This document shows positions 1-64,000 of a DNA stretch of 64,000 bases, in pieces. This stretch comes from Pseudomonas sp. JM0905a (GTDB lineage: Bacteria > Pseudomonadota > Gammaproteobacteria > Pseudomonadales > Pseudomonadaceae): the NCBI RefSeq assembly GCF_014700075.1, contig NZ_JACXBU010000002.1, forward strand, positions 574,603 through 638,602. Reading direction: 5' to 3'. A program made the position numbers and the translations under genes. Each line of letters begins with the position of its first letter. Positions within the stretch are counted from its first letter, which is position 1. The notes beneath the pieces are model-generated. The model worked only from the letters and a program-made list of their open reading frames with translations. It did not search any database and had not been told where the DNA came from.

Positions 1-534
1 CCCCTGGGTGCCGAGGAGCAAAGTCGCTATCTGGAAAGCCTGCAACGGCTCAGTGAAGTGCGCCGCGCCGTCACCAGCCTGGGCCGCAAGCCGCTGCTGG
101 ACCGCAACCCGCCAATGCCGGACAGCATCCGCCTGACCGCCGGCCACCAGAAGCACAAGGCGCTCTGCAAGGTGATGCCCTACATCGAGCAGCATTTCCG
201 CGACAGCGTGGACCAGAAGGAACTGGCCCAGCAGTGCGGCATGACCCCTTTCCGCTTCAGCCGCCTGTTCAAGGAGGTGAACGGCGTCGGCTTCATGGAA
301 TACATCCTTGGCAAGCGCATGGACTTCGCCAAGCAATTGCTGGAGAACAGCCAGATGCCGGTCACCAGCATCGGCTACGAGGCCGGTTTCAAGGACCCAT
401 CCTACTTCGCCCGCGCCTTCAAGCAGTTGGTCGGCTGCAGCCCCAGCGAGTATCGCCAGGGCTGTCGCTCGGACACGGCGCCAATGCCACCCGCCGTCGA
501 AACCGACGAAGCGGTGCTGGGCATCGGCGCCTAG
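1..534 (+). CDS. AraC-family transcriptional regulator, C-terminal part (5' truncated by window)
   Basis: The reading frame is open from base 1, so the gene starts upstream of the window. The C-terminal ~110 residues are a typical AraC/XylS double helix-turn-helix: YIEQHFRDSVDQKELAQQCG followed by MTPFRFSRLFKEV, then a second HTH with VTSIGYEAGFKDPSYFARAF and the family tail KQLVGCSPSEYR. The N-terminal sensor or receiver domain is not visible, so ligand and targets cannot be told. The TAG stop lies 3 bases from the convergent ligA stop, so the two transcripts must overlap or share a terminator. The DNA-binding role is certain from the family; everything else is unknown. Confidence 0.9.
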   Translation, partial: PLGAEEQSRYLESLQRLSEVRRAVTSLGRKPLLDRNPPMPDSIRLTAGHQKHKALCKVMPYIEQHFRDSVDQKELAQQCGMTPFRFSRLFKEVNGVGFMEYILGKRMDFAKQLLENSQMPVTSIGYEAGFKDPSYFARAFKQLVGCSPSEYRQGCRSDTAPMPPAVETDEAVLGIGA

Positions 535-537
535 GCC

Positions 538-2916
<2,379 letters not shown>

Positions 2917-2929
2917 TCAGGCTCGTTCT

Positions 2930-2962
2930 CTTGAAACAAAAAGAGCAGCCGGGGCTGCTCTT
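2930..2962 (-). terminator. Rho-independent terminator/attenuator between zipA and ligA
   Basis: A 9-bp GC-rich stem (2941-2949 with 2954-2962, loop CGGG) is followed on the minus strand by a T-rich run. It ends the zipA message and may only partly block transcription into ligA, which starts 28 bases further on. Confidence 0.8.
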
Positions 2963-2981
2963 TCGTTGACTGGGCGCCGGA

Positions 2982-3797
2982 TCAGCGCTTCTGGGTCATG
3001 TGCTTGCGCTCGAATTCGACGATGCGCTGGCGGTAATGCTCGATGGTCTGGGCAGTCATCACACTGCGCTGATCATCCTTCAGCTCGCCGTTCAGTTCCT
3101 GGGACAGCTTGCGGGCGGCGGCGACCATCACGTCGAAAGCCTGCTTCGGATGACGCGGGCCTGGCAGGCCGAGGAAGAAGCTCACGGCGCGGGTGCTGAA
3201 GTGGTCGATATCGTCCAGGTCGAAGGTGCCGGGCTTGACGCCGTTGGCCATGGAGAACAGCACTTCACCGTTACCGGCCATGCTTTCGTGGCGATGGAAG
3301 ATGTCCATGGCGCCGAAGCGCAGGCCACTTTCCAGGATGTTCTGCAGCAGGGCCGGACCTTTGAAGCCGTCTTCATCGCGGGCGACAACGTTGATGACCA
3401 GGACTTCCTCGACCGGAACTTCCTGGGCCTGCACCTGCGAATGGACCTTGCCGTTCTTCTTCCCTTCATCGACCGGGTTGAGCAGGGTCGGCACCGGCTC
3501 GTCGAGGTTCAGGTCGCCCTGTTGCGGCTCGCCACGGCGTTTGCCGGCGTCGCGGGCGCTGAGCGATGGCAGGTCTTCCTCGTCCAGTGACGGCTCCTGG
3601 TGCGAGCGCTCCTTGACCCGCGACGGGCCAAGCAGGTTCGGATCTTCATCATCATCCGGGACGTTGGAGAAGCTGCGATCCAGCTTGAACTTGAGTTTCC
3701 CCTTGCCGCCACTCATGCGGCGCCAGCCATCGAACAGAATGCCGGCGATTACGATGATGCCAATGACAATCAGCCACTCGCGCAGACCGATATCCAT
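2982..3797 (-). CDS. zipA: Cell division protein ZipA
   Basis: Inner-membrane anchor for FtsZ at the division septum. The 271-residue protein starts with a short periplasmic tip and one membrane helix ([18 protein letters not shown], residues ~5-22). A charged, Pro/Asp-rich linker follows (about 30-135), then the C-terminal ZipA FtsZ-binding domain (about 140-265, with [19 protein letters not shown] and [12 protein letters not shown]). This N-out/C-in single-TM design is diagnostic. It sits between smc and ligA on the same strand, the usual gammaproteobacterial context in Pseudomonas. Confidence 0.96.
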
Positions 3798-4032
3798 GTA
3801 GTCCTGTGTCCCCTAGTGAAAAATGCAAACTGACAATGCTGAAGAAAGGACATCCCGTCCCCTGAAACGTGGCGCCCAACTCCATGTTCTGAATGGCGTT
3901 TTCCACGTGCGACAAAATTGGGCATAAAGCTAGCACGACAAGCCCAGCAGAGAAACCTCTGATAGAGGCTTACTCCAAAGCCAACGCGAATTTGATCCCC
4001 GGAGCTTTCCAGGGTTCACAAGTGGCCGACCA

Positions 4033-7000
4033 CTAGGCCTCGACCATCGACATCGCCTCCTCCACATCCACCGCCACCAGACGCGAGCAACCAGGCTCGT
4101 GCATGGTCACACCCATCAGCTGATCGGCCATTTCCATGGCGATCTTGTTGTGGGTGATATAGATGAACTGCACTTTCTCGGACATTTCCTTCACCAGTCG
4201 CGCATAACGACCGACGTTCGCGTCGTCCAGCGGCGCGTCCACCTCGTCCAGCATGCAGAACGGCGCCGGATTGAGCTGGAAGATGGCGAAAACCAGGGCC
4301 AGCGCGGTAAGCGCCTTTTCGCCACCGGACAGCAGGTGAATGGTGCTGTTCTTCTTGCCCGGCGGCCGCGCCATGATGGCCACGCCGGTGTCCAGCAAGT
4401 CTTCGCCAGTCAGTTCCAGGTAGGCGTGGCCGCCGCCGAAGACCTTCGGGAACAACGCCTGGAGACCGGCGTTGATCTGGTCGAAGGTTTCCTTGAAGCG
4501 GTTGCGGGTTTCCTTGTCGATCTTGCGGATGACGTTTTCCAGCGTCTCCAGGGCCTCCACCAGGTCGTCGTTTTGCGCGTCCAGGTAGCGTTTGCGCTCG
4601 GATTGCTGCTGGTATTCGTCGATGGCCGCAAGGTTGATCGGCCCGAGGCGCTGGATGCGCGCGGCGAGGCGTTCGAGCTCTTCGTCCCAAGCGCTTTCGC
4701 TGGCCTCGGCGGGAAGGGTGGCAAGTACGCCGTGCAGGTCGTAGCCATCCTCGTGGAGCTGGTCCTGCAGGGTCTTGCGGCGGACAGTCAGGGCCTGCCA
4801 TTCCAGACGTTGCTGTTCCAACTGGCCACGCAGCAGTTGAGCCTGCTGCTCGGCCTGGGTCCGGCGTTTTTCAGCGTCGCGCAGTTCGCGGTCGGCGTCT
4901 TCCAGGGCCAGCCGCGCCTGTTTGAGTTCTTCTTCCACGCCAAGGCGCTTCTCCAGCAGCTCTTCCAGCTTCAGGCGCAACTCTTCCAGCGGCGCGGCGC
5001 CCTCCTCCAGGTTCAGGCTGAGCTGCTCGCGGCGCTCGTTGAGGCGCTCGAACTGCAGGGTCAGGCGCTCCAGGGCCTGGCGGGTGGAGTCGTGCTGCGC
5101 CGTCAGGGAGCCGACGCGCACCGCCAACTGGTGGGCATGGTCCTTGTGCTGGCGGGCTTCCTGGCGAATCCGGTCGAGGCGTTCGCGCAGGCTGTCGCGC
5201 TCGGCAAGCAGCTTTTCTCGCTGCTCGGTGTCGCTGGCCATGGCGTCCAGGGCGTCCTGCAGGGTCAGACGGGCCTCGCCCAGCTGCTCATGCTCCAGGG
5301 CGCGTTGCTCATCCAGCTCGCGTAGTTCTTCTTCCAGTCGGCGACGGCGCAGGGCCAGCTGTTCCACCTTGGCCTGCTGGGCGGACAGGCGCGCCTTGAG
5401 CTCGCCCAGGGCGCGTGATTCTTCCTGCAGCAGGCGGCGCTGCTGCTCACGGGACTCTTCCTGTTGACGCTGGTCGTCACGCAGCCGTTGCAGGCGTTCT
5501 TCCAGTTGCTCCAGGGCGGCCTCGCGCTCTTCGCGCTCGGCATGCAAGCGTTCCAGTTCCTGGCCACGGGCCAGCAGACCGCTTTCCGCCTCACTGGCAC
5601 GACGCACCCGAAGGAAATTGCGCCCTACCCAGTAGCCATCCCGGCTGATCAGGCTTTCGCCTTCGCCCAGGCTGCCGCGACGGGCCAGGGCCTGGTCCAG
5701 GCTTTCGACCGGCTGGACCTTGGCCAGCCAGGGCGCCAGGTCCACCGGCGCCTCTACCTTGTCCAGCAGGCTGCCCGGCACCCGCGCCCCGCCCTTGCCG
5801 GCACTGGCCAGGCGCAGTTCGCCCTGGCTGAACCCGGACAGGTCGAGGCCGTTGAATTCGTCCAGCAACACGGCCTGCAGATCAGCGCCGAGCACGGTTT
5901 CCACCGCCAACTCCCAGCCCTGCTCCACGCGCAGGCCCTCAGCCAGGCGAGGGCGATCAGCCAGGTTATGCTCCCACAGCCATTCGGCGGCACCCTTGCC
6001 GGGGTCCAGCGCGGCCTGCTGCAGGGCCTCCAGCGATGCGATGCGGCCGTTCAGGCGTTGCAGTTCGCCCTGAGCCTGCTGCTGGGCCTGGTTGGCCTGC
6101 TGCAGCTCTTCACGTAGTTGATCCAGGCGTTCCGCCAGGCGCATTTCGGCGGCCTGGAGCTCTTCCAGACGCAGGTCGCCGACAGCCAGTTCTTCGAGCA
6201 TTTCCTGGATTGCGGCATCTTCCGGGTCCGCGGCCAATTGGGCGCGCTCATCATTGAGGCGACGCTGGCGCTCCTGCAGGCGCTCCAGGCTCTGTTCCAG
6301 CTGCTGGATGCGCGCCTGCTGCACTTCGGCCTGGCGGCGCGGCTCGGCGCTGCGCTGGTTGAAGCTGTCCCACTGCTCCTGCCAGGCATGCATTCCGGTT
6401 TCCGCTTCCTCCAACTGGGCGGCGGCCTCTTCGGCGGCGGCGGCACTCATTTCCTGCTCGGGGCCGAGCATCTCCAGCTCCTCGCTCAGGCTGGCGAGCA
6501 GAGTGCGGTCGTGGCCCAGGTGGGATTCGGTCTCCTGGCGGGCGCGTTCGGCCTCGCGCAGGTCGTCCTGCAACTGGCGCAGGCGCTGCTGGCCGTGCTG
6601 GATGCTTTGTTCCACACGGGCGATATCGCCGCCCACGGAGTAAAAGCGGCCCTGCACCTGGTTGAAGCGTTCGGACAGCTCGTGGTGTCCGTCGCGCAGG
6701 CGCTCGATGCTGGCGTCGGCGTTGCGCTGCTCGGCCACCAGGGCCTCGAAGCTGACTTCCTGGTTGCCGATCACCGCCTCACGCTGGCCAACCTGATCAT
6801 TCAGGGCCCGCCACTTCAGGGCGGCGAGCTGGGCCTTGAGCTGACGCTCCTCGGCCTTGTACTCCTGGTACTTCTCGGCGGACTGGGCCTGGCGGTGCAG
6901 GCGTTCCAGCTGGCGCTCCAGTTCTTCGCGCAGATCGGTCAGGCGCGCCAGGTTCTCCTGGGTGCGGCGGATGCGGCTCTCGGTCTCGCGGCGGCGCTCC

Positions 7001-7521
7001 TTGTACTTGGAGATGCCGGCGGCTTCCTCAATGAAGTTGCGCAGGTCCTCGGGCTTGGCCTCGATCAGCTTGGAGATCATCCCCTGCTCGATGATCGAGT
7101 AACTGCGCGGGCCCAGGCCGGTGCCCAGGAAGATGTCGGTGATGTCACGACGCCGGCATTTGGTGCCGTTGAGGAAATAGGTGTTCTGGCCGTCGCGGCT
7201 GACACGGCGGCGAATGGAAATCTCGGCGAAGGCGGCGTACTCGCCCACCAGGGTGTTATCGGAGTTGTCGAAGATCAGCTCGATGCTGGCCTGGGCGACC
7301 GGCTTACGGGTGTTGGAGCCGTTGAAGATGACATCGGTCATCGACTCGCCACGGAGGTTCTTCGCCGAACTTTCGCCCATTACCCAGCGAACGGCGTCGA
7401 TGATGTTCGACTTGCCGCAACCGTTGGGGCCGACCACGGCCGCCATGTTGCTGGGGAAGCTGACGGTCGTCGGGTCCACGAAGGACTTGAAGCCGGCCAG
7501 CTTGATGCACTTCAGCCGCAT
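4033..7521 (-). CDS. smc: Chromosome segregation protein SMC
   Basis: ATPase that organises and segregates the chromosome as a long antiparallel coiled-coil dimer. The start at 7521 (MRLKCIKLAGFKSF) is chosen over an upstream in-frame ATG. It begins exactly at the SMC N-terminal consensus and has a GGAG ribosome site. The 1,162-residue protein shows a Walker A motif GPNGCGKS (31-38), long heptad-rich arms, a central hinge (about 500-650), and a C-terminal ABC signature LLSGGEKALTALAL with Walker B MLDEVDAPLD. An overlapping 1,670-base plus-strand frame over the N-terminal half is only a shadow. The neighbouring zipA is 235 bases away. Confidence 0.97.
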   Translation of the reverse strand: MRLKCIKLAGFKSFVDPTTVSFPSNMAAVVGPNGCGKSNIIDAVRWVMGESSAKNLRGESMTDVIFNGSNTRKPVAQASIELIFDNSDNTLVGEYAAFAEISIRRRVSRDGQNTYFLNGTKCRRRDITDIFLGTGLGPRSYSIIEQGMISKLIEAKPEDLRNFIEEAAGISKYKERRRETESRIRRTQENLARLTDLREELERQLERLHRQAQSAEKYQEYKAEERQLKAQLAALKWRALNDQVGQREAVIGNQEVSFEALVAEQRNADASIERLRDGHHELSERFNQVQGRFYSVGGDIARVEQSIQHGQQRLRQLQDDLREAERARQETESHLGHDRTLLASLSEELEMLGPEQEMSAAAAEEAAAQLEEAETGMHAWQEQWDSFNQRSAEPRRQAEVQQARIQQLEQSLERLQERQRRLNDERAQLAADPEDAAIQEMLEELAVGDLRLEELQAAEMRLAERLDQLREELQQANQAQQQAQGELQRLNGRIASLEALQQAALDPGKGAAEWLWEHNLADRPRLAEGLRVEQGWELAVETVLGADLQAVLLDEFNGLDLSGFSQGELRLASAGKGGARVPGSLLDKVEAPVDLAPWLAKVQPVESLDQALARRGSLGEGESLISRDGYWVGRNFLRVRRASEAESGLLARGQELERLHAEREEREAALEQLEERLQRLRDDQRQQEESREQQRRLLQEESRALGELKARLSAQQAKVEQLALRRRRLEEELRELDEQRALEHEQLGEARLTLQDALDAMASDTEQREKLLAERDSLRERLDRIRQEARQHKDHAHQLAVRVGSLTAQHDSTRQALERLTLQFERLNERREQLSLNLEEGAAPLEELRLKLEELLEKRLGVEEELKQARLALEDADRELRDAEKRRTQAEQQAQLLRGQLEQQRLEWQALTVRRKTLQDQLHEDGYDLHGVLATLPAEASESAWDEELERLAARIQRLGPINLAAIDEYQQQSERKRYLDAQNDDLVEALETLENVIRKIDKETRNRFKETFDQINAGLQALFPKVFGGGHAYLELTGEDLLDTGVAIMARPPGKKNSTIHLLSGGEKALTALALVFAIFQLNPAPFCMLDEVDAPLDDANVGRYARLVKEMSEKVQFIYITHNKIAMEMADQLMGVTMHEPGCSRLVAVDVEEAMSMVEA

Positions 7522-7534
7522 CGATGCGCTCCGT

Positions 7535-8194
7535 TCAACGCTCGGCCAGTGCTGCAAGCACCAGGTCGCAGTTCTGCTTGCCGTAGCCCAGCAGCACTTC
7601 ACGGATCCTCGCCTGGTCGCGAGCGATCACCGCCTGCAGCAGGTCGTCGAACACTGCGCCGAACTGGCCCATCTGGCCCCGGCGGCGTTCCAGGGCGATG
7701 TAATAGGTGCGGGCGATGGCCGGCTGCAGGTTATCCAGGGTCTGCTGCAGGTAGGGGTTGTCGGCGAAGGGATAGGCCGTCTGCATGATGGCGAAGCTGG
7801 CGTCGACGAACGCCAGGATGTCTTCCCGCTGGCGCGCTTCGGCCAGGCGCTGCTGGATGGTGCGGAAGGGCAGGAGGTCTTCCTCGCTGCGCCAGTGCTC
7901 GGCAACGGCGTAGCCCAGCAGGATGTAAAGCTCCATCACCAGGGTATAGAGGCTGCGCACATGCTGCTGCGTCAGCTCGGATACCTGGGCGCCGCGGCGC
8001 GGCAGGATGGTGATCAGGTGACGTCTTTCCAGGATCAGCAGCGCCTCGCGTACCGAACCCCGGCTGACATTCATGGCCTGGGTGACTTTCTGTTCCTGGA
8101 TGCGCTCACGCTCTTTCAACTCACCGCGAATGATGCGCTCGGCAAGGTGCTGGGCAATCTGCTCGGAGAGGCTGTCCGGTGCCTTGAACGTCAT
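7535..8194 (-). CDS. GntR-family (FCD) transcriptional regulator 1
   Basis: A 219-residue repressor-type regulator. The N-terminal winged helix (about 7-70, EQIAQHLAERIIRGELKERE and VSRGSVREALLILE) is followed by an all-helical FCD/FadR-type effector domain. The start at 8194 (MTFKAPDS) is preferred to an upstream extension because it opens just before the HTH. The stop is 13 bases before the smc start, so read-through into smc is possible. It is divergent from xdhA across 423 bases. As I recall, the PAO1 equivalent neighbours alkB2, which is absent here, so its target is open. Confidence 0.92.
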   Translation of the reverse strand: MTFKAPDSLSEQIAQHLAERIIRGELKERERIQEQKVTQAMNVSRGSVREALLILERRHLITILPRRGAQVSELTQQHVRSLYTLVMELYILLGYAVAEHWRSEEDLLPFRTIQQRLAEARQREDILAFVDASFAIMQTAYPFADNPYLQQTLDNLQPAIARTYYIALERRRGQMGQFGAVFDDLLQAVIARDQARIREVLLGYGKQNCDLVLAALAER

Positions 8195-8617
8195 GGTTTT
8201 CCTTCGAACTGGGGAACATTGTGCGCTGCGCCGGAGCTTTCCCACGCCAAAGCTCCGGCGCTGACAGTACTACGGGTACGGGCAGTGGGCGCAAGAGCAA
8301 GTAAGGGGAAATTTCCGACTCTGCCGCAGGACGCGAACAGGGAGCGGATTCTACCACAAGGCAATGGGCACCACGGGCGGCTCCGCGAATGGAAACGGTC
8401 GGGGACAGGCACCCTCCCCTGCCTTTTCTACAATTAGGACAGGAGGCGCAAAACACGCCTGAACCTTGAGACAGAGCGCTTGCAGCGGCTAATAACTGAA
8501 AGATATGAATATTTCCTGACTTTTGAGTCAAAAATTTATTGACCCACAGGTCAGAGCCCACTAAATTTGCCGCCATACGAGCCCTCGTAAAAACAATAAA
8601 GTGCCTGGAGGTCGTCC
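8195..8617. promoter_or_regulatory. Divergent regulatory region GntR1 / xdhA
   Basis: This 423-base gap has no credible gene. It holds the xdhA promoter near its right end. Before that promoter is an inverted repeat TGACT-TTTG-AGTCA (8517-8530), and a second imperfect AT-rich palindrome spans about 8498-8515. None of the TTGTATACAA-type operators found elsewhere in the purine region occurs here, so xdhA may be under different control. Confidence 0.6.
8539..8567 (+). promoter_or_regulatory. Predicted sigma-70 promoter of xdhABC
   Basis: A -35 box TTGACC (8539-8544) and a -10 box TAAATT (8562-8567) are spaced 17 bp, about 50 bases before the xdhA start. The inverted repeat 8517-8530 lies immediately upstream, a usual activator or repressor position. 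Confidence 0.55.
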
Positions 8618-10049
<1,432 letters not shown>

Positions 10050-10057
<8 letters not shown>

Positions 10058-12446
10058 TCACTTCCACCATAAGTCCCAGGAAGAGCTGGCGGAACTGTTC
10101 CGTGCCGACATCACCACTGGCGTCGGCAAGAGCGTCAAGCACGAGAGCGCGCCCAAGCACGTGACCGGCGAAGCCGTGTACGTCGACGACCGCCTGGAGT
10201 TCCCCAACCAGCTGCACGTCTATGCCCGCATGAGCGACCGCGCCCATGCGCGCATCACCCGCATCGATACCACGCCCTGCTACCAGTTCCCGGGCGTGGC
10301 CATCGCCATCACCGCCAAGGACGTGCCCGGCCAGCTGGACATCGGTCCGGTGGTCGCCGGTGACCCGCTGCTGGCGGATGGCAAGGTCGAATACGTCGGC
10401 CAGGTGGTCCTGGCCGTGGGCGCCGACAGCCTGGAGACCGCTCGCAAGGCCGCCATGGCCGCCATCGTCGAATACGAGGACCTGGAGCCCGTGCTGGACG
10501 TAGTGGAAGCGCTGCGCAAGAAGCACTTCGTGCTCGACAGCCACCAGCACAAGCGCGGTGATTCCAGCACCGCGCTGGCCAATTCGAAGAACCGCATCCA
10601 GGGCACCCTGCACATCGGTGGCCAGGAGCACTTCTACCTGGAGACCCAGATCTCCTCCGTCATGCCCACCGAAGACGGCGGCATGATCGTCTACACCTCC
10701 ACCCAGAACGCCACCGAAGTGCAGAAGCTGGTGGCCGAAGTGCTGGGCGTGCCGATGAACAAGATCGTCATCGACATGCGTCGCATGGGTGGCGGCTTCG
10801 GCGGCAAGGAAACCCAGGCGGCCGGCCCGGCCTGCCTGTGCGCGGTGATCGCGCACCTGACCCGTCGTCCAACCAAGATGCGCCTGCCGCGCATGGAAGA
10901 CATGACTGTCACCGGCAAGCGTCACCCCTTCTATGTCGAGTACGACGTGGGCTTCGACGAGAACGGCCTGCTCACCGGCATCGAACTGGAACTGGCGGGC
11001 AACTGTGGCTACTCGCCCGACCTGTCCGGCTCCATCGTCGACCGCGCGATGTTCCACTCGGACAACGCCTACTTCCTCGAAAACGCCACCATCAATGGTC
11101 ACCGTTGCAAGACCAACACTGCTTCGAACACCGCCTACCGTGGTTTCGGCGGCCCGCAGGGGATGGTCGCGATCGAAGAGATCATGGATGCCATCGCCCG
11201 CCACCTGGGCAAAGACCCGCTGGATGTCCGCAAGCTGAACTACTACGGCAAGGACGAGCGCAATGTCACCCACTACTACCAGACCGTCGAGCACAACATG
11301 CTCGCCGAGATGACCGCGGAACTGGAGGAAAGCGCCGAGTACGCCAAGCGCCGCGAGGAGATCCGCGAATTCAACGCAAAAAGCCCGGTCCTGAAGAAAG
11401 GCCTGTCGATGACGCCGGTGAAATTCGGCATCAGCTTCACCGCCACCTTCCTCAACCAGGCCGGCGCGCTGGTGCACATCTACACCGACGGCAGCATCCA
11501 CCTGAACCACGGCGGCACCGAGATGGGCCAGGGCCTGAACACCAAGGTCGCCCAGGTAGTGGCCGAAGTCTTCCAGGTGGACATTTCGCGTATCCAGATC
11601 ACCGCCACCAACACCGACAAGGTGCCCAACACCTCGCCGACCGCCGCCTCCAGCGGCACCGACCTGAACGGCAAGGCCGCGCAGAACGCCGCCGAAACCA
11701 TCAAGGGCCGGCTGGTGGACTTCCTCGCCACTCACTTCAAGGTGACCACCGAGGACGTGCAGTTCAAGAACGACCAGGTGCGCGTGCGCGATCACTTCCT
11801 CTCCTTCGAGGAAATGATCCAGCTCGCCTACTTCAACCAGATCTCGCTCTCCAGCACCGGCTTCTATCGCACGCCGAAGATCTTCTACGACCGCGACAAG
11901 GCCGCCGGCCGCCCCTTCTACTACTTCGCCTACGGCATCGCCTGCTGCGAAGTACTGGTCGACACCCTGACCGGCGAGTACAAGATGCTGCGCACCGACA
12001 TCCTGCATGACGTGGGCGCCTCCCTGAACCCGGCCATCGACATCGGACAGGTCGAGGGTGCCTTCGTCCAGGGCATGGGCTGGCTGACCACCGAGGAACT
12101 GGTGTGGAACGCCAAGGGCAAGCTGATGACCAACGGTCCGGCCAGCTACAAGATCCCGGCCATCGCCGACATGCCCATCGATCTGCGGGTGAAACTGGTT
12201 GAAAACCGCAAGAACCCCGAGCAGACGGTGTTCCACTCCAAGGCCGTGGGCGAGCCGCCCTTCATGCTTGGCATCGCCGCCTGGTGCGCCATCAAGGACG
12301 CCGTGGCAAGCCTGGGCGACTACAAGGCGCAGCCGCAGATCGACGCGCCGGCTACCCCGGAGCGCGTGCTCTGGGGCGTCGAGCAGATGAAGAAACTGCA
12401 ACAACCGGCCAAGGCCAGCGAAATGACCCAGCCGGAACCGGCATGA
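10050..12446 (+). CDS. xdhB: Xanthine dehydrogenase large subunit (molybdopterin)
   Basis: Catalytic subunit that hydroxylates xanthine at a molybdenum centre. The 798 residues show the CODH/Xdh alpha-beta hammerhead N-terminus (KHVTGEAVYVDD), the MPT-binding motif MGGGFGGKETQ (about 245), the cofactor loop GGTEMGQGLNTK (about 490) and the catalytic glutamate motif AVGEPPF (about 732). It overlaps xdhA by 8 bases. A 203-base gap with a small ORF separates it from xdhC. A long minus-strand frame across it (9930-12491) is a shadow. Confidence 0.97.
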
Positions 12447-12503
12447 CCCGTGGCGGCCGGCTCGCACGAGCCGGTCGCCATTCAAAAACAACGGTGCAGA
12501 ACA

Positions 12504-12653
12504 ATGACAACATCCACCGATAGAACGAAGACGACGCAGCCGGACAACGACGCCGTGCTGCTGGAAACACTGCCGGCCCCGGTCCGTCCCAAGGATGACT
12601 GGCGGCTGTCGCGGACCACCAGGCCACTGCGCAGCTGGAGATTGAGCAAATGA
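12504..12653 (+). CDS. Possible 49-residue protein coupled to xdhC
   Basis: The ATG at 12504 opens a 49-codon frame whose TGA overlaps the xdhC ATG as ATGA, the arrangement typical of translational coupling. The peptide begins MTTSTDRTKTTQ, has an acidic-hydrophobic middle and ends Arg/Trp/Lys-rich (RPLRSWRLSK). I see no known domain and only a weak ribosome site before it. It could be a real small protein, a leader peptide that drives xdhC translation, or chance. Position in the xdhB-xdhC junction is the main argument for it. Confidence 0.35.
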   Translation: MTTSTDRTKTTQPDNDAVLLETLPAPVRPKDDWRLSRTTRPLRSWRLSK

Positions 12654-13483
12654 GCTGGATCAGCGCCCTCGCCGACCTTCAGCACCGTGGTGAACCCTGC
12701 GTGCTGGTGACCATCATCGAAGAGCGCGGCTCCACGCCGCGCAATGCGGGTTCGAAGATGGTCGTCACCGCCGAGCGCATCTTCGAGACCATCGGTGGCG
12801 GTCATCTCGAGTTCAAGGCAATGGAGATCGCCCGCGAGATGCTCGAAAGTCGTAGCCAGGACACCCGTCTAGAGCGCTTCAGTCTGGGCGCCAGCCTCGG
12901 CCAGTGCTGCGGCGGCGCGACCGTGCTGCTGTTCGAACCCATGGGTCAGCCGCAAGCGCATATCGCCGTGTTCGGTGCCGGACACGTCGGCCGCGCACTG
13001 GTTCCGCTGCTCGCCAGCCTGCCGTGCAAGGTGCGCTGGATCGACTCGCGGGAGAACGAATTCCCCGAACAGATTCCGTCCGGCGTGGACAAGGTGGTCA
13101 ACGAGGAAGTGATCGACGAGATCGCCGCTATGCCCAAGGGCAGCTACTTCATCGTCATGACCCACAACCACCAGCTGGACCTGGAGCTCACCGCCGAAAT
13201 CCTCAAGCGCAACGACTTCGCCTACTTCGGCCTGATCGGCTCGAAGACCAAGCGGGTCAAGTTCGAGCACCGCCTGCGCGAACGCGGCTTCGCCAGCGAA
13301 ACCGTGCAACGCATGCGCTGCCCGATGGGCATCCAGGAGGTCAAGGGCAAACTGCCGGTGGAGATCGCCATTTCCATCGCCGGTGAAGTGGTCGCCACCT
13401 ACAACGCCAACTTCGGCCAGGAAGTGAAGAAGGGCGAAACCGTCGCCAAGCTGATTCCTTCCTCGCGCCGCGAACAGGCCTGA
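12650..13483 (+). CDS. xdhC: Xanthine dehydrogenase accessory protein XdhC
   Basis: Binds molybdenum cofactor, promotes its sulfuration and loads it into XdhB. The 277-residue protein has the XdhC/CoxI N-terminal domain (CVLVTIIEERGSTPRNAGSK, then TIGGGHLE and the conserved GQCCGG about residue 86). A Rossmann-like C-terminal half follows (AVFGAGHVGRALVPLL, VMTHNHQLDLEL, FGLIGSKTKR). It is third in the xdh operon, with its ATG overlapping the TGA of the preceding small frame. Function is needed after MoCo synthesis, to which moaA at 33 kb may contribute. Confidence 0.95.
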   Translation: MSWISALADLQHRGEPCVLVTIIEERGSTPRNAGSKMVVTAERIFETIGGGHLEFKAMEIAREMLESRSQDTRLERFSLGASLGQCCGGATVLLFEPMGQPQAHIAVFGAGHVGRALVPLLASLPCKVRWIDSRENEFPEQIPSGVDKVVNEEVIDEIAAMPKGSYFIVMTHNHQLDLELTAEILKRNDFAYFGLIGSKTKRVKFEHRLRERGFASETVQRMRCPMGIQEVKGKLPVEIAISIAGEVVATYNANFGQEVKKGETVAKLIPSSRREQA

Positions 13484-13614
13484 ATCATTCCTTCCCCCAC
13501 GGGGAAGGCTACGCGTAAGTGCCGGGTGGGGAGAGCCGCGTGACAGGGAGCTCCCCACTCCGGCCCCTCCCCTCGCGGGACGCAAGAATCGCAACGCCAA
13601 CGAACGAGACTGAC

Positions 13615-14922
13615 ATGACCAGCCACGTAACCGCCTACCGCTCCGCCATCCTGCACAGCATCGCCGACCCCGCCCTGGTGGGCGTCGAGCAGTCCTATCA
13701 GTATTTCGAGGACGGCCTGCTGGTGGTGGAAGACGGTCGCATCAAGGCCCTGGGTGAAGCCAAGTCCCTGCTGCCGGGCCTGGATGCCGGCGTCGAGGTG
13801 CATGAATATCGCGATGCCCTGATCACCCCCGGCTTCATCGACACCCATATCCACTTCCCGCAAACCGGCATGATCGCCTCCTACGGCGAGCAACTGCTGG
13901 ATTGGCTGAACACCTACACCTTCCCCACCGAGAAGCAGTTCGCCGACAAAGCCCACGCCGCGGACGTCGCGGGCATCTTCATCAAGGAACTGCTGCGCAA
14001 CGGCACCACCACCGCCCTGGTGTTCGGCACCGTGCACAAGGAGTCGGTGGACGCCTTCTTCGAAGCCGCCCAGGCACTCGACCTGCGGATGATCGCCGGC
14101 AAGGTGCTGATGGACCGCAATGCCCCCGATTACCTGACCGACACTGCCGAGTCCGGCTACGCGGACAGCAAGGAGCTGATCGAGCGCTGGCACGGCAAGG
14201 GCCGCCTGCACTACGCGGTGACCCCGCGCTTCGCCCCCACCAGCACCCCGGAGCAACTGGAGCTGGCAGGCAAGCTGTATGCCGAGTACCCGGGCCTGTA
14301 CATGCACACCCACCTGTCCGAGAACCGCAAGGAAATCGAGTGGGTGAAAGAGCTGTTCCCGGAGCGCAAGGGCTACCTGGACGTCTATGACCACTACAAG
14401 CTGATCGGCGAGCGCTCGGTATTCGCCCACGGCGTGCACCTGTGTGACGACGAGTGCAAGCGCCTGGCGGAAACCGGTTCGGCCGTAGCCTTCTGCCCCA
14501 CCTCCAACCTGTTCCTGGGCAGCGGCCTGTTCGACCTGCAGAAGCTGGAAGAGCACGGTGTGCGCGTGGGCCTGGGCACCGACGTGGGCGCCGGCACCAG
14601 CTTCTCGCAACTGCAGTCGCTGAACGAGGCGTACAAGGTGATGCAGCTGCAGGGCAAGAAGCTCGACCCCTTCAAGTCGCTGTACCTGGCAACCCTGGGT
14701 GGCGCCCGCTCGCTCTACCTGGACGACAAGATCGGCAACTTCCAGGCCGGCAAGGACGCGGACTTCGTGGTCCTGGACTACAAGGCCACCCCGCTGCTGG
14801 ACTACCGCATGCAGCAGGCCAAGAGCCTTCCGGAACGCCTGTTCGCCCTGACCATCCTCGGCGACGACCGCACCGTGAAAGAGACCTTTGCCGCCGGCCG
14901 CAGCGTGCACAAGCGCGGCTGA
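13615..14922 (+). CDS. guaD: Guanine deaminase
   Basis: Hydrolyses guanine to xanthine and ammonia, feeding Xdh. It is a 435-residue amidohydrolase with metal ligands in DTHIHFPQTG (about 77-79), MHTHLSENRKEIEW (about 230), HGVHLCDDEC (about 270) and GTDVGAGTSFS (about 320). The serial pattern and C-terminal KDADFVVLDYKATP fit GuaD closely. The start is ATG at 13615 rather than the open upstream frame, because homology to MTSHVTAYRSAILHS-type N-termini begins here; its ribosome site is weak. A GC-rich repeat element occupies the 131-base gap after xdhC, and a strong terminator follows the gene. Confidence 0.95.
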   Translation: MTSHVTAYRSAILHSIADPALVGVEQSYQYFEDGLLVVEDGRIKALGEAKSLLPGLDAGVEVHEYRDALITPGFIDTHIHFPQTGMIASYGEQLLDWLNTYTFPTEKQFADKAHAADVAGIFIKELLRNGTTTALVFGTVHKESVDAFFEAAQALDLRMIAGKVLMDRNAPDYLTDTAESGYADSKELIERWHGKGRLHYAVTPRFAPTSTPEQLELAGKLYAEYPGLYMHTHLSENRKEIEWVKELFPERKGYLDVYDHYKLIGERSVFAHGVHLCDDECKRLAETGSAVAFCPTSNLFLGSGLFDLQKLEEHGVRVGLGTDVGAGTSFSQLQSLNEAYKVMQLQGKKLDPFKSLYLATLGGARSLYLDDKIGNFQAGKDADFVVLDYKATPLLDYRMQQAKSLPERLFALTILGDDRTVKETFAAGRSVHKRG

Positions 14923-14940
14923 TCGAACGCGCAAACAGAA

Positions 14941-14969
14941 AAGCCCCGCTTCGGCGGGGCTTTCTTTTG
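14941..14969 (+). terminator. Terminator of the xdhABC-guaD operon
   Basis: A perfect 9-bp stem (14941-14949 with 14954-14962) with a TTCG tetraloop is followed by TCTTTT. It is 18 bases past the guaD stop. Confidence 0.9.
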
Positions 14970-14980
14970 GAGTTCCTGTA

Positions 14981-15084
14981 TGTGGAGGCGATTTCATTCG
15001 CTAAGGACCGCGCAGTGGTCCCCTCGATAGGTTGTGCCAATGGGCAGGCCTTCGGCCTGTTCAGCGAATGAATTCGCCCCCACA
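14981..15084. repeat. REP-type inverted pair (family GCGAATTCATTCGC)
   Basis: The 22-base left arm (14981-15002) and right arm (15063-15084) are inverted copies of one element with two mismatches, 60 bases apart. The gap holds its own GGCAGGCC/GGCCTG stem. It lies between two terminators of converging genes, a normal place for Pseudomonas extragenic palindromes. Confidence 0.75.
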
Positions 15085-15114
15085 ACCGCGTTGCCAGCCT
15101 CGACAGCCCAAAAC

Positions 15115-15142
15115 AAAAAGCCCCGCATTCGCGGGGCTTTTT
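15115..15142 (-). terminator. Bidirectional terminator after GntR2
   Basis: A perfect 12-bp stem (15115-15126 with 15131-15142, loop ATTC) has A and T runs at its ends, so it can act on both strands. It lies 14 bases beyond the stop of the minus-strand regulator. Confidence 0.88.
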
Positions 15143-15155
15143 ACCTGGGTCTGAA

Positions 15156-15926
15156 TCAGACGTTGCGCGGCGTTGCGCGGCCCGGCTTCTTCTTGGTCTG
15201 CAGCAGGTGCGAGAACACCGCGTGCAGGTCGTCCGAGGCGCCGCCTTCGTCCAGGTTCAGCTTGTCGTCGATGTGATCCATGTGGTGCATCATCAGCATC
15301 ACCGCGCGCTCAGCGTCGCGGGACTCGATGGCGTCGATCAGGCGATTGTGCTCATCGAAAGAACAGTGTGAGCGGCTGCCGCTCTCGTACTGGGCGATGA
15401 TGAGGGAGGTCTGCGACACCAGGCTGCGCTGGAAGCTCACCAGCGGGGCGTTCTTCGCCGCTTCGGCCAGCTTCAGGTGGAACTCGCCGGAAAGACGGAT
15501 GCCGGCGCCACGGTCGCCACGGGAGAAGCAGGCCTGCTCTTCAAGGACCATCTGCCGCAGTTCCTGCAGCTGCTCGGCGGTGGCGTGCTCGACCGCCAGC
15601 TCGGTGATGGCACGTTCCACCAGTCGGCGCGCGTAGAAGATCTGCCGGGCTTCCTCGACACTGGGGCTGGCCACCACGGCACCACGATTGGGTCGCAACA
15701 GCACCACGCCTTCATGGGCAAGGCGCGACAGGGCGCGGCGGATGATGGTGCGGCTGACGCCGAAAATCTCACCCAGGGCCTCTTCGCTCAGCTTGGTACC
15801 GGGAGCGAGGCGCTGCTCGAGAATCGCATCGAAAATGTGCGCGTAGACGACGTCGTCCTGAGTGCCGCTGCGGGTGCTTTTGGCGGTGCGCGGCTGCTTC
15901 TTGAGTGGCTGCAACTGTTCGTTCAT
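15156..15926 (-). CDS. GntR-family (FCD) regulator 2, probable purine-catabolism repressor
   Basis: A 256-residue regulator. A basic N-terminal tail (KKQPRTAKSTRSG) precedes the winged helix (about 28-95, with LAPGTKLSEEALGEIFGVSR) and an FCD domain with the metal or ligand histidines expected of the family (FHLKLAEAAKN, DEHNRLIDAIES, MMHHMDHIDD). It is divergent from the AzgA permease and lies inside the purine gene block, in the position I recall for PA1520. A TTGTACACAA palindrome sits about 110 bases upstream of its own start, and the same site recurs before several pathway genes. I infer that this protein binds it; the ligand may be a purine or ureide intermediate. Confidence 0.93.
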   Translation of the reverse strand: MNEQLQPLKKQPRTAKSTRSGTQDDVVYAHIFDAILEQRLAPGTKLSEEALGEIFGVSRTIIRRALSRLAHEGVVLLRPNRGAVVASPSVEEARQIFYARRLVERAITELAVEHATAEQLQELRQMVLEEQACFSRGDRGAGIRLSGEFHLKLAEAAKNAPLVSFQRSLVSQTSLIIAQYESGSRSHCSFDEHNRLIDAIESRDAERAVMLMMHHMDHIDDKLNLDEGGASDDLHAVFSHLLQTKKKPGRATPRNV

Positions 15927-16033
15927 GGGTGCTCGCGTAAAGGGAGTCGGCGGTCTTCCAGGGCCCTTTTTGCCCCTTTTCGCCGGGCTGAGCAGGTGGG
16001 TCAGCGAGGGAAATCAGGGAAAAAGCGAGTGAT

Positions 16034-16045
16034 ATTGTACACAAT
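16034..16045. promoter_or_regulatory. Operator-like palindrome ATTGTACACAAT (GntR2 upstream)
   Basis: The near-perfect palindrome has its arms separated by one asymmetric central pair. On the minus strand it contains TACAAT, a possible -10 box for GntR2, so binding here would give autorepression. Confidence 0.6.
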
Positions 16046-16383
16046 CATCCCTCCTTGAACAGTTTCGCAGCAGCTCCAACCTCATTCCTGACCGGTTGCA
16101 CAGGTTTTTCCAGCAGGTTCCAACCAACTCGCTTCGAACGAGGGTTGAAGCGACAAACCTGCGGATTTCCCTACATTTTTTTGTCATAAGCGCGGCTGGC
16201 GCAGTGCCATTTCGTGCTTTCGCTCCCCTTCCTCCACACCACTCCTTTTTTGAGCTAATTCCATAAGCAATTGTTTTTTAACGACTTTATTAATTCGTTA
16301 GGCTGCAAATTGTCGCAGCCAAATCTAACCACGTGGTCAGCTTTCATTGATTGGTTCGTTTTTTCGAACATTGAAAACATTAT

Positions 16384-16411
16384 TTGTTTTTTTTGTATAC
16401 AAAGGCATAAT
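16384..16411 (+). promoter_or_regulatory. Permease promoter with embedded operator TTGTATACAA
   Basis: A -35 TTGTTT (16384-16389) and a -10 CATAAT (16406-16411) are spaced 16 bp. The perfect palindrome 16393-16402 lies wholly in the spacer, where a bound repressor would exclude RNA polymerase. Confidence 0.6.
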
Positions 16412-16543
16412 CGCGCCGTGACTTCCTGACTCTGCGGTCAAGTATTCAGGCAAGTGCACCACTCACGCCATCCGCCTCAGTCAGTCCGGAGCCAGCTCCC
16501 GGCTCTGGGTGAACAAAACAAAAGAGATGAGGAGTACCACGCT

Positions 16544-17893
16544 GTGGAAAGCATCAAACAACAAGAACAAGGAACGTACGTCGCTACACCGCCCGCCCAG
16601 GGCCTGCTTGAACGTCTCTTCAAGCTCAGCCTGCACGGCACCACCGTGAAGACTGAACTGGCTGCAGGCCTGACCACCTTCATCACCATGGCCTACATCA
16701 TTTTCGTCAACCCGAACATCATGGCCGATGCCGGGATCGATCATGGCGCAGCCTTCGTTGCCACCTGCCTTGCCGCAGCCTTCGGCTGCCTCCTCATGGG
16801 CCTCTACGCCAACTGGCCGGTAGGCCTTGCTCCGGGCATGGGCCTGAACGCCTTCTTTACCTACACCGTGGTCAACACCATGGGCTACAGCTGGCAGATC
16901 GCGCTTGGCGCGGTGTTCCTCTCCGGCGTGCTGTTCATGATCCTGACCTTCTCGCGAATCCGTGAATGGTTGCTCAACAGCATCCCGAGCAGCCTGCGCT
17001 TCGCGATGGGCGCGGGTGTGGGCCTGTTCCTCGGGCTGATCGGCCTGAAGACCGCCGGCATCGTGGTTGCCCACCCGGCCACCCTGGTGCACATCGGTGA
17101 CCTGACCTCCCCCGGCCCGCTGCTGGCTGCCATCTGCTTCCTGATGATCGCGGTACTGGAATACCGCCGAATCTTCGGCGGCATCCTGATCAGCATCCTC
17201 ACCGTGACCCTGATCGGTGTTGGCCTGGGCATCGTCAAGTTCGGCGGCGTGTTCTCCATGCCCCCGAGTCTGGCGCCGACCTTCATGGCCATGGACATCA
17301 CCGGCGCATTCAACGTGACCATGGTGAGCGTGATCCTTGCGTTCCTCTTCGTGCACATGTTCGACACCGCCGGCACCCTGATGGGCGTGGCCCAGCGTGC
17401 CAACCTGGTGCAGGAAGACGGTCGTATCGAGAACCTGTCCCGCGCCATGAAAGCGGACAGCGCCTCCAGCGTGTTCGGTGGCGTGCTCGGCGTACCGCCG
17501 GTCACCAGCTACGTAGAAAGTGCTGCGGGCGTTGCTGCCGGCGGCCGCACCGGCCTGACCGCAGTGACCGTGGGCATCCTGTTCATCGCCGCGATGTTCT
17601 TCGCCCCGCTGGCCGGCATGATCCCCGCCTACGCCACCGCCGGCGCACTGATCTATGTTGCGATGCTGATGATGGGCGGCATGGCCCACATCGACTGGAA
17701 GGAACACACCGAAACCATCCCGGCCATCGTGACCGTCATCATGATGCCGCTGACCTTCTCGGTCGCCGACGGTATCGCCCTGGGCTTCGTGACCTACGTC
17801 GCCATGAAGGCCTTCACCGGCAAGTGGAAGGAAGTCTCGGTGAGCCTGTACGCCCTCTGCGCCATCTTCGTGGCCAAGTTCATCTTCCTGTAA
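16544..17893 (+). CDS. AzgA-type purine permease (NCS2)
   Basis: Inner-membrane proton-coupled importer of purine bases (adenine, guanine, hypoxanthine or xanthine class). The 449-residue protein has about 12 hydrophobic segments. It carries COG2252 hallmarks: TVKTELAAGLTTFITMAYII at the first helix, VGLAPGMGLNAFFTYTVV, SLRFAMGAGVGLFLGLIGL and GVPPVTSYVESAAGVAAGGR. The start is GTG at 16544 behind GATGAGGAG (16526-16534); an in-frame extension to 16454 lacks such a site. It is divergent from GntR2 and controlled by the operator-bearing promoter above. Exact substrate cannot be read from sequence. Confidence 0.93.
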   Translation: MESIKQQEQGTYVATPPAQGLLERLFKLSLHGTTVKTELAAGLTTFITMAYIIFVNPNIMADAGIDHGAAFVATCLAAAFGCLLMGLYANWPVGLAPGMGLNAFFTYTVVNTMGYSWQIALGAVFLSGVLFMILTFSRIREWLLNSIPSSLRFAMGAGVGLFLGLIGLKTAGIVVAHPATLVHIGDLTSPGPLLAAICFLMIAVLEYRRIFGGILISILTVTLIGVGLGIVKFGGVFSMPPSLAPTFMAMDITGAFNVTMVSVILAFLFVHMFDTAGTLMGVAQRANLVQEDGRIENLSRAMKADSASSVFGGVLGVPPVTSYVESAAGVAAGGRTGLTAVTVGILFIAAMFFAPLAGMIPAYATAGALIYVAMLMMGGMAHIDWKEHTETIPAIVTVIMMPLTFSVADGIALGFVTYVAMKAFTGKWKEVSVSLYALCAIFVAKFIFL

Positions 17894-17913
17894 TCGCAGA
17901 TAGCGCTTCACCG

Positions 17914-17948
17914 GGCCCTGTCGCTTTGCGCCAGGGCCTTTTCATTTG
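17914..17948 (+). terminator. Terminator of the AzgA permease
   Basis: A 7-bp stem GGCCCTG/CAGGGCC (17914-17920, 17932-17938) is followed by TTTTCATTT, 21 bases after the permease stop. Confidence 0.8.
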
Positions 17949-18114
17949 CGCCAAGCGGCGTTCGCAATCATCCGATCCAGGCTGATGGTGATCGGCGCCC
18001 TCTCCTCCTGCCATAGCGCTTGATTCGCCTCTCGGCACAGATCCGTCCCGTTGCCCGACAGCGACAGACCAGAACGATTTCCGACCGTCGGCCAGCGAAA
18101 TGGAAAATGCCGCC

Positions 18115-18260
18115 TAGACTCTTCCCTAACCCGACATTCCCCCATACATCAGCGCAGCCCCTTGGGCTGGCGCACAGGCTTTGTGTTGTCGATTTCCGCA
18201 CTCCCTTGCGCATCTCCCCGTGATGCGTTTCAGCCCGGCCTTGTGCCGGGCTTCTTTTTG
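18115..18260 (+). ncRNA. Candidate orphan small RNA with its own terminator
   Basis: The 530-base gap between the permease terminator (17914-17948) and dctP has no convincing gene. It contains a second plus-strand terminator. Upstream are a TAGACT -10-like box (18115-18120) and an internal imperfect hairpin (about 18155-18178, CAGCCCCTTGGGCTG). A transcript of roughly 130 bases would fit. No good -35 box is visible, and it could instead be an attenuated leader of the TRAP operon. Confidence 0.25.
18232..18260 (+). terminator. Orphan rho-independent terminator upstream of TRAP genes
   Basis: A perfect 8-bp stem AGCCCGGC/GCCGGGCT (18232-18239, 18245-18252) is followed by TCTTTTTGG. No gene ends nearby on this strand; the closest is the permease, which already has a terminator about 300 bases earlier. 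Confidence 0.75.
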
Positions 18261-18393
18261 GCCGGACGTAAGGGCGGTTTGCTCCCAGGCGAGGCACCGC
18301 GCTACGCGCGACAGTAGCAAATTGCCGCCGAACATCCCGATGGGCGCATAGACTCTAATTATCGCCCCCTTCAGATTGCCCTCCGCACCCTGA

Positions 18394-19416
<1,023 letters not shown>

Positions 19417-19455
19417 CCACCCGGCCCAGCGCATCGGCCAACGGGAGGTGCCCCC

Positions 19456-20103
19456 ATGAACGCCCTGCGGCATGCCTGGAATCATTTCGAGGAAGGCCTC
19501 ATCGCGTTCCTCCTTGCCGCGATGACCCTGGTGACGTTCGCCTACGTCGTCGTCAATAACCTCTACACGGTCTTCTACAACCTTGCAGATCGCTGGCCCG
19601 GCGCCAGCGCCCCCCTCTTCGCCATCGGCGACAGCATCATGAGTGCGGCCCAGGCCATGACCTGGAGCACCTCGCTGACCAAGGCCCTGTTCGCCTGGCT
19701 GATATTCTTCGGCCTCGCCTACGGCGTGCGCGTCGCGGGGCACATAGGCGTGGACACCCTGGTCAGGCTCACCCCGCGCCCGGCACAGCGAGTCCTCGGC
19801 ATCATCGCCTGCAGCTGCTGCCTGGGTTATGCAGGATTGATGGCCGGCGCCAGCTTCGAGTGGATGCAGACGCTGATCGTCGCTGGCATCGGTGCGGAGG
19901 ACCTGGGCCACTATGGCATCCAGCAATGGCACATCGGCCTGATCGTGCCGCTGGGCTTCACTCTCGTGTTGTTCCGCTATGCGGGGATCTTCGTGCGAAT
20001 CCTGCGACGCCGCCAGATAGGCCTGAACCTCGCCGACGAAACCGCCGAAGCCCTCAAGCTGGCCGAGCACGACGAACGTGCGCCTGAGGAAGAACGGCCA
20101 TGA
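19456..20103 (+). CDS. TRAP transporter small membrane subunit (DctQ family)
   Basis: A 215-residue integral membrane protein with four predicted helices (about 14-35, 70-95, 110-135, 155-178), including LTKALFAWLIFFGLAYGVRVAGHIGVDTL, the DctQ signature region. It is longer than the usual ~160-170 residues because of an insert after helix 1 and a charged C-terminal tail (LKLAEHDERAPEEERP). The ATG follows GGGAGG, 39 bases after dctP, and its TGA overlaps the next ATG (ATGA). It pairs with DctM to form the transport complex. Confidence 0.92.
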   Translation: MNALRHAWNHFEEGLIAFLLAAMTLVTFAYVVVNNLYTVFYNLADRWPGASAPLFAIGDSIMSAAQAMTWSTSLTKALFAWLIFFGLAYGVRVAGHIGVDTLVRLTPRPAQRVLGIIACSCCLGYAGLMAGASFEWMQTLIVAGIGAEDLGHYGIQQWHIGLIVPLGFTLVLFRYAGIFVRILRRRQIGLNLADETAEALKLAEHDERAPEEERP

Positions 20104-21383
20104 CCATCCTCTTCCTCTTCTTACTGTTGTTTCTGCTGCTATTTATCGGCGTCCCCATAGCGATCTCCCTGGGACTTTCTGGCGCACTGACCATCATCCT
20201 GTTCAGTCCGGACTCGGTGCGCTCACTGGCCATCAAGCTGTTCGAGACGTCCGAGCACTACACCCTGCTGGCGATTCCGTTCTTCCTTCTGGCGGGCGCC
20301 TTCATGACATCCGGTGGCGTTGCGCGGCGCCTGATCGACTTCGCCAATGCCTGCGTCGGCCACATTCGCGGCGGTCTGGCGATAGCCGCGGTATTGGCCT
20401 GCATGCTGTTCGCCGCGCTTTCAGGGTCTTCACCAGCCACCGTCGCGGCGGTGGGTTCCATAGCCATCGCCGGTATGGTGCGTTCGGGATACCCGCCGGC
20501 CTTTGGTGCCGGCATCATCTGCAACGCCGGCACGCTGGGCATACTGATCCCGCCGTCGATCGTCATGGTGGTCTATGCCGCCGCCACCGAAACCTCCGTC
20601 GGCAAGCTGTTCGTTGCCGGCGTGGTGCCAGGCATCCTGCTCGGCACCACGTTGATGATCGCGATCTACATCGTCGCCATCCGAAAGAACCTGCCCGCCT
20701 TGCCCCGCGCGAGCCTGCGCGAATGGCTGAACGCCGGGCGCAAGGCGCTCTGGGGGCTGCTGCTGATGCTGATCATCCTGGGCGGCATCTATACCGGGAT
20801 GTTCACCCCCACCGAGGCCGCGGCGGTTGCAGCCGTCTATGCCGCCTTCATCGCCCTGTTCGTCTACAAGGACATGAAGCTGAGGGAGACGCCCAAGGTG
20901 CTGCTGGAGTCCGGCAAGCTCTCGATCATGCTGATGTTCATCATCGCCAACGCCATGCTCTTCGCCCATGTGCTGACGACCGAGCAACTGCCGCAGCAGA
21001 TCACCACCTGGGTGATAGACGCGGGCCTGTCGCCAATGATGTTCCTGTTGATGGTGAACCTGGTGCTGCTGGTGGCGGGAGCCTTCATGGAGCCGTCAGC
21101 GATCATCCTGATCCTGGCGCCCATCCTCTTCCCGATCGCGATCAGGCTGGGCATCGACCCTATCCACCTGGGCATCATCATGGTGGTGAACATGGAAATC
21201 GGCCTGGTCACCCCGCCAGTCGGGCTCAACCTGTTCGTCACGTCGGCGATTAGCGGAATGCCCGTCACCGCCACCATCCGCGCAGCCATGCCCTGGTTGA
21301 TGATCCTGTTGGCCTTCCTCTTCCTGGTCACTTATGTGCCCTGGATTTCCCTGGCTCTGCCGAATTGGCTTGGCATGAGCTGA
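20100..21383 (+). CDS. TRAP transporter large permease (DctM family)
   Basis: The sodium-driven translocation subunit, 427 residues and about 12 helices. Recognisable DctM segments are LFIGVPIAISLGLSGALTI, AALSGSSPATVAAVGSIAI, YPPAFGAGIICNAGTLGILIPPS and the C-terminal GLVTPPVGLNLFVTSAISG. The start overlaps the dctQ stop by 4 bases, so the three subunits are made from one message. No dedicated regulator is next to the operon. The convergent uraH gene follows after a terminator. Confidence 0.94.
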   Translation: MTILFLFLLLFLLLFIGVPIAISLGLSGALTIILFSPDSVRSLAIKLFETSEHYTLLAIPFFLLAGAFMTSGGVARRLIDFANACVGHIRGGLAIAAVLACMLFAALSGSSPATVAAVGSIAIAGMVRSGYPPAFGAGIICNAGTLGILIPPSIVMVVYAAATETSVGKLFVAGVVPGILLGTTLMIAIYIVAIRKNLPALPRASLREWLNAGRKALWGLLLMLIILGGIYTGMFTPTEAAAVAAVYAAFIALFVYKDMKLRETPKVLLESGKLSIMLMFIIANAMLFAHVLTTEQLPQQITTWVIDAGLSPMMFLLMVNLVLLVAGAFMEPSAIILILAPILFPIAIRLGIDPIHLGIIMVVNMEIGLVTPPVGLNLFVTSAISGMPVTATIRAAMPWLMILLAFLFLVTYVPWISLALPNWLGMS

Positions 21384-21462
21384 TCCGTAGCGTGATTTCC
21401 CGAGAAGCGCTACCGCCTGGCGTTGCGCCGGTTGTTTTCGACCCGGCACTTTTCTGCAGGCG

Positions 21463-21490
21463 AAAAAAAGGCCCGCAGTGTGGACGGGCC
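21463..21490 (-). terminator. Terminator of uraH
   Basis: Stem GGCCCG/CGGGCC (21470-21475, 21485-21490) followed on the minus strand by seven T residues. Its placement between converging dctM and uraH protects both. Confidence 0.85.
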
Positions 21491-21531
21491 GTAAAAGACT
21501 CCAGTGAGTCGAGGGTAACGAGTATTCGGTA

Positions 21532-21885
21532 CTAGCTGCCGCGATAGGTGGAATAGCTGTAGGGGGAGATCAACAGCGGCACGTGGTAGTGATCCTGCTC
21601 GGCGGAGATGCCGAAGCGCAGCACAACCACATCGAGGAAAGCGGGTTCGGCGAGCTTCACGCCACGGGCGCGGTAGTAGTCGCCGGCGTGGAAGTGGATC
21701 TGGTAGACGCCGCTCTGGTAGTCGGCACCTTGCAGCACGGGCGCATCGCAACGGCCGTCATCGTTGGTCGTGGCGGTGGCGACCAGCTCCAGGCCCGCGC
21801 CTTCTACGCGATAGAGCTCGATCTTGATATCACGGCCAGGGCAGCCGTGGGCGGCATCCAGTACATGCGTAGTCAAACGTCCCAT
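21532..21885 (-). CDS. uraH: 5-hydroxyisourate hydrolase
   Basis: Transthyretin-like enzyme converting 5-hydroxyisourate to OHCU, the second step of urate breakdown. The 117-residue protein starts GRLTTHVLDAAHGCPG, has the family histidines and arginine (His about 7, Arg about 44), FHAGDYY and HYHVPLLISPYSYSTYRGS at the C-terminus. The terminal YRGS is the HIUase signature that separates it from true transthyretin. The start at 21885 is chosen over an upstream GTG because it matches the family N-terminus. It is transcribed away from puuE, and an operator palindrome lies in the shared region. Confidence 0.95.
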   Translation of the reverse strand: MGRLTTHVLDAAHGCPGRDIKIELYRVEGAGLELVATATTNDDGRCDAPVLQGADYQSGVYQIHFHAGDYYRARGVKLAEPAFLDVVVLRFGISAEQDHYHVPLLISPYSYSTYRGS

Positions 21886-22040
21886 TGCTCGCTGGGCGTC
21901 TACCAGGCCATTGCGTGGCCAAGGCAGGAACGCCACACCTCCTCTGCTTGTTCATATCGGTGTGTGGTTGGGGTCGAAGCCCCGGTACGGAGCGCAGAAT
22001 AACATGCGATCGACGAAATGTAAGACATAAACTCAAAAAA

Positions 22041-22050
22041 TTGTACACAA
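22041..22050. promoter_or_regulatory. Operator-like palindrome TTGTACACAA (uraH side)
   Basis: Same 10-mer as the site before GntR2. It lies 156 bases upstream of the uraH start in an AT-rich stretch. I could not place a convincing -35/-10 pair around it. Confidence 0.5.
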
Positions 22051-22203
22051 TCTCCACACCATATACTGCCGAGCCTTTGCGACGACTGGCTCCACCAGGA
22101 TTTACGTGCACCGGCCAGCCATTGGGCCTTCTGTGATGCAGACCTGACCAGATGGGCAGGTTCGTTGACCGAACGCGAAATGTCGAATCAGACAAAGATT
22201 TGA

Positions 22204-22233
22204 TTTACAAAACGCATGACAGTTTGTATACAA
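22204..22233 (+). promoter_or_regulatory. puuE promoter overlapped by operator TTGTATACAA
   Basis: A weak -35 TTTACA (22204-22209) and a -10 TATACA (22227-22232) are spaced 17 bp. The palindrome at 22224-22233 covers the -10 box, about 75 bases before puuE. Confidence 0.5.
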
Positions 22234-22306
22234 TCACCTCATCCCCGGTCGCGCACCACTTTCCAGGCTGTCGCTGATCGCCCAACAGACAAGAAGGAAG
22301 ACTGCA

Positions 22307-23236
22307 GTGAGCGCCGAGTACCCACGCGACCTGATCGGTTACGGCAACAATCCTCCCCACCCGCACTGGCCGGGTGAGTCCCGCATCGCCCTGTCCTTTG
22401 TCCTCAACTACGAGGAAGGTGGCGAGCGCAATGTGCTCCACGGCGACAAGGAATCCGAAGCCTTCCTGTCCGAGATGGTGGCCGCCCAGCCGCTGCAGGG
22501 CGTGCGCAACATGAGCATGGAATCCCTCTACGAGTACGGCAGCCGCGCAGGTGTCTGGCGCCTGCTGAACCTGTTCAAGCAGCACGACATTCCCCTGACC
22601 ATCTTCGCCGTCGCCATGGCCGCCCAGCGCCACCCGGACGTGATCCGCGCCATGGTCGAAGCCGGCCACGAGATCTGCAGCCACGGCTACCGCTGGATCG
22701 ACTACCAGTACATGGACGAGGCCCAGGAGCGCGAGCACATGCTCGAAGCCATCCGCATCCTCACCGAACTGACCGGCGAGCGCCCGGTGGGCTGGTATAC
22801 CGGCCGTACCGGCCCGAACACCCGTCGCCTGGTGATGGAGGAAGGCGGCTTCCTCTACGACTCCGACACCTACGACGACGACCTGCCCTATTGGGACCCG
22901 GCCAGCACCGCTGAGAAGCCGCACCTGGTCATCCCTTACACCCTGGACACCAACGACATGCGTTTCACCCAGGTACAGGGTTTCAACAAGGGCGACGACT
23001 TCTTCGAGTACCTCAAGGACGCCTTCGACGTGCTCTACGCGGAAGGCAGCGCCGGCGCGCCGAAGATGCTGTCCATCGGCATGCACTGCCGCCTGCTGGG
23101 CCGTCCGGCTCGCCTCGCCTCCCTGGCGCGCTTCATCGAGTACGTGAAGGGCCACGAGAAAGTCTGGTTCGCCCGCCGCGCCGACATCGCCCGCCACTGG
23201 CACGCCACCCACCCGTTCAAAGAGCAAGCCAAATGA
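22307..23236 (+). CDS. puuE: Allantoinase PuuE (polysaccharide-deacetylase fold)
   Basis: Hydrolyses (S)-allantoin to allantoate. This 309-residue cofactor-independent allantoinase belongs to the NodB-like superfamily, not the amidohydrolase type. Family features are YPRDLIGYGNNPPHPHWPG at the N-terminus, FVLNYEEGGERNVLHGD, GHEICSHGYRWIDYQ and TGRTGPNTRRLVMEEGGFLYDSD. The start is GTG at 22307 behind AAGGAAG. It overlaps uraD by 4 bases, forming a puuE-uraD operon under the operator described above. Confidence 0.95.
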   Translation: MSAEYPRDLIGYGNNPPHPHWPGESRIALSFVLNYEEGGERNVLHGDKESEAFLSEMVAAQPLQGVRNMSMESLYEYGSRAGVWRLLNLFKQHDIPLTIFAVAMAAQRHPDVIRAMVEAGHEICSHGYRWIDYQYMDEAQEREHMLEAIRILTELTGERPVGWYTGRTGPNTRRLVMEEGGFLYDSDTYDDDLPYWDPASTAEKPHLVIPYTLDTNDMRFTQVQGFNKGDDFFEYLKDAFDVLYAEGSAGAPKMLSIGMHCRLLGRPARLASLARFIEYVKGHEKVWFARRADIARHWHATHPFKEQAK

Positions 23237-23748
23237 GCCGCTTCCAGACCCTGACCCCGTCCACCCTGTCCCGCGAAGCCTTCGTCGAAGCATTCGCCGA
23301 CATCTACGAGCACTCGCCCTGGGTTGCCGAGAAGGCCTTCGACCTGGGTCAAGACGACCGCATCGACGAAATCGACGGCCTGCACCAGCGCATGGCCGAC
23401 CTCTTGCTCAGTGCCAGCCATGAAGCCCAGCTGGCACTGATCAACGCTCACCCGGACCTGGCCGGCAAGGCAGCCGTCCGTGGCGAGCTGACCGAAGCCA
23501 GCACCAGCGAACAAGCCGGTGCCGGTATCCACGAATGCACGGCTGAAGAGTTCGCACGCTTCACCGAGCTGAACGACGCCTACAAGGCCAAGTTCGGGTT
23601 TCCTTTCATCATGGCGGTGAAAGGCAGCAACCGGCACCAGATCCTGGCGGCCTTCGAGGAGCGGATCCACAACTCTCCTGAAGTCGAGTTCTCCAGGGCG
23701 CTGGCCGAGATCAACAAGATCGCGCTGTTCCGTCTGCAGCAGATGTAA
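23233..23748 (+). CDS. uraD: OHCU decarboxylase
   Basis: Converts 2-oxo-4-hydroxy-4-carboxy-5-ureidoimidazoline to (S)-allantoin, completing the UraH reaction. It is 171 residues long and all helical. Family motifs are FVEAFADIYEHSPWVAEKAF with the catalytic His (in the EHSPW motif), LINAHPDLAGKAA, and NDAYKAKFGFPFIMAVKGSN. The ATG overlaps the puuE stop by 4 bases. In PAO1, as I recall, allantoicase follows next; here only a 161-base repeat-bearing gap precedes allA. Confidence 0.95.
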   Translation: MSRFQTLTPSTLSREAFVEAFADIYEHSPWVAEKAFDLGQDDRIDEIDGLHQRMADLLLSASHEAQLALINAHPDLAGKAAVRGELTEASTSEQAGAGIHECTAEEFARFTELNDAYKAKFGFPFIMAVKGSNRHQILAAFEERIHNSPEVEFSRALAEINKIALFRLQQM

Positions 23749-23860
23749 GCCGCAGTCGCACCGCTCCTATTCGAGACCGGGTGGGCAACGGCCCGCCCAT
23801 CGGCTCTCCACCTAATCGGAGAGCCACGGGGGAGGATGGAAATACCGCCCTCTCCACCAG

Positions 23861-23878
23861 CCCCTCCCCCTCGCGGGA
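23861..23878 (+). repeat. GC-rich leader element before allA (shared with guaD and hyi)
   Basis: The core CCCCTCCCCCTCGCGGGA lies 32 bases before the allA ATG. Close variants lie 35 bases before guaD (13564-13580) and in the stem-loop before hyi (37119-37146). Origin is unknown; REP-like element is the simplest reading. Confidence 0.45.
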
Positions 23879-23909
23879 TGGGAACCAGCAACGAACAAGT
23901 AGAACAGCC

Positions 23910-24413
23910 ATGCGAACCCTGAAGATCGAGCCCCTGACCAAAGAAGCCTTCGCCCCCTTCGGAGATGTGATCGAAACCGACGGCAGCGAGTACTTCATGA
24001 TCAACAACGGCTCCACCCGCCGTTATCACAAGCTGGCCACGGTCGAGACCGCCCAGCCCGACGACAAGGCAATCATCAGCATCTTCAGCGCCGAATCCCT
24101 CGAGATGCCTTTGCGCATCCGCATGCTGGAACGACATCCGCAGGGCAGCCAGGCTTTCATTCCGCTGCTCGGCAACTCCTTTCTGGTCGTGGTCGCGCCA
24201 ATTGGCGATGTACCTGTACCGGGCTTGGTCCGTGCCTTCCTCTCCAATGGCAGGCAGGGCGTTAATTACCATCGCGGCGTCTGGCACCACCCGGTGCTGA
24301 CGATCGAAAAGCGGGATGACTTCCTGGTGGTTGATCGCAGTGGTTCTGGCAACAACTGCGACGAGCATTACTTCACTGAGGACGAGCAACTGCTCCTCGA
24401 CCCCCACCACTAA
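23910..24413 (+). CDS. allA: Ureidoglycolate lyase
   Basis: Splits ureidoglycolate into glyoxylate and urea, linking ureide breakdown to gcl. The 167-residue cupin-like protein has MRTLKIEPLTKEAFAPFG, DVIETDG, LRIRMLERHPQGSQAFIPL, FLVVVAP and VNYHRGVWHHPVLTIE, all characteristic of AllA. The start is ATG at 23910; the upstream open frame is the repeat gap and is rejected. It is followed 52 bases later by puuD on the same strand. Confidence 0.95.
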   Translation: MRTLKIEPLTKEAFAPFGDVIETDGSEYFMINNGSTRRYHKLATVETAQPDDKAIISIFSAESLEMPLRIRMLERHPQGSQAFIPLLGNSFLVVVAPIGDVPVPGLVRAFLSNGRQGVNYHRGVWHHPVLTIEKRDDFLVVDRSGSGNNCDEHYFTEDEQLLLDPHH

Positions 24414-24465
24414 TAAGAGAAGCCCAACGATCGGCGTGCCGGTCGGCGGGAAAGAGGTAACAACT

Positions 24466-25773
24466 GTGGAAGCACATCTGATCGAATGGCTGAACCTGAG
24501 CATTCGCTGGGTTCACATGATCACCGGTATCGCCTGGATCGGCGCATCCTTCTATTTCGTCTGGCTGGAGAACAACCTCAACCGCGCCAACCCGCGCGAC
24601 GGGCTGTCGGGTGACCTCTGGGCCATCCACGGTGGCGGTATCTACCACCTGGAGAAATACAAGCTCGCCCCGCCGAAAATGCCGGACAACCTGCACTGGT
24701 TCAAATGGGAAGCCTATTTCACCTGGTTGTCGGGCGTTGCCCTGCTGACTGTGGTGTTCTACCTGAACCCGACCCTGTACCTGATCGCACCCGGCGTGGA
24801 CATTGCTCCGGCTACCGCCGTCGCCATCGGCATCGGCTCGCTGGTCGCAGGCTGGTTCATCTATGACTTCCTCTGCGACTCGCCGCTGGGCAAGACCCCC
24901 GCATTGCTCGGCCTGGTGCTGTTCGTACTGATCGTCGGCGCGGCCTGGGGCTTCACCCATGTGTTCAGCGGCCGTGGCTCTTACATCCATGTCGGCGCCC
25001 TGATCGGCACCATCATGGTCGGCAACGTGTTCCGCATCATCATGCCGGCCCAGCGCGCGCTGGTTAAAGCCATCGAAGAAAACCGCACCCCGGACCCGGT
25101 CCTGCCGGCCAAGGGTCTGCTGCGTTCGCGCCACAACAACTACTTCACCCTGCCGGTGCTGTTCATCATGATCAGCAACCACTTCCCGAGCACCTACGGT
25201 AGCCAGTACAACTGGCTGATCCTGGCCGGGATTGCGGTACTCGCGGTACTGGTGCGCCACTACTTCAACACCCGCCACGACAGCAACAAGTTCGCCTGGA
25301 CCCTGCCGGCCGGCGCCCTGGGCATGATCTGCCTGGCGTTCGTCACCGCGCCGAACTACAAGGCCGTCGAACCGAGCGTTGCCGTGGAGCCCGGCCACCA
25401 GGAGCAAGCCGCTCCCGCCGCCAGCAGCGCCGCTGCCCCGGCCAGCGAAAGCAAGCCTCAGGCTGCCGCACCGGCTGAATCCGCCGCCCCAGCCCAGGCC
25501 AGTGCCACCGGCTCTGACTTCGGCAAGGTCCACAGCGTGATCCAGGAGCGCTGCGCCGTCTGCCATTCCGCCAAGCCCTCCAGCCCGATGTTCACTTCGG
25601 CTCCGGGCGGCGTGATGCTCGACACCCCGCAGCAGATCCAGATGCTCGCACCGAAGATCCAGGCCCAGGCAGTCGCCAGCCAGATCATGCCGTTGGGCAA
25701 CATCACCCAGATGACCCAGGAAGAGCGTGACCTGATTGGCCGCTGGATCGCCCAAGGCGCCAAGACCAACTGA
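24466..25773 (+). CDS. puuD: Membrane urate hydroxylase PuuD with C-terminal cytochrome c
   Basis: Oxidises urate to 5-hydroxyisourate and passes electrons to the respiratory chain rather than to oxygen directly. The 435-residue protein begins with about eight membrane helices (LNLSIRWVHMITGIAWIGAS, FYFVWLENNL, then HNNYFTLPVLFIMISNHFPS). An Ala/Pro-rich linker (about 310-345) leads to a periplasmic cytochrome c domain with CAVCH (about 362-366) and a distal Met ligand region (SQIMPLGNITQMTQEER). The start is GTG at 24466 after AGAGG; upstream frame belongs to the allA overlap. It replaces soluble urate oxidase in this pathway. Confidence 0.95.
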   Translation: MEAHLIEWLNLSIRWVHMITGIAWIGASFYFVWLENNLNRANPRDGLSGDLWAIHGGGIYHLEKYKLAPPKMPDNLHWFKWEAYFTWLSGVALLTVVFYLNPTLYLIAPGVDIAPATAVAIGIGSLVAGWFIYDFLCDSPLGKTPALLGLVLFVLIVGAAWGFTHVFSGRGSYIHVGALIGTIMVGNVFRIIMPAQRALVKAIEENRTPDPVLPAKGLLRSRHNNYFTLPVLFIMISNHFPSTYGSQYNWLILAGIAVLAVLVRHYFNTRHDSNKFAWTLPAGALGMICLAFVTAPNYKAVEPSVAVEPGHQEQAAPAASSAAAPASESKPQAAAPAESAAPAQASATGSDFGKVHSVIQERCAVCHSAKPSSPMFTSAPGGVMLDTPQQIQMLAPKIQAQAVASQIMPLGNITQMTQEERDLIGRWIAQGAKTN

Positions 25774-25815
25774 GCATCAAGGGGACCTGCAACATCGGCT
25801 CCCCCAATGACCACG

Positions 25816-25877
25816 GCAGGCGGTGACCCCAAGCACCGCCTGCTTTAAAGCCTGCCCCCCAGGCGGGCTTCTTTTTC
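25816..25877 (+). terminator. Tandem hairpin terminator after puuD
   Basis: Two stems in series: GCAGGCGGTG/CACCGCCTGC (25816-25825, 25834-25843) and AAGCCTGCC/GGCGGGCTT (25848-25856, 25862-25870, one G-T pair), then CTTTTTCTT. Confidence 0.85.
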
Positions 25878-26008
25878 TTCCAGTAGAACCCGCAGTCCCC
25901 CGCCGGGTGCCACCCACCCGGCCAGCAACATGAATACCCGGCAAGCTGAACCCACGAGGTGCGGCATTGCCAAGCGACTTACAAGAACAAAAGCGCCCGA
26001 GGTGTTGC

Positions 26009-27355
26009 ATGACCCCAACGACAGAGCGAGAAATCGCCCTTTCGCCCGCTGACCAGCGCCTGCCCCTGATGCAATTGCTGCTTGTCGGTTTCCAGCATGT
26101 CCTGCTGATGTACGGTGGCGCCGTTGCCGTACCCCTGATCGTCGGCCAGGCCGCCGGTCTGTCCCGTGAAGAAATCGCCTTCCTGATCAATGCCGACCTG
26201 CTGGTCGCCGGTATCGCCACCATCATCCAGTCCATCGGCATCGGTCCGGTGGGCATCCGCATGCCGGTGATGATGGGCGCGAGCTTCGCCGCCGTGGGCA
26301 GCATGGTGGTGATGGCCGGGATGCCCGGCGTCGGTATCCAGGGCATCTTCGGTGCCACCATCGCCGCCGGCTTCTTCGGCCTTCTGCTCGCCCCCTTCAT
26401 GTCGCGCATCGTGCGCTTCTTCCCGCCGCTGGTGACCGGTACCGTGATCACCTCCATCGGCCTCACCCTCTTCCCGGTTGCGGTCAACTGGGCAGGTGGC
26501 GGTAGCCAGGCCAGCCACTTCGGTGCCCTGGAATACCTGTCCATCGCCGCTCTGGTACTGGGCACCATCCTGCTGGTGAACCGCTTCCTCAAGGGTTTCT
26601 GGGTGAACGTCTCGGTACTGATCGGCATGGCTCTGGGTTACGCCCTGGCCGGCGCCTGCGGAATGGTCGACCTCAATGGACTGGACGAGACTCCCTGGTT
26701 CCAGGTGGTGGAGCCTCTTCACTTCGGCATGCCGAAGTTCGAGCTGGCCTCGGTGCTGTCTATGTGTCTGGTGGTGGTGATCATCTTCGTCGAGTCCACC
26801 GGCATGTTCCTTGCCCTGGGCAAGATCACCGGTCGCGAAGTCTGTCCCAACGCACTGCGTCGCGGCTTGATGTGCGACGCTGGCGCCTCCTTCCTGGCGG
26901 GTTTCTTCAACACCTTCACCCATTCGTCCTTCGCCCAGAACATTGGGCTGGTGCAGATGACTGGTGTCCGCAGCCGCTATGTCACGGTCGCCGCAGGTGC
27001 CTTTCTGATCGGCCTGAGCCTGCTGCCCAAAGCCGCCTTCCTGGTCGCTTCGATTCCGCCGGCAGTGCTCGGTGGTGCGGGTCTGGCGATGTTCGGCATG
27101 GTGGCCGCAACCGGCATCAAGATCCTCCACGAAGCGGATATCAGCGACCGTCGTAATCAATTGCTGGTAGCCGTCAGCATGGGAATGGGCATGGCGCCGG
27201 TGGTTCGCCCCGAACTCTTCGCCCAGCTGCCCCACTGGATGGAGCCGATCACCCATAGCGGCATCGCCATGGCCACTGTCAGCGCCCTCACCCTGAACCT
27301 GCTGTTCAACATCCTGGGCGAGAAGGAGCGCAGCCGGCACTGCGCCGCCCACTAA
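26009..27355 (+). CDS. NCS2 nucleobase permease, probable urate/xanthine transporter
   Basis: A 448-residue inner-membrane symporter with about 14 segments. Signatures include FQHVLLMYGGAVAVPLIVG, the QSIGIGPVGIRMPVMMGASF half-helix, FVESTGMFLALGKITGREV (conserved Glu) and QNIGLVQMTGVRSRYV, the NCS2 Q-N-x-G box. This subset resembles urate and xanthine carriers such as UacT more than uracil permeases. The start is ATG at 26009 behind GAGG; a TTG at 25967 extends the frame without a ribosome site. It follows puuD, which fits urate as the substrate. Confidence 0.93.
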   Translation: MTPTTEREIALSPADQRLPLMQLLLVGFQHVLLMYGGAVAVPLIVGQAAGLSREEIAFLINADLLVAGIATIIQSIGIGPVGIRMPVMMGASFAAVGSMVVMAGMPGVGIQGIFGATIAAGFFGLLLAPFMSRIVRFFPPLVTGTVITSIGLTLFPVAVNWAGGGSQASHFGALEYLSIAALVLGTILLVNRFLKGFWVNVSVLIGMALGYALAGACGMVDLNGLDETPWFQVVEPLHFGMPKFELASVLSMCLVVVIIFVESTGMFLALGKITGREVCPNALRRGLMCDAGASFLAGFFNTFTHSSFAQNIGLVQMTGVRSRYVTVAAGAFLIGLSLLPKAAFLVASIPPAVLGGAGLAMFGMVAATGIKILHEADISDRRNQLLVAVSMGMGMAPVVRPELFAQLPHWMEPITHSGIAMATVSALTLNLLFNILGEKERSRHCAAH

Positions 27356-27406
27356 CCCTATTTGCTCCCATCCGGCCGTGCCCATGAGGCGCAGCCGGAA
27401 CTCCAC

Positions 27407-27432
27407 AGCCCGTCTACCCGGCGGGCTCTTTT
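27407..27432 (+). terminator. Terminator after the NCS2 permease
   Basis: Stem AGCCCG/CGGGCT (27407-27412, 27422-27427) followed by CTTTT, 51 bases past the stop. Confidence 0.75.
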
Positions 27433-27528
27433 AAGCACTTTCCTGATACCGGCCCGCATCTGCGCAAGGCCGTTCAGGAGGCGTTCACCCACGATTTCGG
27501 CAGTACAACAACAAGAAGGAGTCTCTGA

Positions 27529-28380
27529 ATGCTTCGCTATCCCGCCCTGGCGCTTGGTGCCGTCCTGATCGCCTCCACTCCGACCAGCTTTGCCGCTGAA
27601 AACGGCAAGTTCTTCGAGTGGACGAGCAACAGCGTCGGCTTCCGTTACGGCCAGCAGTTCACCAACCCGAACAATCCGGACAAGTTTGCCAAGCGGATCT
27701 ACAGCTTCACCCACGCCGACGGCTACCGGTACGGCAGCAACTTCTTCAACCTGGACGTATTCCTCTCCGACAGCCGCGACCCGCGCAAGGGCACCGATCA
27801 CGGCGGTAGCGAGGTCTACGCGGTCTACCGGCACCAGTTGTTCGCCTCGCGGGTATTCGACCAGCCCCTGGGCACAGGCCTGATCAAGGACTACGCCTTC
27901 ACCCTCGGCTTCGACGCCAACCGCAACAACAACCTGGCCTCGGCCAAGAAGCGCGCTGTGGTTTTCGGCCCGACCCTCAAGTTCAACGGTGCCGCTGTGC
28001 TCGACCTGAGCCTGATGTACTACCGCGAGAAGAACCACTCGGGTATCCCCAGTGCGAAGCACCCGGACCACACCTTCGATGCAACCTACATGGTCAACGT
28101 GACCTGGCTGAAACCCTTCCAGCTGGGTGATCGCGACGCCAAGTTCCAGGGCTTCGTCAACTACGTGGGGGAAAAGGGCGAGGACTACTTCGACAAGGAC
28201 ACCGCGCCGGAAACCCTGATGCGGACCTCGCTGATGGTCGCCGCATTGCCCGGCGCCAAGCGCAAGCCGAACCTGTGGCTGGGTGTTGGCTACGAGTACT
28301 GGCACAACAAATTCGGCGTCGACGGCGGCCGTGGCAGCCGCACCTCGACGCCGACGGTGAACCTGGAATTCACCTTCTGA
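27529..28380 (+). CDS. Tsx-like nucleoside-specific outer-membrane channel 1
   Basis: A 283-residue outer-membrane beta-barrel with a signal peptide (ALALGAVLIASTPTSFA, cut before AENG), WTSNSVGFRYGQQF, alternating aromatic strands and a C-terminal phenylalanine (NLEFTF) as needed for BAM insertion. The repeated DGYRYGSNFFNLDVFLSD and VGYEYWHNKFG patterns match the Tsx/OmpK family. It sits after the urate/xanthine permease, so purine bases, nucleosides or urate are plausible cargo. The start is ATG at 27529 after AAGGAG. Confidence 0.9.
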   Translation: MLRYPALALGAVLIASTPTSFAAENGKFFEWTSNSVGFRYGQQFTNPNNPDKFAKRIYSFTHADGYRYGSNFFNLDVFLSDSRDPRKGTDHGGSEVYAVYRHQLFASRVFDQPLGTGLIKDYAFTLGFDANRNNNLASAKKRAVVFGPTLKFNGAAVLDLSLMYYREKNHSGIPSAKHPDHTFDATYMVNVTWLKPFQLGDRDAKFQGFVNYVGEKGEDYFDKDTAPETLMRTSLMVAALPGAKRKPNLWLGVGYEYWHNKFGVDGGRGSRTSTPTVNLEFTF

Positions 28381-28439
28381 ACCGAGTCCCGCCGAAAGGC
28401 GTTCAATCCCCTTTGCGACCCGGAGGGAGGCCAGTCGCC

Positions 28440-28536
28440 GTGAGGGCGAATTGATTCGCGAGTGGCCGTGCAGCGGCGCCCGGTCTGGTACACCGGGAAA
28501 TCCGCAGGCCCGCATCGCGAATGAATGCGCTCCCAC
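28440..28536. repeat. REP-type inverted pair
   Basis: The arms 28440-28461 and 28515-28536 are inverted variants of the same GCGAATTCATTCGC-type element found at 14981-15084. It lies between the two converging Tsx-like genes. Confidence 0.65.
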
Positions 28537-28587
28537 ACCGCAGCGACCGGCTGGCGCCATGGATGGCTCTCCTCCCCTTTTAACCGA

Positions 28588-28626
28588 GAGGAAGGCGTGG
28601 TGCGCCTTCCTCCGGTCTTTTTTCCC
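28588..28626 (+). terminator. Terminator between converging Tsx-like genes
   Basis: A 10-bp stem GAGGAAGGCG/CGCCTTCCTC (28588-28597, 28603-28612) is followed by CGGTCTTTTTT. It is best on the plus strand, though 207 bases after the first Tsx stop. Confidence 0.8.
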
Positions 28627-28632
28627 GATGGA

Positions 28633-29442
28633 TCAGAAGTGCACCTTGACCAGCAGGCTGGCGGTGTTCTGGTCGGTACCATCGAGGATCTCGTCACCCA
28701 GGAAGCTCTCGCTGTCGATACCGTACTTGTCCTTCCAGTAGTCGTACTCGAAACCAACGTAGAGCTGCTTCTCGCCCCAACCCATGGCCTTGCCCAGGTC
28801 GTACTTCACCTGCGGGTTGAAGTGCAGGTTGGCGTGGTAAGTGCCGCGATCGTTCTCGTCGTTGTCCACCACCCAGTCCATGAAGCCATCGATCAGGATG
28901 TCGGAGTTGCCCACCGGAATGGTGTAGCTCCACACCGGAGTGATCTGCCACACGTCGTCGCCCGGACGGCTGCCGTCGGTCTGGCGGTTGTAGAAGTTGA
29001 CCTGGAAGTAGTCGAAGCCGGGAACGGCCAGGTCGAAGCCCGGACCGATCAGGTAGGACTCGACGTCGCCTTCACCGAACTCGTAGGTCATGGCCAGCAG
29101 CACATCGGTCACCGGACCGAACTGGATCTTCTGGTCGAATATCTTGCCGAGGGACAGGCGCGGCTGGAATTCGCCGTAGTAGGTGTTGTCGCCGACCTGC
29201 GCATCCTTGTCACCGTTGTAGAAGATCTTGTCCAGGAAGAAGAAGTTATCGCCGTACTTCCAGCCATCCGCGTGCTCGAAGGTCACGGTCTGCTGGATCT
29301 CCGGATTGACCTTGAAGTTCTGGCCATAGAGGTAGGTCAGGCTGTTGTTCTGCCAGAACAGCAGGTCACCGGCGATGGCCTGGCCGCCTCCGAGCAATCC
29401 GGTCGTGAGGGCGAGGCAGTGCGGCAGATACTTGGCATTCAT
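28633..29442 (-). CDS. Tsx-like outer-membrane channel 2
   Basis: A 269-residue barrel protein with a signal peptide (CLALTTGLLGGGQAIA, cut before GDLL). Its N-terminus, LFWQNNSLTYLYGQNFKVNP, and EHADGWKYGDNFFFLDKIF match the Tsx/OmpK family; the C-terminus VKVHF again ends in Phe. It is a distant paralogue of the first Tsx-like gene, converging on it, with more acidic loops (GEGDVESY, DENDRG). Upstream at about 30 kb lie a TATAAT box and a TTGTGTACAA palindrome in the same orientation, so it may belong to the purine regulon. Confidence 0.9.
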   Translation of the reverse strand: MNAKYLPHCLALTTGLLGGGQAIAGDLLFWQNNSLTYLYGQNFKVNPEIQQTVTFEHADGWKYGDNFFFLDKIFYNGDKDAQVGDNTYYGEFQPRLSLGKIFDQKIQFGPVTDVLLAMTYEFGEGDVESYLIGPGFDLAVPGFDYFQVNFYNRQTDGSRPGDDVWQITPVWSYTIPVGNSDILIDGFMDWVVDNDENDRGTYHANLHFNPQVKYDLGKAMGWGEKQLYVGFEYDYWKDKYGIDSESFLGDEILDGTDQNTASLLVKVHF

Positions 29443-29567
29443 GGTTTTTCCCTTGTTGTAGTGGTGTAGGTTTCAGTTTTTCCACCCCGCACCCGCCCGA
29501 GACCCGCCCTTGGTCAGGGCAGGCTGCAGGCGGGTTCGGGACCGGAGGGAGTTACGCGCGCCGGGCG

Positions 29568-29888
29568 TCAGCCAGTAAGGCCGAGGCTGCAGTGGCGAGC
29601 GATACCGGACGGGCTGTCTTCAGCGTTGCGCTGTTCGGCTGCATCCAGGGGGTACTGCTGAACCTCGTTTACCGAGGTCAGGAAGACGAATTGTTCTGCA
29701 CGTGAATGGTTCAGCGGCTGGCCGAAAAGTCCGGGCAGACCTGCTGCAGGCAACGTCGCAGTAGCGATACCGGACGCGCGCATGGATAGGGGCTGGTGAA
29801 CGGCGATGAGGCGATGCCTCGGCCGTCGACGGCCTTGCCGGCCGTGGCGGAGTTCGGAGCGAACCCCGAAGGTGTCGGATGAACTCAT
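29568..29888 (-). CDS. Doubtful 106-residue ORF upstream of the second Tsx-like gene
   Basis: An in-frame ATG at 29888 gives a 106-residue, Arg/Ser-rich peptide (SSSDTFGVRSELRHGRQGRR) with no domain I recognise and no good ribosome site. The 14-mer AGCGATACCGGACG occurs at both 29598-29611 and 29763-29776, so the frame contains a partial internal duplication (ASGIATATLP versus SGIARHCSLG). It may be a decayed gene or plain leader sequence. Confidence 0.25.
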   Translation of the reverse strand: MSSSDTFGVRSELRHGRQGRRRPRHRLIAVHQPLSMRASGIATATLPAAGLPGLFGQPLNHSRAEQFVFLTSVNEVQQYPLDAAEQRNAEDSPSGIARHCSLGLTG

Positions 29889-29998
29889 GGGTAAAGCCTG
29901 CCTATTGTTTTTGTCGGTCGTGGGCTTACAGGGTGGCGATGAACACCCCATGTAGTTAGTCATCGGAAAAAGCTGATCTGGCGGTCAGGTTTTTCTGA

Positions 29999-30054
29999 AT
30001 TATATACACGCTGCGAACATCACAAACAACACTTTCTTTCAGAATTGTGTACAA
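29999..30054 (-). promoter_or_regulatory. Promoter TATAAT with upstream operator TTGTGTACAA, toward the second Tsx gene
   Basis: The minus strand has a consensus -10 TATAAT (complement of 29999-30004) and a weak -35 near 30022-30027. The palindrome 30045-30054 lies just upstream of the -35 region. The first minus-strand genes downstream are the doubtful ORF and the second Tsx-like porin. Confidence 0.5.
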
Positions 30055-30121
30055 ACTGCCGAGCGAGGTTCCGCCTGATTCGCGCTGAATGGCTCTGGCA
30101 CGGGCTTGCAGGCGATGCAGG

Positions 30122-30940
30122 TCAGGGCTTTGCCTTCTCCTTCTGGCGCTTGAGGAAGTCCACCTTCCACTGCTCCATCCCCAGGTATTCGGAGTCCAGG
30201 TTGGCCTCGACCTGGTAGCGCGCCTTGAGCGCTTCCACCTCCTGACGGTGTTCGGTGAGGAAGCGGTCGAAGCGGTCGATCAGCTCGGGATGCTTGAGGC
30301 TGGAGAGATTGAAAGTGCCGCGGGTGTGCGGGAGCTTCGGGTCGAACACCAGTGCACCGGGGCGGGCACGGATGTTGTCGAGGTAGTAGGTCGCGACCAC
30401 CACGTTGTAGTAGGCGCCGTCGGCCTGTTGCTTCATCGCCTGCTTGATCATCTGGCCAAGGTCGCCGCTGTGCACCACCTCGGTCTGGCCGGCGTCGATG
30501 CGCTCCTGGTAACTCCAGGGCGTCCAGCCGTCGACCACCGCCAGCCTGGCCAGGCTGTCAACGCCCTGCCCCTGGCGCTTGGGTGCTACCAGTACCCCGT
30601 CGACGTACTCCACTACCGGCAGGCTGTAGGTGATGTCCTTGCCACCCTTCAGGTCGCCCGCCCAGTTGGGATTGTCCGGGTACTTGAAGTCGACGCTGCC
30701 GTTGAGCAAATGCTGGGTGAGCTGATTGACCGGCAACGTCTGGTACTGGATATCCAGACCGGCGTCACGGGCAAACAGGTCCAGCAGGTCGCGGGCGAAG
30801 CCCTGGTATTCCCCCTGGTCGCTGACCCAGTAGTGAGGCTGGAAGGCCTGCTTCTCCACACCGATCACATAGGTTTGCGCCAGAGCACCATTGGCGGACA
30901 GAAGGCCGGCAGCCAGCCAGCCGAAAACCCGAGGTTTCAT
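30122..30940 (-). CDS. Orphan amino-acid-type ABC solute-binding protein
   Basis: A 272-residue periplasmic protein of the SBP-bac-3 (PAAT) family. It has a signal peptide (RVFGWLAAGLLSANGALA, cut before QTYV), a first lobe with FARDLLDLFARDAGLDIQYQ, a hinge near YSLPVVEYVDG and a second lobe with AKRQ-type loop and MIKQAMKQQADGAYY. The start at 30940 has GGAGGAGG in front; the longer frame is rejected. No ABC permease or ATPase gene is nearby, so it must use a distant transporter or act as a sensor-associated receptor. It lies 66 bases downstream of the deaminase gene, probably in one operon with it. Confidence 0.9.
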   Translation of the reverse strand: MKPRVFGWLAAGLLSANGALAQTYVIGVEKQAFQPHYWVSDQGEYQGFARDLLDLFARDAGLDIQYQTLPVNQLTQHLLNGSVDFKYPDNPNWAGDLKGGKDITYSLPVVEYVDGVLVAPKRQGQGVDSLARLAVVDGWTPWSYQERIDAGQTEVVHSGDLGQMIKQAMKQQADGAYYNVVVATYYLDNIRARPGALVFDPKLPHTRGTFNLSSLKHPELIDRFDRFLTEHRQEVEALKARYQVEANLDSEYLGMEQWKVDFLKRQKEKAKP

Positions 30941-31006
30941 GACCTCCTCCTTGTTCTTCTTGGGCGGGGTAGACAGGAGCGGGATCACCCCGCTCCCGGT
31001 GGCGAG

Positions 31007-32365
31007 TTACTCGCCGGACACCAGTTGGCGCGCCAGCTGGTTGTGGCGCTCCAGTACCCGCGGCAGATCCACGGTGACCAGATGGCCATCGCGCACCACT
31101 ACCTTGCCGTTGATCACGCTGGTGGAAACGTGGGTCGGGGTGCAGAACACCAGCGCCGCCAGCGGGTCATGCAGGGCACCTGCATAGGCGACGTGATTGA
31201 GGTCGAAGGCCACGAAGTCCGCGACCATGCCCGGCGCCAGGGCGCCGATATCGTCGCGGTTGAGTACCTTGGCACCGCCCAGGGTGGCGATTTCCAGGGC
31301 CTCGCGGGCCGTCATGGCATCCGGACCGAAGCCCACACGTTGCAGCAGCAGCGCCTGGCGCACCTCGCCAATCATGCTGGCGCCGTCGTTCGAGGCCGAA
31401 CCGTCCACACCCAGGCCTACCGGCACGCCGGCATCGCGCATGCGGCGGACCGGGGCGATACCGGAAGCCAGGCGCATGTTCGAGCAGGGGCAGTGAGCAA
31501 CGCCGGTGCCGGTGCGGGCGAACAGCTCGATGCCGTGCTCGTCCAGCTGCACGCAGTGGGCGTGCCAGACATCGTGGCCGACCCAGCCCAGGTCTTCGGC
31601 ATATTCGGCTGGCGTCATGCCGAACTTCTCGCGGCTGTAGGCGATGTCGTTGACGTTCTCGGCCAGGTGCGTGTGCAGGGAAACCCCGTATTGACGGGCC
31701 AGGACCGCGGCTTCGCGCATCAGGTCGCGGCTCACCGAGAAGGGCGAGCACGGTGCTACCACCACCCGCAGCATCGAGCCGTGGGAAGCGTCGTGGTAAT
31801 CCTCGATCAGGCGCTGGGATTCCTTGAGGATGTCGGCTTCCTTCTCCACCACGGAATCCGGCGGCAGTCCGCCCTGGCTGCGGCCGACACTCATGCTGCC
31901 GCGCGCGGCGTGGAAGCGCATGCCGATCTCACCGGCGGCGTGGATGCTGTCATCCAGCTTGCAGCCGTTGGGGTAGATGTAGAGGTGGTCGCTGGAGGTG
32001 GTGCAGCCGGAAAGGATCAGCTCAGCCATCGCGGTCTGGGTGGAAACGCCGATCATCTCTGGAGTCAGGCGCGCCCAGATCGGGTACAGGTTGGTGAGCC
32101 AGTTGAACAGCTCGCCATCCTGGGCCGCCGGCACCACGCGGGTAAGACTCTGGTACATGTGGTGGTGGGTGTTGACTAGGCCGGGGATGACGATCTTGCC
32201 CTTCATATCCAGCACTTCGTCGGCACTCTGCGGCAGCTCGCTGCTCGGTCCGACCTGCACGATGCGGTTGTCCTCGATGAACATCCCGCCCTGCCGGATC
32301 TCCCGGCGCCGGCCATCCATGGTCACCAGCAGGTCGGCGTTCTTCACCAATAGCGTCTTGCCCAT
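31007..32365 (-). CDS. 8-oxoguanine deaminase-like amidohydrolase
   Basis: Probably converts 8-oxoguanine to urate, a scavenging entry to this pathway. The 452-residue amidohydrolase has the HxH region in NTHHHMYQSLTRVVPAAQDG, the DHLYIYPNG loop, SLHTHLAENVNDI, WHAHCVQLDEHGI and VDGSASNDGASM, with the second zinc-type ligand Asp in GLGVDGSA. The NTHHHMYQSLTR string is what I recall from characterised 8-oxoguanine deaminases such as PA0142; other guanine or cytosine-like substrates remain possible. The start at 32365 has AAGGAGAA before it. Confidence 0.85.
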   Translation of the reverse strand: MGKTLLVKNADLLVTMDGRRREIRQGGMFIEDNRIVQVGPSSELPQSADEVLDMKGKIVIPGLVNTHHHMYQSLTRVVPAAQDGELFNWLTNLYPIWARLTPEMIGVSTQTAMAELILSGCTTSSDHLYIYPNGCKLDDSIHAAGEIGMRFHAARGSMSVGRSQGGLPPDSVVEKEADILKESQRLIEDYHDASHGSMLRVVVAPCSPFSVSRDLMREAAVLARQYGVSLHTHLAENVNDIAYSREKFGMTPAEYAEDLGWVGHDVWHAHCVQLDEHGIELFARTGTGVAHCPCSNMRLASGIAPVRRMRDAGVPVGLGVDGSASNDGASMIGEVRQALLLQRVGFGPDAMTAREALEIATLGGAKVLNRDDIGALAPGMVADFVAFDLNHVAYAGALHDPLAALVFCTPTHVSTSVINGKVVVRDGHLVTVDLPRVLERHNQLARQLVSGE

Positions 32366-32520
32366 GCGTATTCTCCTTCGCCTCGAAAGCGATCTTGTTT
32401 TCAATATTCAGAAAGGAACGGGGTCCTTGGGGGACGCCATGGCAAGGCGCGTCATCGAAGACAGTAGGTCTCCTACCGCGAGATGACGTAACGCAGCCAG
32501 GGCTAACCCAAGAAGCTCGA

Positions 32521-33516
32521 TCAGCCGCCGGTCATGCTCATGAAGCGAACAACCTGGACCTGGGAGTCCGCTTGGAAATGGTGCCGCTCAGGCTTGAGCC
32601 TGAGGGCATCGATCAACGCCGCGCGCAGCCGCTCGCCATCGCCGGGGTGACGACGGATCAGCGCCTTGAGGTCCAGCGCGCCTTCGTGACCGAGGCAGAG
32701 CACCAGCTTGCCTTCGGCGGTGACGCGCACACGGTTGCAGTCGCCGCAGAAGTTGCGGCTATGAGGCGAGATGAAGCCGACCTGGGTCTCACTGCCAACC
32801 ACCTGGTAGTAGCGCGAAGGCCCGCCGGTGCGGTAGCTGCTGGGCAATAGCTGGAAGCGCTGCTCCACTCGCTCGCGCACTTCTTCCGAGGTGCAGAGGG
32901 TGACTTTGCGCTCGTGGCTGGAGACGCTGCCGAGGGGCATCTCCTCGATGAAGCTGATATCCAGCCCGCAGTCCACCGCAAAGGCGACGAGGTCCTGAAC
33001 TTCGTCATCGTTGCGGCCTTTCTGTACCACGGTGTTCAGCTTGATCCGACGAAATCCGGCAGCACGCGCAGCGTCGATGCCGGTCAGCACCTGGTCGAGA
33101 CGATCGCGACGGGTGAAGGCGGCGAAACGCTCGCGCTGCAGGGAATCGAGGCTGATGTTAAGACGGGTGACCCCGGCCTTGCGCAGGTCGGCGGCCATGT
33201 GACCGAGCTGGGAACCGTTGCTGGTGATGGCCAGGTCTTCCAACTCCTGGCGGGCGCCCAGGCGCGTCAGCAGCGAGTTCAGCCCCTTGCGTACCAACGG
33301 CTCGCCGCCAGTGATGCGGATGCGCTTCACGCCGAGGCCGATGAAGGCATCAGCGACTGCGTAGAGTTCCTCAAGACTGAGGATCTGCGCCCGAGGTGCG
33401 AAGACCATGTCTTCGCTCATGCAGTAGGTGCAACGGAAGTCGCAGCGGTCAGTGACCGAGAGGCGCAGGTAGGAAATTCGACGCCCGAAGGGATCGAGCA
33501 AGTGGTTGTCTTGCAT
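32521..33516 (-). CDS. moaA: GTP 3',8-cyclase (molybdenum cofactor biosynthesis MoaA)
   Basis: Radical-SAM enzyme for the first MoCo step. The 331-residue protein carries CDFRCTYC (4Fe-4S, SAM; residues about 26-33), the glycine-rich TGGEPLVRKGL motif, and a C-terminal cluster with CGDCNRVRVTAEGKLVLCLG. It ends in SMTGG, the double glycine needed for activity. As I recall, PAO1 has this second copy (moaA2) beside the glyoxylate genes. Co-location with xanthine dehydrogenase suggests dedicated cofactor supply. The start at 33516 is chosen at the family N-terminus LLDPFGRRISYLRLSVTDR. Confidence 0.95.
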   Translation of the reverse strand: MQDNHLLDPFGRRISYLRLSVTDRCDFRCTYCMSEDMVFAPRAQILSLEELYAVADAFIGLGVKRIRITGGEPLVRKGLNSLLTRLGARQELEDLAITSNGSQLGHMAADLRKAGVTRLNISLDSLQRERFAAFTRRDRLDQVLTGIDAARAAGFRRIKLNTVVQKGRNDDEVQDLVAFAVDCGLDISFIEEMPLGSVSSHERKVTLCTSEEVRERVEQRFQLLPSSYRTGGPSRYYQVVGSETQVGFISPHSRNFCGDCNRVRVTAEGKLVLCLGHEGALDLKALIRRHPGDGERLRAALIDALRLKPERHHFQADSQVQVVRFMSMTGG

Positions 33517-33597
33517 GGGTGACGTCTGCCGCAACACGCACCGGACAGGACTCCGATGACATGGACGGATGCCGAATGGAAACAGAATCAAAACTTT

Positions 33598-33607
33598 TTG
33601 TATACAG
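33598..33607. promoter_or_regulatory. One-mismatch operator TTGTATACAG between moaA and TetR genes
   Basis: This matches the regulon palindrome except at the last base. It lies 82 bases from the moaA start and 111 from the TetR start, within the divergent intergenic space. Confidence 0.4.
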
Positions 33608-33717
33608 GAAATTCATCCAGTGGCTCGCTTGAGAGCCCTGCAAAGCGGGTGATAACATGCCCGACCTCTCGCCGGCCGGCCTTCCTGGCGCCCGGGCGAG
33701 TCAGACAAGGAGCCGAT

Positions 33718-34347
33718 GTGAGTAGCATTCGCGAGCGCAACAGAGACCTCATCCTGCGCGCGGCCAGCGAGGAATTCGCCGAAAAAGGGTTCGCCGCCAC
33801 CAAGACGAGCGACATCGCGGCCAAGGCCGGCCTGCCCAAGCCCAACGTCTACTACTACTTCAAGTCTAAAGAGAACCTCTACCGCGAGGTCCTCGAGAGC
33901 ATCGTCGAGCCTCTGCTGCAGGCGTCCGTGCCCTTCAATCAGGCCGGCCACCCCCATGAAGTGCTCACGGCCTATATCCGCTCGAAGATCCGCATCTCCC
34001 GCGACCTGCCCTACGCTTCCAAGGTGTTCGCCAGCGAGATCATGCACGGTGCCCCACACCTCTCGCAGGAACAGACCGAGCACCTCAACCTGCAAGCCAA
34101 GCACAACATCGAGTGCATCCAGGGCTGGATCGATCAGGGCCTGATGGCCAAGGTCGACCCCCATCACCTGCTGTTCAGCATCTGGGCGGCAACCCAGACC
34201 TATGCCGACTTCGATTGGCAGATTTCCACCGTCACCGGCAAGCCCAGCCTCAGCGACGCCGACTATGACGCCGCCGCGGAAACCATCATCCGCCTGGTGA
34301 TCAAGGGCTGTGAAGTGGAAGAAAAGGTTTCGGCGAAGAGCGCCTGA
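33718..34347 (+). CDS. TetR-family transcriptional regulator
   Basis: A 209-residue regulator. The N-terminal HTH (RERNRDLILRAASEEFAEKG, TKTSDIAAKAGLPKPNVYYY, FKSKENLYREVL) is canonical. The C-terminal ligand domain (about 80-200) has FASEIMHGAPHLS and the conserved WAATQTYADFDWQ, as in RutR-like regulators of nucleobase breakdown; a pyrimidine or purine ligand is a guess from that. The start is GTG at 33718, with AAGGAG at 33707-33712. It is divergent from moaA, in the position I recall for PA1504. Confidence 0.9.
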   Translation: MSSIRERNRDLILRAASEEFAEKGFAATKTSDIAAKAGLPKPNVYYYFKSKENLYREVLESIVEPLLQASVPFNQAGHPHEVLTAYIRSKIRISRDLPYASKVFASEIMHGAPHLSQEQTEHLNLQAKHNIECIQGWIDQGLMAKVDPHHLLFSIWAATQTYADFDWQISTVTGKPSLSDADYDAAAETIIRLVIKGCEVEEKVSAKSA

Positions 34348-34421
34348 TACCGACTGCACCGGCCCCTACAGAAAAGCAGCCGCTTCCAGCCATAGTCGCG
34401 ATTTGCCCCCCCCTAAAGACT

Positions 34422-34487
34422 TCGCCCCCACAGAGATGCACTCCCTGTGGGGGCGAATTCATTCGCTGAGGGCTGCGCAGCAGCCCC
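34422..34487. repeat. REP element with two hairpins after the TetR gene
   Basis: A 12-bp stem TCGCCCCCACAG/CTGTGGGGGCGA (34422-34433, 34445-34456) continues into GAATTCATTCGC, the core of the repeat family at 14981. A second stem GGGCTGC/GCAGCCC follows (34470-34486). Confidence 0.7.
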
Positions 34488-34496
34488 TATCAAGCG

Positions 34497-34934
34497 TCAG
34501 GCCGCGCCAGCGTCCGCCTTCAGGCCGGCCGCTTCTACCGCGCTGACTGCGCACTGCTCGTCGATATCGGACGTATCGCCGCTGATGCCAATGGCGCCGA
34601 TCACGACTCCATGACCATCACGGATCAGCACACCGCCCGGTGCCGGCACCAGGTTGCCGTCGGCCAGATTGTTCACCGCACCGATGAAGGCCGGACGCTG
34701 CTGCGCGTCGGCAGCGATCAGGCGCGACCCCTTGCCCAGGGCCACTGCGCCCCACGCCTTGCCGATGGCGATTTGCGGTCGAAGCATGCTGGCGCCGTCC
34801 TGGCGCTGCAGGGTGATCAGGTGGCCGCCGGCATCCAGCACGGCGATGGTCAGCGGTGCCGTGCGCAGCTCGCGACCAACGGTCAGGGCATGGTTGGAAA
34901 TGCTCACAGCGGTTTCCAGGGTCAGGGTGGTCAT
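34497..34934 (-). CDS. GlcG/HbpS-family heme-degrading-type protein
   Basis: A 145-residue protein of the GlcG/HbpS fold: LETAVSISNHALTVGRELR, TIAVLDAGGHLITLQRQDGA, ALGKGSRL, and GGVLIRDGHGVVIGAIGISGDTSDIDEQCA. Members are annotated as glycolate-locus proteins of unknown role, cobalamin adenosyltransferase-like folds or heme-binding proteins; none is proven for this locus. The start at 34934 is set by GAGGAA; the longer upstream frame is rejected. It is divergent from gcl, and a one-mismatch operator lies between them, so a role linked to glyoxylate or glycolate use is plausible. Confidence 0.88.
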   Translation of the reverse strand: MTTLTLETAVSISNHALTVGRELRTAPLTIAVLDAGGHLITLQRQDGASMLRPQIAIGKAWGAVALGKGSRLIAADAQQRPAFIGAVNNLADGNLVPAPGGVLIRDGHGVVIGAIGISGDTSDIDEQCAVSAVEAAGLKADAGAA

Positions 34935-35111
34935 TTTCAAGCGTTCCTCGTGAGTGGTTGAACCTTGTGCGGCGTCGTCTGGGCCAGGGCTGGCGCATTC
35001 CTGTATCCACGCGGGCGTTTTCCAGCCCATCCTGCGACGCATCCGAAAGCTGTAGCTCACTATCCCACCGAACACAAAAAAATCAACAGATAGATACAAT
35101 CACATTATTTT

Positions 35112-35121
35112 TTGTATACAG
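35112..35121. promoter_or_regulatory. One-mismatch operator TTGTATACAG between GlcG-like gene and gcl
   Basis: The same variant as at 33598. An additional half-site GATTGTATCT on the minus strand is near 35086-35095, giving two phased sites toward the GlcG-like gene. Confidence 0.4.
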
Positions 35122-35217
35122 TATTTCCGTCAGCGTTCTGACTATCGCTGGAGAGCCCCGTAAAACAGGCGTTTTAAAAGAGTCGACACCCTGCGACCTT
35201 TAGCCTCACAAATGGCC

Positions 35218-35270
35218 TTGACCCTTCAGTCAGACGATGAATAGAATCCAGCCACGTAGCTTGTATACAA
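35218..35270 (+). promoter_or_regulatory. gcl promoter with downstream operator TTGTATACAA
   Basis: A -35 TTGACC (35218-35223) and a -10 TAGAAT (35242-35247) are spaced 18 bp. The perfect palindrome 35261-35270 starts about 13 bases after the -10, that is just past the predicted transcription start, and ends 25 bases before the ATG. Confidence 0.65.
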
Positions 35271-35295
35271 TTTTCACAAGAAAGAGGCACAAAAC

Positions 35296-37071
<1,776 letters not shown>

Positions 37072-37081
37072 TTGCCGTCTT

Positions 37082-37146
37082 CCCCTCTCCTATTCGTGGT
37101 GGGAGAGGGGCTTTCATCTCCCCTCTCCCGTTCGCGGGAGAGGGGA
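37082..37146. repeat. Two stem-loops in the gcl-hyi junction
   Basis: Stem 1 CCCCTCTCC/GGAGAGGGG (37082-37090, 37102-37110) and stem 2, a 12-bp TCCCCTCTCCCG/CGGGAGAGGGGA with TTCG loop (37119-37130, 37135-37146), precede the hyi ribosome site. There is no T-run, so this looks like an intercistronic stability element, not a terminator. Confidence 0.7.
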
Positions 37147-37163
37147 ACCAGAAGGAGACATTC

Positions 37164-37946
37164 ATGCCCCGTTTTGCCGCCAACCTGTCCATGCTGTTCA
37201 CCGAAGTGGACTTCCTGGACCGTTTCGCCGCTGCCGCCGAAGCCGGCTTCAGCGGTGTCGAATACCTCTTCCCCTACGACTTCCCGGTAGAGGAAATCCG
37301 TGCCCGCCTGGACGCCAACAAGCTGGAGCAGGTGTTGTTCAACCTGCCGGCCGGTGACTGGGGCAAGGGCGAACGTGGCATCGCGTGCCACCCGGACCGC
37401 GTGGAAGAGTTCCGCGCCGGCGTGGACAAGGCCATCGCGTACGCCAAGGTACTGGGCAATACCCAGATCAACTGCCTGGCCGGCATCCGCCCGCAAGGCT
37501 ACGACTGCGCGACCATCGAGAGCACCTTCGTCGAGAACCTCAAGTTCGCCGCCGAGAAGCTCCAGGCCGCCGGAATCAAGCTGGTGATGGAAGCCATCAA
37601 TACCCGCGACATCCCCGGCTTCTACCTGAACAACACCAAGCAGGCCCTGTCCATCCGCGAAAAAGTGGGCAGCGCCAACCTGTTCCTGCAGTACGACATC
37701 TACCACATGCAAATCATGGAAGGAGACCTGGCGCGCACCGTCGAGTCCAACCTCGCCGCGATCAACCATGTGCAGCTTGCCGACAACCCGGGCCGCAACG
37801 AGCCGGGCACCGGCGAGATCAACTACCGCTTCCTCTTCGCGCACCTGGACCGTATCGGCTACCAGGGCTGGATCGGCTGTGAATACAAGCCGGCAACCAC
37901 CACCGCTGCCGGCCTGGGCTGGCTGAAAACCCATAACGCCATCTAA
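37164..37946 (+). CDS. hyi: Hydroxypyruvate isomerase
   Basis: Interconverts hydroxypyruvate and tartronate semialdehyde. The 260-residue TIM barrel of the AP-endonuclease-2/xylose-isomerase superfamily has MPRFAANLSMLFTEVDFLDR, FSGVEYLFPYDFPVEEI, NCLAGIRPQGY, LVMEAINTRDIPGFYL (Glu ligand), QYDIYHMQIMEGDL and EPGTGEINYRFLF, all typical of Hyi. The start is ATG at 37164 behind AAGGAG, 92 bases after gcl. It is 16 bases before glxR. Confidence 0.95.
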   Translation: MPRFAANLSMLFTEVDFLDRFAAAAEAGFSGVEYLFPYDFPVEEIRARLDANKLEQVLFNLPAGDWGKGERGIACHPDRVEEFRAGVDKAIAYAKVLGNTQINCLAGIRPQGYDCATIESTFVENLKFAAEKLQAAGIKLVMEAINTRDIPGFYLNNTKQALSIREKVGSANLFLQYDIYHMQIMEGDLARTVESNLAAINHVQLADNPGRNEPGTGEINYRFLFAHLDRIGYQGWIGCEYKPATTTAAGLGWLKTHNAI

Positions 37947-37962
37947 GAACGAGGTATTCAAC

Positions 37963-38853
37963 ATGGCCAAGATCGGATTCATCGGCACCGGCATCATGGG
38001 CAAGCCCATGGCTCAGAACCTGCAGAAAGCCGGCCACACCCTGTTCTTCTCCGAGCACTTCGACAAGGCTCCGGCCGACCTGCTGGGCGATAACGGCGTC
38101 GCCCTGGCCAACCCGAAAGAAGTTGCCCAGGAAGCCGAGTTCATCATCGTCATGGTTCCGGACACCCCCCAGGTCGACGACGTCCTGTTCCGCAAGGACG
38201 GCATCGCCGAAGGCGTTGGCGCCGGCAAAGTCGTGATCGATATGAGCTCCATCTCCCCCACCGCCACCAAGGTCTTCGCCGAGAAGATCAAGGCGACCGG
38301 CGCTGCCTACCTGGACGCTCCGGTATCCGGCGGTGAAGTCGGCGCCAAGGCCGCGACCCTGAGCATCATGGTCGGTGGCTGCCCGAACGCCTTCGAACGC
38401 GCGCTGCCGCTGTTCCAGGCCATGGGCAAGAACATCACCCGCGTCGGTGCCAACGGTGACGGTCAGACCGCCAAGGTGGCCAACCAGATCATCGTTGCCC
38501 TGAACATCCAGGCCGTTGCCGAAGCCCTGCTGTTCGCCGCCAAGAACGGCGCCGACCCGGCCAAGGTACGTGAGGCCCTGATGGGTGGCTTCGCCGGCTC
38601 CAAGATCCTTGAAGTCCACGGCGAGCGTATGATCAAGGGCACCTTCGATCCGGGCTTCCGCATCAGCCTGCACCAGAAGGACCTGAACCTGGCGCTGTCC
38701 GGCGCCCGCGAACTGGGCCTGAACCTGCCGAACACCGCCAATGCCCAGCAAGTGTTCAGCACCTGCGCGGCGCTCGGCGGCAGCAACTGGGACCACTCCG
38801 GCCTGATCAAGGGTCTGGAGCACATGTCCAACTTCTCGATTCGCGAGGAGTAA
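37963..38853 (+). CDS. glxR: Tartronate-semialdehyde reductase
   Basis: Reduces tartronate semialdehyde to D-glycerate with NAD(P)H. The 296-residue beta-hydroxyacid dehydrogenase has the Rossmann motif GFIGTGIMGKPMAQNL (about 5-20), VIDMSSISPTATK, the substrate loop DAPVSGGEVGAKAATLSIM, and the catalytic lysine region GQTAKVANQIIVALNI (Lys about 170). It is the last gene before a 261-base gap; the ATG follows GAGG at a normal distance. Confidence 0.96.
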   Translation: MAKIGFIGTGIMGKPMAQNLQKAGHTLFFSEHFDKAPADLLGDNGVALANPKEVAQEAEFIIVMVPDTPQVDDVLFRKDGIAEGVGAGKVVIDMSSISPTATKVFAEKIKATGAAYLDAPVSGGEVGAKAATLSIMVGGCPNAFERALPLFQAMGKNITRVGANGDGQTAKVANQIIVALNIQAVAEALLFAAKNGADPAKVREALMGGFAGSKILEVHGERMIKGTFDPGFRISLHQKDLNLALSGARELGLNLPNTANAQQVFSTCAALGGSNWDHSGLIKGLEHMSNFSIREE

Positions 38854-38858
38854 TGTTT

Positions 38859-38939
38859 CGTAGGACGGGTTGAGCGTCAGCGCTGCCCATCGAGCCGGCA
38901 GCTCCCGCGATGGCCAGCGCCCGCTTTCCCCGTCCTACG
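38859..38939. repeat. Inverted pair CGTAGGACGGG after glxR
   Basis: The 11-base arms 38859-38869 and 38929-38939 are exact inverted copies 59 bases apart, beginning 6 bases after the glxR stop. Looks like a REP-type element. Confidence 0.6.
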
Positions 38940-38946
38940 ATCCCTT

Positions 38947-39034
38947 TCGACCCTCCTGGTCCGCGGTGACACGGCGCCAACGACCAGGAAGGTCGATTCC
39001 AGTCCCGAACCGCTGCGTGCGGCGGTTCGGGACT
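38947..39034. repeat. Two long hairpins in the glxR-ttuD gap
   Basis: Hairpin A pairs 38947-38961 with 38982-38996, 15 bp with one mismatch. Hairpin B pairs 39001-39013 with 39022-39034, a perfect 13-bp stem with an 8-base loop. Neither has a T-run, so they are not obvious intrinsic terminators. Confidence 0.65.
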
Positions 39035-39114
39035 GAAATCGGCCTTGAACGCCCGGCGACCCCACTCGCCGGCATGCCGCCCCACAAGAAGCATTCGGCC
39101 ACCTGGAGCCTGCC

Positions 39115-40389
39115 ATGTCCCTCGATCCCAAAGCCTTCCTGCGCGACCTGTTTGCCACCGCCATCGCCGCCGCCCACCCACGCCAGGTACTGGCAGACCA
39201 CCTGCCCGCCGACCGCTCCGGCCGTGTCATCGTCATCGGCGCAGGCAAAGCTGCCGCCGCCATGGCAGAAGTGATCGAACGCGAATGGCAGGGTGAGATC
39301 TCCGGCCTGGTGGTGACCCGTTATGACCACGGCGCCGACTGCAAGAAGATCGAAGTGGTCGAGGCCGCGCATCCCGTGCCCGACGCCGCCGGCCTGGAAA
39401 CCGCTCAGCGCGTGCTCAAACTGGTGAGTGGCCTCCAGGAATCCGACCGGGTGATCTTCCTGCTCTCAGGCGGAGGCTCTTCCCTGCTCGCCCTGCCCGC
39501 CGAAGGCCTGACCCTCAAGGACAAGCAGGCGATCAACAAAGCCCTGCTGAAATCCGGCGCGTCCATCTCCGAGATGAACTGCGTTCGCAAGCACCTCTCG
39601 GCGATCAAGGGCGGCCGCCTGGCCAAGGCCTGCTGGCCCGCCACCGTCTACACCTACGCGATCTCCGACGTGCCCGGCGACGAGGCCACCGTGATCGCCT
39701 CCGGCCCGACCGTAGCCGACCCGACCACCTCCGCCGAAGCGCTGGCTATCCTCGCCCGCTACGAAATCGAGGTACCTGCGCATGTACGTGCCTGGCTGCA
39801 GGACCCGCGCTCGGAAACCGTCAAGCCAGGTGACCCCTGCCTTTCCCGCAGCCATTTCCAGCTCATCGCCACCCCGCAGCAGTCCCTCGATGCTGCTGCC
39901 GAGAAAGTCCGCGCCGCCGGCCTGACCCCGCTGATCCTCGGCGACCTCGAAGGCGAGTCCCGCGAGGTGGCGAAGGTCCACGCCGGCATCGCCCGCCAGG
40001 TGGTGCTGCATGGCCAGCCGATCAAGCCGCCGTGCGTGATCCTCTCCGGTGGCGAGACCACCGTGACCGTGCGCGGCGAAGGCCGTGGCGGACGCAACGC
40101 GGAGTTCCTGTTGAGCCTGACCAACACTCTGAAGGGCCTGCCGGGTGTTTACGCACTGGCCGGCGACACCGACGGCATCGACGGTTCGGAAGACAATGCC
40201 GGCGCCATCATGACCCCCTGCAGCTACAGCCGCGCCATCAAGCAGGGGCTTTCTTCCAGCGATGAGCTGGACAACAACAACGGATACGGGTATTTCGCGG
40301 CCCTCGGCGACCTCATCGTCACCGAACCGACCCGTACCAACGTGAACGACTTCCGCGCCATCCTGATCCTCGAGAGCCCTGAAAAATGA
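39115..40389 (+). CDS. ttuD: Glycerate 2-kinase / hydroxypyruvate reductase family protein (TtuD)
   Basis: A 424-residue member of the DUF4147-MOFRL family. It begins DPKAFLRDLFATAIAAAHP, has RVIVIGAGKAAAAMAEV, the SGGGSSLLALPAEGL nucleotide loop, KHLSAIKGGRLAK, SDVPGDEATVIASGPT, and C-terminal MOFRL motif GRGGRNAEFLLSLTN with DTDGIDGSEDNAGA. Homologues are often called hydroxypyruvate reductase, but biochemically studied MOFRL proteins are glycerate 2-kinases; the latter suits the neighbouring pykF. The start is ATG at 39115, and its TGA overlaps pykF (ATGA). Confidence 0.93.
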   Translation: MSLDPKAFLRDLFATAIAAAHPRQVLADHLPADRSGRVIVIGAGKAAAAMAEVIEREWQGEISGLVVTRYDHGADCKKIEVVEAAHPVPDAAGLETAQRVLKLVSGLQESDRVIFLLSGGGSSLLALPAEGLTLKDKQAINKALLKSGASISEMNCVRKHLSAIKGGRLAKACWPATVYTYAISDVPGDEATVIASGPTVADPTTSAEALAILARYEIEVPAHVRAWLQDPRSETVKPGDPCLSRSHFQLIATPQQSLDAAAEKVRAAGLTPLILGDLEGESREVAKVHAGIARQVVLHGQPIKPPCVILSGGETTVTVRGEGRGGRNAEFLLSLTNTLKGLPGVYALAGDTDGIDGSEDNAGAIMTPCSYSRAIKQGLSSSDELDNNNGYGYFAALGDLIVTEPTRTNVNDFRAILILESPEK

Positions 40390-41801
40390 CGCCTGACAAG
40401 AAAGTAAAAATCCTCGCCACCCTCGGTCCGGCGATCAAAGGCATCGACGACATCCGCCAACTGGTGGAAGCCGGCGTCAACCTGTTCCGCCTGAACTTCA
40501 GCCATGGCGAGCACGCCGATCACGCCCAGCGCTACCAGTGGGTGCGCGAAGTGGAGCGCCAGCTCAACTACCCCATCGGCATCCTCATGGACCTGCAAGG
40601 GCCGAAGCTGCGCGTAGGCCGCTTTGCCGATGGCAAGGTGAACCTGGAGCGCGGCCAGGCCTTCCGCCTGGACCTGGACAACACCGCGGGTGACGCCCGT
40701 CGGGTCAACCTGCCTCACCCGGAAATCATCGACGCCCTGGAACCGGGCATGAACCTGCTACTGGACGATGGCCGCCTGCGTCTGCAAGTGACTGCCAAGC
40801 ACGCCGATGCGGTGGAAACCACCGTGGTCGCCGGCGGCGAGCTGTCCGACCGCAAGGGCGTCAACGTGCCGGAAGCGGTGCTGCAGCTGTCTCCGCTGAC
40901 CGCCAAGGACCGCCGTGACCTGGACTTCGGCCTGGAACTGGGCGTCGACTGGGTGGCACTTTCCTTCGTGCAGCGCCCGGAAGACATCGTCGAAGCCCGC
41001 GAGCTGATCAAGGGTCGCGCCTTCCTCATGGCCAAGATCGAGAAGCCCTCGGCCGTGGTGCACCTGGAAGAAATCGCCCGCCTCTGCGACGCGATCATGG
41101 TCGCCCGCGGTGACCTGGGCGTCGAAGTACCGGCCGAGAACGTGCCGCGCATCCAGAAGGACATCATCCGCACCTGCCGCCAGCTCGGCCGTCCGGTGGT
41201 GGTGGCTACCCAGATGCTGGAATCCATGCGCTTCTCCCCGGCACCGACCCGTGCCGAGGTAACCGACGTGGCCAACGCCGTGGCCGAAGGCACCGACGCG
41301 GTGATGCTCTCCGCCGAAACCGCTTCCGGTGACTATCCGCTGGAAACCGTGCAGATGATGAGCAAGATCATCCGCCAGGTGGAAAACGGCCCGGACTTCC
41401 AGAGCCAGCTCGACGTGAGCCGCCCGCAAGCCGAAGCCACTGCCTCGGACGCCATCAGCTGCGCCATCCGCCGCATCAGCAGCATCCTGCCGGTGGCCGC
41501 GCTGGTGAACTACACCGAGTCGGGCAGCTCCAGCCTGCGCGCCTCCCGTGAGCGCCCGAAGGCACCGATCCTCAGCCTGACGCCGAATCTCAACACCGCG
41601 CGTCGCCTGACTGTGGCCTGGGGTATCTATTCGGTCGTCAATGAACGCCTGCACAAGGTCGAGGAAGTCACCAGCACCGCGCTGGAGATTGCCCAGGCCC
41701 AGGGTATGGCCAAGCGTGGCGATACCGTGGTGATCACCGCCGGCGTGCCGTTCGGCCAGCCCGGCAGCACCAACAGCCTGCGGATCGAAACCCTGCATTG
41801 A
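40386..41801 (+). CDS. pykF: Pyruvate kinase
   Basis: Converts PEP to pyruvate with ADP. The 471-residue protein shows VKILATLGPAIKGIDDIRQL, NLFRLNFSHGEH, GILMDLQGPKLRVGRF, the active-site MAKIEKPSAVVHLEEI (Lys about 219 with the MAKIEK motif), and MVARGDLGVEVPAENV and TRAEVTDVANAV. The C-terminal allosteric domain (about 345-470) is present. It is coupled to ttuD by a 4-base overlap, completing glyoxylate to pyruvate by way of 2-phosphoglycerate and enolase. A terminator follows. Confidence 0.96.
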   Translation: MTPDKKVKILATLGPAIKGIDDIRQLVEAGVNLFRLNFSHGEHADHAQRYQWVREVERQLNYPIGILMDLQGPKLRVGRFADGKVNLERGQAFRLDLDNTAGDARRVNLPHPEIIDALEPGMNLLLDDGRLRLQVTAKHADAVETTVVAGGELSDRKGVNVPEAVLQLSPLTAKDRRDLDFGLELGVDWVALSFVQRPEDIVEARELIKGRAFLMAKIEKPSAVVHLEEIARLCDAIMVARGDLGVEVPAENVPRIQKDIIRTCRQLGRPVVVATQMLESMRFSPAPTRAEVTDVANAVAEGTDAVMLSAETASGDYPLETVQMMSKIIRQVENGPDFQSQLDVSRPQAEATASDAISCAIRRISSILPVAALVNYTESGSSSLRASRERPKAPILSLTPNLNTARRLTVAWGIYSVVNERLHKVEEVTSTALEIAQAQGMAKRGDTVVITAGVPFGQPGSTNSLRIETLH

Positions 41802-41907
41802 TGTGACACACCCGGAGCGACGGGGTCCAAAGAGAACCCGCGCTCCCCGCACCGGCCTCGATGCCGGGCGAGAACAGAAATCCCATCTGGCCATTGCCAG
41901 TTATGCG

Positions 41908-41938
41908 GGCGCCCCCTCACCGGGGCGCCTCCTTTTTT
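41908..41938 (+). terminator. Terminator after pykF, abutting the urea-transporter start
   Basis: Stem GGCGCCCC/GGGGCGCC (41908-41915, 41922-41929) followed by CC and TTTTTT. Only 9 bases separate the T-run from the next ATG (41948). Confidence 0.88.
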
Positions 41939-41947
41939 CAAGCTGCC

Positions 41948-42856
41948 ATGTACCGACTGCCACTACGACCCGAAGTCCGTAGCTGGGCATCCGCCCAGTT
42001 GAACGGTTTCAGCCAGATATTCCTCCAGCGCCACCCCGGTTGCGGTGCGCTGATCCTGCTCGCCATCGCGGTGGGCGCCCCGAACCTGCTGGGCGGCGCC
42101 CTGCTTGGCGGTGCCACCGCCTGGCTTACCGCAGTTCGCCGCCGCTACGCCCCCGAAGATATCGAAGCCGGGCTCTACGGCTACAACGGCGTCCTCCTCG
42201 GCCTGCTACTGAGCGTCCGTTTCGAGCCTTCGCTCTACCTGGCGCTGCTGATCTTCTGTGCCGCCGGCCTTTCCAGCCTGGTGCTCAACGCCCTGCTCAA
42301 GGCCGTCCGCGAGCGCAACTGGCTGCCAGCCTACACCTTGCCCTTCGTCAGCCTCGGCTGGCTGTTGCTGGCCCTGGGCGGACCACTGGAACTGACGCCC
42401 TCCCCCACTACCGCCGCTACGCTGCAGCCCGGTTGGGTCGACACGCCCCTTGCGCTAGTGCGCGGCATCGGCCAGGTGATTTTCCTCGACCACCCCATCG
42501 CCGGCGGCCTGGTACTGGCCGCGCTGTTCCTGGCCGGCTGGCGGGTGGCGCTCTGGGCGCTGCTGGGTTCGGCCACCGCGCTGATCCTGGCACTGCTCCA
42601 TGGCATGCCGATGCAAGCGGTGCTGGGTGGACTGTTCAGCCTCAACGGTGCGCTGATCGCCCTGGCCCTGGGCAAGGACCTGCGCCGTCCCTGGTGCGCC
42701 CTGGCAGGCATCCTCCTGGGCGTGGTCCTACAGCCCGGCTTTGCCGCCATCGGCCTGCCCGCCATGACCGCGCCGTTCATTCTCGCCTGCTGGCTGGTCC
42801 TGGCGGCCAAGCGGATGATGGGACTGGCACAACCTGCACCGTCACGGACGTTGTAG
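41948..42856 (+). CDS. Urea transporter (UT/Yut family)
   Basis: A 302-residue inner-membrane channel-type transporter with about ten helices. Family features are NGFSQIFLQRHPGCGALILLAI, LYGYNGVLLGLLLS, YTLPFV and, in the second half, FSLNGALIALALG and GLPAMTAPFILACW, the paired LPxxT motifs of urea transporters. Urea is a product of AllA, so it fits the pathway. The ATG at 41948 is the first of the homology, but it has no visible Shine-Dalgarno and sits right after a terminator hairpin. The stop codon lies inside a REP element. Confidence 0.9.
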   Translation: MYRLPLRPEVRSWASAQLNGFSQIFLQRHPGCGALILLAIAVGAPNLLGGALLGGATAWLTAVRRRYAPEDIEAGLYGYNGVLLGLLLSVRFEPSLYLALLIFCAAGLSSLVLNALLKAVRERNWLPAYTLPFVSLGWLLLALGGPLELTPSPTTAATLQPGWVDTPLALVRGIGQVIFLDHPIAGGLVLAALFLAGWRVALWALLGSATALILALLHGMPMQAVLGGLFSLNGALIALALGKDLRRPWCALAGILLGVVLQPGFAAIGLPAMTAPFILACWLVLAAKRMMGLAQPAPSRTL

Positions 42857-42915
42857 GAGCGAGCTTGCTCGCGAAAACTTTGCACGGACTGTTCGCGAGC
42901 AAGCTCGCTCCTACA
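42852..42915. repeat. Perfect REP-type inverted pair spanning a stop codon
   Basis: The 24-base arms 42852-42875 and 42892-42915 are exact inverted copies of a GTAGGAGCGAGCTTGCTCGC-type element, with a 16-base loop. The TAG at 42854-42856 inside the left arm ends the urea-transporter gene. Confidence 0.85.
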
Positions 42916-42939
42916 CATTCTGCGTAGAGGCTAAAAAAG

Positions 42940-42968
42940 AAAAAGCCCGGATCAGGTCCGGGCTTTTT
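42940..42968 (-). terminator. Bidirectional terminator between urea transporter and FimV-like gene
   Basis: A 12-bp stem (42940-42951 with 42957-42968, loop TCAGG) with A/T-rich ends. Lies 18 bases after the minus-strand stop. Confidence 0.88.
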
Positions 42969-42986
42969 CGTTCAGGTTGAAACGTT

Positions 42987-45119
42987 TCAGGCAATCTTCG
43001 CCAGCAGATCGCGCGCTTCCTGCTTCTGCTCATCGTCACCGTCACTGATGACTTCGTTGAGGATGCTGCAGGCCGCCTCGATATTGCCTTGCTCGATATA
43101 GGCCAGGGCCAGGTTGAGCTTGGTGATGTTCTCCTGGCGGGCATCCAGCTTATCCAGCTCTTCCAGGCTGACCATCGGATCCACGAACTCCGCGGTAAGC
43201 TCGTCCAGGCTCTCGGCCTGGGGCAGTTCCGGCAGGTCGCCAAACGGGCTCAGGGTGTCGGCATCCAGGGTCAGCTCGAAGACTTCCGGCAGTTCCTGCA
43301 GGTTGGTGGGGAAGCCCAGGTCGTCCTCCACCGTCGGGAAGGCCTGGATCACAGCGGCCTTGCGCTTGGGCTCGGCGGTCTTGAAGGGACTGACCTGTTC
43401 CCAGTCGGCGTCCAGCGGATAGCCGTCGAAGTCGGATTGCAGATCGTCGATGGGTTCGTTGCTCACCTCGGCCATGGCCGGACTCGTTTCGTCCAGTACG
43501 AACACAGGCTCGCTTGACGCTACTGCCGAACCGATATCCGTATACCGGGCGACGATGGCGGCAAGGCGCCCTTCGTCAGCGTGGAGTTCGCGCAAGGCGG
43601 CTTCTTCAAGGGTGAAGGCAACCGGATCACGCAACTCACCCAGCACTTCCAGCAGACGGAAACGCAGGTCGAGGCGCTGAGGTTCCTTGTCAACGGCCGG
43701 CTGCAGCACAGCCAGGGCCTCACGCCAGCGGCCGTAGGCGATGTAGATGTTGGCGCCTTCCAGTGCATCGGACGCAATCTTGATGGAGGGAGTCGCGACG
43801 ACCTTTAGCGGGACTACGGCCGCGACAGTGGCAGCGACAGGCGCCGGTTTCGGCATGACCGGGGCAGCGGGCGGTATTTCCTCGTGGCGGTGCTGCAAGG
43901 CCACCTTGGCCTTGCCAGTGGCCTGGGCTTCTTCGAGCTCCTGTTCCTGGGCATCGCGACGGGAGCGCCGCAGCAGCACCCAATCGAGCAGGAACAGCAA
44001 CACCAGACCGGAAACCATGATCGCCCACCAGAAGGGGCTGATACCGGAGTTGCCCTGCTGTACCGGAGCCGGCTGTTCGGCAGCCTGGGCGGCGAGGATC
44101 ACCGCAGGAACGGCGGCTACAGGCTGCGCTTGCGCTGGTTCGACAACCGGCGCAGCGGCCATTTGCTGGATCTGGTTGCGCAGCGCGGTCACTTCCTGGT
44201 CACTGCCGCTCAGTTGCTGCTGCATGGCGTCCAGCTTGGCCTGAAGCTCGGCGATATGCTGCCGCAGCTCCGCGCGCTCGGCTTCACCCTGGGCGATGCT
44301 GGAATCCACCCGCTGCTGGGCCTGGGTCAGCTCATCCAGGGTCGGACCAGCGGGCGTTGCGGCAACCGGAGCCGGTGTCGGCGCCGGGCTTTGTGCGACC
44401 ACAGGTACCGCAGGAGCAGTGGCCTGTACGGCGGCGTCGGGCAACAACAAGGATTGCCCAACATGGAGACGGTTGATGTCCCCACCCGGGAAAGCCTGGG
44501 GATTGAGAGCGTAGATACCATCCAGCATCTGCTGCTGGCTCATGCCACTCCCGGCGCTCAAGCGCTTGGCAATCAGCCAGAGGCTGTCACCTCGTACAAC
44601 CTGGTAGTGATTACCCTGGGTCGCAGCGGGCGCCGGCTTGGGTTGTACCGGTGCAATGCTCGCGGTTGCGACCGACGTCTCGTGGGCCGGTCTGACCGGA
44701 GCGGCGCTTGCGGTAAATGCCGAACCGGGTGGATCCAGCAGCAGGGTGTATTCGCGAAGCAGCTTGCCGTTGGGGCGAGCGACTTCGACGATGAAATTCA
44801 GGTAAGGCTCGCGGACCGGCTTGCTGGACGCCACGCGGATGCGGCTGCCGGAGCCACGGATCACCGGGCTGAAGCGCAGGTCGTTGAGAAAGATAAAGCG
44901 GTCGACGCCGGCACGCTCGAAATCATCAGCGGATGCCAGGCGGATCTTGATTTCGCTGTCATTGAGGTCACCGACCTCCAGCAGCTCGATCTCGGCGTCC
45001 AGCGGCTGGTTGAGGGCGGAGTGCAAGGTAATTTCGCCTAGCCCCAACGCAGGTACCAGGCCCGAGTACAGTGCAGAGCCGGACGCAAGCGTCAAAAGGA
45101 GCTTGTGAACCCTTGCCAT
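42987..45119 (-). CDS. FimV/HubP-like peptidoglycan-associated protein
   Basis: A 710-residue inner-membrane protein of the FimV/HubP group, which organises cell poles and type IV pilus or twitching functions. It shows a signal peptide (KLLLTLASGSALYSGLVPALG), the FimV N-terminal domain (GEITLHSALNQPLDAEIELL and RVASSKPVREPYLNFIVEV), a LysM motif (YQVVRGDSLWLIAKRL) near residue 200, a coiled coil (about 290-345), one membrane helix (FWWAIMVSGLVLLFLLDWVL) and a C-terminal TPR-like FimV domain (NLALAYIEQGNIEAACSILN). It is shorter than the ~900-residue P. aeruginosa FimV and lies in another locus, so a paralogue is possible. The start is ATG at 45119. Confidence 0.85.
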   Translation of the reverse strand: MARVHKLLLTLASGSALYSGLVPALGLGEITLHSALNQPLDAEIELLEVGDLNDSEIKIRLASADDFERAGVDRFIFLNDLRFSPVIRGSGSRIRVASSKPVREPYLNFIVEVARPNGKLLREYTLLLDPPGSAFTASAAPVRPAHETSVATASIAPVQPKPAPAATQGNHYQVVRGDSLWLIAKRLSAGSGMSQQQMLDGIYALNPQAFPGGDINRLHVGQSLLLPDAAVQATAPAVPVVAQSPAPTPAPVAATPAGPTLDELTQAQQRVDSSIAQGEAERAELRQHIAELQAKLDAMQQQLSGSDQEVTALRNQIQQMAAAPVVEPAQAQPVAAVPAVILAAQAAEQPAPVQQGNSGISPFWWAIMVSGLVLLFLLDWVLLRRSRRDAQEQELEEAQATGKAKVALQHRHEEIPPAAPVMPKPAPVAATVAAVVPLKVVATPSIKIASDALEGANIYIAYGRWREALAVLQPAVDKEPQRLDLRFRLLEVLGELRDPVAFTLEEAALRELHADEGRLAAIVARYTDIGSAVASSEPVFVLDETSPAMAEVSNEPIDDLQSDFDGYPLDADWEQVSPFKTAEPKRKAAVIQAFPTVEDDLGFPTNLQELPEVFELTLDADTLSPFGDLPELPQAESLDELTAEFVDPMVSLEELDKLDARQENITKLNLALAYIEQGNIEAACSILNEVISDGDDEQKQEARDLLAKIA

Positions 45120-45389
45120 ATGTCCTCCCCGATCATCCGTAACCACGCAACTGGCTCCTGATATCCCACCCGGGCATCCTCGAAGCGACGTGAAATACGT
45201 TGACCTCAACACAACAATGATAGTGGGTGGAGCTCCTTATCCATTCCACTCGAGACCTACAGCTTCGGGCTCTCCGCTCCCTCGCCCGGAATAATGGCAG
45301 CTGGCCACAAACCTGAGCTGTAGCTTACTCCACTATAGGAAAGATTTCGCTAGGGGCTTGACAAAAATTTCATCGTGCGATTTGCACGC

Positions 45390-46793
45390 TCAACGCCTTG
45401 CAGGACGCACGCCCCAAGCCGGCACGACGGCCATCATGAAGAGTAGCGCAACCAGCCAGAAGCTCTGCTCGAATGCCAGCACTTCGGCTGCAGCATCGCC
45501 GCCACCCGCTGCGTGGCGCCACTCGATAAAGAAGGTCAGCAGATTGACACCAAAGGCGCCACCCAGCTGACGAACGAATGTGATAGCACCCGCTCCCAGC
45601 GCCAGCTCTTCCGAGCTGAGGACGTCCAGCGCCCCCGTACTCATCGCCGGCAGGAGCAAACCGAGCCCCAGCCGGCCGACACAGGCCCAGCCGCAGAGCG
45701 CCAGAAACGAAGCCCCGTGCCCCGCCAACCCAAGACCCGCCGACGACAACGCGAACACCAGGAGACCGAACACCAGCATGGAGGCAGCCGACAGGCGGTC
45801 GCTCGCCCAGCCACCAATAAAGGACGCCAGCCCCAGCACCACGCCAGTCGGCAGCATCAGAAGGCCGGCCCTTCCGGCGCTATAACCCTCTACCGTCTGC
45901 AGGTAGAGCGGGATCAGGTAGGTGGAGCCATACAGCCCAAGGCCAAGGACCAGGGCGACCCAGCTCGCCTTGCGAAATGCGGCGTGGCGCCAGAGTTGCA
46001 GCGGCAGCAGAGGGCGTTCGCAGGTGCGACTGCGGCGCAGGAAGGCCACGGTGCATGCCACGCCAAGTAACCCTGGCAGCCATGCACTGGGGGCCAGCCA
46101 GCCGAAACGCTGGGCTTCGGCCAAGGAACCAAGCAAGGCGAACAGCGCAACGCTCAGGAGAGTGAAAGCTGGCAGGTCGACGCCTGGCGTGTTGCGGTCG
46201 CGTACGCTGGGCATCAGCCATTGGGCACCGGTCAGCGCGAGGAGACAGAGCGGCAGCGGCAACCAGAACACCGCACCCCAGCCGAAATGGTCGATCAGGT
46301 AGCCACCGATGGTCGGCCCGAGCGTCGGCGCCACCATGATGCCCAGCCCGTAGATGCCCAGGGCCATGCCACGACCGCCTTCGGAATAGACGCGAAAGAT
46401 CAGCACCATCGCCAGCGGCTGGGTGATGCCAGCGCAAGCCCCCATGACGATGCGTAGGGCGATTAGCTGCCAGGCCGATGTGGCCACCAGGGCCAGGAGC
46501 GATGCCAGGCAGAACAGGCCGAGCCCGAACTGCACCGTGCGCCGTGCACCCAGCCGCGCCTGGCACCAGGCTGCCAGCAACAGACCAGCCGTCATGGCGG
46601 CGAGGAATCCGGTGGAAAGCCATTGCGCCAGCGGCCGGCCGATACCGAAGTCGGCCATGATCGCCGGCAATGCAACGTTGATACTGGTGGAGGCGAGGAT
46701 CATCGCCATGCTGCCGAGCATCAGCAGGCCCAGCAGCCATTGCGGATAGCGGGCGCCGAAGCGCTCGTGAAGCGCCTCGAGGTCCTGCCCCAT
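45390..46793 (-). CDS. MFS drug exporter (DHA2/EmrB-like)
   Basis: A 467-residue, 14-helix major facilitator of the DHA2 type (QWLLGLLMLGSMAMILASTS, INVALPAIMADFGI, GRRGMALGIYGLG-like MALGIYGLGIMVAPTLGP with motif C, and GGWASDRLSAA motif A). Likely a proton-driven multidrug exporter; the substrate is unknown. The ATG overlaps the MarR TGA as TGATG, so it is translationally coupled to the regulator and probably controlled by it. No membrane-fusion partner (EmrA) is adjacent. Confidence 0.88.
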   Translation of the reverse strand: MGQDLEALHERFGARYPQWLLGLLMLGSMAMILASTSINVALPAIMADFGIGRPLAQWLSTGFLAAMTAGLLLAAWCQARLGARRTVQFGLGLFCLASLLALVATSAWQLIALRIVMGACAGITQPLAMVLIFRVYSEGGRGMALGIYGLGIMVAPTLGPTIGGYLIDHFGWGAVFWLPLPLCLLALTGAQWLMPSVRDRNTPGVDLPAFTLLSVALFALLGSLAEAQRFGWLAPSAWLPGLLGVACTVAFLRRSRTCERPLLPLQLWRHAAFRKASWVALVLGLGLYGSTYLIPLYLQTVEGYSAGRAGLLMLPTGVVLGLASFIGGWASDRLSAASMLVFGLLVFALSSAGLGLAGHGASFLALCGWACVGRLGLGLLLPAMSTGALDVLSSEELALGAGAITFVRQLGGAFGVNLLTFFIEWRHAAGGGDAAAEVLAFEQSFWLVALLFMMAVVPAWGVRPARR

Positions 46794-47230
46794 CAGAGGC
46801 GATCCAGGTTCGTCAGAATCCGCGCGTGAACCTGCTGGCAACGGCGCAGCTCTTCATCCTCGATACCGGCGAAGAGTTCCTGGCGCAGTTGGCTGGAGAT
46901 GGCTTCGATCTTTTCGATCAGGGGACGGGCCGGCGGGCACAGGGCGATCTTCTTCGCCCGGCGATCTTCGGCAACGGCCATGCGCTGGATCAGCCCCTGT
47001 GCCTCAAGGCTATCCAGCAGGCGGGCCAGGGTCGGGCCTTCGACGCCGACGCTCTTGGCCAGCTCGCGCTGGGTGGGCAAGTCGTCCTCGAAACGGGACA
47101 GGTGCAGCAATACCAGCCAGCGGGCCTGGGACAGCCCCATGCCGGCCAGACGGCGGTCGAGTTCGGCGCGCCACGCGCGGGACATCTGTGCGAGCTGCAT
47201 GGCGAAACGGTGTTGATCGGGGTAGGACAT
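46793..47230 (-). CDS. MarR-family regulator of the adjacent MFS exporter
   Basis: A 145-residue winged-helix repressor. It has ARWLVLLHLSRFEDDLPTQR, the recognition helix ELAKSVGVEGPTLARLLDSLEAQGLIQR, the wing AEDRRAKKIALCPPA and an N-terminal dimer helix. It is first in a two-gene operon with the MFS exporter. A palindrome ATTAGC-CA-GCTAAT lies 31 bases upstream of its start, consistent with autorepression that is relieved by a small ligand. Confidence 0.9.
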   Translation of the reverse strand: MSYPDQHRFAMQLAQMSRAWRAELDRRLAGMGLSQARWLVLLHLSRFEDDLPTQRELAKSVGVEGPTLARLLDSLEAQGLIQRMAVAEDRRAKKIALCPPARPLIEKIEAISSQLRQELFAGIEDEELRRCQQVHARILTNLDRL

Positions 47231-47260
47231 CGAAATTGACTCGGACTTCTTATACTAATA

Positions 47261-47274
47261 ATTAGCCAGCTAAT
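47261..47274. promoter_or_regulatory. Palindromic operator candidate for MarR
   Basis: ATTAGCCAGCTAAT is a perfect 6-bp inverted repeat with a 2-base centre, in AT-rich DNA 31 bases before the MarR start. This length and symmetry are typical for MarR sites. Confidence 0.6.
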
Positions 47275-47307
47275 CATAGCCGCAAGCCGCGAGCAAGTCC
47301 CCCCGCC

Positions 47308-48324
47308 CTACCACTTGACGTACTGGTCCTCGACAAAACCCCACATCCTGTCGATCTGCACAGGCGCACGCCCCGCCGGTCGCAGGGTGCCACTGAATCG
47401 GCCGAACACCTGCCTGAAATTACTCGCAATGAAACCGAGGTTCAGGCGTTCCTCATGCAAGCCCTCACCGACGAAAGTCAGCTCGACCTGACCATCAAGG
47501 GAAGCGACGCTCCAGGTCTTCAGCGGCTGGTGGCGGTCGAAGGCAAAACGAACCGTATCGACCTTGATCAGCTCCCCATCCAGCCAGTAGCAGTTTTCGG
47601 TGAAGCTGGTCTCGTTCACCCCGCAGGACAGGTTCAAGCCGATCCGCAGCCCGTCAGCCAGGCCGGACAGGCAGGCCCAGTTCCAGTTGGTTTCCGGGCG
47701 CATATAGCCCGCGGACCAGTCGTGATGGGCAAACGCACCAATCTCTGCAAGATCGAAGTTCCCCAGCGCGCTGCTCACCTGGCCGCTACAGGCGACGCCC
47801 GCCACCTTCTGCGCGTACACCCAGCCATTCACCGCTGTCTGCGTGCAGATGCACATGGGCTGGAACGCCGGCTCCCGCTCGCTGAACGACGCATCGATGC
47901 GCGTACCGTCATCCAGTTCCACCAGCAGGCGCTTTTCGCCGGTATCGGAACGGTTCTCCAGGCGCAGCAGGTTGCGGCCCTGGCGCAACTCGCAGATGCC
48001 CTCGTCCGGCGACTGCGAGAACGAAGTGCCCAAGCCCAGCGGCAACTTGAACTGGCGCTCGATCATGCGCCCGCTGGCCGGATGGAAGAGGTAGACGAAG
48101 CCAACACCCACCAGGCTGAGGTTGGCCAGGGCGCACCCGCCGATCAGCTCGCTGCCGAGCAGGCCGAAGTACTGGAACTGATGGAAGCGCCGCCACTTGG
48201 CCAATGCGCCCAGACGACGCCCCATGGGCGATCGGAAGTCGAAGTCGCGGTAGTTGATGAGGCCCGGTGCGGCGGGAAAGATGCCGTAGTGCGGCTGGCC
48301 GTCAGCCTGGATCAGCTTGTCCAT
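47308..48324 (-). CDS. DUF2804 protein
   Basis: A 338-residue soluble protein of the DUF2804 family. Recognisable stretches are GLINYRDFDFRSPMGRRLG, HQFQYFGLLGSELIGGCAL, ETNWNWACLSG and NLSCGVNETSFTENCYWLDG. No signal peptide or membrane segment is seen. Family function is not established to my knowledge; lipocalin- or hydrolase-like roles have been guessed from fold. The start is ATG at 48324, the first residue of homology. It lies between the GGDEF gene and marR on the same strand. Confidence 0.8.
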   Translation of the reverse strand: MDKLIQADGQPHYGIFPAAPGLINYRDFDFRSPMGRRLGALAKWRRFHQFQYFGLLGSELIGGCALANLSLVGVGFVYLFHPASGRMIERQFKLPLGLGTSFSQSPDEGICELRQGRNLLRLENRSDTGEKRLLVELDDGTRIDASFSEREPAFQPMCICTQTAVNGWVYAQKVAGVACSGQVSSALGNFDLAEIGAFAHHDWSAGYMRPETNWNWACLSGLADGLRIGLNLSCGVNETSFTENCYWLDGELIKVDTVRFAFDRHQPLKTWSVASLDGQVELTFVGEGLHEERLNLGFIASNFRQVFGRFSGTLRPAGRAPVQIDRMWGFVEDQYVKW

Positions 48325-48444
48325 GCGGATCGCTCGATGCGGGAAGAGCGGCGATGCTAACACCGGCCAAGGCCCCGGACAGTCACGGCTCGCGCCATCC
48401 GGAGCGACGAATCGGGCGCTTGTCCGGGGGCTATTGATCTGCGC

Positions 48445-49617
48445 TCAGGCCACCACCCGATTGCGGCCGAAAGCCTTGCCTTCGTAGAGGGCGCGATCCG
48501 CATGCTCATACAGCTCATAGAGCTTGCCCAAGGGCATGCCCGGTTGCGGATGGACGCACGCGACACCGATGGACATGGTCAGCACCGGCGCTGTGGGTGA
48601 AGCCTCATGGCGGATGGACTGCTCTTCCAGCGCCGCCCGCAACTTCTCGGCGCAGCGACGCGCTTCCTGCTCCCCGATGTCATAGAGCAGCACGGCGAAC
48701 TCCTCGCCCCCCAGGCGAACCGCCATATCCAGGGGCCGGCGCGCGGTGCCTTCGAGCACACGGGCCACCTGCTGCAACACCAGGTCGCCCGCCTGGTGGC
48801 CGTAGCGGTCGTTATAGGCCTTGAAGTGGTCCACGTCGCAAAGCAACAGGGCCAGGCCGTGCCGCTCACGCTGGGCTTGGCGCCATAAACGCTCCAGCTG
48901 CCGATTGAAACTGCGCCGGTTGTACAGGCCGGTCAGGCTGTCGTGATCCGCCAGCACCCGCATCAGGCGGCTGATGAGGAAATGCTCGCGGGACTTGAAC
49001 TCCAGCAGGTAGCAACCGACCGCACCGGCGATGTTGCCAAAGAGCAGGAACAGCAAGTTGTTGATCAGCCTCGGCCAGGGCAGTCCGGCCCAGAGTTCCA
49101 GACCCACGTAGGCCAGCAGGATCACCAGGGACACGCCCAGCGCCTCCACCAGCCGCAGCCCCACCAGGAAGTAGGCGGCCATGCAGACCAGCAACAGGCC
49201 CTCGTAGGGAAAGGACGGGTCGCTGCGATGGGCGATGGCCACCACCGCCCCGGCGCCCACGCCCAGGGAGCCGATGCAGACCAGGCTCAGGGGGGCCAGC
49301 AGGTGCCGATGGCGGCGTTGGAGCATCAGCACGCCGCAGCCCAGGAGCAGTCCCAGCACGCCGAGCCGAACGGCCAGCATCCACCAGCGCGCCTCGCTGC
49401 TGACCAGGTAGAAATCGAGCACCGCGAACGCCAGCCAGATCAGCAGGCCGGCGCTGAGGGCGATGCGCTTGAGGTCGAAATTCTCTTCGAGGAAATAATC
49501 GCGATACTCGCGCTCCAGCGAGCGTGTGAAGCGGAGATGCCGAAATCCCAATGCCAGTTGGTCGGCATAGGGATTGGGACGAACGTCGTTAAGCCAGGCA
49601 GTATTGTTGTAGGACAC
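48445..49617 (-). CDS. Membrane-bound diguanylate cyclase (GGDEF)
   Basis: Makes cyclic di-GMP from two GTP. A cytoplasmic stub (about 1-50) is followed by six membrane helices (about 55-210, e.g. LLIWLAFAVLDFYLV and LLLVCMAAYFLVGLRLVEAL) and a GGDEF domain from about residue 225 (DHDSLTGLYNRRSFNRQL, DVDHFKAYNDRYGHQAGDLV, RLGGEEFAVLLYD, ADRALYEGKAFGRN). The GGEEF active-site loop is intact. An I-site RxxD is not clear. Start is uncertain; GTG at 49617 follows AAGGGG, and a longer frame from 49650 is possible. Its product could feed LapD, 4 kb away. Confidence 0.85.
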   Translation of the reverse strand: MSYNNTAWLNDVRPNPYADQLALGFRHLRFTRSLEREYRDYFLEENFDLKRIALSAGLLIWLAFAVLDFYLVSSEARWWMLAVRLGVLGLLLGCGVLMLQRRHRHLLAPLSLVCIGSLGVGAGAVVAIAHRSDPSFPYEGLLLVCMAAYFLVGLRLVEALGVSLVILLAYVGLELWAGLPWPRLINNLLFLLFGNIAGAVGCYLLEFKSREHFLISRLMRVLADHDSLTGLYNRRSFNRQLERLWRQAQRERHGLALLLCDVDHFKAYNDRYGHQAGDLVLQQVARVLEGTARRPLDMAVRLGGEEFAVLLYDIGEQEARRCAEKLRAALEEQSIRHEASPTAPVLTMSIGVACVHPQPGMPLGKLYELYEHADRALYEGKAFGRNRVVA

Positions 49618-49729
49618 GTCCACCCCTTCTGTCGGAGGCCTCTGACGCACATTAGCCGGTCGTGCGCTGCGTCACAAGTTCGTCGTTTTGCCCCGTCATT
49701 TTATCGACACCGGAATAACCGGCGTCGAA

Positions 49730-51859
49730 TCAAGCCTCGAACTCCGCCTGCAGGGCCGCGCGCACGCAATGCAACACGCCGTCGGGCACGCGGCCAGCGA
49801 ACAGCTCGGCCACCTCGGCCACGGGAGGCAGTTCGCCTTCGCCGTCAAGGAAGGCGTCCTGAATCTCGCCTAGCAGTTCTTCCGGTAGGTCCAACGCCTG
49901 TTCCAGGCTCAATTGCTGATTGCCGATGGTCTCGGCCAGCAGGCTGTAGACGTTCTTCTCGCTGCAATTGAGCTGACGGGCGATCTGCGCCGGCGTCATG
50001 CCCGCTCGGGCCAGGCTCACCAGTTCATGGCGCAGGTCGGCAACGGCACGTGGAGCCTCGCCGGCGCCATTGCCGTTGAGCACTTCGAGGAAGGCCTCGC
50101 CGTAACGCTCCAGCTTGCGCGCCCCCACGCCGCTGACCTGGGCCATTTCAGAAAGGCTGCGCGGCTTGCTGCGGAGCATTTCCAGCAGGGTTGCGTCGGG
50201 GAAGATGACGTAGGGCGGCACGCTGTGCTCTTCCGCCAGCTTGCGGCGCAACGTACGCAGGGCTTCCCACTGCTCGCGCTCTTCACCACGCACCAGTTGG
50301 CTGGCGGCGCTGGCGGTGGGCTTGGGAGCCTTGGTCGACAGGTCCCGGCGCAACTCCAGTTGCACCTCGCCACGCAGCAGCGGGCGGCAGGCCTCGGTCA
50401 GGCGCAGGCCACCGAAGCCTTCCAGGTCGACGTCCGCCAGGCCGCGGGCCACCAACTGGCGGTACAGGGTGCGCCAATCGCCTTCGGAAAGGTTTTTGCC
50501 CATGCCGAACACCGAGAGGTGCTGGTGGCCGGCGGAACGCACCTTCTCGTTGTCTCGTCCGAGCAACAGATCCACCAGATGGCCGACACCGTAGCGCTGA
50601 CCGCTGCGGTGGATGGCCGAGAGCGCCAGACGTGCGGGCTCGGTGGCGTCCCAGGTCTGCACGCCATCTGTGCAGATATCGCAGTGGCCACAGGGCTGCG
50701 GCAGTTCTTCGTCAAAGTAGGCCAGCAGCGCCTGCCGGCGGCAGCGGGTCTCCTCGCAGAGCGACAGCATCGCGTCCAGCTTGTGCTGTTCGATGCGCTT
50801 GTGACGCTCATCACCCTCCGAGTTGCTCAGCATCTGCTTGAGCAGCAGCACGTCCTGCAGCCCATAGGCCATCCAGGCATCCGCAGGCAGGCTGTCCCGG
50901 CCGGCCCGGCCGGTTTCCTGGTAATAGGCCTCAAGGGACTTGGGCAGGTCCAGGTGGGCCACGAAGCGCACGTTGGGCTTGTCGATGCCCATGCCAAAGG
51001 CAATGGTCGCGACCATGATCAGCCCTTCCTCGTTGAGGAAACGCTTCTGGTGGAAGGCTCGCAGGTCGTTGGACAGGCCCGCGTGATACGGCAGCGCCGG
51101 GAACCCCTGCTCGGAAAGGAAGGCCGCCACCTCCTCCACCTTCTTGCGCGACATGCAGTAGACGATGCCCGCATCGCCGCGTCGCTCAGCGAGGAAGCCC
51201 AGCAACTGCTTGCGCGGCTGATCCTTCGCGACGATGCGATAGAAGATGTTCGGGCGGTCGAAGCTGGAGAGGAAACGCTCAGCGTTCTGCAGGTGCAGGC
51301 GCTGCACCATCTCTTCGCGGGTCCGCATATCGGCGGTGGCGGTCAGCGCCATGCGCGGCACGTTCGGGAAGAGTTCAGCCAGTTGTCCCAGCTGCAGGTA
51401 CTCGGGGCGAAAATCATGGCCCCATTGGGACACGCAGTGGGCTTCATCGATGGCAAACAGGCCAATCTGCAGCCGCTGGAGGAAGGCCAGCATGCGCGGT
51501 TGCACCAGGCGTTCCGGAGCGAGATAGAGCAGCTTGATCTCGCCCTGGCGCAGACGGTCGGCAATTTCCCGCTGGGCTTCCGCGGACAGCGTGGAATTCA
51601 GCGCAACAGCCGGCACGCCAAGTTCGTCCAGGGTGGCGACCTGGTCCTCCATCAGCGCGATCAGCGGCGAAACCACCACCGTCAGGCCCTCGCGCAGCAA
51701 CGCCGGCACCTGGTAGCAGAGCGACTTGCCGCCGCCGGTGGGCATCAGCACCAGGGCATCGCCACCCGTGGCTACACGTTCGATGATCGAGGCCTGGTTG
51801 CCGCGGAAAGCGTCGTAGCCGAATACGTCTTTGAGGATGCGCAGTGCCTGGTCGAGCAT
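49730..51859 (-). CDS. recQ: ATP-dependent DNA helicase RecQ
   Basis: Unwinds DNA 3'-5' in recombination and repair. The 709-residue protein has the helicase motifs [15 protein letters not shown] (Walker A), [19 protein letters not shown] (DEAH), [12 protein letters not shown] and [16 protein letters not shown]. It also has a zinc-binding region ([24 protein letters not shown]) and RQC and HRDC domains (HRDC about 520-590). It extends about 100 residues beyond the HRDC into a region with [12 protein letters not shown]. The start at 51859 ([18 protein letters not shown]) matches the family; an upstream frame is rejected. Confidence 0.96.
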
Positions 51860-51996
51860 GGGGGTCTCCGGAACAAGCCGCGCATTATACGTCAGCCGCA
51901 CCGGCAAATTGGCCACGCCTATCGCCCGCGCCTTTTGCCGCGAACCTCGCACTCGACTAGAATTCAGCGTCGTTTATTCCTCAAGGTAGTCCCACG

Positions 51997-52584
51997 ATGT
52001 CCTTCGCTGAGCAACTGTCCCGCCTGCAAGCTTTTCTCGACGCCGATGATCTGCACGAAGAGGCTTTGGACTATGTGGCCACCCATGGCTACCTGAGTGC
52101 CCTGTCGATCTGCCCGGACCAGGTGCCCGAGCGCGAATGGATCGACGCCCTGTTCTCCGAGCCGCCGCACTACCGCAGCGACGCCGAGCGCGAAGAAATC
52201 GAATCCACCCTGCTGGCCCTCAAGGCCCACATCGCCCGCCAACTGGCCAGCGACGAAGACCCCGAAATGCCCTGCGACCTGGACCTGGGCGAGGACCCGG
52301 ACGATTCCGACCTGCGCGGCTGGTGCATCGGCTTCATGGAAGGCGTGTTCCTGCGCGAGGAAACCTGGTTCGAGAACGCCGAAGAGGAAGTCAGCGAACT
52401 GCTGCTGCCGATCATGGTGGGCTCGGGCCTGTTCGACGAGCAGCCCGAATTCGCCGAAATCGCCCGCGACCGCAACCTGGTGGACGAAATGGTCGAGCAG
52501 ATCCCCGAACTGCTGACCGCCCTGTTCCTGCTCTGCAACGCACCAGAAGAAAAACCCGCGCTGCTCAAGCCCCGCCACCACTAA
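51997..52584 (+). CDS. YecA/YgfB-family (UPF0149) protein
   Basis: A 195-residue acidic protein of the UPF0149 family, with MSFAEQLSRLQAFLDADDLH, EALDYVATHGYLSALSICPD, and CDLDLGEDPDDSDLRGWCIG, FMEGVFLREE. There is no SEC-C zinc motif at the C-terminus, unlike E. coli YecA. Function is not known for the family beyond structure. It is divergent from recQ and is followed by DUF454 with an 11-base gap. Confidence 0.85.
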   Translation: MSFAEQLSRLQAFLDADDLHEEALDYVATHGYLSALSICPDQVPEREWIDALFSEPPHYRSDAEREEIESTLLALKAHIARQLASDEDPEMPCDLDLGEDPDDSDLRGWCIGFMEGVFLREETWFENAEEEVSELLLPIMVGSGLFDEQPEFAEIARDRNLVDEMVEQIPELLTALFLLCNAPEEKPALLKPRHH

Positions 52585-52595
52585 GGCCGGCGCGC

Positions 52596-52997
52596 ATGGC
52601 GCACAGCGATATCCAGCAGCAGCGCCACCCGGCGCTGCGCATGGTTCTCCTGATCATCGGCTGGCTCAGTGTCGCCCTGGGTGTGATCGGCATCTTCGTG
52701 CCGGTCCTGCCCACCACGCCTTTCCTGCTGCTCGCCGCGGCCTGCTTCGTACGCAGCTCGCGGCGTTTCTACCTCTGGCTGGTGGAACACCCGAAGCTCG
52801 GCCCCTGGATTCGCGATTATCTGGAGGGCCAGGGCATTCCCCTCAAGGGCAAGGTCTACGCCCTGGTACTGATGTGGGCCAGCATCACCCTCTCCTGCTT
52901 CCTCGTGCCCCTGCCCTGGGCCCGTGGTTTCATGCTCACCAGCGCCGTACTGGTCAGCATCTACATCCTTCGCCAGAAGACCCTGCGCAGCCACTGA
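52596..52997 (+). CDS. DUF454 inner-membrane protein (YbaN-like)
   Basis: A 133-residue protein of the DUF454/YbaN family, with three membrane helices (LRMVLLIIGWLSVALGVIGI, LPTTPFLLLAAACF, VYALVLMWASITLSCFLVPL). The VLPTTPFLLLAAACFVRSS loop and GPWIRDYLEGQGIPLKGK are the conserved signature. Its role is unknown. The start is ATG at 52596 with GGCCGG before it, a weak site. It is the second gene after YecA, and 66 bases upstream of lapG. Confidence 0.85.
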   Translation: MAHSDIQQQRHPALRMVLLIIGWLSVALGVIGIFVPVLPTTPFLLLAAACFVRSSRRFYLWLVEHPKLGPWIRDYLEGQGIPLKGKVYALVLMWASITLSCFLVPLPWARGFMLTSAVLVSIYILRQKTLRSH

Positions 52998-53063
52998 AAC
53001 CGGCCAGCGGCAAAACCTCGATTCCCGCCTAGACTCTGAGCATCCTGGGCGGAGAGATGGCGA

Positions 53064-53759
53064 ATGCGGCGGCGATGGGCGGCAATGGGACTGCGGAAAC
53101 CCTCGTGGCTGGCTTGGCAAGGCGGCTGCCTGCTCGCCGGGCTGCTGCTCTGCCTGGCCAGCGTGCTGGCCAACTGGGATTTCGACCTGATCCTGCAGAA
53201 CGCCACCAAGCGCTATGGCGACCTCGGCCCCGCCAAGGGACGCATCCTCGCCTGGAGCGAACTGATCCAGGCCAGCATCGACCTGCCAGAAGGCGAGAAG
53301 CTCACAGCAGTCAACCGCTTCTTCAACCGCCAGTTCCGTTTCACCGACGACATCCGCACATGGCGCCAGAACGACTACTGGGCCACCCCCGTCGAGGCCC
53401 TGATCAAGGGTGCCGGCGATTGTGAGGACTACTCCATCGCCAAGTACTTCACCCTGCGCCGCCTCGGCATCCCCGCCGAGAAGCTGCGCATCACCTACGT
53501 CAAGGCCCTGCGCCAGAACCAGGCGCACATGGTCCTCACCTATTACAAAACGCCCACCGCCGATCCCCTGGTGCTGGACAACCTGATCGGTGAGATACGT
53601 CCTGCGTCGCAGCGCACCGACCTCTTGCCCGTGTACGCCTTCAACGCCGAAGGCCTCTACACCGGCGCCAAGCGTGCCGGGGATACCAAGAAGTTGTCGC
53701 GCTGGCAGGACCTGCTGAAAAAAATGAGAGCCGAAGGCTTCGCCATTGGAGAGGGTTAG
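53064..53759 (+). CDS. lapG: Periplasmic cysteine protease LapG
   Basis: Cleaves the N-terminus of the LapA-type adhesin to release it from the cell when c-di-GMP is low. The 231-residue bacterial transglutaminase-like protease has a signal or membrane segment (about 17-36) and the catalytic triad Cys120 (GAGDCEDYS), His155 (QAHMVLTYY) and Asp172 (LVLDNLIG). A calcium-binding Asp region is likely in the same fold. It is coupled to lapD, 3 bases after its stop. The start at 53064 follows GGAGAG; a second ATG at 53085 is possible. Confidence 0.95.
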   Translation: MRRRWAAMGLRKPSWLAWQGGCLLAGLLLCLASVLANWDFDLILQNATKRYGDLGPAKGRILAWSELIQASIDLPEGEKLTAVNRFFNRQFRFTDDIRTWRQNDYWATPVEALIKGAGDCEDYSIAKYFTLRRLGIPAEKLRITYVKALRQNQAHMVLTYYKTPTADPLVLDNLIGEIRPASQRTDLLPVYAFNAEGLYTGAKRAGDTKKLSRWQDLLKKMRAEGFAIGEG

Positions 53760-53762
53760 CCC

Positions 53763-55709
53763 ATGTCGTTACTCAAGCAACTGTTCCTGGCCATCTGCCT
53801 GCTGCTCGCGCTGGCCTTCGCCGGCAGCTTCCTCGCGGGCGTGGAAAGTTCCCGCGAGCAGTTGCTCAGCCAGTTGCGCTCACACGCCCAGGACGCCGCT
53901 ACCGCCCTCGGCCTGTCCATGACACCTCACGTTGACGACCCGGCAATGATCGAGCTGATGGTCAGCTCCATCTTCGACAGCGGCTACTTCGCCAGCATCC
54001 GCGTGGTTCGCATCCCCGATGGCGGAGTGATCGCCGAACGCCGCACGACCACCACCAGCGACCAGGTGCCGAGCTGGTTCGCCCATCTGGTCAACCTGCG
54101 GCCCCAGGGCGGCGACGCGCTGATCATGCGTGGCTGGCAGCAGGCCGCGCGCGTGGAGGTGCTCAGCCATCCGCAATTCGCCTTGGCCAAGCTCTGGGAC
54201 AGCGCCATCGGCAGCCTCGCCTGGCTGCTGCTTTGCGGCCTGGTCAGCGCCCTGGTCGGTGCCTGGCTGCTGCGCACGCAACTGCGCCCGCTGGACAACA
54301 TGGTGCAGCAGGCCGAGGCCATCAGCCGCCGCGAATTCCTTGCCCTGCCCAAGGTACCGCGCACCCCGGAACTGCGCCGCGTGGTGCTGGCCATGAACCA
54401 GATGGTGGACAAGCTGCGCAACCTCTTCGCGGAAGAAGCCGCACGTAGCGAACGCCTGCGCGAAGAGGCATACCAGGACAGCCTCACCGGCCTGGCCAAC
54501 CGCCGCCAGTTCGATATCCGCCTCGCCAACCAACTGGTGCCCAACGACCAGAACGCCGCCGGCTACCTCCTGCTGTTGCGGGTCAACGACCTCGGCGGAC
54601 TCAACCAGCGCCTCGGTGGCCAACGCACCGACGCGCTGATCCGCGATATCGGGGAAATCCTCGGCAATCTGGTGCAGAAAAGAGGTAATCCCGACTGGCT
54701 GGCATCGCGCAGCCGCGGCGGCGAGTTCGCGCTGCTCTCCCCCGGCCTCACCGGGGAAGACACCGAGCAACTGGCGGCCGACCTCGCCGATCAACTGGAA
54801 AACCTGCATGCCACCGGCGCCAGTGACCGCAGCCCGGTTGCCCTGCTCGGCATCGCCGCCTACCGGCCGGGCGAAGACATCCAGCGGGTCATGGGCCGCG
54901 CCGACCAGGCCCTGGCCCAGGCGGCGCAAGGCACCGACCGCCCCTGGGTGCGCCTGGACGACTTCGACGCCCCACCAGGCCAGAGCCTGCACGACTGGCG
55001 CGCATGGATCGACGACGCGCTGAGCAAGGGCAAGCTGCGTCTCTACTTCCAGCCGGTGGGCCTGTGCACCAACACCGCCGAAACCCTGCACCACAAAGTA
55101 CTGGCGCGTCTGCTGGATCCCCAGGGTGATGCCGTGCCTGCCGGGCGTTTCCTACCCTGGATCGAGCGCCTGGGCTGGTCCGCACGCTTCGACCTGGCAA
55201 TGCTCGAACACTGCCTGGCACACCTGCAGCAGACACCATCGCGCATCGCCCTCAGCCTGTCCGCCGCCAGCCTGCACCCGGGCGAGCACCGTGAGCGCCT
55301 GCTCGCATTACTCAAGTCCCATCCCCAGCAGGCGGAGCTGCTCACCCTGGAGCTGGACGAGCGCCACCTGCCACCGGCCAGCGAACTCGGGCAGCTCTGC
55401 CAGGCGATCCGTGAAACCGGTTACGGCGTCGGCCTGCAGCACTTCGGCGGACGCTTCAGCCTGATCGGCAACCTCGCCCACCTGGGCCTTGCCTACCTGA
55501 AGATCGACGGCACCTACATCCGCGCCATCGACCTGGAAAGCGACAAGCGCCTGTTCATCGAAGCCCTGTTCCGCGCCACCAACAGCATCGACCTGCCGCT
55601 GATCGCAGAGATGGTGGAGTCCCAGGGCGAACTGGATGTGCTGAGGGAGCTGGGTATCCAGGGCGCCATGGGCCGCCTGATCGGCGCACCGGCGCCATGG
55701 CATGGATGA
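53763..55709 (+). CDS. lapD: c-di-GMP receptor LapD
   Basis: An inner-membrane receptor that sequesters LapG when it binds c-di-GMP. The 648-residue protein has a first membrane helix (about 5-27) and a periplasmic LapD/MoxY domain (about 28-150, DSGYFASIRVVRIPDGGVIAE). A second helix (SLAWLLLCGLVSALVGAWLL) and HAMP (about 180-235) are followed by a GGDEF domain with degenerate active site (RSRGGEFALLS) and an EAL domain lacking the catalytic EAL (KVLARLL replaces it). Degeneracy of both domains is exactly what LapD needs for receptor rather than enzyme function. The adhesin lies beyond one small gene. Confidence 0.95.
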   Translation: MSLLKQLFLAICLLLALAFAGSFLAGVESSREQLLSQLRSHAQDAATALGLSMTPHVDDPAMIELMVSSIFDSGYFASIRVVRIPDGGVIAERRTTTTSDQVPSWFAHLVNLRPQGGDALIMRGWQQAARVEVLSHPQFALAKLWDSAIGSLAWLLLCGLVSALVGAWLLRTQLRPLDNMVQQAEAISRREFLALPKVPRTPELRRVVLAMNQMVDKLRNLFAEEAARSERLREEAYQDSLTGLANRRQFDIRLANQLVPNDQNAAGYLLLLRVNDLGGLNQRLGGQRTDALIRDIGEILGNLVQKRGNPDWLASRSRGGEFALLSPGLTGEDTEQLAADLADQLENLHATGASDRSPVALLGIAAYRPGEDIQRVMGRADQALAQAAQGTDRPWVRLDDFDAPPGQSLHDWRAWIDDALSKGKLRLYFQPVGLCTNTAETLHHKVLARLLDPQGDAVPAGRFLPWIERLGWSARFDLAMLEHCLAHLQQTPSRIALSLSAASLHPGEHRERLLALLKSHPQQAELLTLELDERHLPPASELGQLCQAIRETGYGVGLQHFGGRFSLIGNLAHLGLAYLKIDGTYIRAIDLESDKRLFIEALFRATNSIDLPLIAEMVESQGELDVLRELGIQGAMGRLIGAPAPWHG

Positions 55710-55756
55710 AGCGGGTAGCGGTTTGCGAGCTAGCCATACCCGCGCTGTCCTGCCGG

Positions 55757-55838
55757 AGGTTGGCGCAGAGCGGAGCGAAGCCCAACGGTGCCTGCACCGA
55801 CTCCGAACGTTGGGCTTCGCGTAGCTCAGCCACAACCT
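55757..55838. repeat. Extragenic inverted pair (GCGAAGCCCAACG family)
   Basis: Arms 55757-55787 and 55808-55838 are inverted copies of a GGAGCGAAGCCCAACG-type element with a short loop. A single arm of the GAATTCATTCGC family follows at 55856-55875. This is a repeat cluster between lapD and the convergent small ORF. Confidence 0.7.
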
Positions 55839-55890
55839 ACGAAAAACGTGCTTGTGGCAGAGAATTCATTCGCAAGAAATGCCTGGCCGC

Positions 55891-56229
55891 TCAATACGGC
55901 AAGCGGTAATCCTCGGAAACCAACTCCCCCAGATCGCCCACCTGGGAGCGGGTGTTGGCGCGGTGCTGGAGTTTGTGGCGGGCGGGGGCCGGCAGGTCGG
56001 TGTACTTCATCACGCCCCGACTCACCAACACCTGCACCAGATCCTCGATGACCCGCACCAGCTCCAGGTCTGAATACTGTAGAGACATCAAGTGATCATG
56101 CAGGCTGCGGCTGGCGAACCAGGTCCGGACTTCCGGATCGCTGGCCGGCATGCTCTGGGTCATGTTGTCGAAGGGTTCGTGCTCCACCCGCAGAACCCTG
56201 CCCTTCTCGTCTCTCTGCACATAAACCAT
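55891..56229 (-). CDS. Small conserved Pseudomonas protein of unknown function
   Basis: A 112-residue acidic-helical protein starting VYVQRDEKGRVLRVEHEPF, with SLQYSDLELVRVIEDLVQVL in the middle and DLPAPARHKLQHRANTR near the end. I recall relatives in many pseudomonads labelled tryptophan synthase subunit beta like protein; no PLP-lysine motif is visible, so that label is not supported by sequence. The start follows GGAAGGAA. It sits on the same strand just after the giant adhesin, with a hairpin between, so it may be co-transcribed with it. Confidence 0.75.
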   Translation of the reverse strand: MVYVQRDEKGRVLRVEHEPFDNMTQSMPASDPEVRTWFASRSLHDHLMSLQYSDLELVRVIEDLVQVLVSRGVMKYTDLPAPARHKLQHRANTRSQVGDLGELVSEDYRLPY

Positions 56230-56258
56230 GGTTCCTTCCTCACTCCCGTTCCAATGCC

Positions 56259-56281
56259 GGGCCCGCCGCGAGGGCGGGCCC
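56259..56281. repeat. GC-rich hairpin between adhesin and small ORF
   Basis: A perfect 9-bp stem GGGCCCGCC/GGCGGGCCC (56259-56267, 56273-56281). No T-run follows on either strand. It lies 10 bases past the adhesin stop; it may stabilise the mRNA 3' end or weaken transcription of the next gene. Confidence 0.6.
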
Positions 56282-56291
56282 GTGATACAGA

Positions 56292-59200
56292 TCAGGCATC
56301 GGCCTTCAATGAACCGTCATCGAGCATGTGGGTGATCACCGACGCTGTGTCGGCCGCACCGTAGGCTGCCTGCAGGTTCACCCCCTCCAACACGATAGTC
56401 TGTCCGGTGCCACCCGGATTGGCCGCCGTATTGGTATCCACGGTGATGGTGGTGCTGGTGCCGAAAGCCATGGTCAGGAAGTCGTCCAGGCTTCCCACAT
56501 TGCTGTGTTCGCCAGTCAGCAGTTGCGACAGGTCCAGCTTGTCCTGCCCCGGAGTGAAGTCGGTGATGGTGGTGGTACCGGTTTCACCGGCCAGCCACTT
56601 GAAGGTGTCGGTGCCGCCACCCCCCGTGAGCTGGTCACTGCCGCCATTACCCGCCAGCACGTTGTTGCCGCTGTTGCCGGTCAGTTCATCGTTGAAGTGC
56701 GAGCCGAGCAGGTTCTCCATGTCGATCAGGGTATCCAGCCCGCCGCCACCGGTGGTCTGCTGGCCAACCAGTGCGAGGTTCACCGCAACCCCGGAGGTGG
56801 CGTTGTCGTAGGAAGCCGTGTCGATCCCGGCCCCGCCGTTCAGCACATCGTTGCCCAGACCGCCCACCAGCACATCGTCCCCACCCATGCCCGACAGGTT
56901 GTCATTGCCGGTGGTGCCATGGATCACGTCAGCGGTCGCGGTGCCGACGAAGGTGGTACTCGCCTCCATGGTTACATGCAGGTTCTGGGTGGCCGTGGTA
57001 TCGCCGTCGGCATCCTTCACCCCCACCTGGAAGTCCAGGTCGGTATCCAGGGTGTCTTTCTCGCTGGTGATGAAGCCGACATCCGAAACCTTCAGGACAT
57101 CGTTGTCGGTCGCCGAGGAACCGAAGTCGGATACATCGTTCACATTGGTGGCGCCGCCATTGCCAATCACCGAGTTGAAGTTGATGGCTGTGGTGGTGGT
57201 GATGCCTTCGACGCTGGTGAGAATCTGGGCACCGTAGATCTGCCAGCTCTCTCCTGCCCCATTGAAGTCATTGCTCTCGATGACGATGGCACCGTCGTTC
57301 TGGTCCAGCGTAATGCCATAGGCAGCCAGCGCCACGCTGTTGGTGGTCATGATGTCGCTGCTGCTCACAATCAGCGCCCGCGTGGTCTTGGCCCCGCCCG
57401 CGCCGATCAGCTTGAGCACCACCACTATGTCTTCGTTACCGACCCCGTCGAACTTCAGGAACATCCCGGCAGCGCGGGCGCTCGGCTCGACGCCGACATT
57501 GCCCTTGGGATTGCTGGTGTAGAAGTTCAGGTCCAGGACCTCGCCCTTGCCCAGGGTGTCGCCGCCCACACCATTGGCCGTATTGCTCACGCTGACCCAA
57601 GAAGGGTTCTGGCTGAACAGCTCGCCATTGGAGAAGACCGTGGGGGTGGTGGTGCCCGCCCGCAGGTTGTTGCTGTCGGTACCGTCGCCCGGTTCGGAAT
57701 AGCTGGTGTACTGGACGAAGAAATTGTTGGCCAACTCGACCACCGACACCGCCGGTTGGGTGTTGTCCGGCACCGTGCTGTTCAGCTCGTAGCCGGTGAT
57801 ACTGACAGAGGTGCTGGTCTTGAAGATGTTGAAGCCCTGGATGGGTTCGTCCAGCGACACCGTGTAGGTGCCATTGACCTTGTCGAACACCAGGGTGCCA
57901 TTGGCCTCCACCAGGGAGCTCGGGCTCGCGGGGTTGGGCGCGTACTTGAAGCTGATGTCGAAGGTCGCGCTGGTATCCGACTCGGACAGCCAGGTCACTG
58001 CAGTCGAGGAAATGGCCGTGCCGCCGACATTGCCGCTGAGGCTAATGCCGGAAAAGTCCGAATCGGAAGCCGAGAACGGCCCGGTTCCACGGGTATCGGC
58101 CCCGGTGTCGTAGACGAAGATCCCCGACCCGCCTGCCGGATTGTTGCCGTTGGAGTAGACGAGGTTGGAGGCCGCGAGGATCACCGGCACATCGTCCTCC
58201 ACCTGGATCAGCAGGTCGCCCGCCAGGGGCAGGTTGCCGCTGCCATTGCTGGCTTGCAGCGCCCCCGTCAGGTTCAGGGTGAGGAGTTGGTCGTCGCCGC
58301 CAGCGCCACTGGGATGATCCAGCGCGCCCAGCAGGGTGAAGGTGTAGTTGCCGTTGCTTTGCACCTGCAGGGTGAAGACGGTGTCGCTGCCCGCCGTGGC
58401 GACCAGGGTATTGCCGACCCGCGCGTAGGTAACTGTCACACCATCGGATGTCAGCGAAGGCATTGCCTGCGGCACGGCCGCCACGCTGAATTGCGCGCCG
58501 GCCGGCGTGCCCACCAGCAGCTCGCCGAGGTTGCCGGTGACCACGGTGGTCTGGGCGTCGCCGTCGGTGATCCCGCCGGGAAGCTCGTCCTCGTCCACCT
58601 TGCCGATCACCGGGGAGGCATCCTCGATCCGCACCGTCAGCGACGCGCTGGACGGGTCGCCGTCCTTGTCGATGATGTTGTAGGTGAAGCTCTCGCTGGT
58701 ATCCGCCGCGACGCTTGTCGGCGCTGCGTAGGTCCAGGCGCCATTGGCGAAATTGAGGCTCAGGTTGCCGCCACTGGCAGTGGCAATGTTGCTCAGCTGG
58801 CTGCCGGTGATGGTGCCGCCGCCGCTCACGCTGATAGTAGTGGCACCGTCCCAGGTGTAGGTGGTGCTACCGATCTGGATGGACAGGACGCGGCCTGCTC
58901 CGTCGGCACCGAAGGCATCGTCATCACCACCACCCACGGCATTGTCATTACCCAGCAGGACATTGCCCGACACCACATTGACCGCCTGGCCACTGCCCTC
59001 TGCAACGTCGGCACTGTCATTCATCGCCTGCGGCGTATCGTCGTCGACCTTGATGTTCAGCACGCCGTTGACGCTGTCGCCATCCTTATCGGTGACCTGG
59101 TAGGTCAGGGCGAACTGCTGGTCGTTCTCCTGCCCGCCCGCGTCATGCTGGATAGGCGCGAGCTGGGTGACGGTGTAGGCGCCGCTGGTACTGTCGAGGG

Positions 59201-62200
59201 TCACCTTGAGGACCGACGTGGTGCCCTGCTTGATCAGCAGGTCGCTACCGGATTTTTCGTAGACGAAACCGCTGGGGCTGCCCGTGGTCAGCCACTGAAC
59301 GCTGCCGCCGCCGTCCGCGCCAAAGCTGAAGCCGACATTGCCGGAAGTGTTCAGCGAATCCGCATCGTCGCCCGAACCACCCGCGATGCCGCCGGGCAGT
59401 GCGTCGTCATCCAGTTGCACCAGGGCATTGCTGGTCACGTTCGGCGCGTCATCGCGGAAGCTGATGGCATTGCCGAGGTTAAGGGTCGCGCTGTCCTTGT
59501 CGCCATCGCCGTCGGTGATGGTGGCCGTCAGGGTGATGAGGTCGGCGGCGGACAGGCCAGTCACCTGGTCGGGACCGTTATCGGGCGAGTGCACGATGGC
59601 GCGCGTCTGTTCCAGGGTCACGCTGCCGTCGGCTGCGACACTCAGGCGGAAGGCCAACTGACCGCCTCCGCTCACACGCCCGACGATGTCCGAGCCCTCC
59701 TTGGACAACAGGATGCTGTTGCCCGTCGCGGTGTCCCGCAGACCGCTGTCCACCGACGGCGACTTCACACCCAGGCTGTAGGTGATGGAGTTGCTGGCAG
59801 CCGCACCATCGGCCCCGAACACCGTGGTGAAGGCACCGGCAAAGCTGGTGCTGGCAGGGGTGCCAAGGCTGGTTTCGTCCACCTGCACACCCAATGCGCC
59901 AAGCCCTTTCACGCTGACATCGGGCACATCGTCGACGATGCCGATGGTCAGGGAGCCCGTGCCGGTGTTGCCGTTGGCGTCCGTCACCGTGAAGGTGAAG
60001 GTCTCGGTGAACTGAAGGTTGTTGCCGTTGTTGCCCGGGTCGACCTTGGGCGCGGACTGCAGGGTGTAGGTGTAGGAACCATTGCTGTTGACCACCAGCT
60101 GACCGTACTGGCCGTTGCCAGCCCCGGCTTGCAGGCTGAAGGTGTAGGGCCCGTTGCCACCGCTGCCCAGCAGGGTGCCGCTGGCGAACTCGTCGGTGCT
60201 CGACGGCGAGCTGCCGAAGCTCAGAGCCGCTTCACGCACGTCACTATCCGAGCCGGCCTGCACGCTCCCCACCACGGTGTAGTTGGAGACGTTGATGGTC
60301 AGGGTCGTGGTGCTGAAGTCGCCGTCGCCATCGACGATGGTGTAGGTGAAGGTGTCGACCGCCCCTGGCTGGCCCACGCTGTTCGGATGGCTGGTGTAGC
60401 TGTAGCTGCCATCGGCATGCAGCACCAGGGTGCCGAGGCCCGTGTCGATCGGCGTATCCACGCCACCGGAAACATGGGTCGTGGTATCCCCGCCGGTGCG
60501 CACACCCACGACGCCGGTAGTCAGGGACGGGCGGCCGTCGGCACCGAACACATCGGCGACCGAGCCCAGCCCATCGGCGCTGGTCACGTTGCCGTTCACC
60601 GTGGCGCCCTCGCCGACCGATGCGCTATCGGCCTTGGCAGCGGGCTCGTCGTCGACAATTTCGATGCGGACATTGTCCGATGCACTGGCCAGGCCATCGT
60701 TGACGGTGATGAGGAAACCATCGGTTTCCACTCCCAGACCATCGGTGGTGGCCTCGGTCAGGGTGTAGCTGAAGCTGTAGGTGCCGTTGCTGTAGCCGGT
60801 GATCTTCACCGTGCCGTGGTCAGCGGCAAAGCTCTGCCCAACCAGGCTGGCGAAGCCACTGGTGGTGAGGTCCACACTCAGGCTGCCAACGTTCAGTGTC
60901 TTCAGATTGGACAGACCGTCCGAGTCGGCCACCGTGAAGCTGCCGGTCGTGACATGGCTGCCATCGCCGAAGCTGGAGCCGTTCGGCAGGCCCTGCTCGT
61001 AGACCTTGGCCAGATTGCCCTGGGCATCCGGTGTGCTGACTTCCACCGTAGGAGCGTCGTTGCTGCCAATGATGGTGAGGGTCAGCGTCGAACTGCTCGG
61101 ATCGCCGTCAGCATCCTGCATGGAATAGGCGTAATTCAGGCTCACCTGCTGGCCCGGGGCCAATGCTTCCACCGCCGCCGAACCATTGGCCAGGACGAAG
61201 CTGTAGCTGCCATCGGCGTTCAGGGTCACCAGGCCATAGGGCGTATTCACCAGAAGGCTGCCGTTGTCGCCGGGAATCGCTCCGGCCACGCCGTTCCAAC
61301 TGGTGAAGGCCGTGGGCTGGTCGGCGCCGCCCGCATCGTTGTCCAGCACATTGCCGAACAGGCTGCCAACAGCGCTGCCCTCAATGATGCTGGCGCTGTC
61401 AGCAACGGCTACCGGAGTGTCGTCATCGACATGGATGGTCAGGCTGCCCGTGGCGGTATCGCCGTCGGCATCCGTCACCTTGTAGGCGATGCTGAAACTC
61501 ACATCGTTTTCGTCCATGCCAGCCGAATGCAGGATCGGCCCGTTCTGGACGACGCTGTAGGCGCCGGTCGCCCAGTTCAGCGTCAGGGTGATGACCGTGA
61601 GTCCGCCCTGCTTGATCAACAGGTTGTCGCCGTCCTTCTCGTAGCTGAAGCCGCTTGGCGCGCCAGAGGTGAGCAGGCTGATGGAGCCTGCCCCATCAGC
61701 ACCAAAGCTGTGCCCCAGGGTACCGGTGAGATTGGCGGTATCCGGCTGCACATCGCCCGTGCCGTCGGCATTGCCGAAGGCCAGCGCGTCGTCGTCCAGC
61801 TGCACGGCGGCATTGACGCGAACTTCCGGCGAATCGTCATCCACGGTGATGTTGAGTGAGCCGTTGGCGAAGTCGCCGTCGCGGTCGGTGATCGTGTAGC
61901 CAACCTGGAAGCTCAGGTCGTTCTCGTCACCTCCCAAGGTATGCATTACCGGCGCATTCTGGGTAACGGTGTAGGCACCAGTGAGCTTGTCCAGGGTGAC
62001 GGTGATGACAGTCACCTCACCCTGCTTGATCAGCAGGGCGCTGCCGGATTTCACATAGGTGAAGCCGGCGGGTGCGCCACTGCTCTGCAGCTCGATCGTG
62101 CCCGCACCGTCGGCGCCGAAGCTGTGGCCGATGACGCCGCTGGTGTTCTGCGTATCGGGCGTGACATCGCCCACGCCGTCGGGGTTGCCATGAGGCAAGG

Positions 62201-64000
62201 CATCGTCGTCGAGGCCGACCTTCACATAGGGAGCGATGCTGGGTGCGCCGTCCCTGAAGCTGATGGCGTTGCCCAGGTCGAGGGACGCGCTGTCCTTGTC
62301 ACCATCGCCATCGGTGATGGTGGCGGTCAGGGTGACGAGGTCGGCGCTGGCCAGGCCGGACGCCTGGTCCGGCCCGGAGTTCGGGGTGTGGAAGATCGCC
62401 CGCGACTGTTCCAGGGTCACCGTACCGTCAGCCGCGACGCTCAGGCGGAAGGCCAGTTGTCCGCCGCCAACCACACGCCCGACGATGTCAGTGCCCTCCT
62501 TGAACAGCAGGATGCTGTTGCCCGTCGCGGTGTCCCGCAGGCCGCTGTCCGCCCCTGGCAATTTCACATCCAGGGCGTAGGTGGTGGCATTGCTGGCAGC
62601 CGCGCCGTCGGCACCGAACACCTTGGTGAAGGCACCGGCGAAACTGGTGCTGTCGGTGATACCAAGGGTGGTTTCATCCACCTGCAGGTCGAGCCCTTGC
62701 AGGCCCTTCACGCTGACGTCCGGCACATCGTCGATGATGTCGATAGTCAGGGTGCCCACGCCGGTGTTGCCGTTGGCGTCGGTCACCGTGAAGGTGAAAG
62801 TCTCGGTGAATTGCAGGTTGTTGCCGTTGTTGCCCGGATTGACCTTGGGCGCGGACAGCAGCGTGTAGGTGTAGGAGCCATTGCCGTTGACCACCAGCTG
62901 GCCGTATTGGCCAACGCCCGCACCAGCACTCAGGCTGAAGCTGTAGGGCCCGTTGCCGCCGTTGGCCACCAAGGTGCCGCTGGCGAACTCGTCGTTGCTG
63001 GCCGGCTCGGAGCCGATGCCGAGTGCGGCTTCGCGCACATCGTTGTCGGAGCCAGCCTGCACACTGCCGACCACTGTGATGTTGGACAGGTCGATGGTCA
63101 GGGTCGTGGTGCTGAGGTCGCCGTCGCCATCGACGATGGTGTAGGTGAAGGTATCGACTCCACCGGCCTGGCCCAGGCTGTTGGCATGGCTGGTGTAGCT
63201 GTAGCTGCCGTCAGCATGCAGCACCAGGATGCCGAGGCCGGTATCGATGGGCACATCCACACCGCCGGAAACATGGGTCGAGGTATCGCCACCGACGCGC
63301 ACGCCCACGACGCCAGTCGTCGGCGACGGGCGGCCATCGGCACCGAACACATCCGCCACGGAGCCTAACCCGGCGCCTGTGACCACGTTGCCGGTCACGC
63401 TGCTACCTTCGCTGACCGATGCACCATCCGCTTTCGCCAGCGGCTCATCGTCGACGATCTCGATGCTGACGTTGGCCGAGGCGTTGGCCAGGCCGTCGCT
63501 TACCGATACCTGGAAGCCGTCCGTCTCGGGGCCGGTGGCATCGGTCGTGGCCGAGGTCAGGGTGTAGCTGAAGCTGTAGGTGCCATTGCTGTAACCAGTG
63601 ATTTGCACCGTGCCATGGGCGGTGGTGAAGCTCTGCCCCACCAGGCTGGCAAAGCCGCTGGTGGTGAGGTCAACGCTGAGGCTGCCGACACTGAGGGTTT
63701 TCAGGTTGGCCAGGCCATCGGAATCCGCGACGGTGAAGCTGCCGGTGGTCACGTTGCTGCCGTCGCCGGCGCTGCTGCCATCGACCAGACCCTGCTCGAA
63801 TACCTGGGCCAGACCGCCGCCGGCACCCGGGGTGCTGACTTCGACGGTGGGAATGTCGTTGCTGCCGACGATGGTGATCGTCAGGGTCGAACTGCTCGGA
63901 TCGCCGTCGCCATCCTGCATGGAATAGGCGTATTGCAGGGTGACCTGCTGGCCTTCGGTCAGGGCTTCCACCGCAGCCGAACCATTGGCCAGCACGAAGC
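56292..64000 (-). CDS. Giant LapA-like RTX adhesin, C-terminal part (5' end outside window)
   Basis: The frame is open through base 64000, so at least 2,568 residues are C-terminal. It is a type-I-secreted, surface-anchored biofilm adhesin type. It shows VCBS/cadherin-like units, an in-register 933-residue repeat (see findings) and three T1SS-143-type modules (starts near 62.2, 61.8 and 59.4 kb, each with a DDDALP-type opening and VDDDTP-type end). An Ig-like or VWA-like non-repeated part follows (about 57.0-58.2 kb), then RTX calcium repeats (GTTGNDNLSGMGGDDVLVGG, about 56.6-56.94 kb) and a type-I secretion tail (DTFKWLAGETGTTTITDF). The LapG cleavage site, retained N-terminus and length are not visible. 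The nearby lapG and lapD support the assignment. Confidence 0.93.
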   Translation of the reverse strand, partial: FVLANGSAAVEALTEGQQVTLQYAYSMQDGDGDPSSSTLTITIVGSNDIPTVEVSTPGAGGGLAQVFEQGLVDGSSAGDGSNVTTGSFTVADSDGLANLKTLSVGSLSVDLTTSGFASLVGQSFTTAHGTVQITGYSNGTYSFSYTLTSATTDATGPETDGFQVSVSDGLANASANVSIEIVDDEPLAKADGASVSEGSSVTGNVVTGAGLGSVADVFGADGRPSPTTGVVGVRVGGDTSTHVSGGVDVPIDTGLGILVLHADGSYSYTSHANSLGQAGGVDTFTYTIVDGDGDLSTTTLTIDLSNITVVGSVQAGSDNDVREAALGIGSEPASNDEFASGTLVANGGNGPYSFSLSAGAGVGQYGQLVVNGNGSYTYTLLSAPKVNPGNNGNNLQFTETFTFTVTDANGNTGVGTLTIDIIDDVPDVSVKGLQGLDLQVDETTLGITDSTSFAGAFTKVFGADGAAASNATTYALDVKLPGADSGLRDTATGNSILLFKEGTDIVGRVVGGGQLAFRLSVAADGTVTLEQSRAIFHTPNSGPDQASGLASADLVTLTATITDGDGDKDSASLDLGNAISFRDGAPSIAPYVKVGLDDDALPHGNPDGVGDVTPDTQNTSGVIGHSFGADGAGTIELQSSGAPAGFTYVKSGSALLIKQGEVTVITVTLDKLTGAYTVTQNAPVMHTLGGDENDLSFQVGYTITDRDGDFANGSLNITVDDDSPEVRVNAAVQLDDDALAFGNADGTGDVQPDTANLTGTLGHSFGADGAGSISLLTSGAPSGFSYEKDGDNLLIKQGGLTVITLTLNWATGAYSVVQNGPILHSAGMDENDVSFSIAYKVTDADGDTATGSLTIHVDDDTPVAVADSASIIEGSAVGSLFGNVLDNDAGGADQPTAFTSWNGVAGAIPGDNGSLLVNTPYGLVTLNADGSYSFVLANGSAAVEALAPGQQVSLNYAYSMQDADGDPSSSTLTLTIIGSNDAPTVEVSTPDAQGNLAKVYEQGLPNGSSFGDGSHVTTGSFTVADSDGLSNLKTLNVGSLSVDLTTSGFASLVGQSFAADHGTVKITGYSNGTYSFSYTLTEATTDGLGVETDGFLITVNDGLASASDNVRIEIVDDEPAAKADSASVGEGATVNGNVTSADGLGSVADVFGADGRPSLTTGVVGVRTGGDTTTHVSGGVDTPIDTGLGTLVLHADGSYSYTSHPNSVGQPGAVDTFTYTIVDGDGDFSTTTLTINVSNYTVVGSVQAGSDSDVREAALSFGSSPSSTDEFASGTLLGSGGNGPYTFSLQAGAGNGQYGQLVVNSNGSYTYTLQSAPKVDPGNNGNNLQFTETFTFTVTDANGNTGTGSLTIGIVDDVPDVSVKGLGALGVQVDETSLGTPASTSFAGAFTTVFGADGAAASNSITYSLGVKSPSVDSGLRDTATGNSILLSKEGSDIVGRVSGGGQLAFRLSVAADGSVTLEQTRAIVHSPDNGPDQVTGLSAADLITLTATITDGDGDKDSATLNLGNAISFRDDAPNVTSNALVQLDDDALPGGIAGGSGDDADSLNTSGNVGFSFGADGGGSVQWLTTGSPSGFVYEKSGSDLLIKQGTTSVLKVTLDSTSGAYTVTQLAPIQHDAGGQENDQQFALTYQVTDKDGDSVNGVLNIKVDDDTPQAMNDSADVAEGSGQAVNVVSGNVLLGNDNAVGGGDDDAFGADGAGRVLSIQIGSTTYTWDGATTISVSGGGTITGSQLSNIATASGGNLSLNFANGAWTYAAPTSVAADTSESFTYNIIDKDGDPSSASLTVRIEDASPVIGKVDEDELPGGITDGDAQTTVVTGNLGELLVGTPAGAQFSVAAVPQAMPSLTSDGVTVTYARVGNTLVATAGSDTVFTLQVQSNGNYTFTLLGALDHPSGAGGDDQLLTLNLTGALQASNGSGNLPLAGDLLIQVEDDVPVILAASNLVYSNGNNPAGGSGIFVYDTGADTRGTGPFSASDSDFSGISLSGNVGGTAISSTAVTWLSESDTSATFDISFKYAPNPASPSSLVEANGTLVFDKVNGTYTVSLDEPIQGFNIFKTSTSVSITGYELNSTVPDNTQPAVSVVELANNFFVQYTSYSEPGDGTDSNNLRAGTTTPTVFSNGELFSQNPSWVSVSNTANGVGGDTLGKGEVLDLNFYTSNPKGNVGVEPSARAAGMFLKFDGVGNEDIVVVLKLIGAGGAKTTRALIVSSSDIMTTNSVALAAYGITLDQNDGAIVIESNDFNGAGESWQIYGAQILTSVEGITTTTAINFNSVIGNGGATNVNDVSDFGSSATDNDVLKVSDVGFITSEKDTLDTDLDFQVGVKDADGDTTATQNLHVTMEASTTFVGTATADVIHGTTGNDNLSGMGGDDVLVGGLGNDVLNGGAGIDTASYDNATSGVAVNLALVGQQTTGGGGLDTLIDMENLLGSHFNDELTGNSGNNVLAGNGGSDQLTGGGGTDTFKWLAGETGTTTITDFTPGQDKLDLSQLLTGEHSNVGSLDDFLTMAFGTSTTITVDTNTAANPGGTGQTIVLEGVNLQAAYGAADTASVITHMLDDGSLKADA

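Follow-up and report, generated by a model that had tools for sequence, protein, structure and literature searches.

UgmR (PA1520) of Pseudomonas aeruginosa was described as a GntR-family repressor that binds upstream of gcl and PA1513-PA1518 and is relieved by uric acid (PMC12694930). The protein is discussed in that source and only cited in PMC12772324 and PMC12248450; eight further papers that contain its name seem, by title, to be on other subjects. A ChIP-seq survey (PMC13086498) presented PA1504 as a motility regulator and placed PA1520 under stringent response/persistence; its main text mentions neither purines nor uric acid. The question of what drives the UgmR-independent allantoin response of gcl was raised in PMC12694930, with PA1504, a RutR-like TetR protein, among the possibilities. 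One operator form of the FadR subfamily of GntR regulators, shared by HpxS, consists of TKGT/ACMA boxes in which 2 nt separate GT from AC (PMC4494728). Purines were reported to raise the mcpH transcript levels in P. putida (PMC6363813).

The window (the whole stretch of 64,000 nucleotides analyzed here) resembles the UgmR setting of PMC12694930 in holding together a purine cluster, a RutR-like TetR gene and the gcl, hyi, glxR, glxK, and pykF genes. The GntR regulator of the window, GntR2, combines a GntR HTH with an FCD sensor domain (Table 1). UgmR itself carries an FCD domain, and HpxS has a role in purine use. Based on gene order and function, GntR2 is probably the UgmR (PA1520) orthologue, the 80 named Pseudomonas loci used below including no P. 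aeruginosa, and HpxS and GntR2 may belong to the same orthologous group. The core idea of a GntR-type repressor acting on these genes is thus already known from UgmR, a regulator left unnamed in the original prediction. The best PDB match of the pykF product was 7oo1 (E 1e-237), which we take to be P. aeruginosa PykF.

Table 1. Genes and predicted DNA sites of the window.
Feature	Position	Strand	Remarks
Second palindrome, copy 1	8516..8531	.	before xdhA
Second palindrome, copy 2	8539..8554	.	before xdhA, 23 bp on
GntR2, GntR HTH + FCD sensor domain	15156..15926	-	Pfam GntR 7.8e-18, FCD 3.7e-23
Predicted operator TTGTACACAA	16035..16044	.	before gntR2; TTGTGTACAA read in gntR2 direction
Predicted operator TTGTATACAA	16393..16402	.	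before NCS2/AzgA-like permease
Second palindrome	16426..16441	.	azgA promoter
NCS2/AzgA-like purine permease	16454..17893	+	Pfam Xan_ur_permease
uraH, hydroxyisourate hydrolase	21532..21936	-	TIGR02962
Predicted operator TTGTACACAA	22041..22050	.	before uraH; TTGTGTACAA in uraH direction
Predicted operator TTGTATACAA	22224..22233	.	before puuE operon
puuE, uraD, ureidoglycolate lyase, urate oxidase (PF06181), xanthine/urate permease	22307..27355	+	
Tsx-like outer-membrane channel	28633..29442	-	Pfam Channel_Tsx
Small family-less ORF	29568..29963	-	site 30045 is 82 bp upstream
Predicted operator TTGTGTACAA	30045..30054	.	upstream of small ORF and Tsx-like gene
moaA, GTP 3',8-cyclase (molybdenum cofactor), longest frame	32521..33591	-	TIGR02666
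Predicted operator TTGTATACAG	33598..33607	.	between moaA and tetR
RutR-like TetR, predicted start GTG 33718	33718..34347	+	TIGR03613 below cutoff, Pfam TetR_C_3
Predicted outer operator TTGTATACAG	35112..35121	.	between GlcG-like gene and gcl
Second palindrome	35218..35233	.	starts 43 bp before proximal gcl operator
Predicted proximal operator TTGTATACAA	35261..35270	.	starts 35 bp before gcl start codon
gcl, hyi, glxR, glxK, pykF glyoxylate operon	35296..41801	+	

The original prediction listed eight intergenic palindromes, and the six exact TTGTRYACAA copies as well as the two one-mismatch copies were found again. Seven of them lie between annotated genes. The site at 33598 is enclosed by the longest tetR frame (33556-34347), but the RutR-like domain begins near residue 59 of this frame. 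The actual start of tetR is therefore probably close to 33718, which puts the site into the moaA/tetR gap. Among the genes assigned to the sites, the label of the site at 30045 is uncertain: the small ORF is the nearer gene and the Tsx-like gene is about 600 bp away.

With up to one mismatch allowed, dinucleotide shuffles gave 2.43 matches on average, and eight were reached in 1 of 100 shuffles. The 5.79 Mb genome contains 14 copies of TTGTRYACAA vs two of the reversed control: six in the 19 kb piece of the window that carries the sites, three TTGTATACAA elsewhere, and five TTGTGCACAA, a different form with a GC core that the genome scan did not find in the window. All nine copies without the GC core (six here, three elsewhere) precede plausible targets. 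When one mismatch to TTGTATACAA was tolerated, 24 places vs 17 for the control were found in the whole genome; hence, single-mismatch copies say little unless conserved. The 80 named Pseudomonas loci hold 198 exact copies, whereas the reversed and the scrambled controls gave none. The site precedes azgA in all 43 named loci holding this gene, and paired sites occur at uraH/puuE in all 32 holding puuE. The Tsx-like gene has an upstream site in five of five same-genus genomes fetched, one of them (G017) with 1 mismatch. Among the papers listed by a literature search with the letters of the palindrome, none was, judging by title, on this operator.

The scan of this genome and its relatives placed the palindrome well above background and showed that it follows the GntR2 orthologue, present in 73 of 148 genomes. 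These 73 genomes contain 390 copies of TTGTATACAA (5.3 per genome) with 20 for the control, the 75 genomes without GntR2 contain 90 with 66 for the control, and in the 56 genomes with neither the orthologue nor a paralogue the frequencies are 0.84 vs 0.86 per genome, all these being counts among related and therefore not independent genomes. All 80 named loci have the palindrome in front of gntR2, the nearest site within 300 bp being TTGTGTACAA in 76 and CTGTGTACAA in four. This conservation fits the proposed autorepression by GntR2, which stays a prediction from sequence. GntR2 is present in 68 of 70 gcl genomes; the two without it lack an exact TTGTATACAA anywhere, and their gcl has no site. 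The association has exceptions: despite the presence of GntR2, no site was found at the 13 of 13 gcl promoters examined in the genus g15 nor at those of G108 and G141, and G024 encodes a GntR2 orthologue (71% identity) yet has no exact TTGTATACAA in its genome.

Further copies were located on other contigs, at genes for an NCS2 permease, a McpH-type chemoreceptor, a VOC/ABM pair and moaCDE. The exact site was found at the VOC gene in 30 of 30 loci examined, and a site at the distal permease in 29 of 30 and at the chemoreceptor promoter in 26 of 30, with four of the chemoreceptor promoters examined lacking it. GntR2 is missing from six of the 64 chemoreceptor genomes. For moaC, the site was missing in 14 of 50 GntR2-holding genomes examined. 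In one genome (G082), azgA and uraH/puuE lie about 0.25 Mb, and gcl and the permease about 2.5-2.6 Mb, from gntR2, and the sites are kept. Thus, of the suggested "one local repressor of both modules", a single GntR-type operator family before both modules was supported and the "local" part was not. Sites seen in G082 at azurin (L209) and at a glycine-zipper gene (L208), in G075 at eno (L217), and at queF (L023, L218) were inspected and excluded from the target count.

Altogether, TTGTATACAA is very probably, judging from sequence comparison, the operator of GntR2, the predicted UgmR orthologue, across the purine/glyoxylate genes and the distal targets. Among the competing explanations, the one that survives best, though it is unlikely, takes some copies, chiefly those 21-47 bp before start codons, for promoter -10 boxes (TACAAT) that mimic the operator by chance. 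TTGTATACAA followed by T contains TACAAT, and the moaC site of the own genus overlaps a probable -10 box of this sequence, which also exists in genomes without GntR2. At moaC in such genomes, TACAA is retained and the other palindrome bases vary (GGGTATACAA, GGGTCTACAA), and in two genera a copy, exact or nearly so, lies at a -10-like position of queF. However, the full palindrome stays at the control level in genomes devoid of GntR2 and its paralogue, the moaC copy of the genus g9 starts 96-107 bp before the gene, separate from the -10 region, and the copies found in this genome about 50-110 bp before gntR2, azgA, puuE and the permease gene keep the whole palindrome.

Even less probably, a FadR-type GntR paralogue that shares the motif, and not GntR2, controls the distal targets VOC/ABM, chemoreceptor and permease. 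GntR paralogues of 38-53% identity do occur in some genomes, and the palindrome was seen at 14 of the 20 whose upstream DNA was read. Against this stand the search of the own genome, in which the single match at E 1e-40 or better was GntR2 itself, the presence of GntR2 in every one of the 42 VOC and 56 permease genomes, and the permease and chemoreceptor functions, which suit purines.

The TetR protein was the other repressor offered by the original prediction, and its binding to TTGTATACAA in place of GntR2 to repress both modules is very improbable: its orthologues occupy precisely the 73 of 148 genomes that hold GntR2, so co-occurrence alone cannot name the binder, and 25 of the 30 tetR loci examined have a site in the moaA/tetR gap, but the palindrome precedes the GntR paralogue in 14 of 19 genomes with neither GntR2 nor TetR (five of the 19 lack it there), TTGT-N2-ACAA is the FadR-subfamily GntR form, xdhA, azgA, gcl and the permease carry a different, RutR-like palindrome better suited to TetR, and in P. 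aeruginosa these promoters are reported binding targets of UgmR, itself a GntR protein (PMC12694930).

With GntR2 as the favored repressor, a dimer would contact the TTGT/ACAA arms, each arm serving as one half-site, and thereby prevent transcription from each promoter. Several sites begin at a distance of 26-62 bp from the start codon and may thus overlap the -10 box. Uric acid, imported or formed by xanthine dehydrogenase, would bind to the FCD domain and thereby lift the repression, a relief reported for UgmR and presumed for GntR2. DNA looping between paired operators was considered, as the gcl spacings (128, 139-140, 148-150 and 155-157 bp) seemed helically phased, and was dropped since no fixed spacing is kept at gntR2/azgA and uraH/puuE; an arrangement in which each promoter of a divergent pair has its own operator is the better fit.

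The predicted regulon would comprise sensing (the McpH-type chemoreceptor), entry (the Tsx-like channel, NCS2 permeases), breakdown of urate and allantoin (uraH and the puuE operon), use of glyoxylate (the gcl operon), synthesis of the molybdenum cofactor (moaA, moaCDE), the uncharacterized VOC/ABM pair, and gntR2 itself. Its distal part, i.e., the McpH-type chemoreceptor, NCS2 permease, moaCDE and VOC/ABM pair, is what the present analysis adds, and with it the first palindrome extends the control by a repressor of two operons to a predicted foraging program of chemotaxis, uptake, cofactor supply and catabolism. The conserved VOC/ABM pair emerges as a candidate for an enzyme of purine or glyoxylate metabolism. 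The purine effect on mcpH transcripts is credited in PMC6363813 to Lopez-Farfan 2017. The predicted regulon would account for the rise reported in P. putida (PMC6363813).

The second palindrome, YTGACYnnnnRGTCAR, occurs twice before xdhA and also at azgA, gcl and one permease, and its likeliest binder is the neighboring RutR-like TetR, which would provide a second input. It offers a concrete DNA site for the question on the UgmR-independent gcl response posed in PMC12694930. GntR1 (7535-8245, beside xdhA) is another candidate reader; in 57 of 68 loci, a GntR1 relative shares the locus with xdhA and is encoded on the opposite strand. We tentatively propose, at somewhat less than even odds, that the purine-foraging program as a whole is governed by one GntR repressor sensing uric acid, that the VOC/ABM pair supplies a missing step or a detoxifier, and that TetR, via the second palindrome at the four targets named above, gives the UgmR-independent allantoin response of gcl. 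If so, the molybdenum-cofactor genes arming xanthine dehydrogenase and the purine-finding chemoreceptor would share one repressor.

The RutR consensus is TTGACCAnnTGGTCAA. The second palindrome resembles this E. coli consensus, and the local TetR ends in a C-terminal domain of the RutR/YcdC type; unlike RutR, it stays below the equivalog cut-off (169 of 368 bits; PRK15008 154 vs 230), and the sites here are on purine genes. With HpxS, compared by operator form only, TTGT-RY-ACAA shares the FadR-subfamily spacing of 2 nt between GT and AC (PMC4494728). The best solved match of the predicted target chemoreceptor was the McpH sensor domain (8bmv, E 4e-79), and like McpH of P. putida and the dCache_1PU sensors it has the motif residues, with Y, R, W, F and N aligned to McpH Y121, R129, W140, F167 and D169; unlike McpH, it has Asn for Asp169, a variant listed in PMC11245519. 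As in the UgmR regulon, the GntR regulator adjoins the purine cluster, and gcl and the allantoin cluster are the genes that UgmR represses (PMC12694930), whereas the prediction made here adds the chemoreceptor, moaA, moaCDE, the distal NCS2 permease, the Tsx-like channel and the VOC/ABM pair.

All eight sites that the original prediction had assigned to the palindrome TTGTRYACAA in the window were present at their positions, and a scan of the whole genome returned 14 copies versus two for the reversed control motif. Five of the eight copies outside the window (L001, L002, L003, L010 and L013) were TTGTGCACAA, a related palindrome that differs from the window sites in its GC core and has no copy in the window. 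Without TTGTGCACAA, nine copies were left, six in the window and three elsewhere, all nine before plausible targets. Four TTGTATACAG/CTGTATACAA copies were found in the genome; the one preceding queF was judged a probable promoter -10 box and not counted as a target. Allowing at most one mismatch of any kind gave 24 places versus 17 for the control genome-wide, hence single-mismatch copies were counted only where conserved.

Selected copies of the two palindromes in the window (positions) and elsewhere in the JM0905a genome (loci)
Motif	Position or locus	Context
TTGTATACAA, exact	L014	before NCS2 xanthine/urate-type permease
TTGTATACAA, exact	L012	before chemoreceptor
TTGTATACAA, exact	L011	between divergent VOC and ABM genes
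TTGTATACAG/CTGTATACAA	window	moaA/tetR
TTGTATACAG/CTGTATACAA	window	GlcG-like/gcl
TTGTATACAG/CTGTATACAA	L022	before moaC
TTGTATACAG/CTGTATACAA	L023	before queF
YTGACYnnnnRGTCAR, exact	8516-8554	xdhA (two copies)
YTGACYnnnnRGTCAR, exact	16426-16441	azgA
YTGACYnnnnRGTCAR, exact	35218-35233	gcl
YTGACYnnnnRGTCAR, exact	L432	distal permease

The window encodes xdhABC and guaD, urate and allantoin breakdown (uraH; puuE-uraD-ureidoglycolate lyase-urate oxidase-permease) and glyoxylate use (gcl-hyi-glxR-glxK-pykF, with glxR and glxK named from gene order and Pfam), together with an NCS2/AzgA-like permease, a TRAP transporter, a Tsx-like channel, 8-oxoguanine deaminase and moaA. GntR2 has GntR and FCD domains, and the C-terminal domain of the window TetR is of the RutR type. 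The small gene previously called GlcG-like had no Pfam match. A urea transporter gene (Pfam UT; 41861-42856) directly follows pykF, downstream of the gcl operon; allantoin breakdown yields urea. The TRAP transporter genes (18418-21383) are missing from the azgA-uraH interval of the close relatives G015 and G011 (L433, L436).

A site preceded gntR2 in all 80 named Pseudomonas loci, the best 80 of 553 candidates (TTGTGTACAA in 76, CTGTGTACAA in four), and was retained at azgA and puuE in every named locus holding these genes (43/43 and 32/32, respectively). The core at gntR2 always, and at uraH almost always, was the asymmetric GT in gene direction (16035, 22041 and relatives); most azgA, puuE, permease, chemoreceptor and VOC sites had an AT core, a difference that possibly tunes affinity. 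In the genome G082, the distance to gntR2 is about 2.5 Mb for gcl and the permease and about 0.25 Mb for azgA and uraH/puuE, yet none of them has lost its site. The gcl promoters, examined in 54 of the 70 gcl genomes, carried one or more sites, exact or with a single mismatch, in 37 of 52 GntR2 holders (genera g1 18/18, g9 14/16, g4 1/1, g14 4/4, g15 0/13) and none in the two genomes without GntR2. The 13 g15 promoters (L258-L270) had neither palindrome though GntR2 and TetR are present; control of gcl must be different in that genus.

Among the distal targets, the VOC gene (42 genomes) and the permease (56 genomes) were confined to GntR2 holders; an exact copy started 21-47 bp before the VOC gene in 30/30 loci examined, and the permease had its site in 29/30. 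In JM0905a (C39, L011:1074-1847) and in L225, the divergent, uncharacterized VOC (PF00903) and ABM (PF03992) genes share an exact TTGTATACAA. The chemoreceptor, held by 64 genomes, six of them lacking GntR2, had a site within 300 bp in 26/30 loci examined; its sensor domain matches P. putida McpH (8bmv, E 4e-79), with Y, R, W, F and N at the five purine-motif positions. In several g15 genomes its gene lies beside tetR. In P. putida, purine derivatives are reported to raise the transcript levels of mcpH, the gene of their receptor (PMC6363813), as derepression would predict. The moaA/tetR gap had a site in 25/30 loci examined. At moaCDE (moaC being held by 131 genomes), 36 of the 50 genomes examined that have GntR2, and none of the 20 examined that lack it, carried an exact or single-mismatch copy no more than about 320 bp away; this copy overlaps a probable -10 box in the JM0905a genus and starts 96-107 bp out in g9. 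Xanthine dehydrogenase requires the molybdenum cofactor, so joint control of moaCDE would make sense.

Upstream of xdhA no TTGTATACAA-type site was found, and two copies of a second palindrome, YTGACYnnnnRGTCAR, lie there 23 bp apart. With at most one mismatch, it occurred eight times in the window versus 1.5 in shuffles; genome-wide it was not enriched overall (15 exact versus 13 control), but purine promoters account for five of the 15, namely the four in the window and one at the distal permease. Its arms are kept and its spacer letters vary. Exact copies were found in relatives at xdhA (69/69), azgA (41/43), gcl (14/18 in the own genus; 2/36 other stretches read, G020 and G075), the permease (13/30; 13/14 among the closest) and gntR2 (1/80), as well as between moaA and tetR in two g14 genomes (L216, L226). 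At puuE none of 32 was exact and 18 had one mismatch; VOC, chemoreceptor and moaC loci had no exact copy (0/30 each). GntR1, encoded beside xdhA, might bind this palindrome; the RutR-like TetR is the likelier candidate, since the motif resembles the RutR consensus.

Which protein reads TTGTRYACAA was approached through co-occurrence. A GntR2 orthologue (71-100% identity) was found in 73 of 148 family genomes, which are related and do not make 148 independent tests: these 73 hold 390 exact TTGTATACAA versus 20 control, the other 75 hold 90 versus 66. Of these 75, the 19 that have a 38-42% paralogue but no orthologue hold 2.3 copies on average (control 0.95), and the 56 that have neither hold 0.84 (control 0.86). 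Within g14, 16 GntR2 genomes have 2-10 copies and two without it 0-1; within g15, 17 have 2-5 and one without it none. One orthologue holder, G024, has no exact TTGTATACAA. An orthologue of the window TetR is found in those 73 genomes and in no others, which means that co-occurrence by itself does not discriminate between the two regulators. Of 19 genomes that have a GntR paralogue but neither GntR2 nor this TetR, 14 carry the palindrome upstream of the paralogue (g6 11/11, g5 3/8); the only paralogue tested from a GntR2 holder, that of G001, has none. Moreover, TTGT-N2-ACAA is the form of FadR-subfamily GntR sites, and in P. aeruginosa the GntR protein UgmR is reported to bind these promoters and to be relieved by uric acid (PMC12694930). 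These three points favor GntR2 over TetR, and GntR2 is very probably the reader, which would repress at its sites and be released by uric acid. In g6 (L308-L318), the paralogue, of 38-40% identity, is preceded by a pair of palindromes, separated in most loci by about 210 bp and in L316 by 186 bp.

The core of this GntR2 regulation is already known, as UgmR; the predicted distal targets, like the second palindrome, are new as far as listings of papers outside subscription show.
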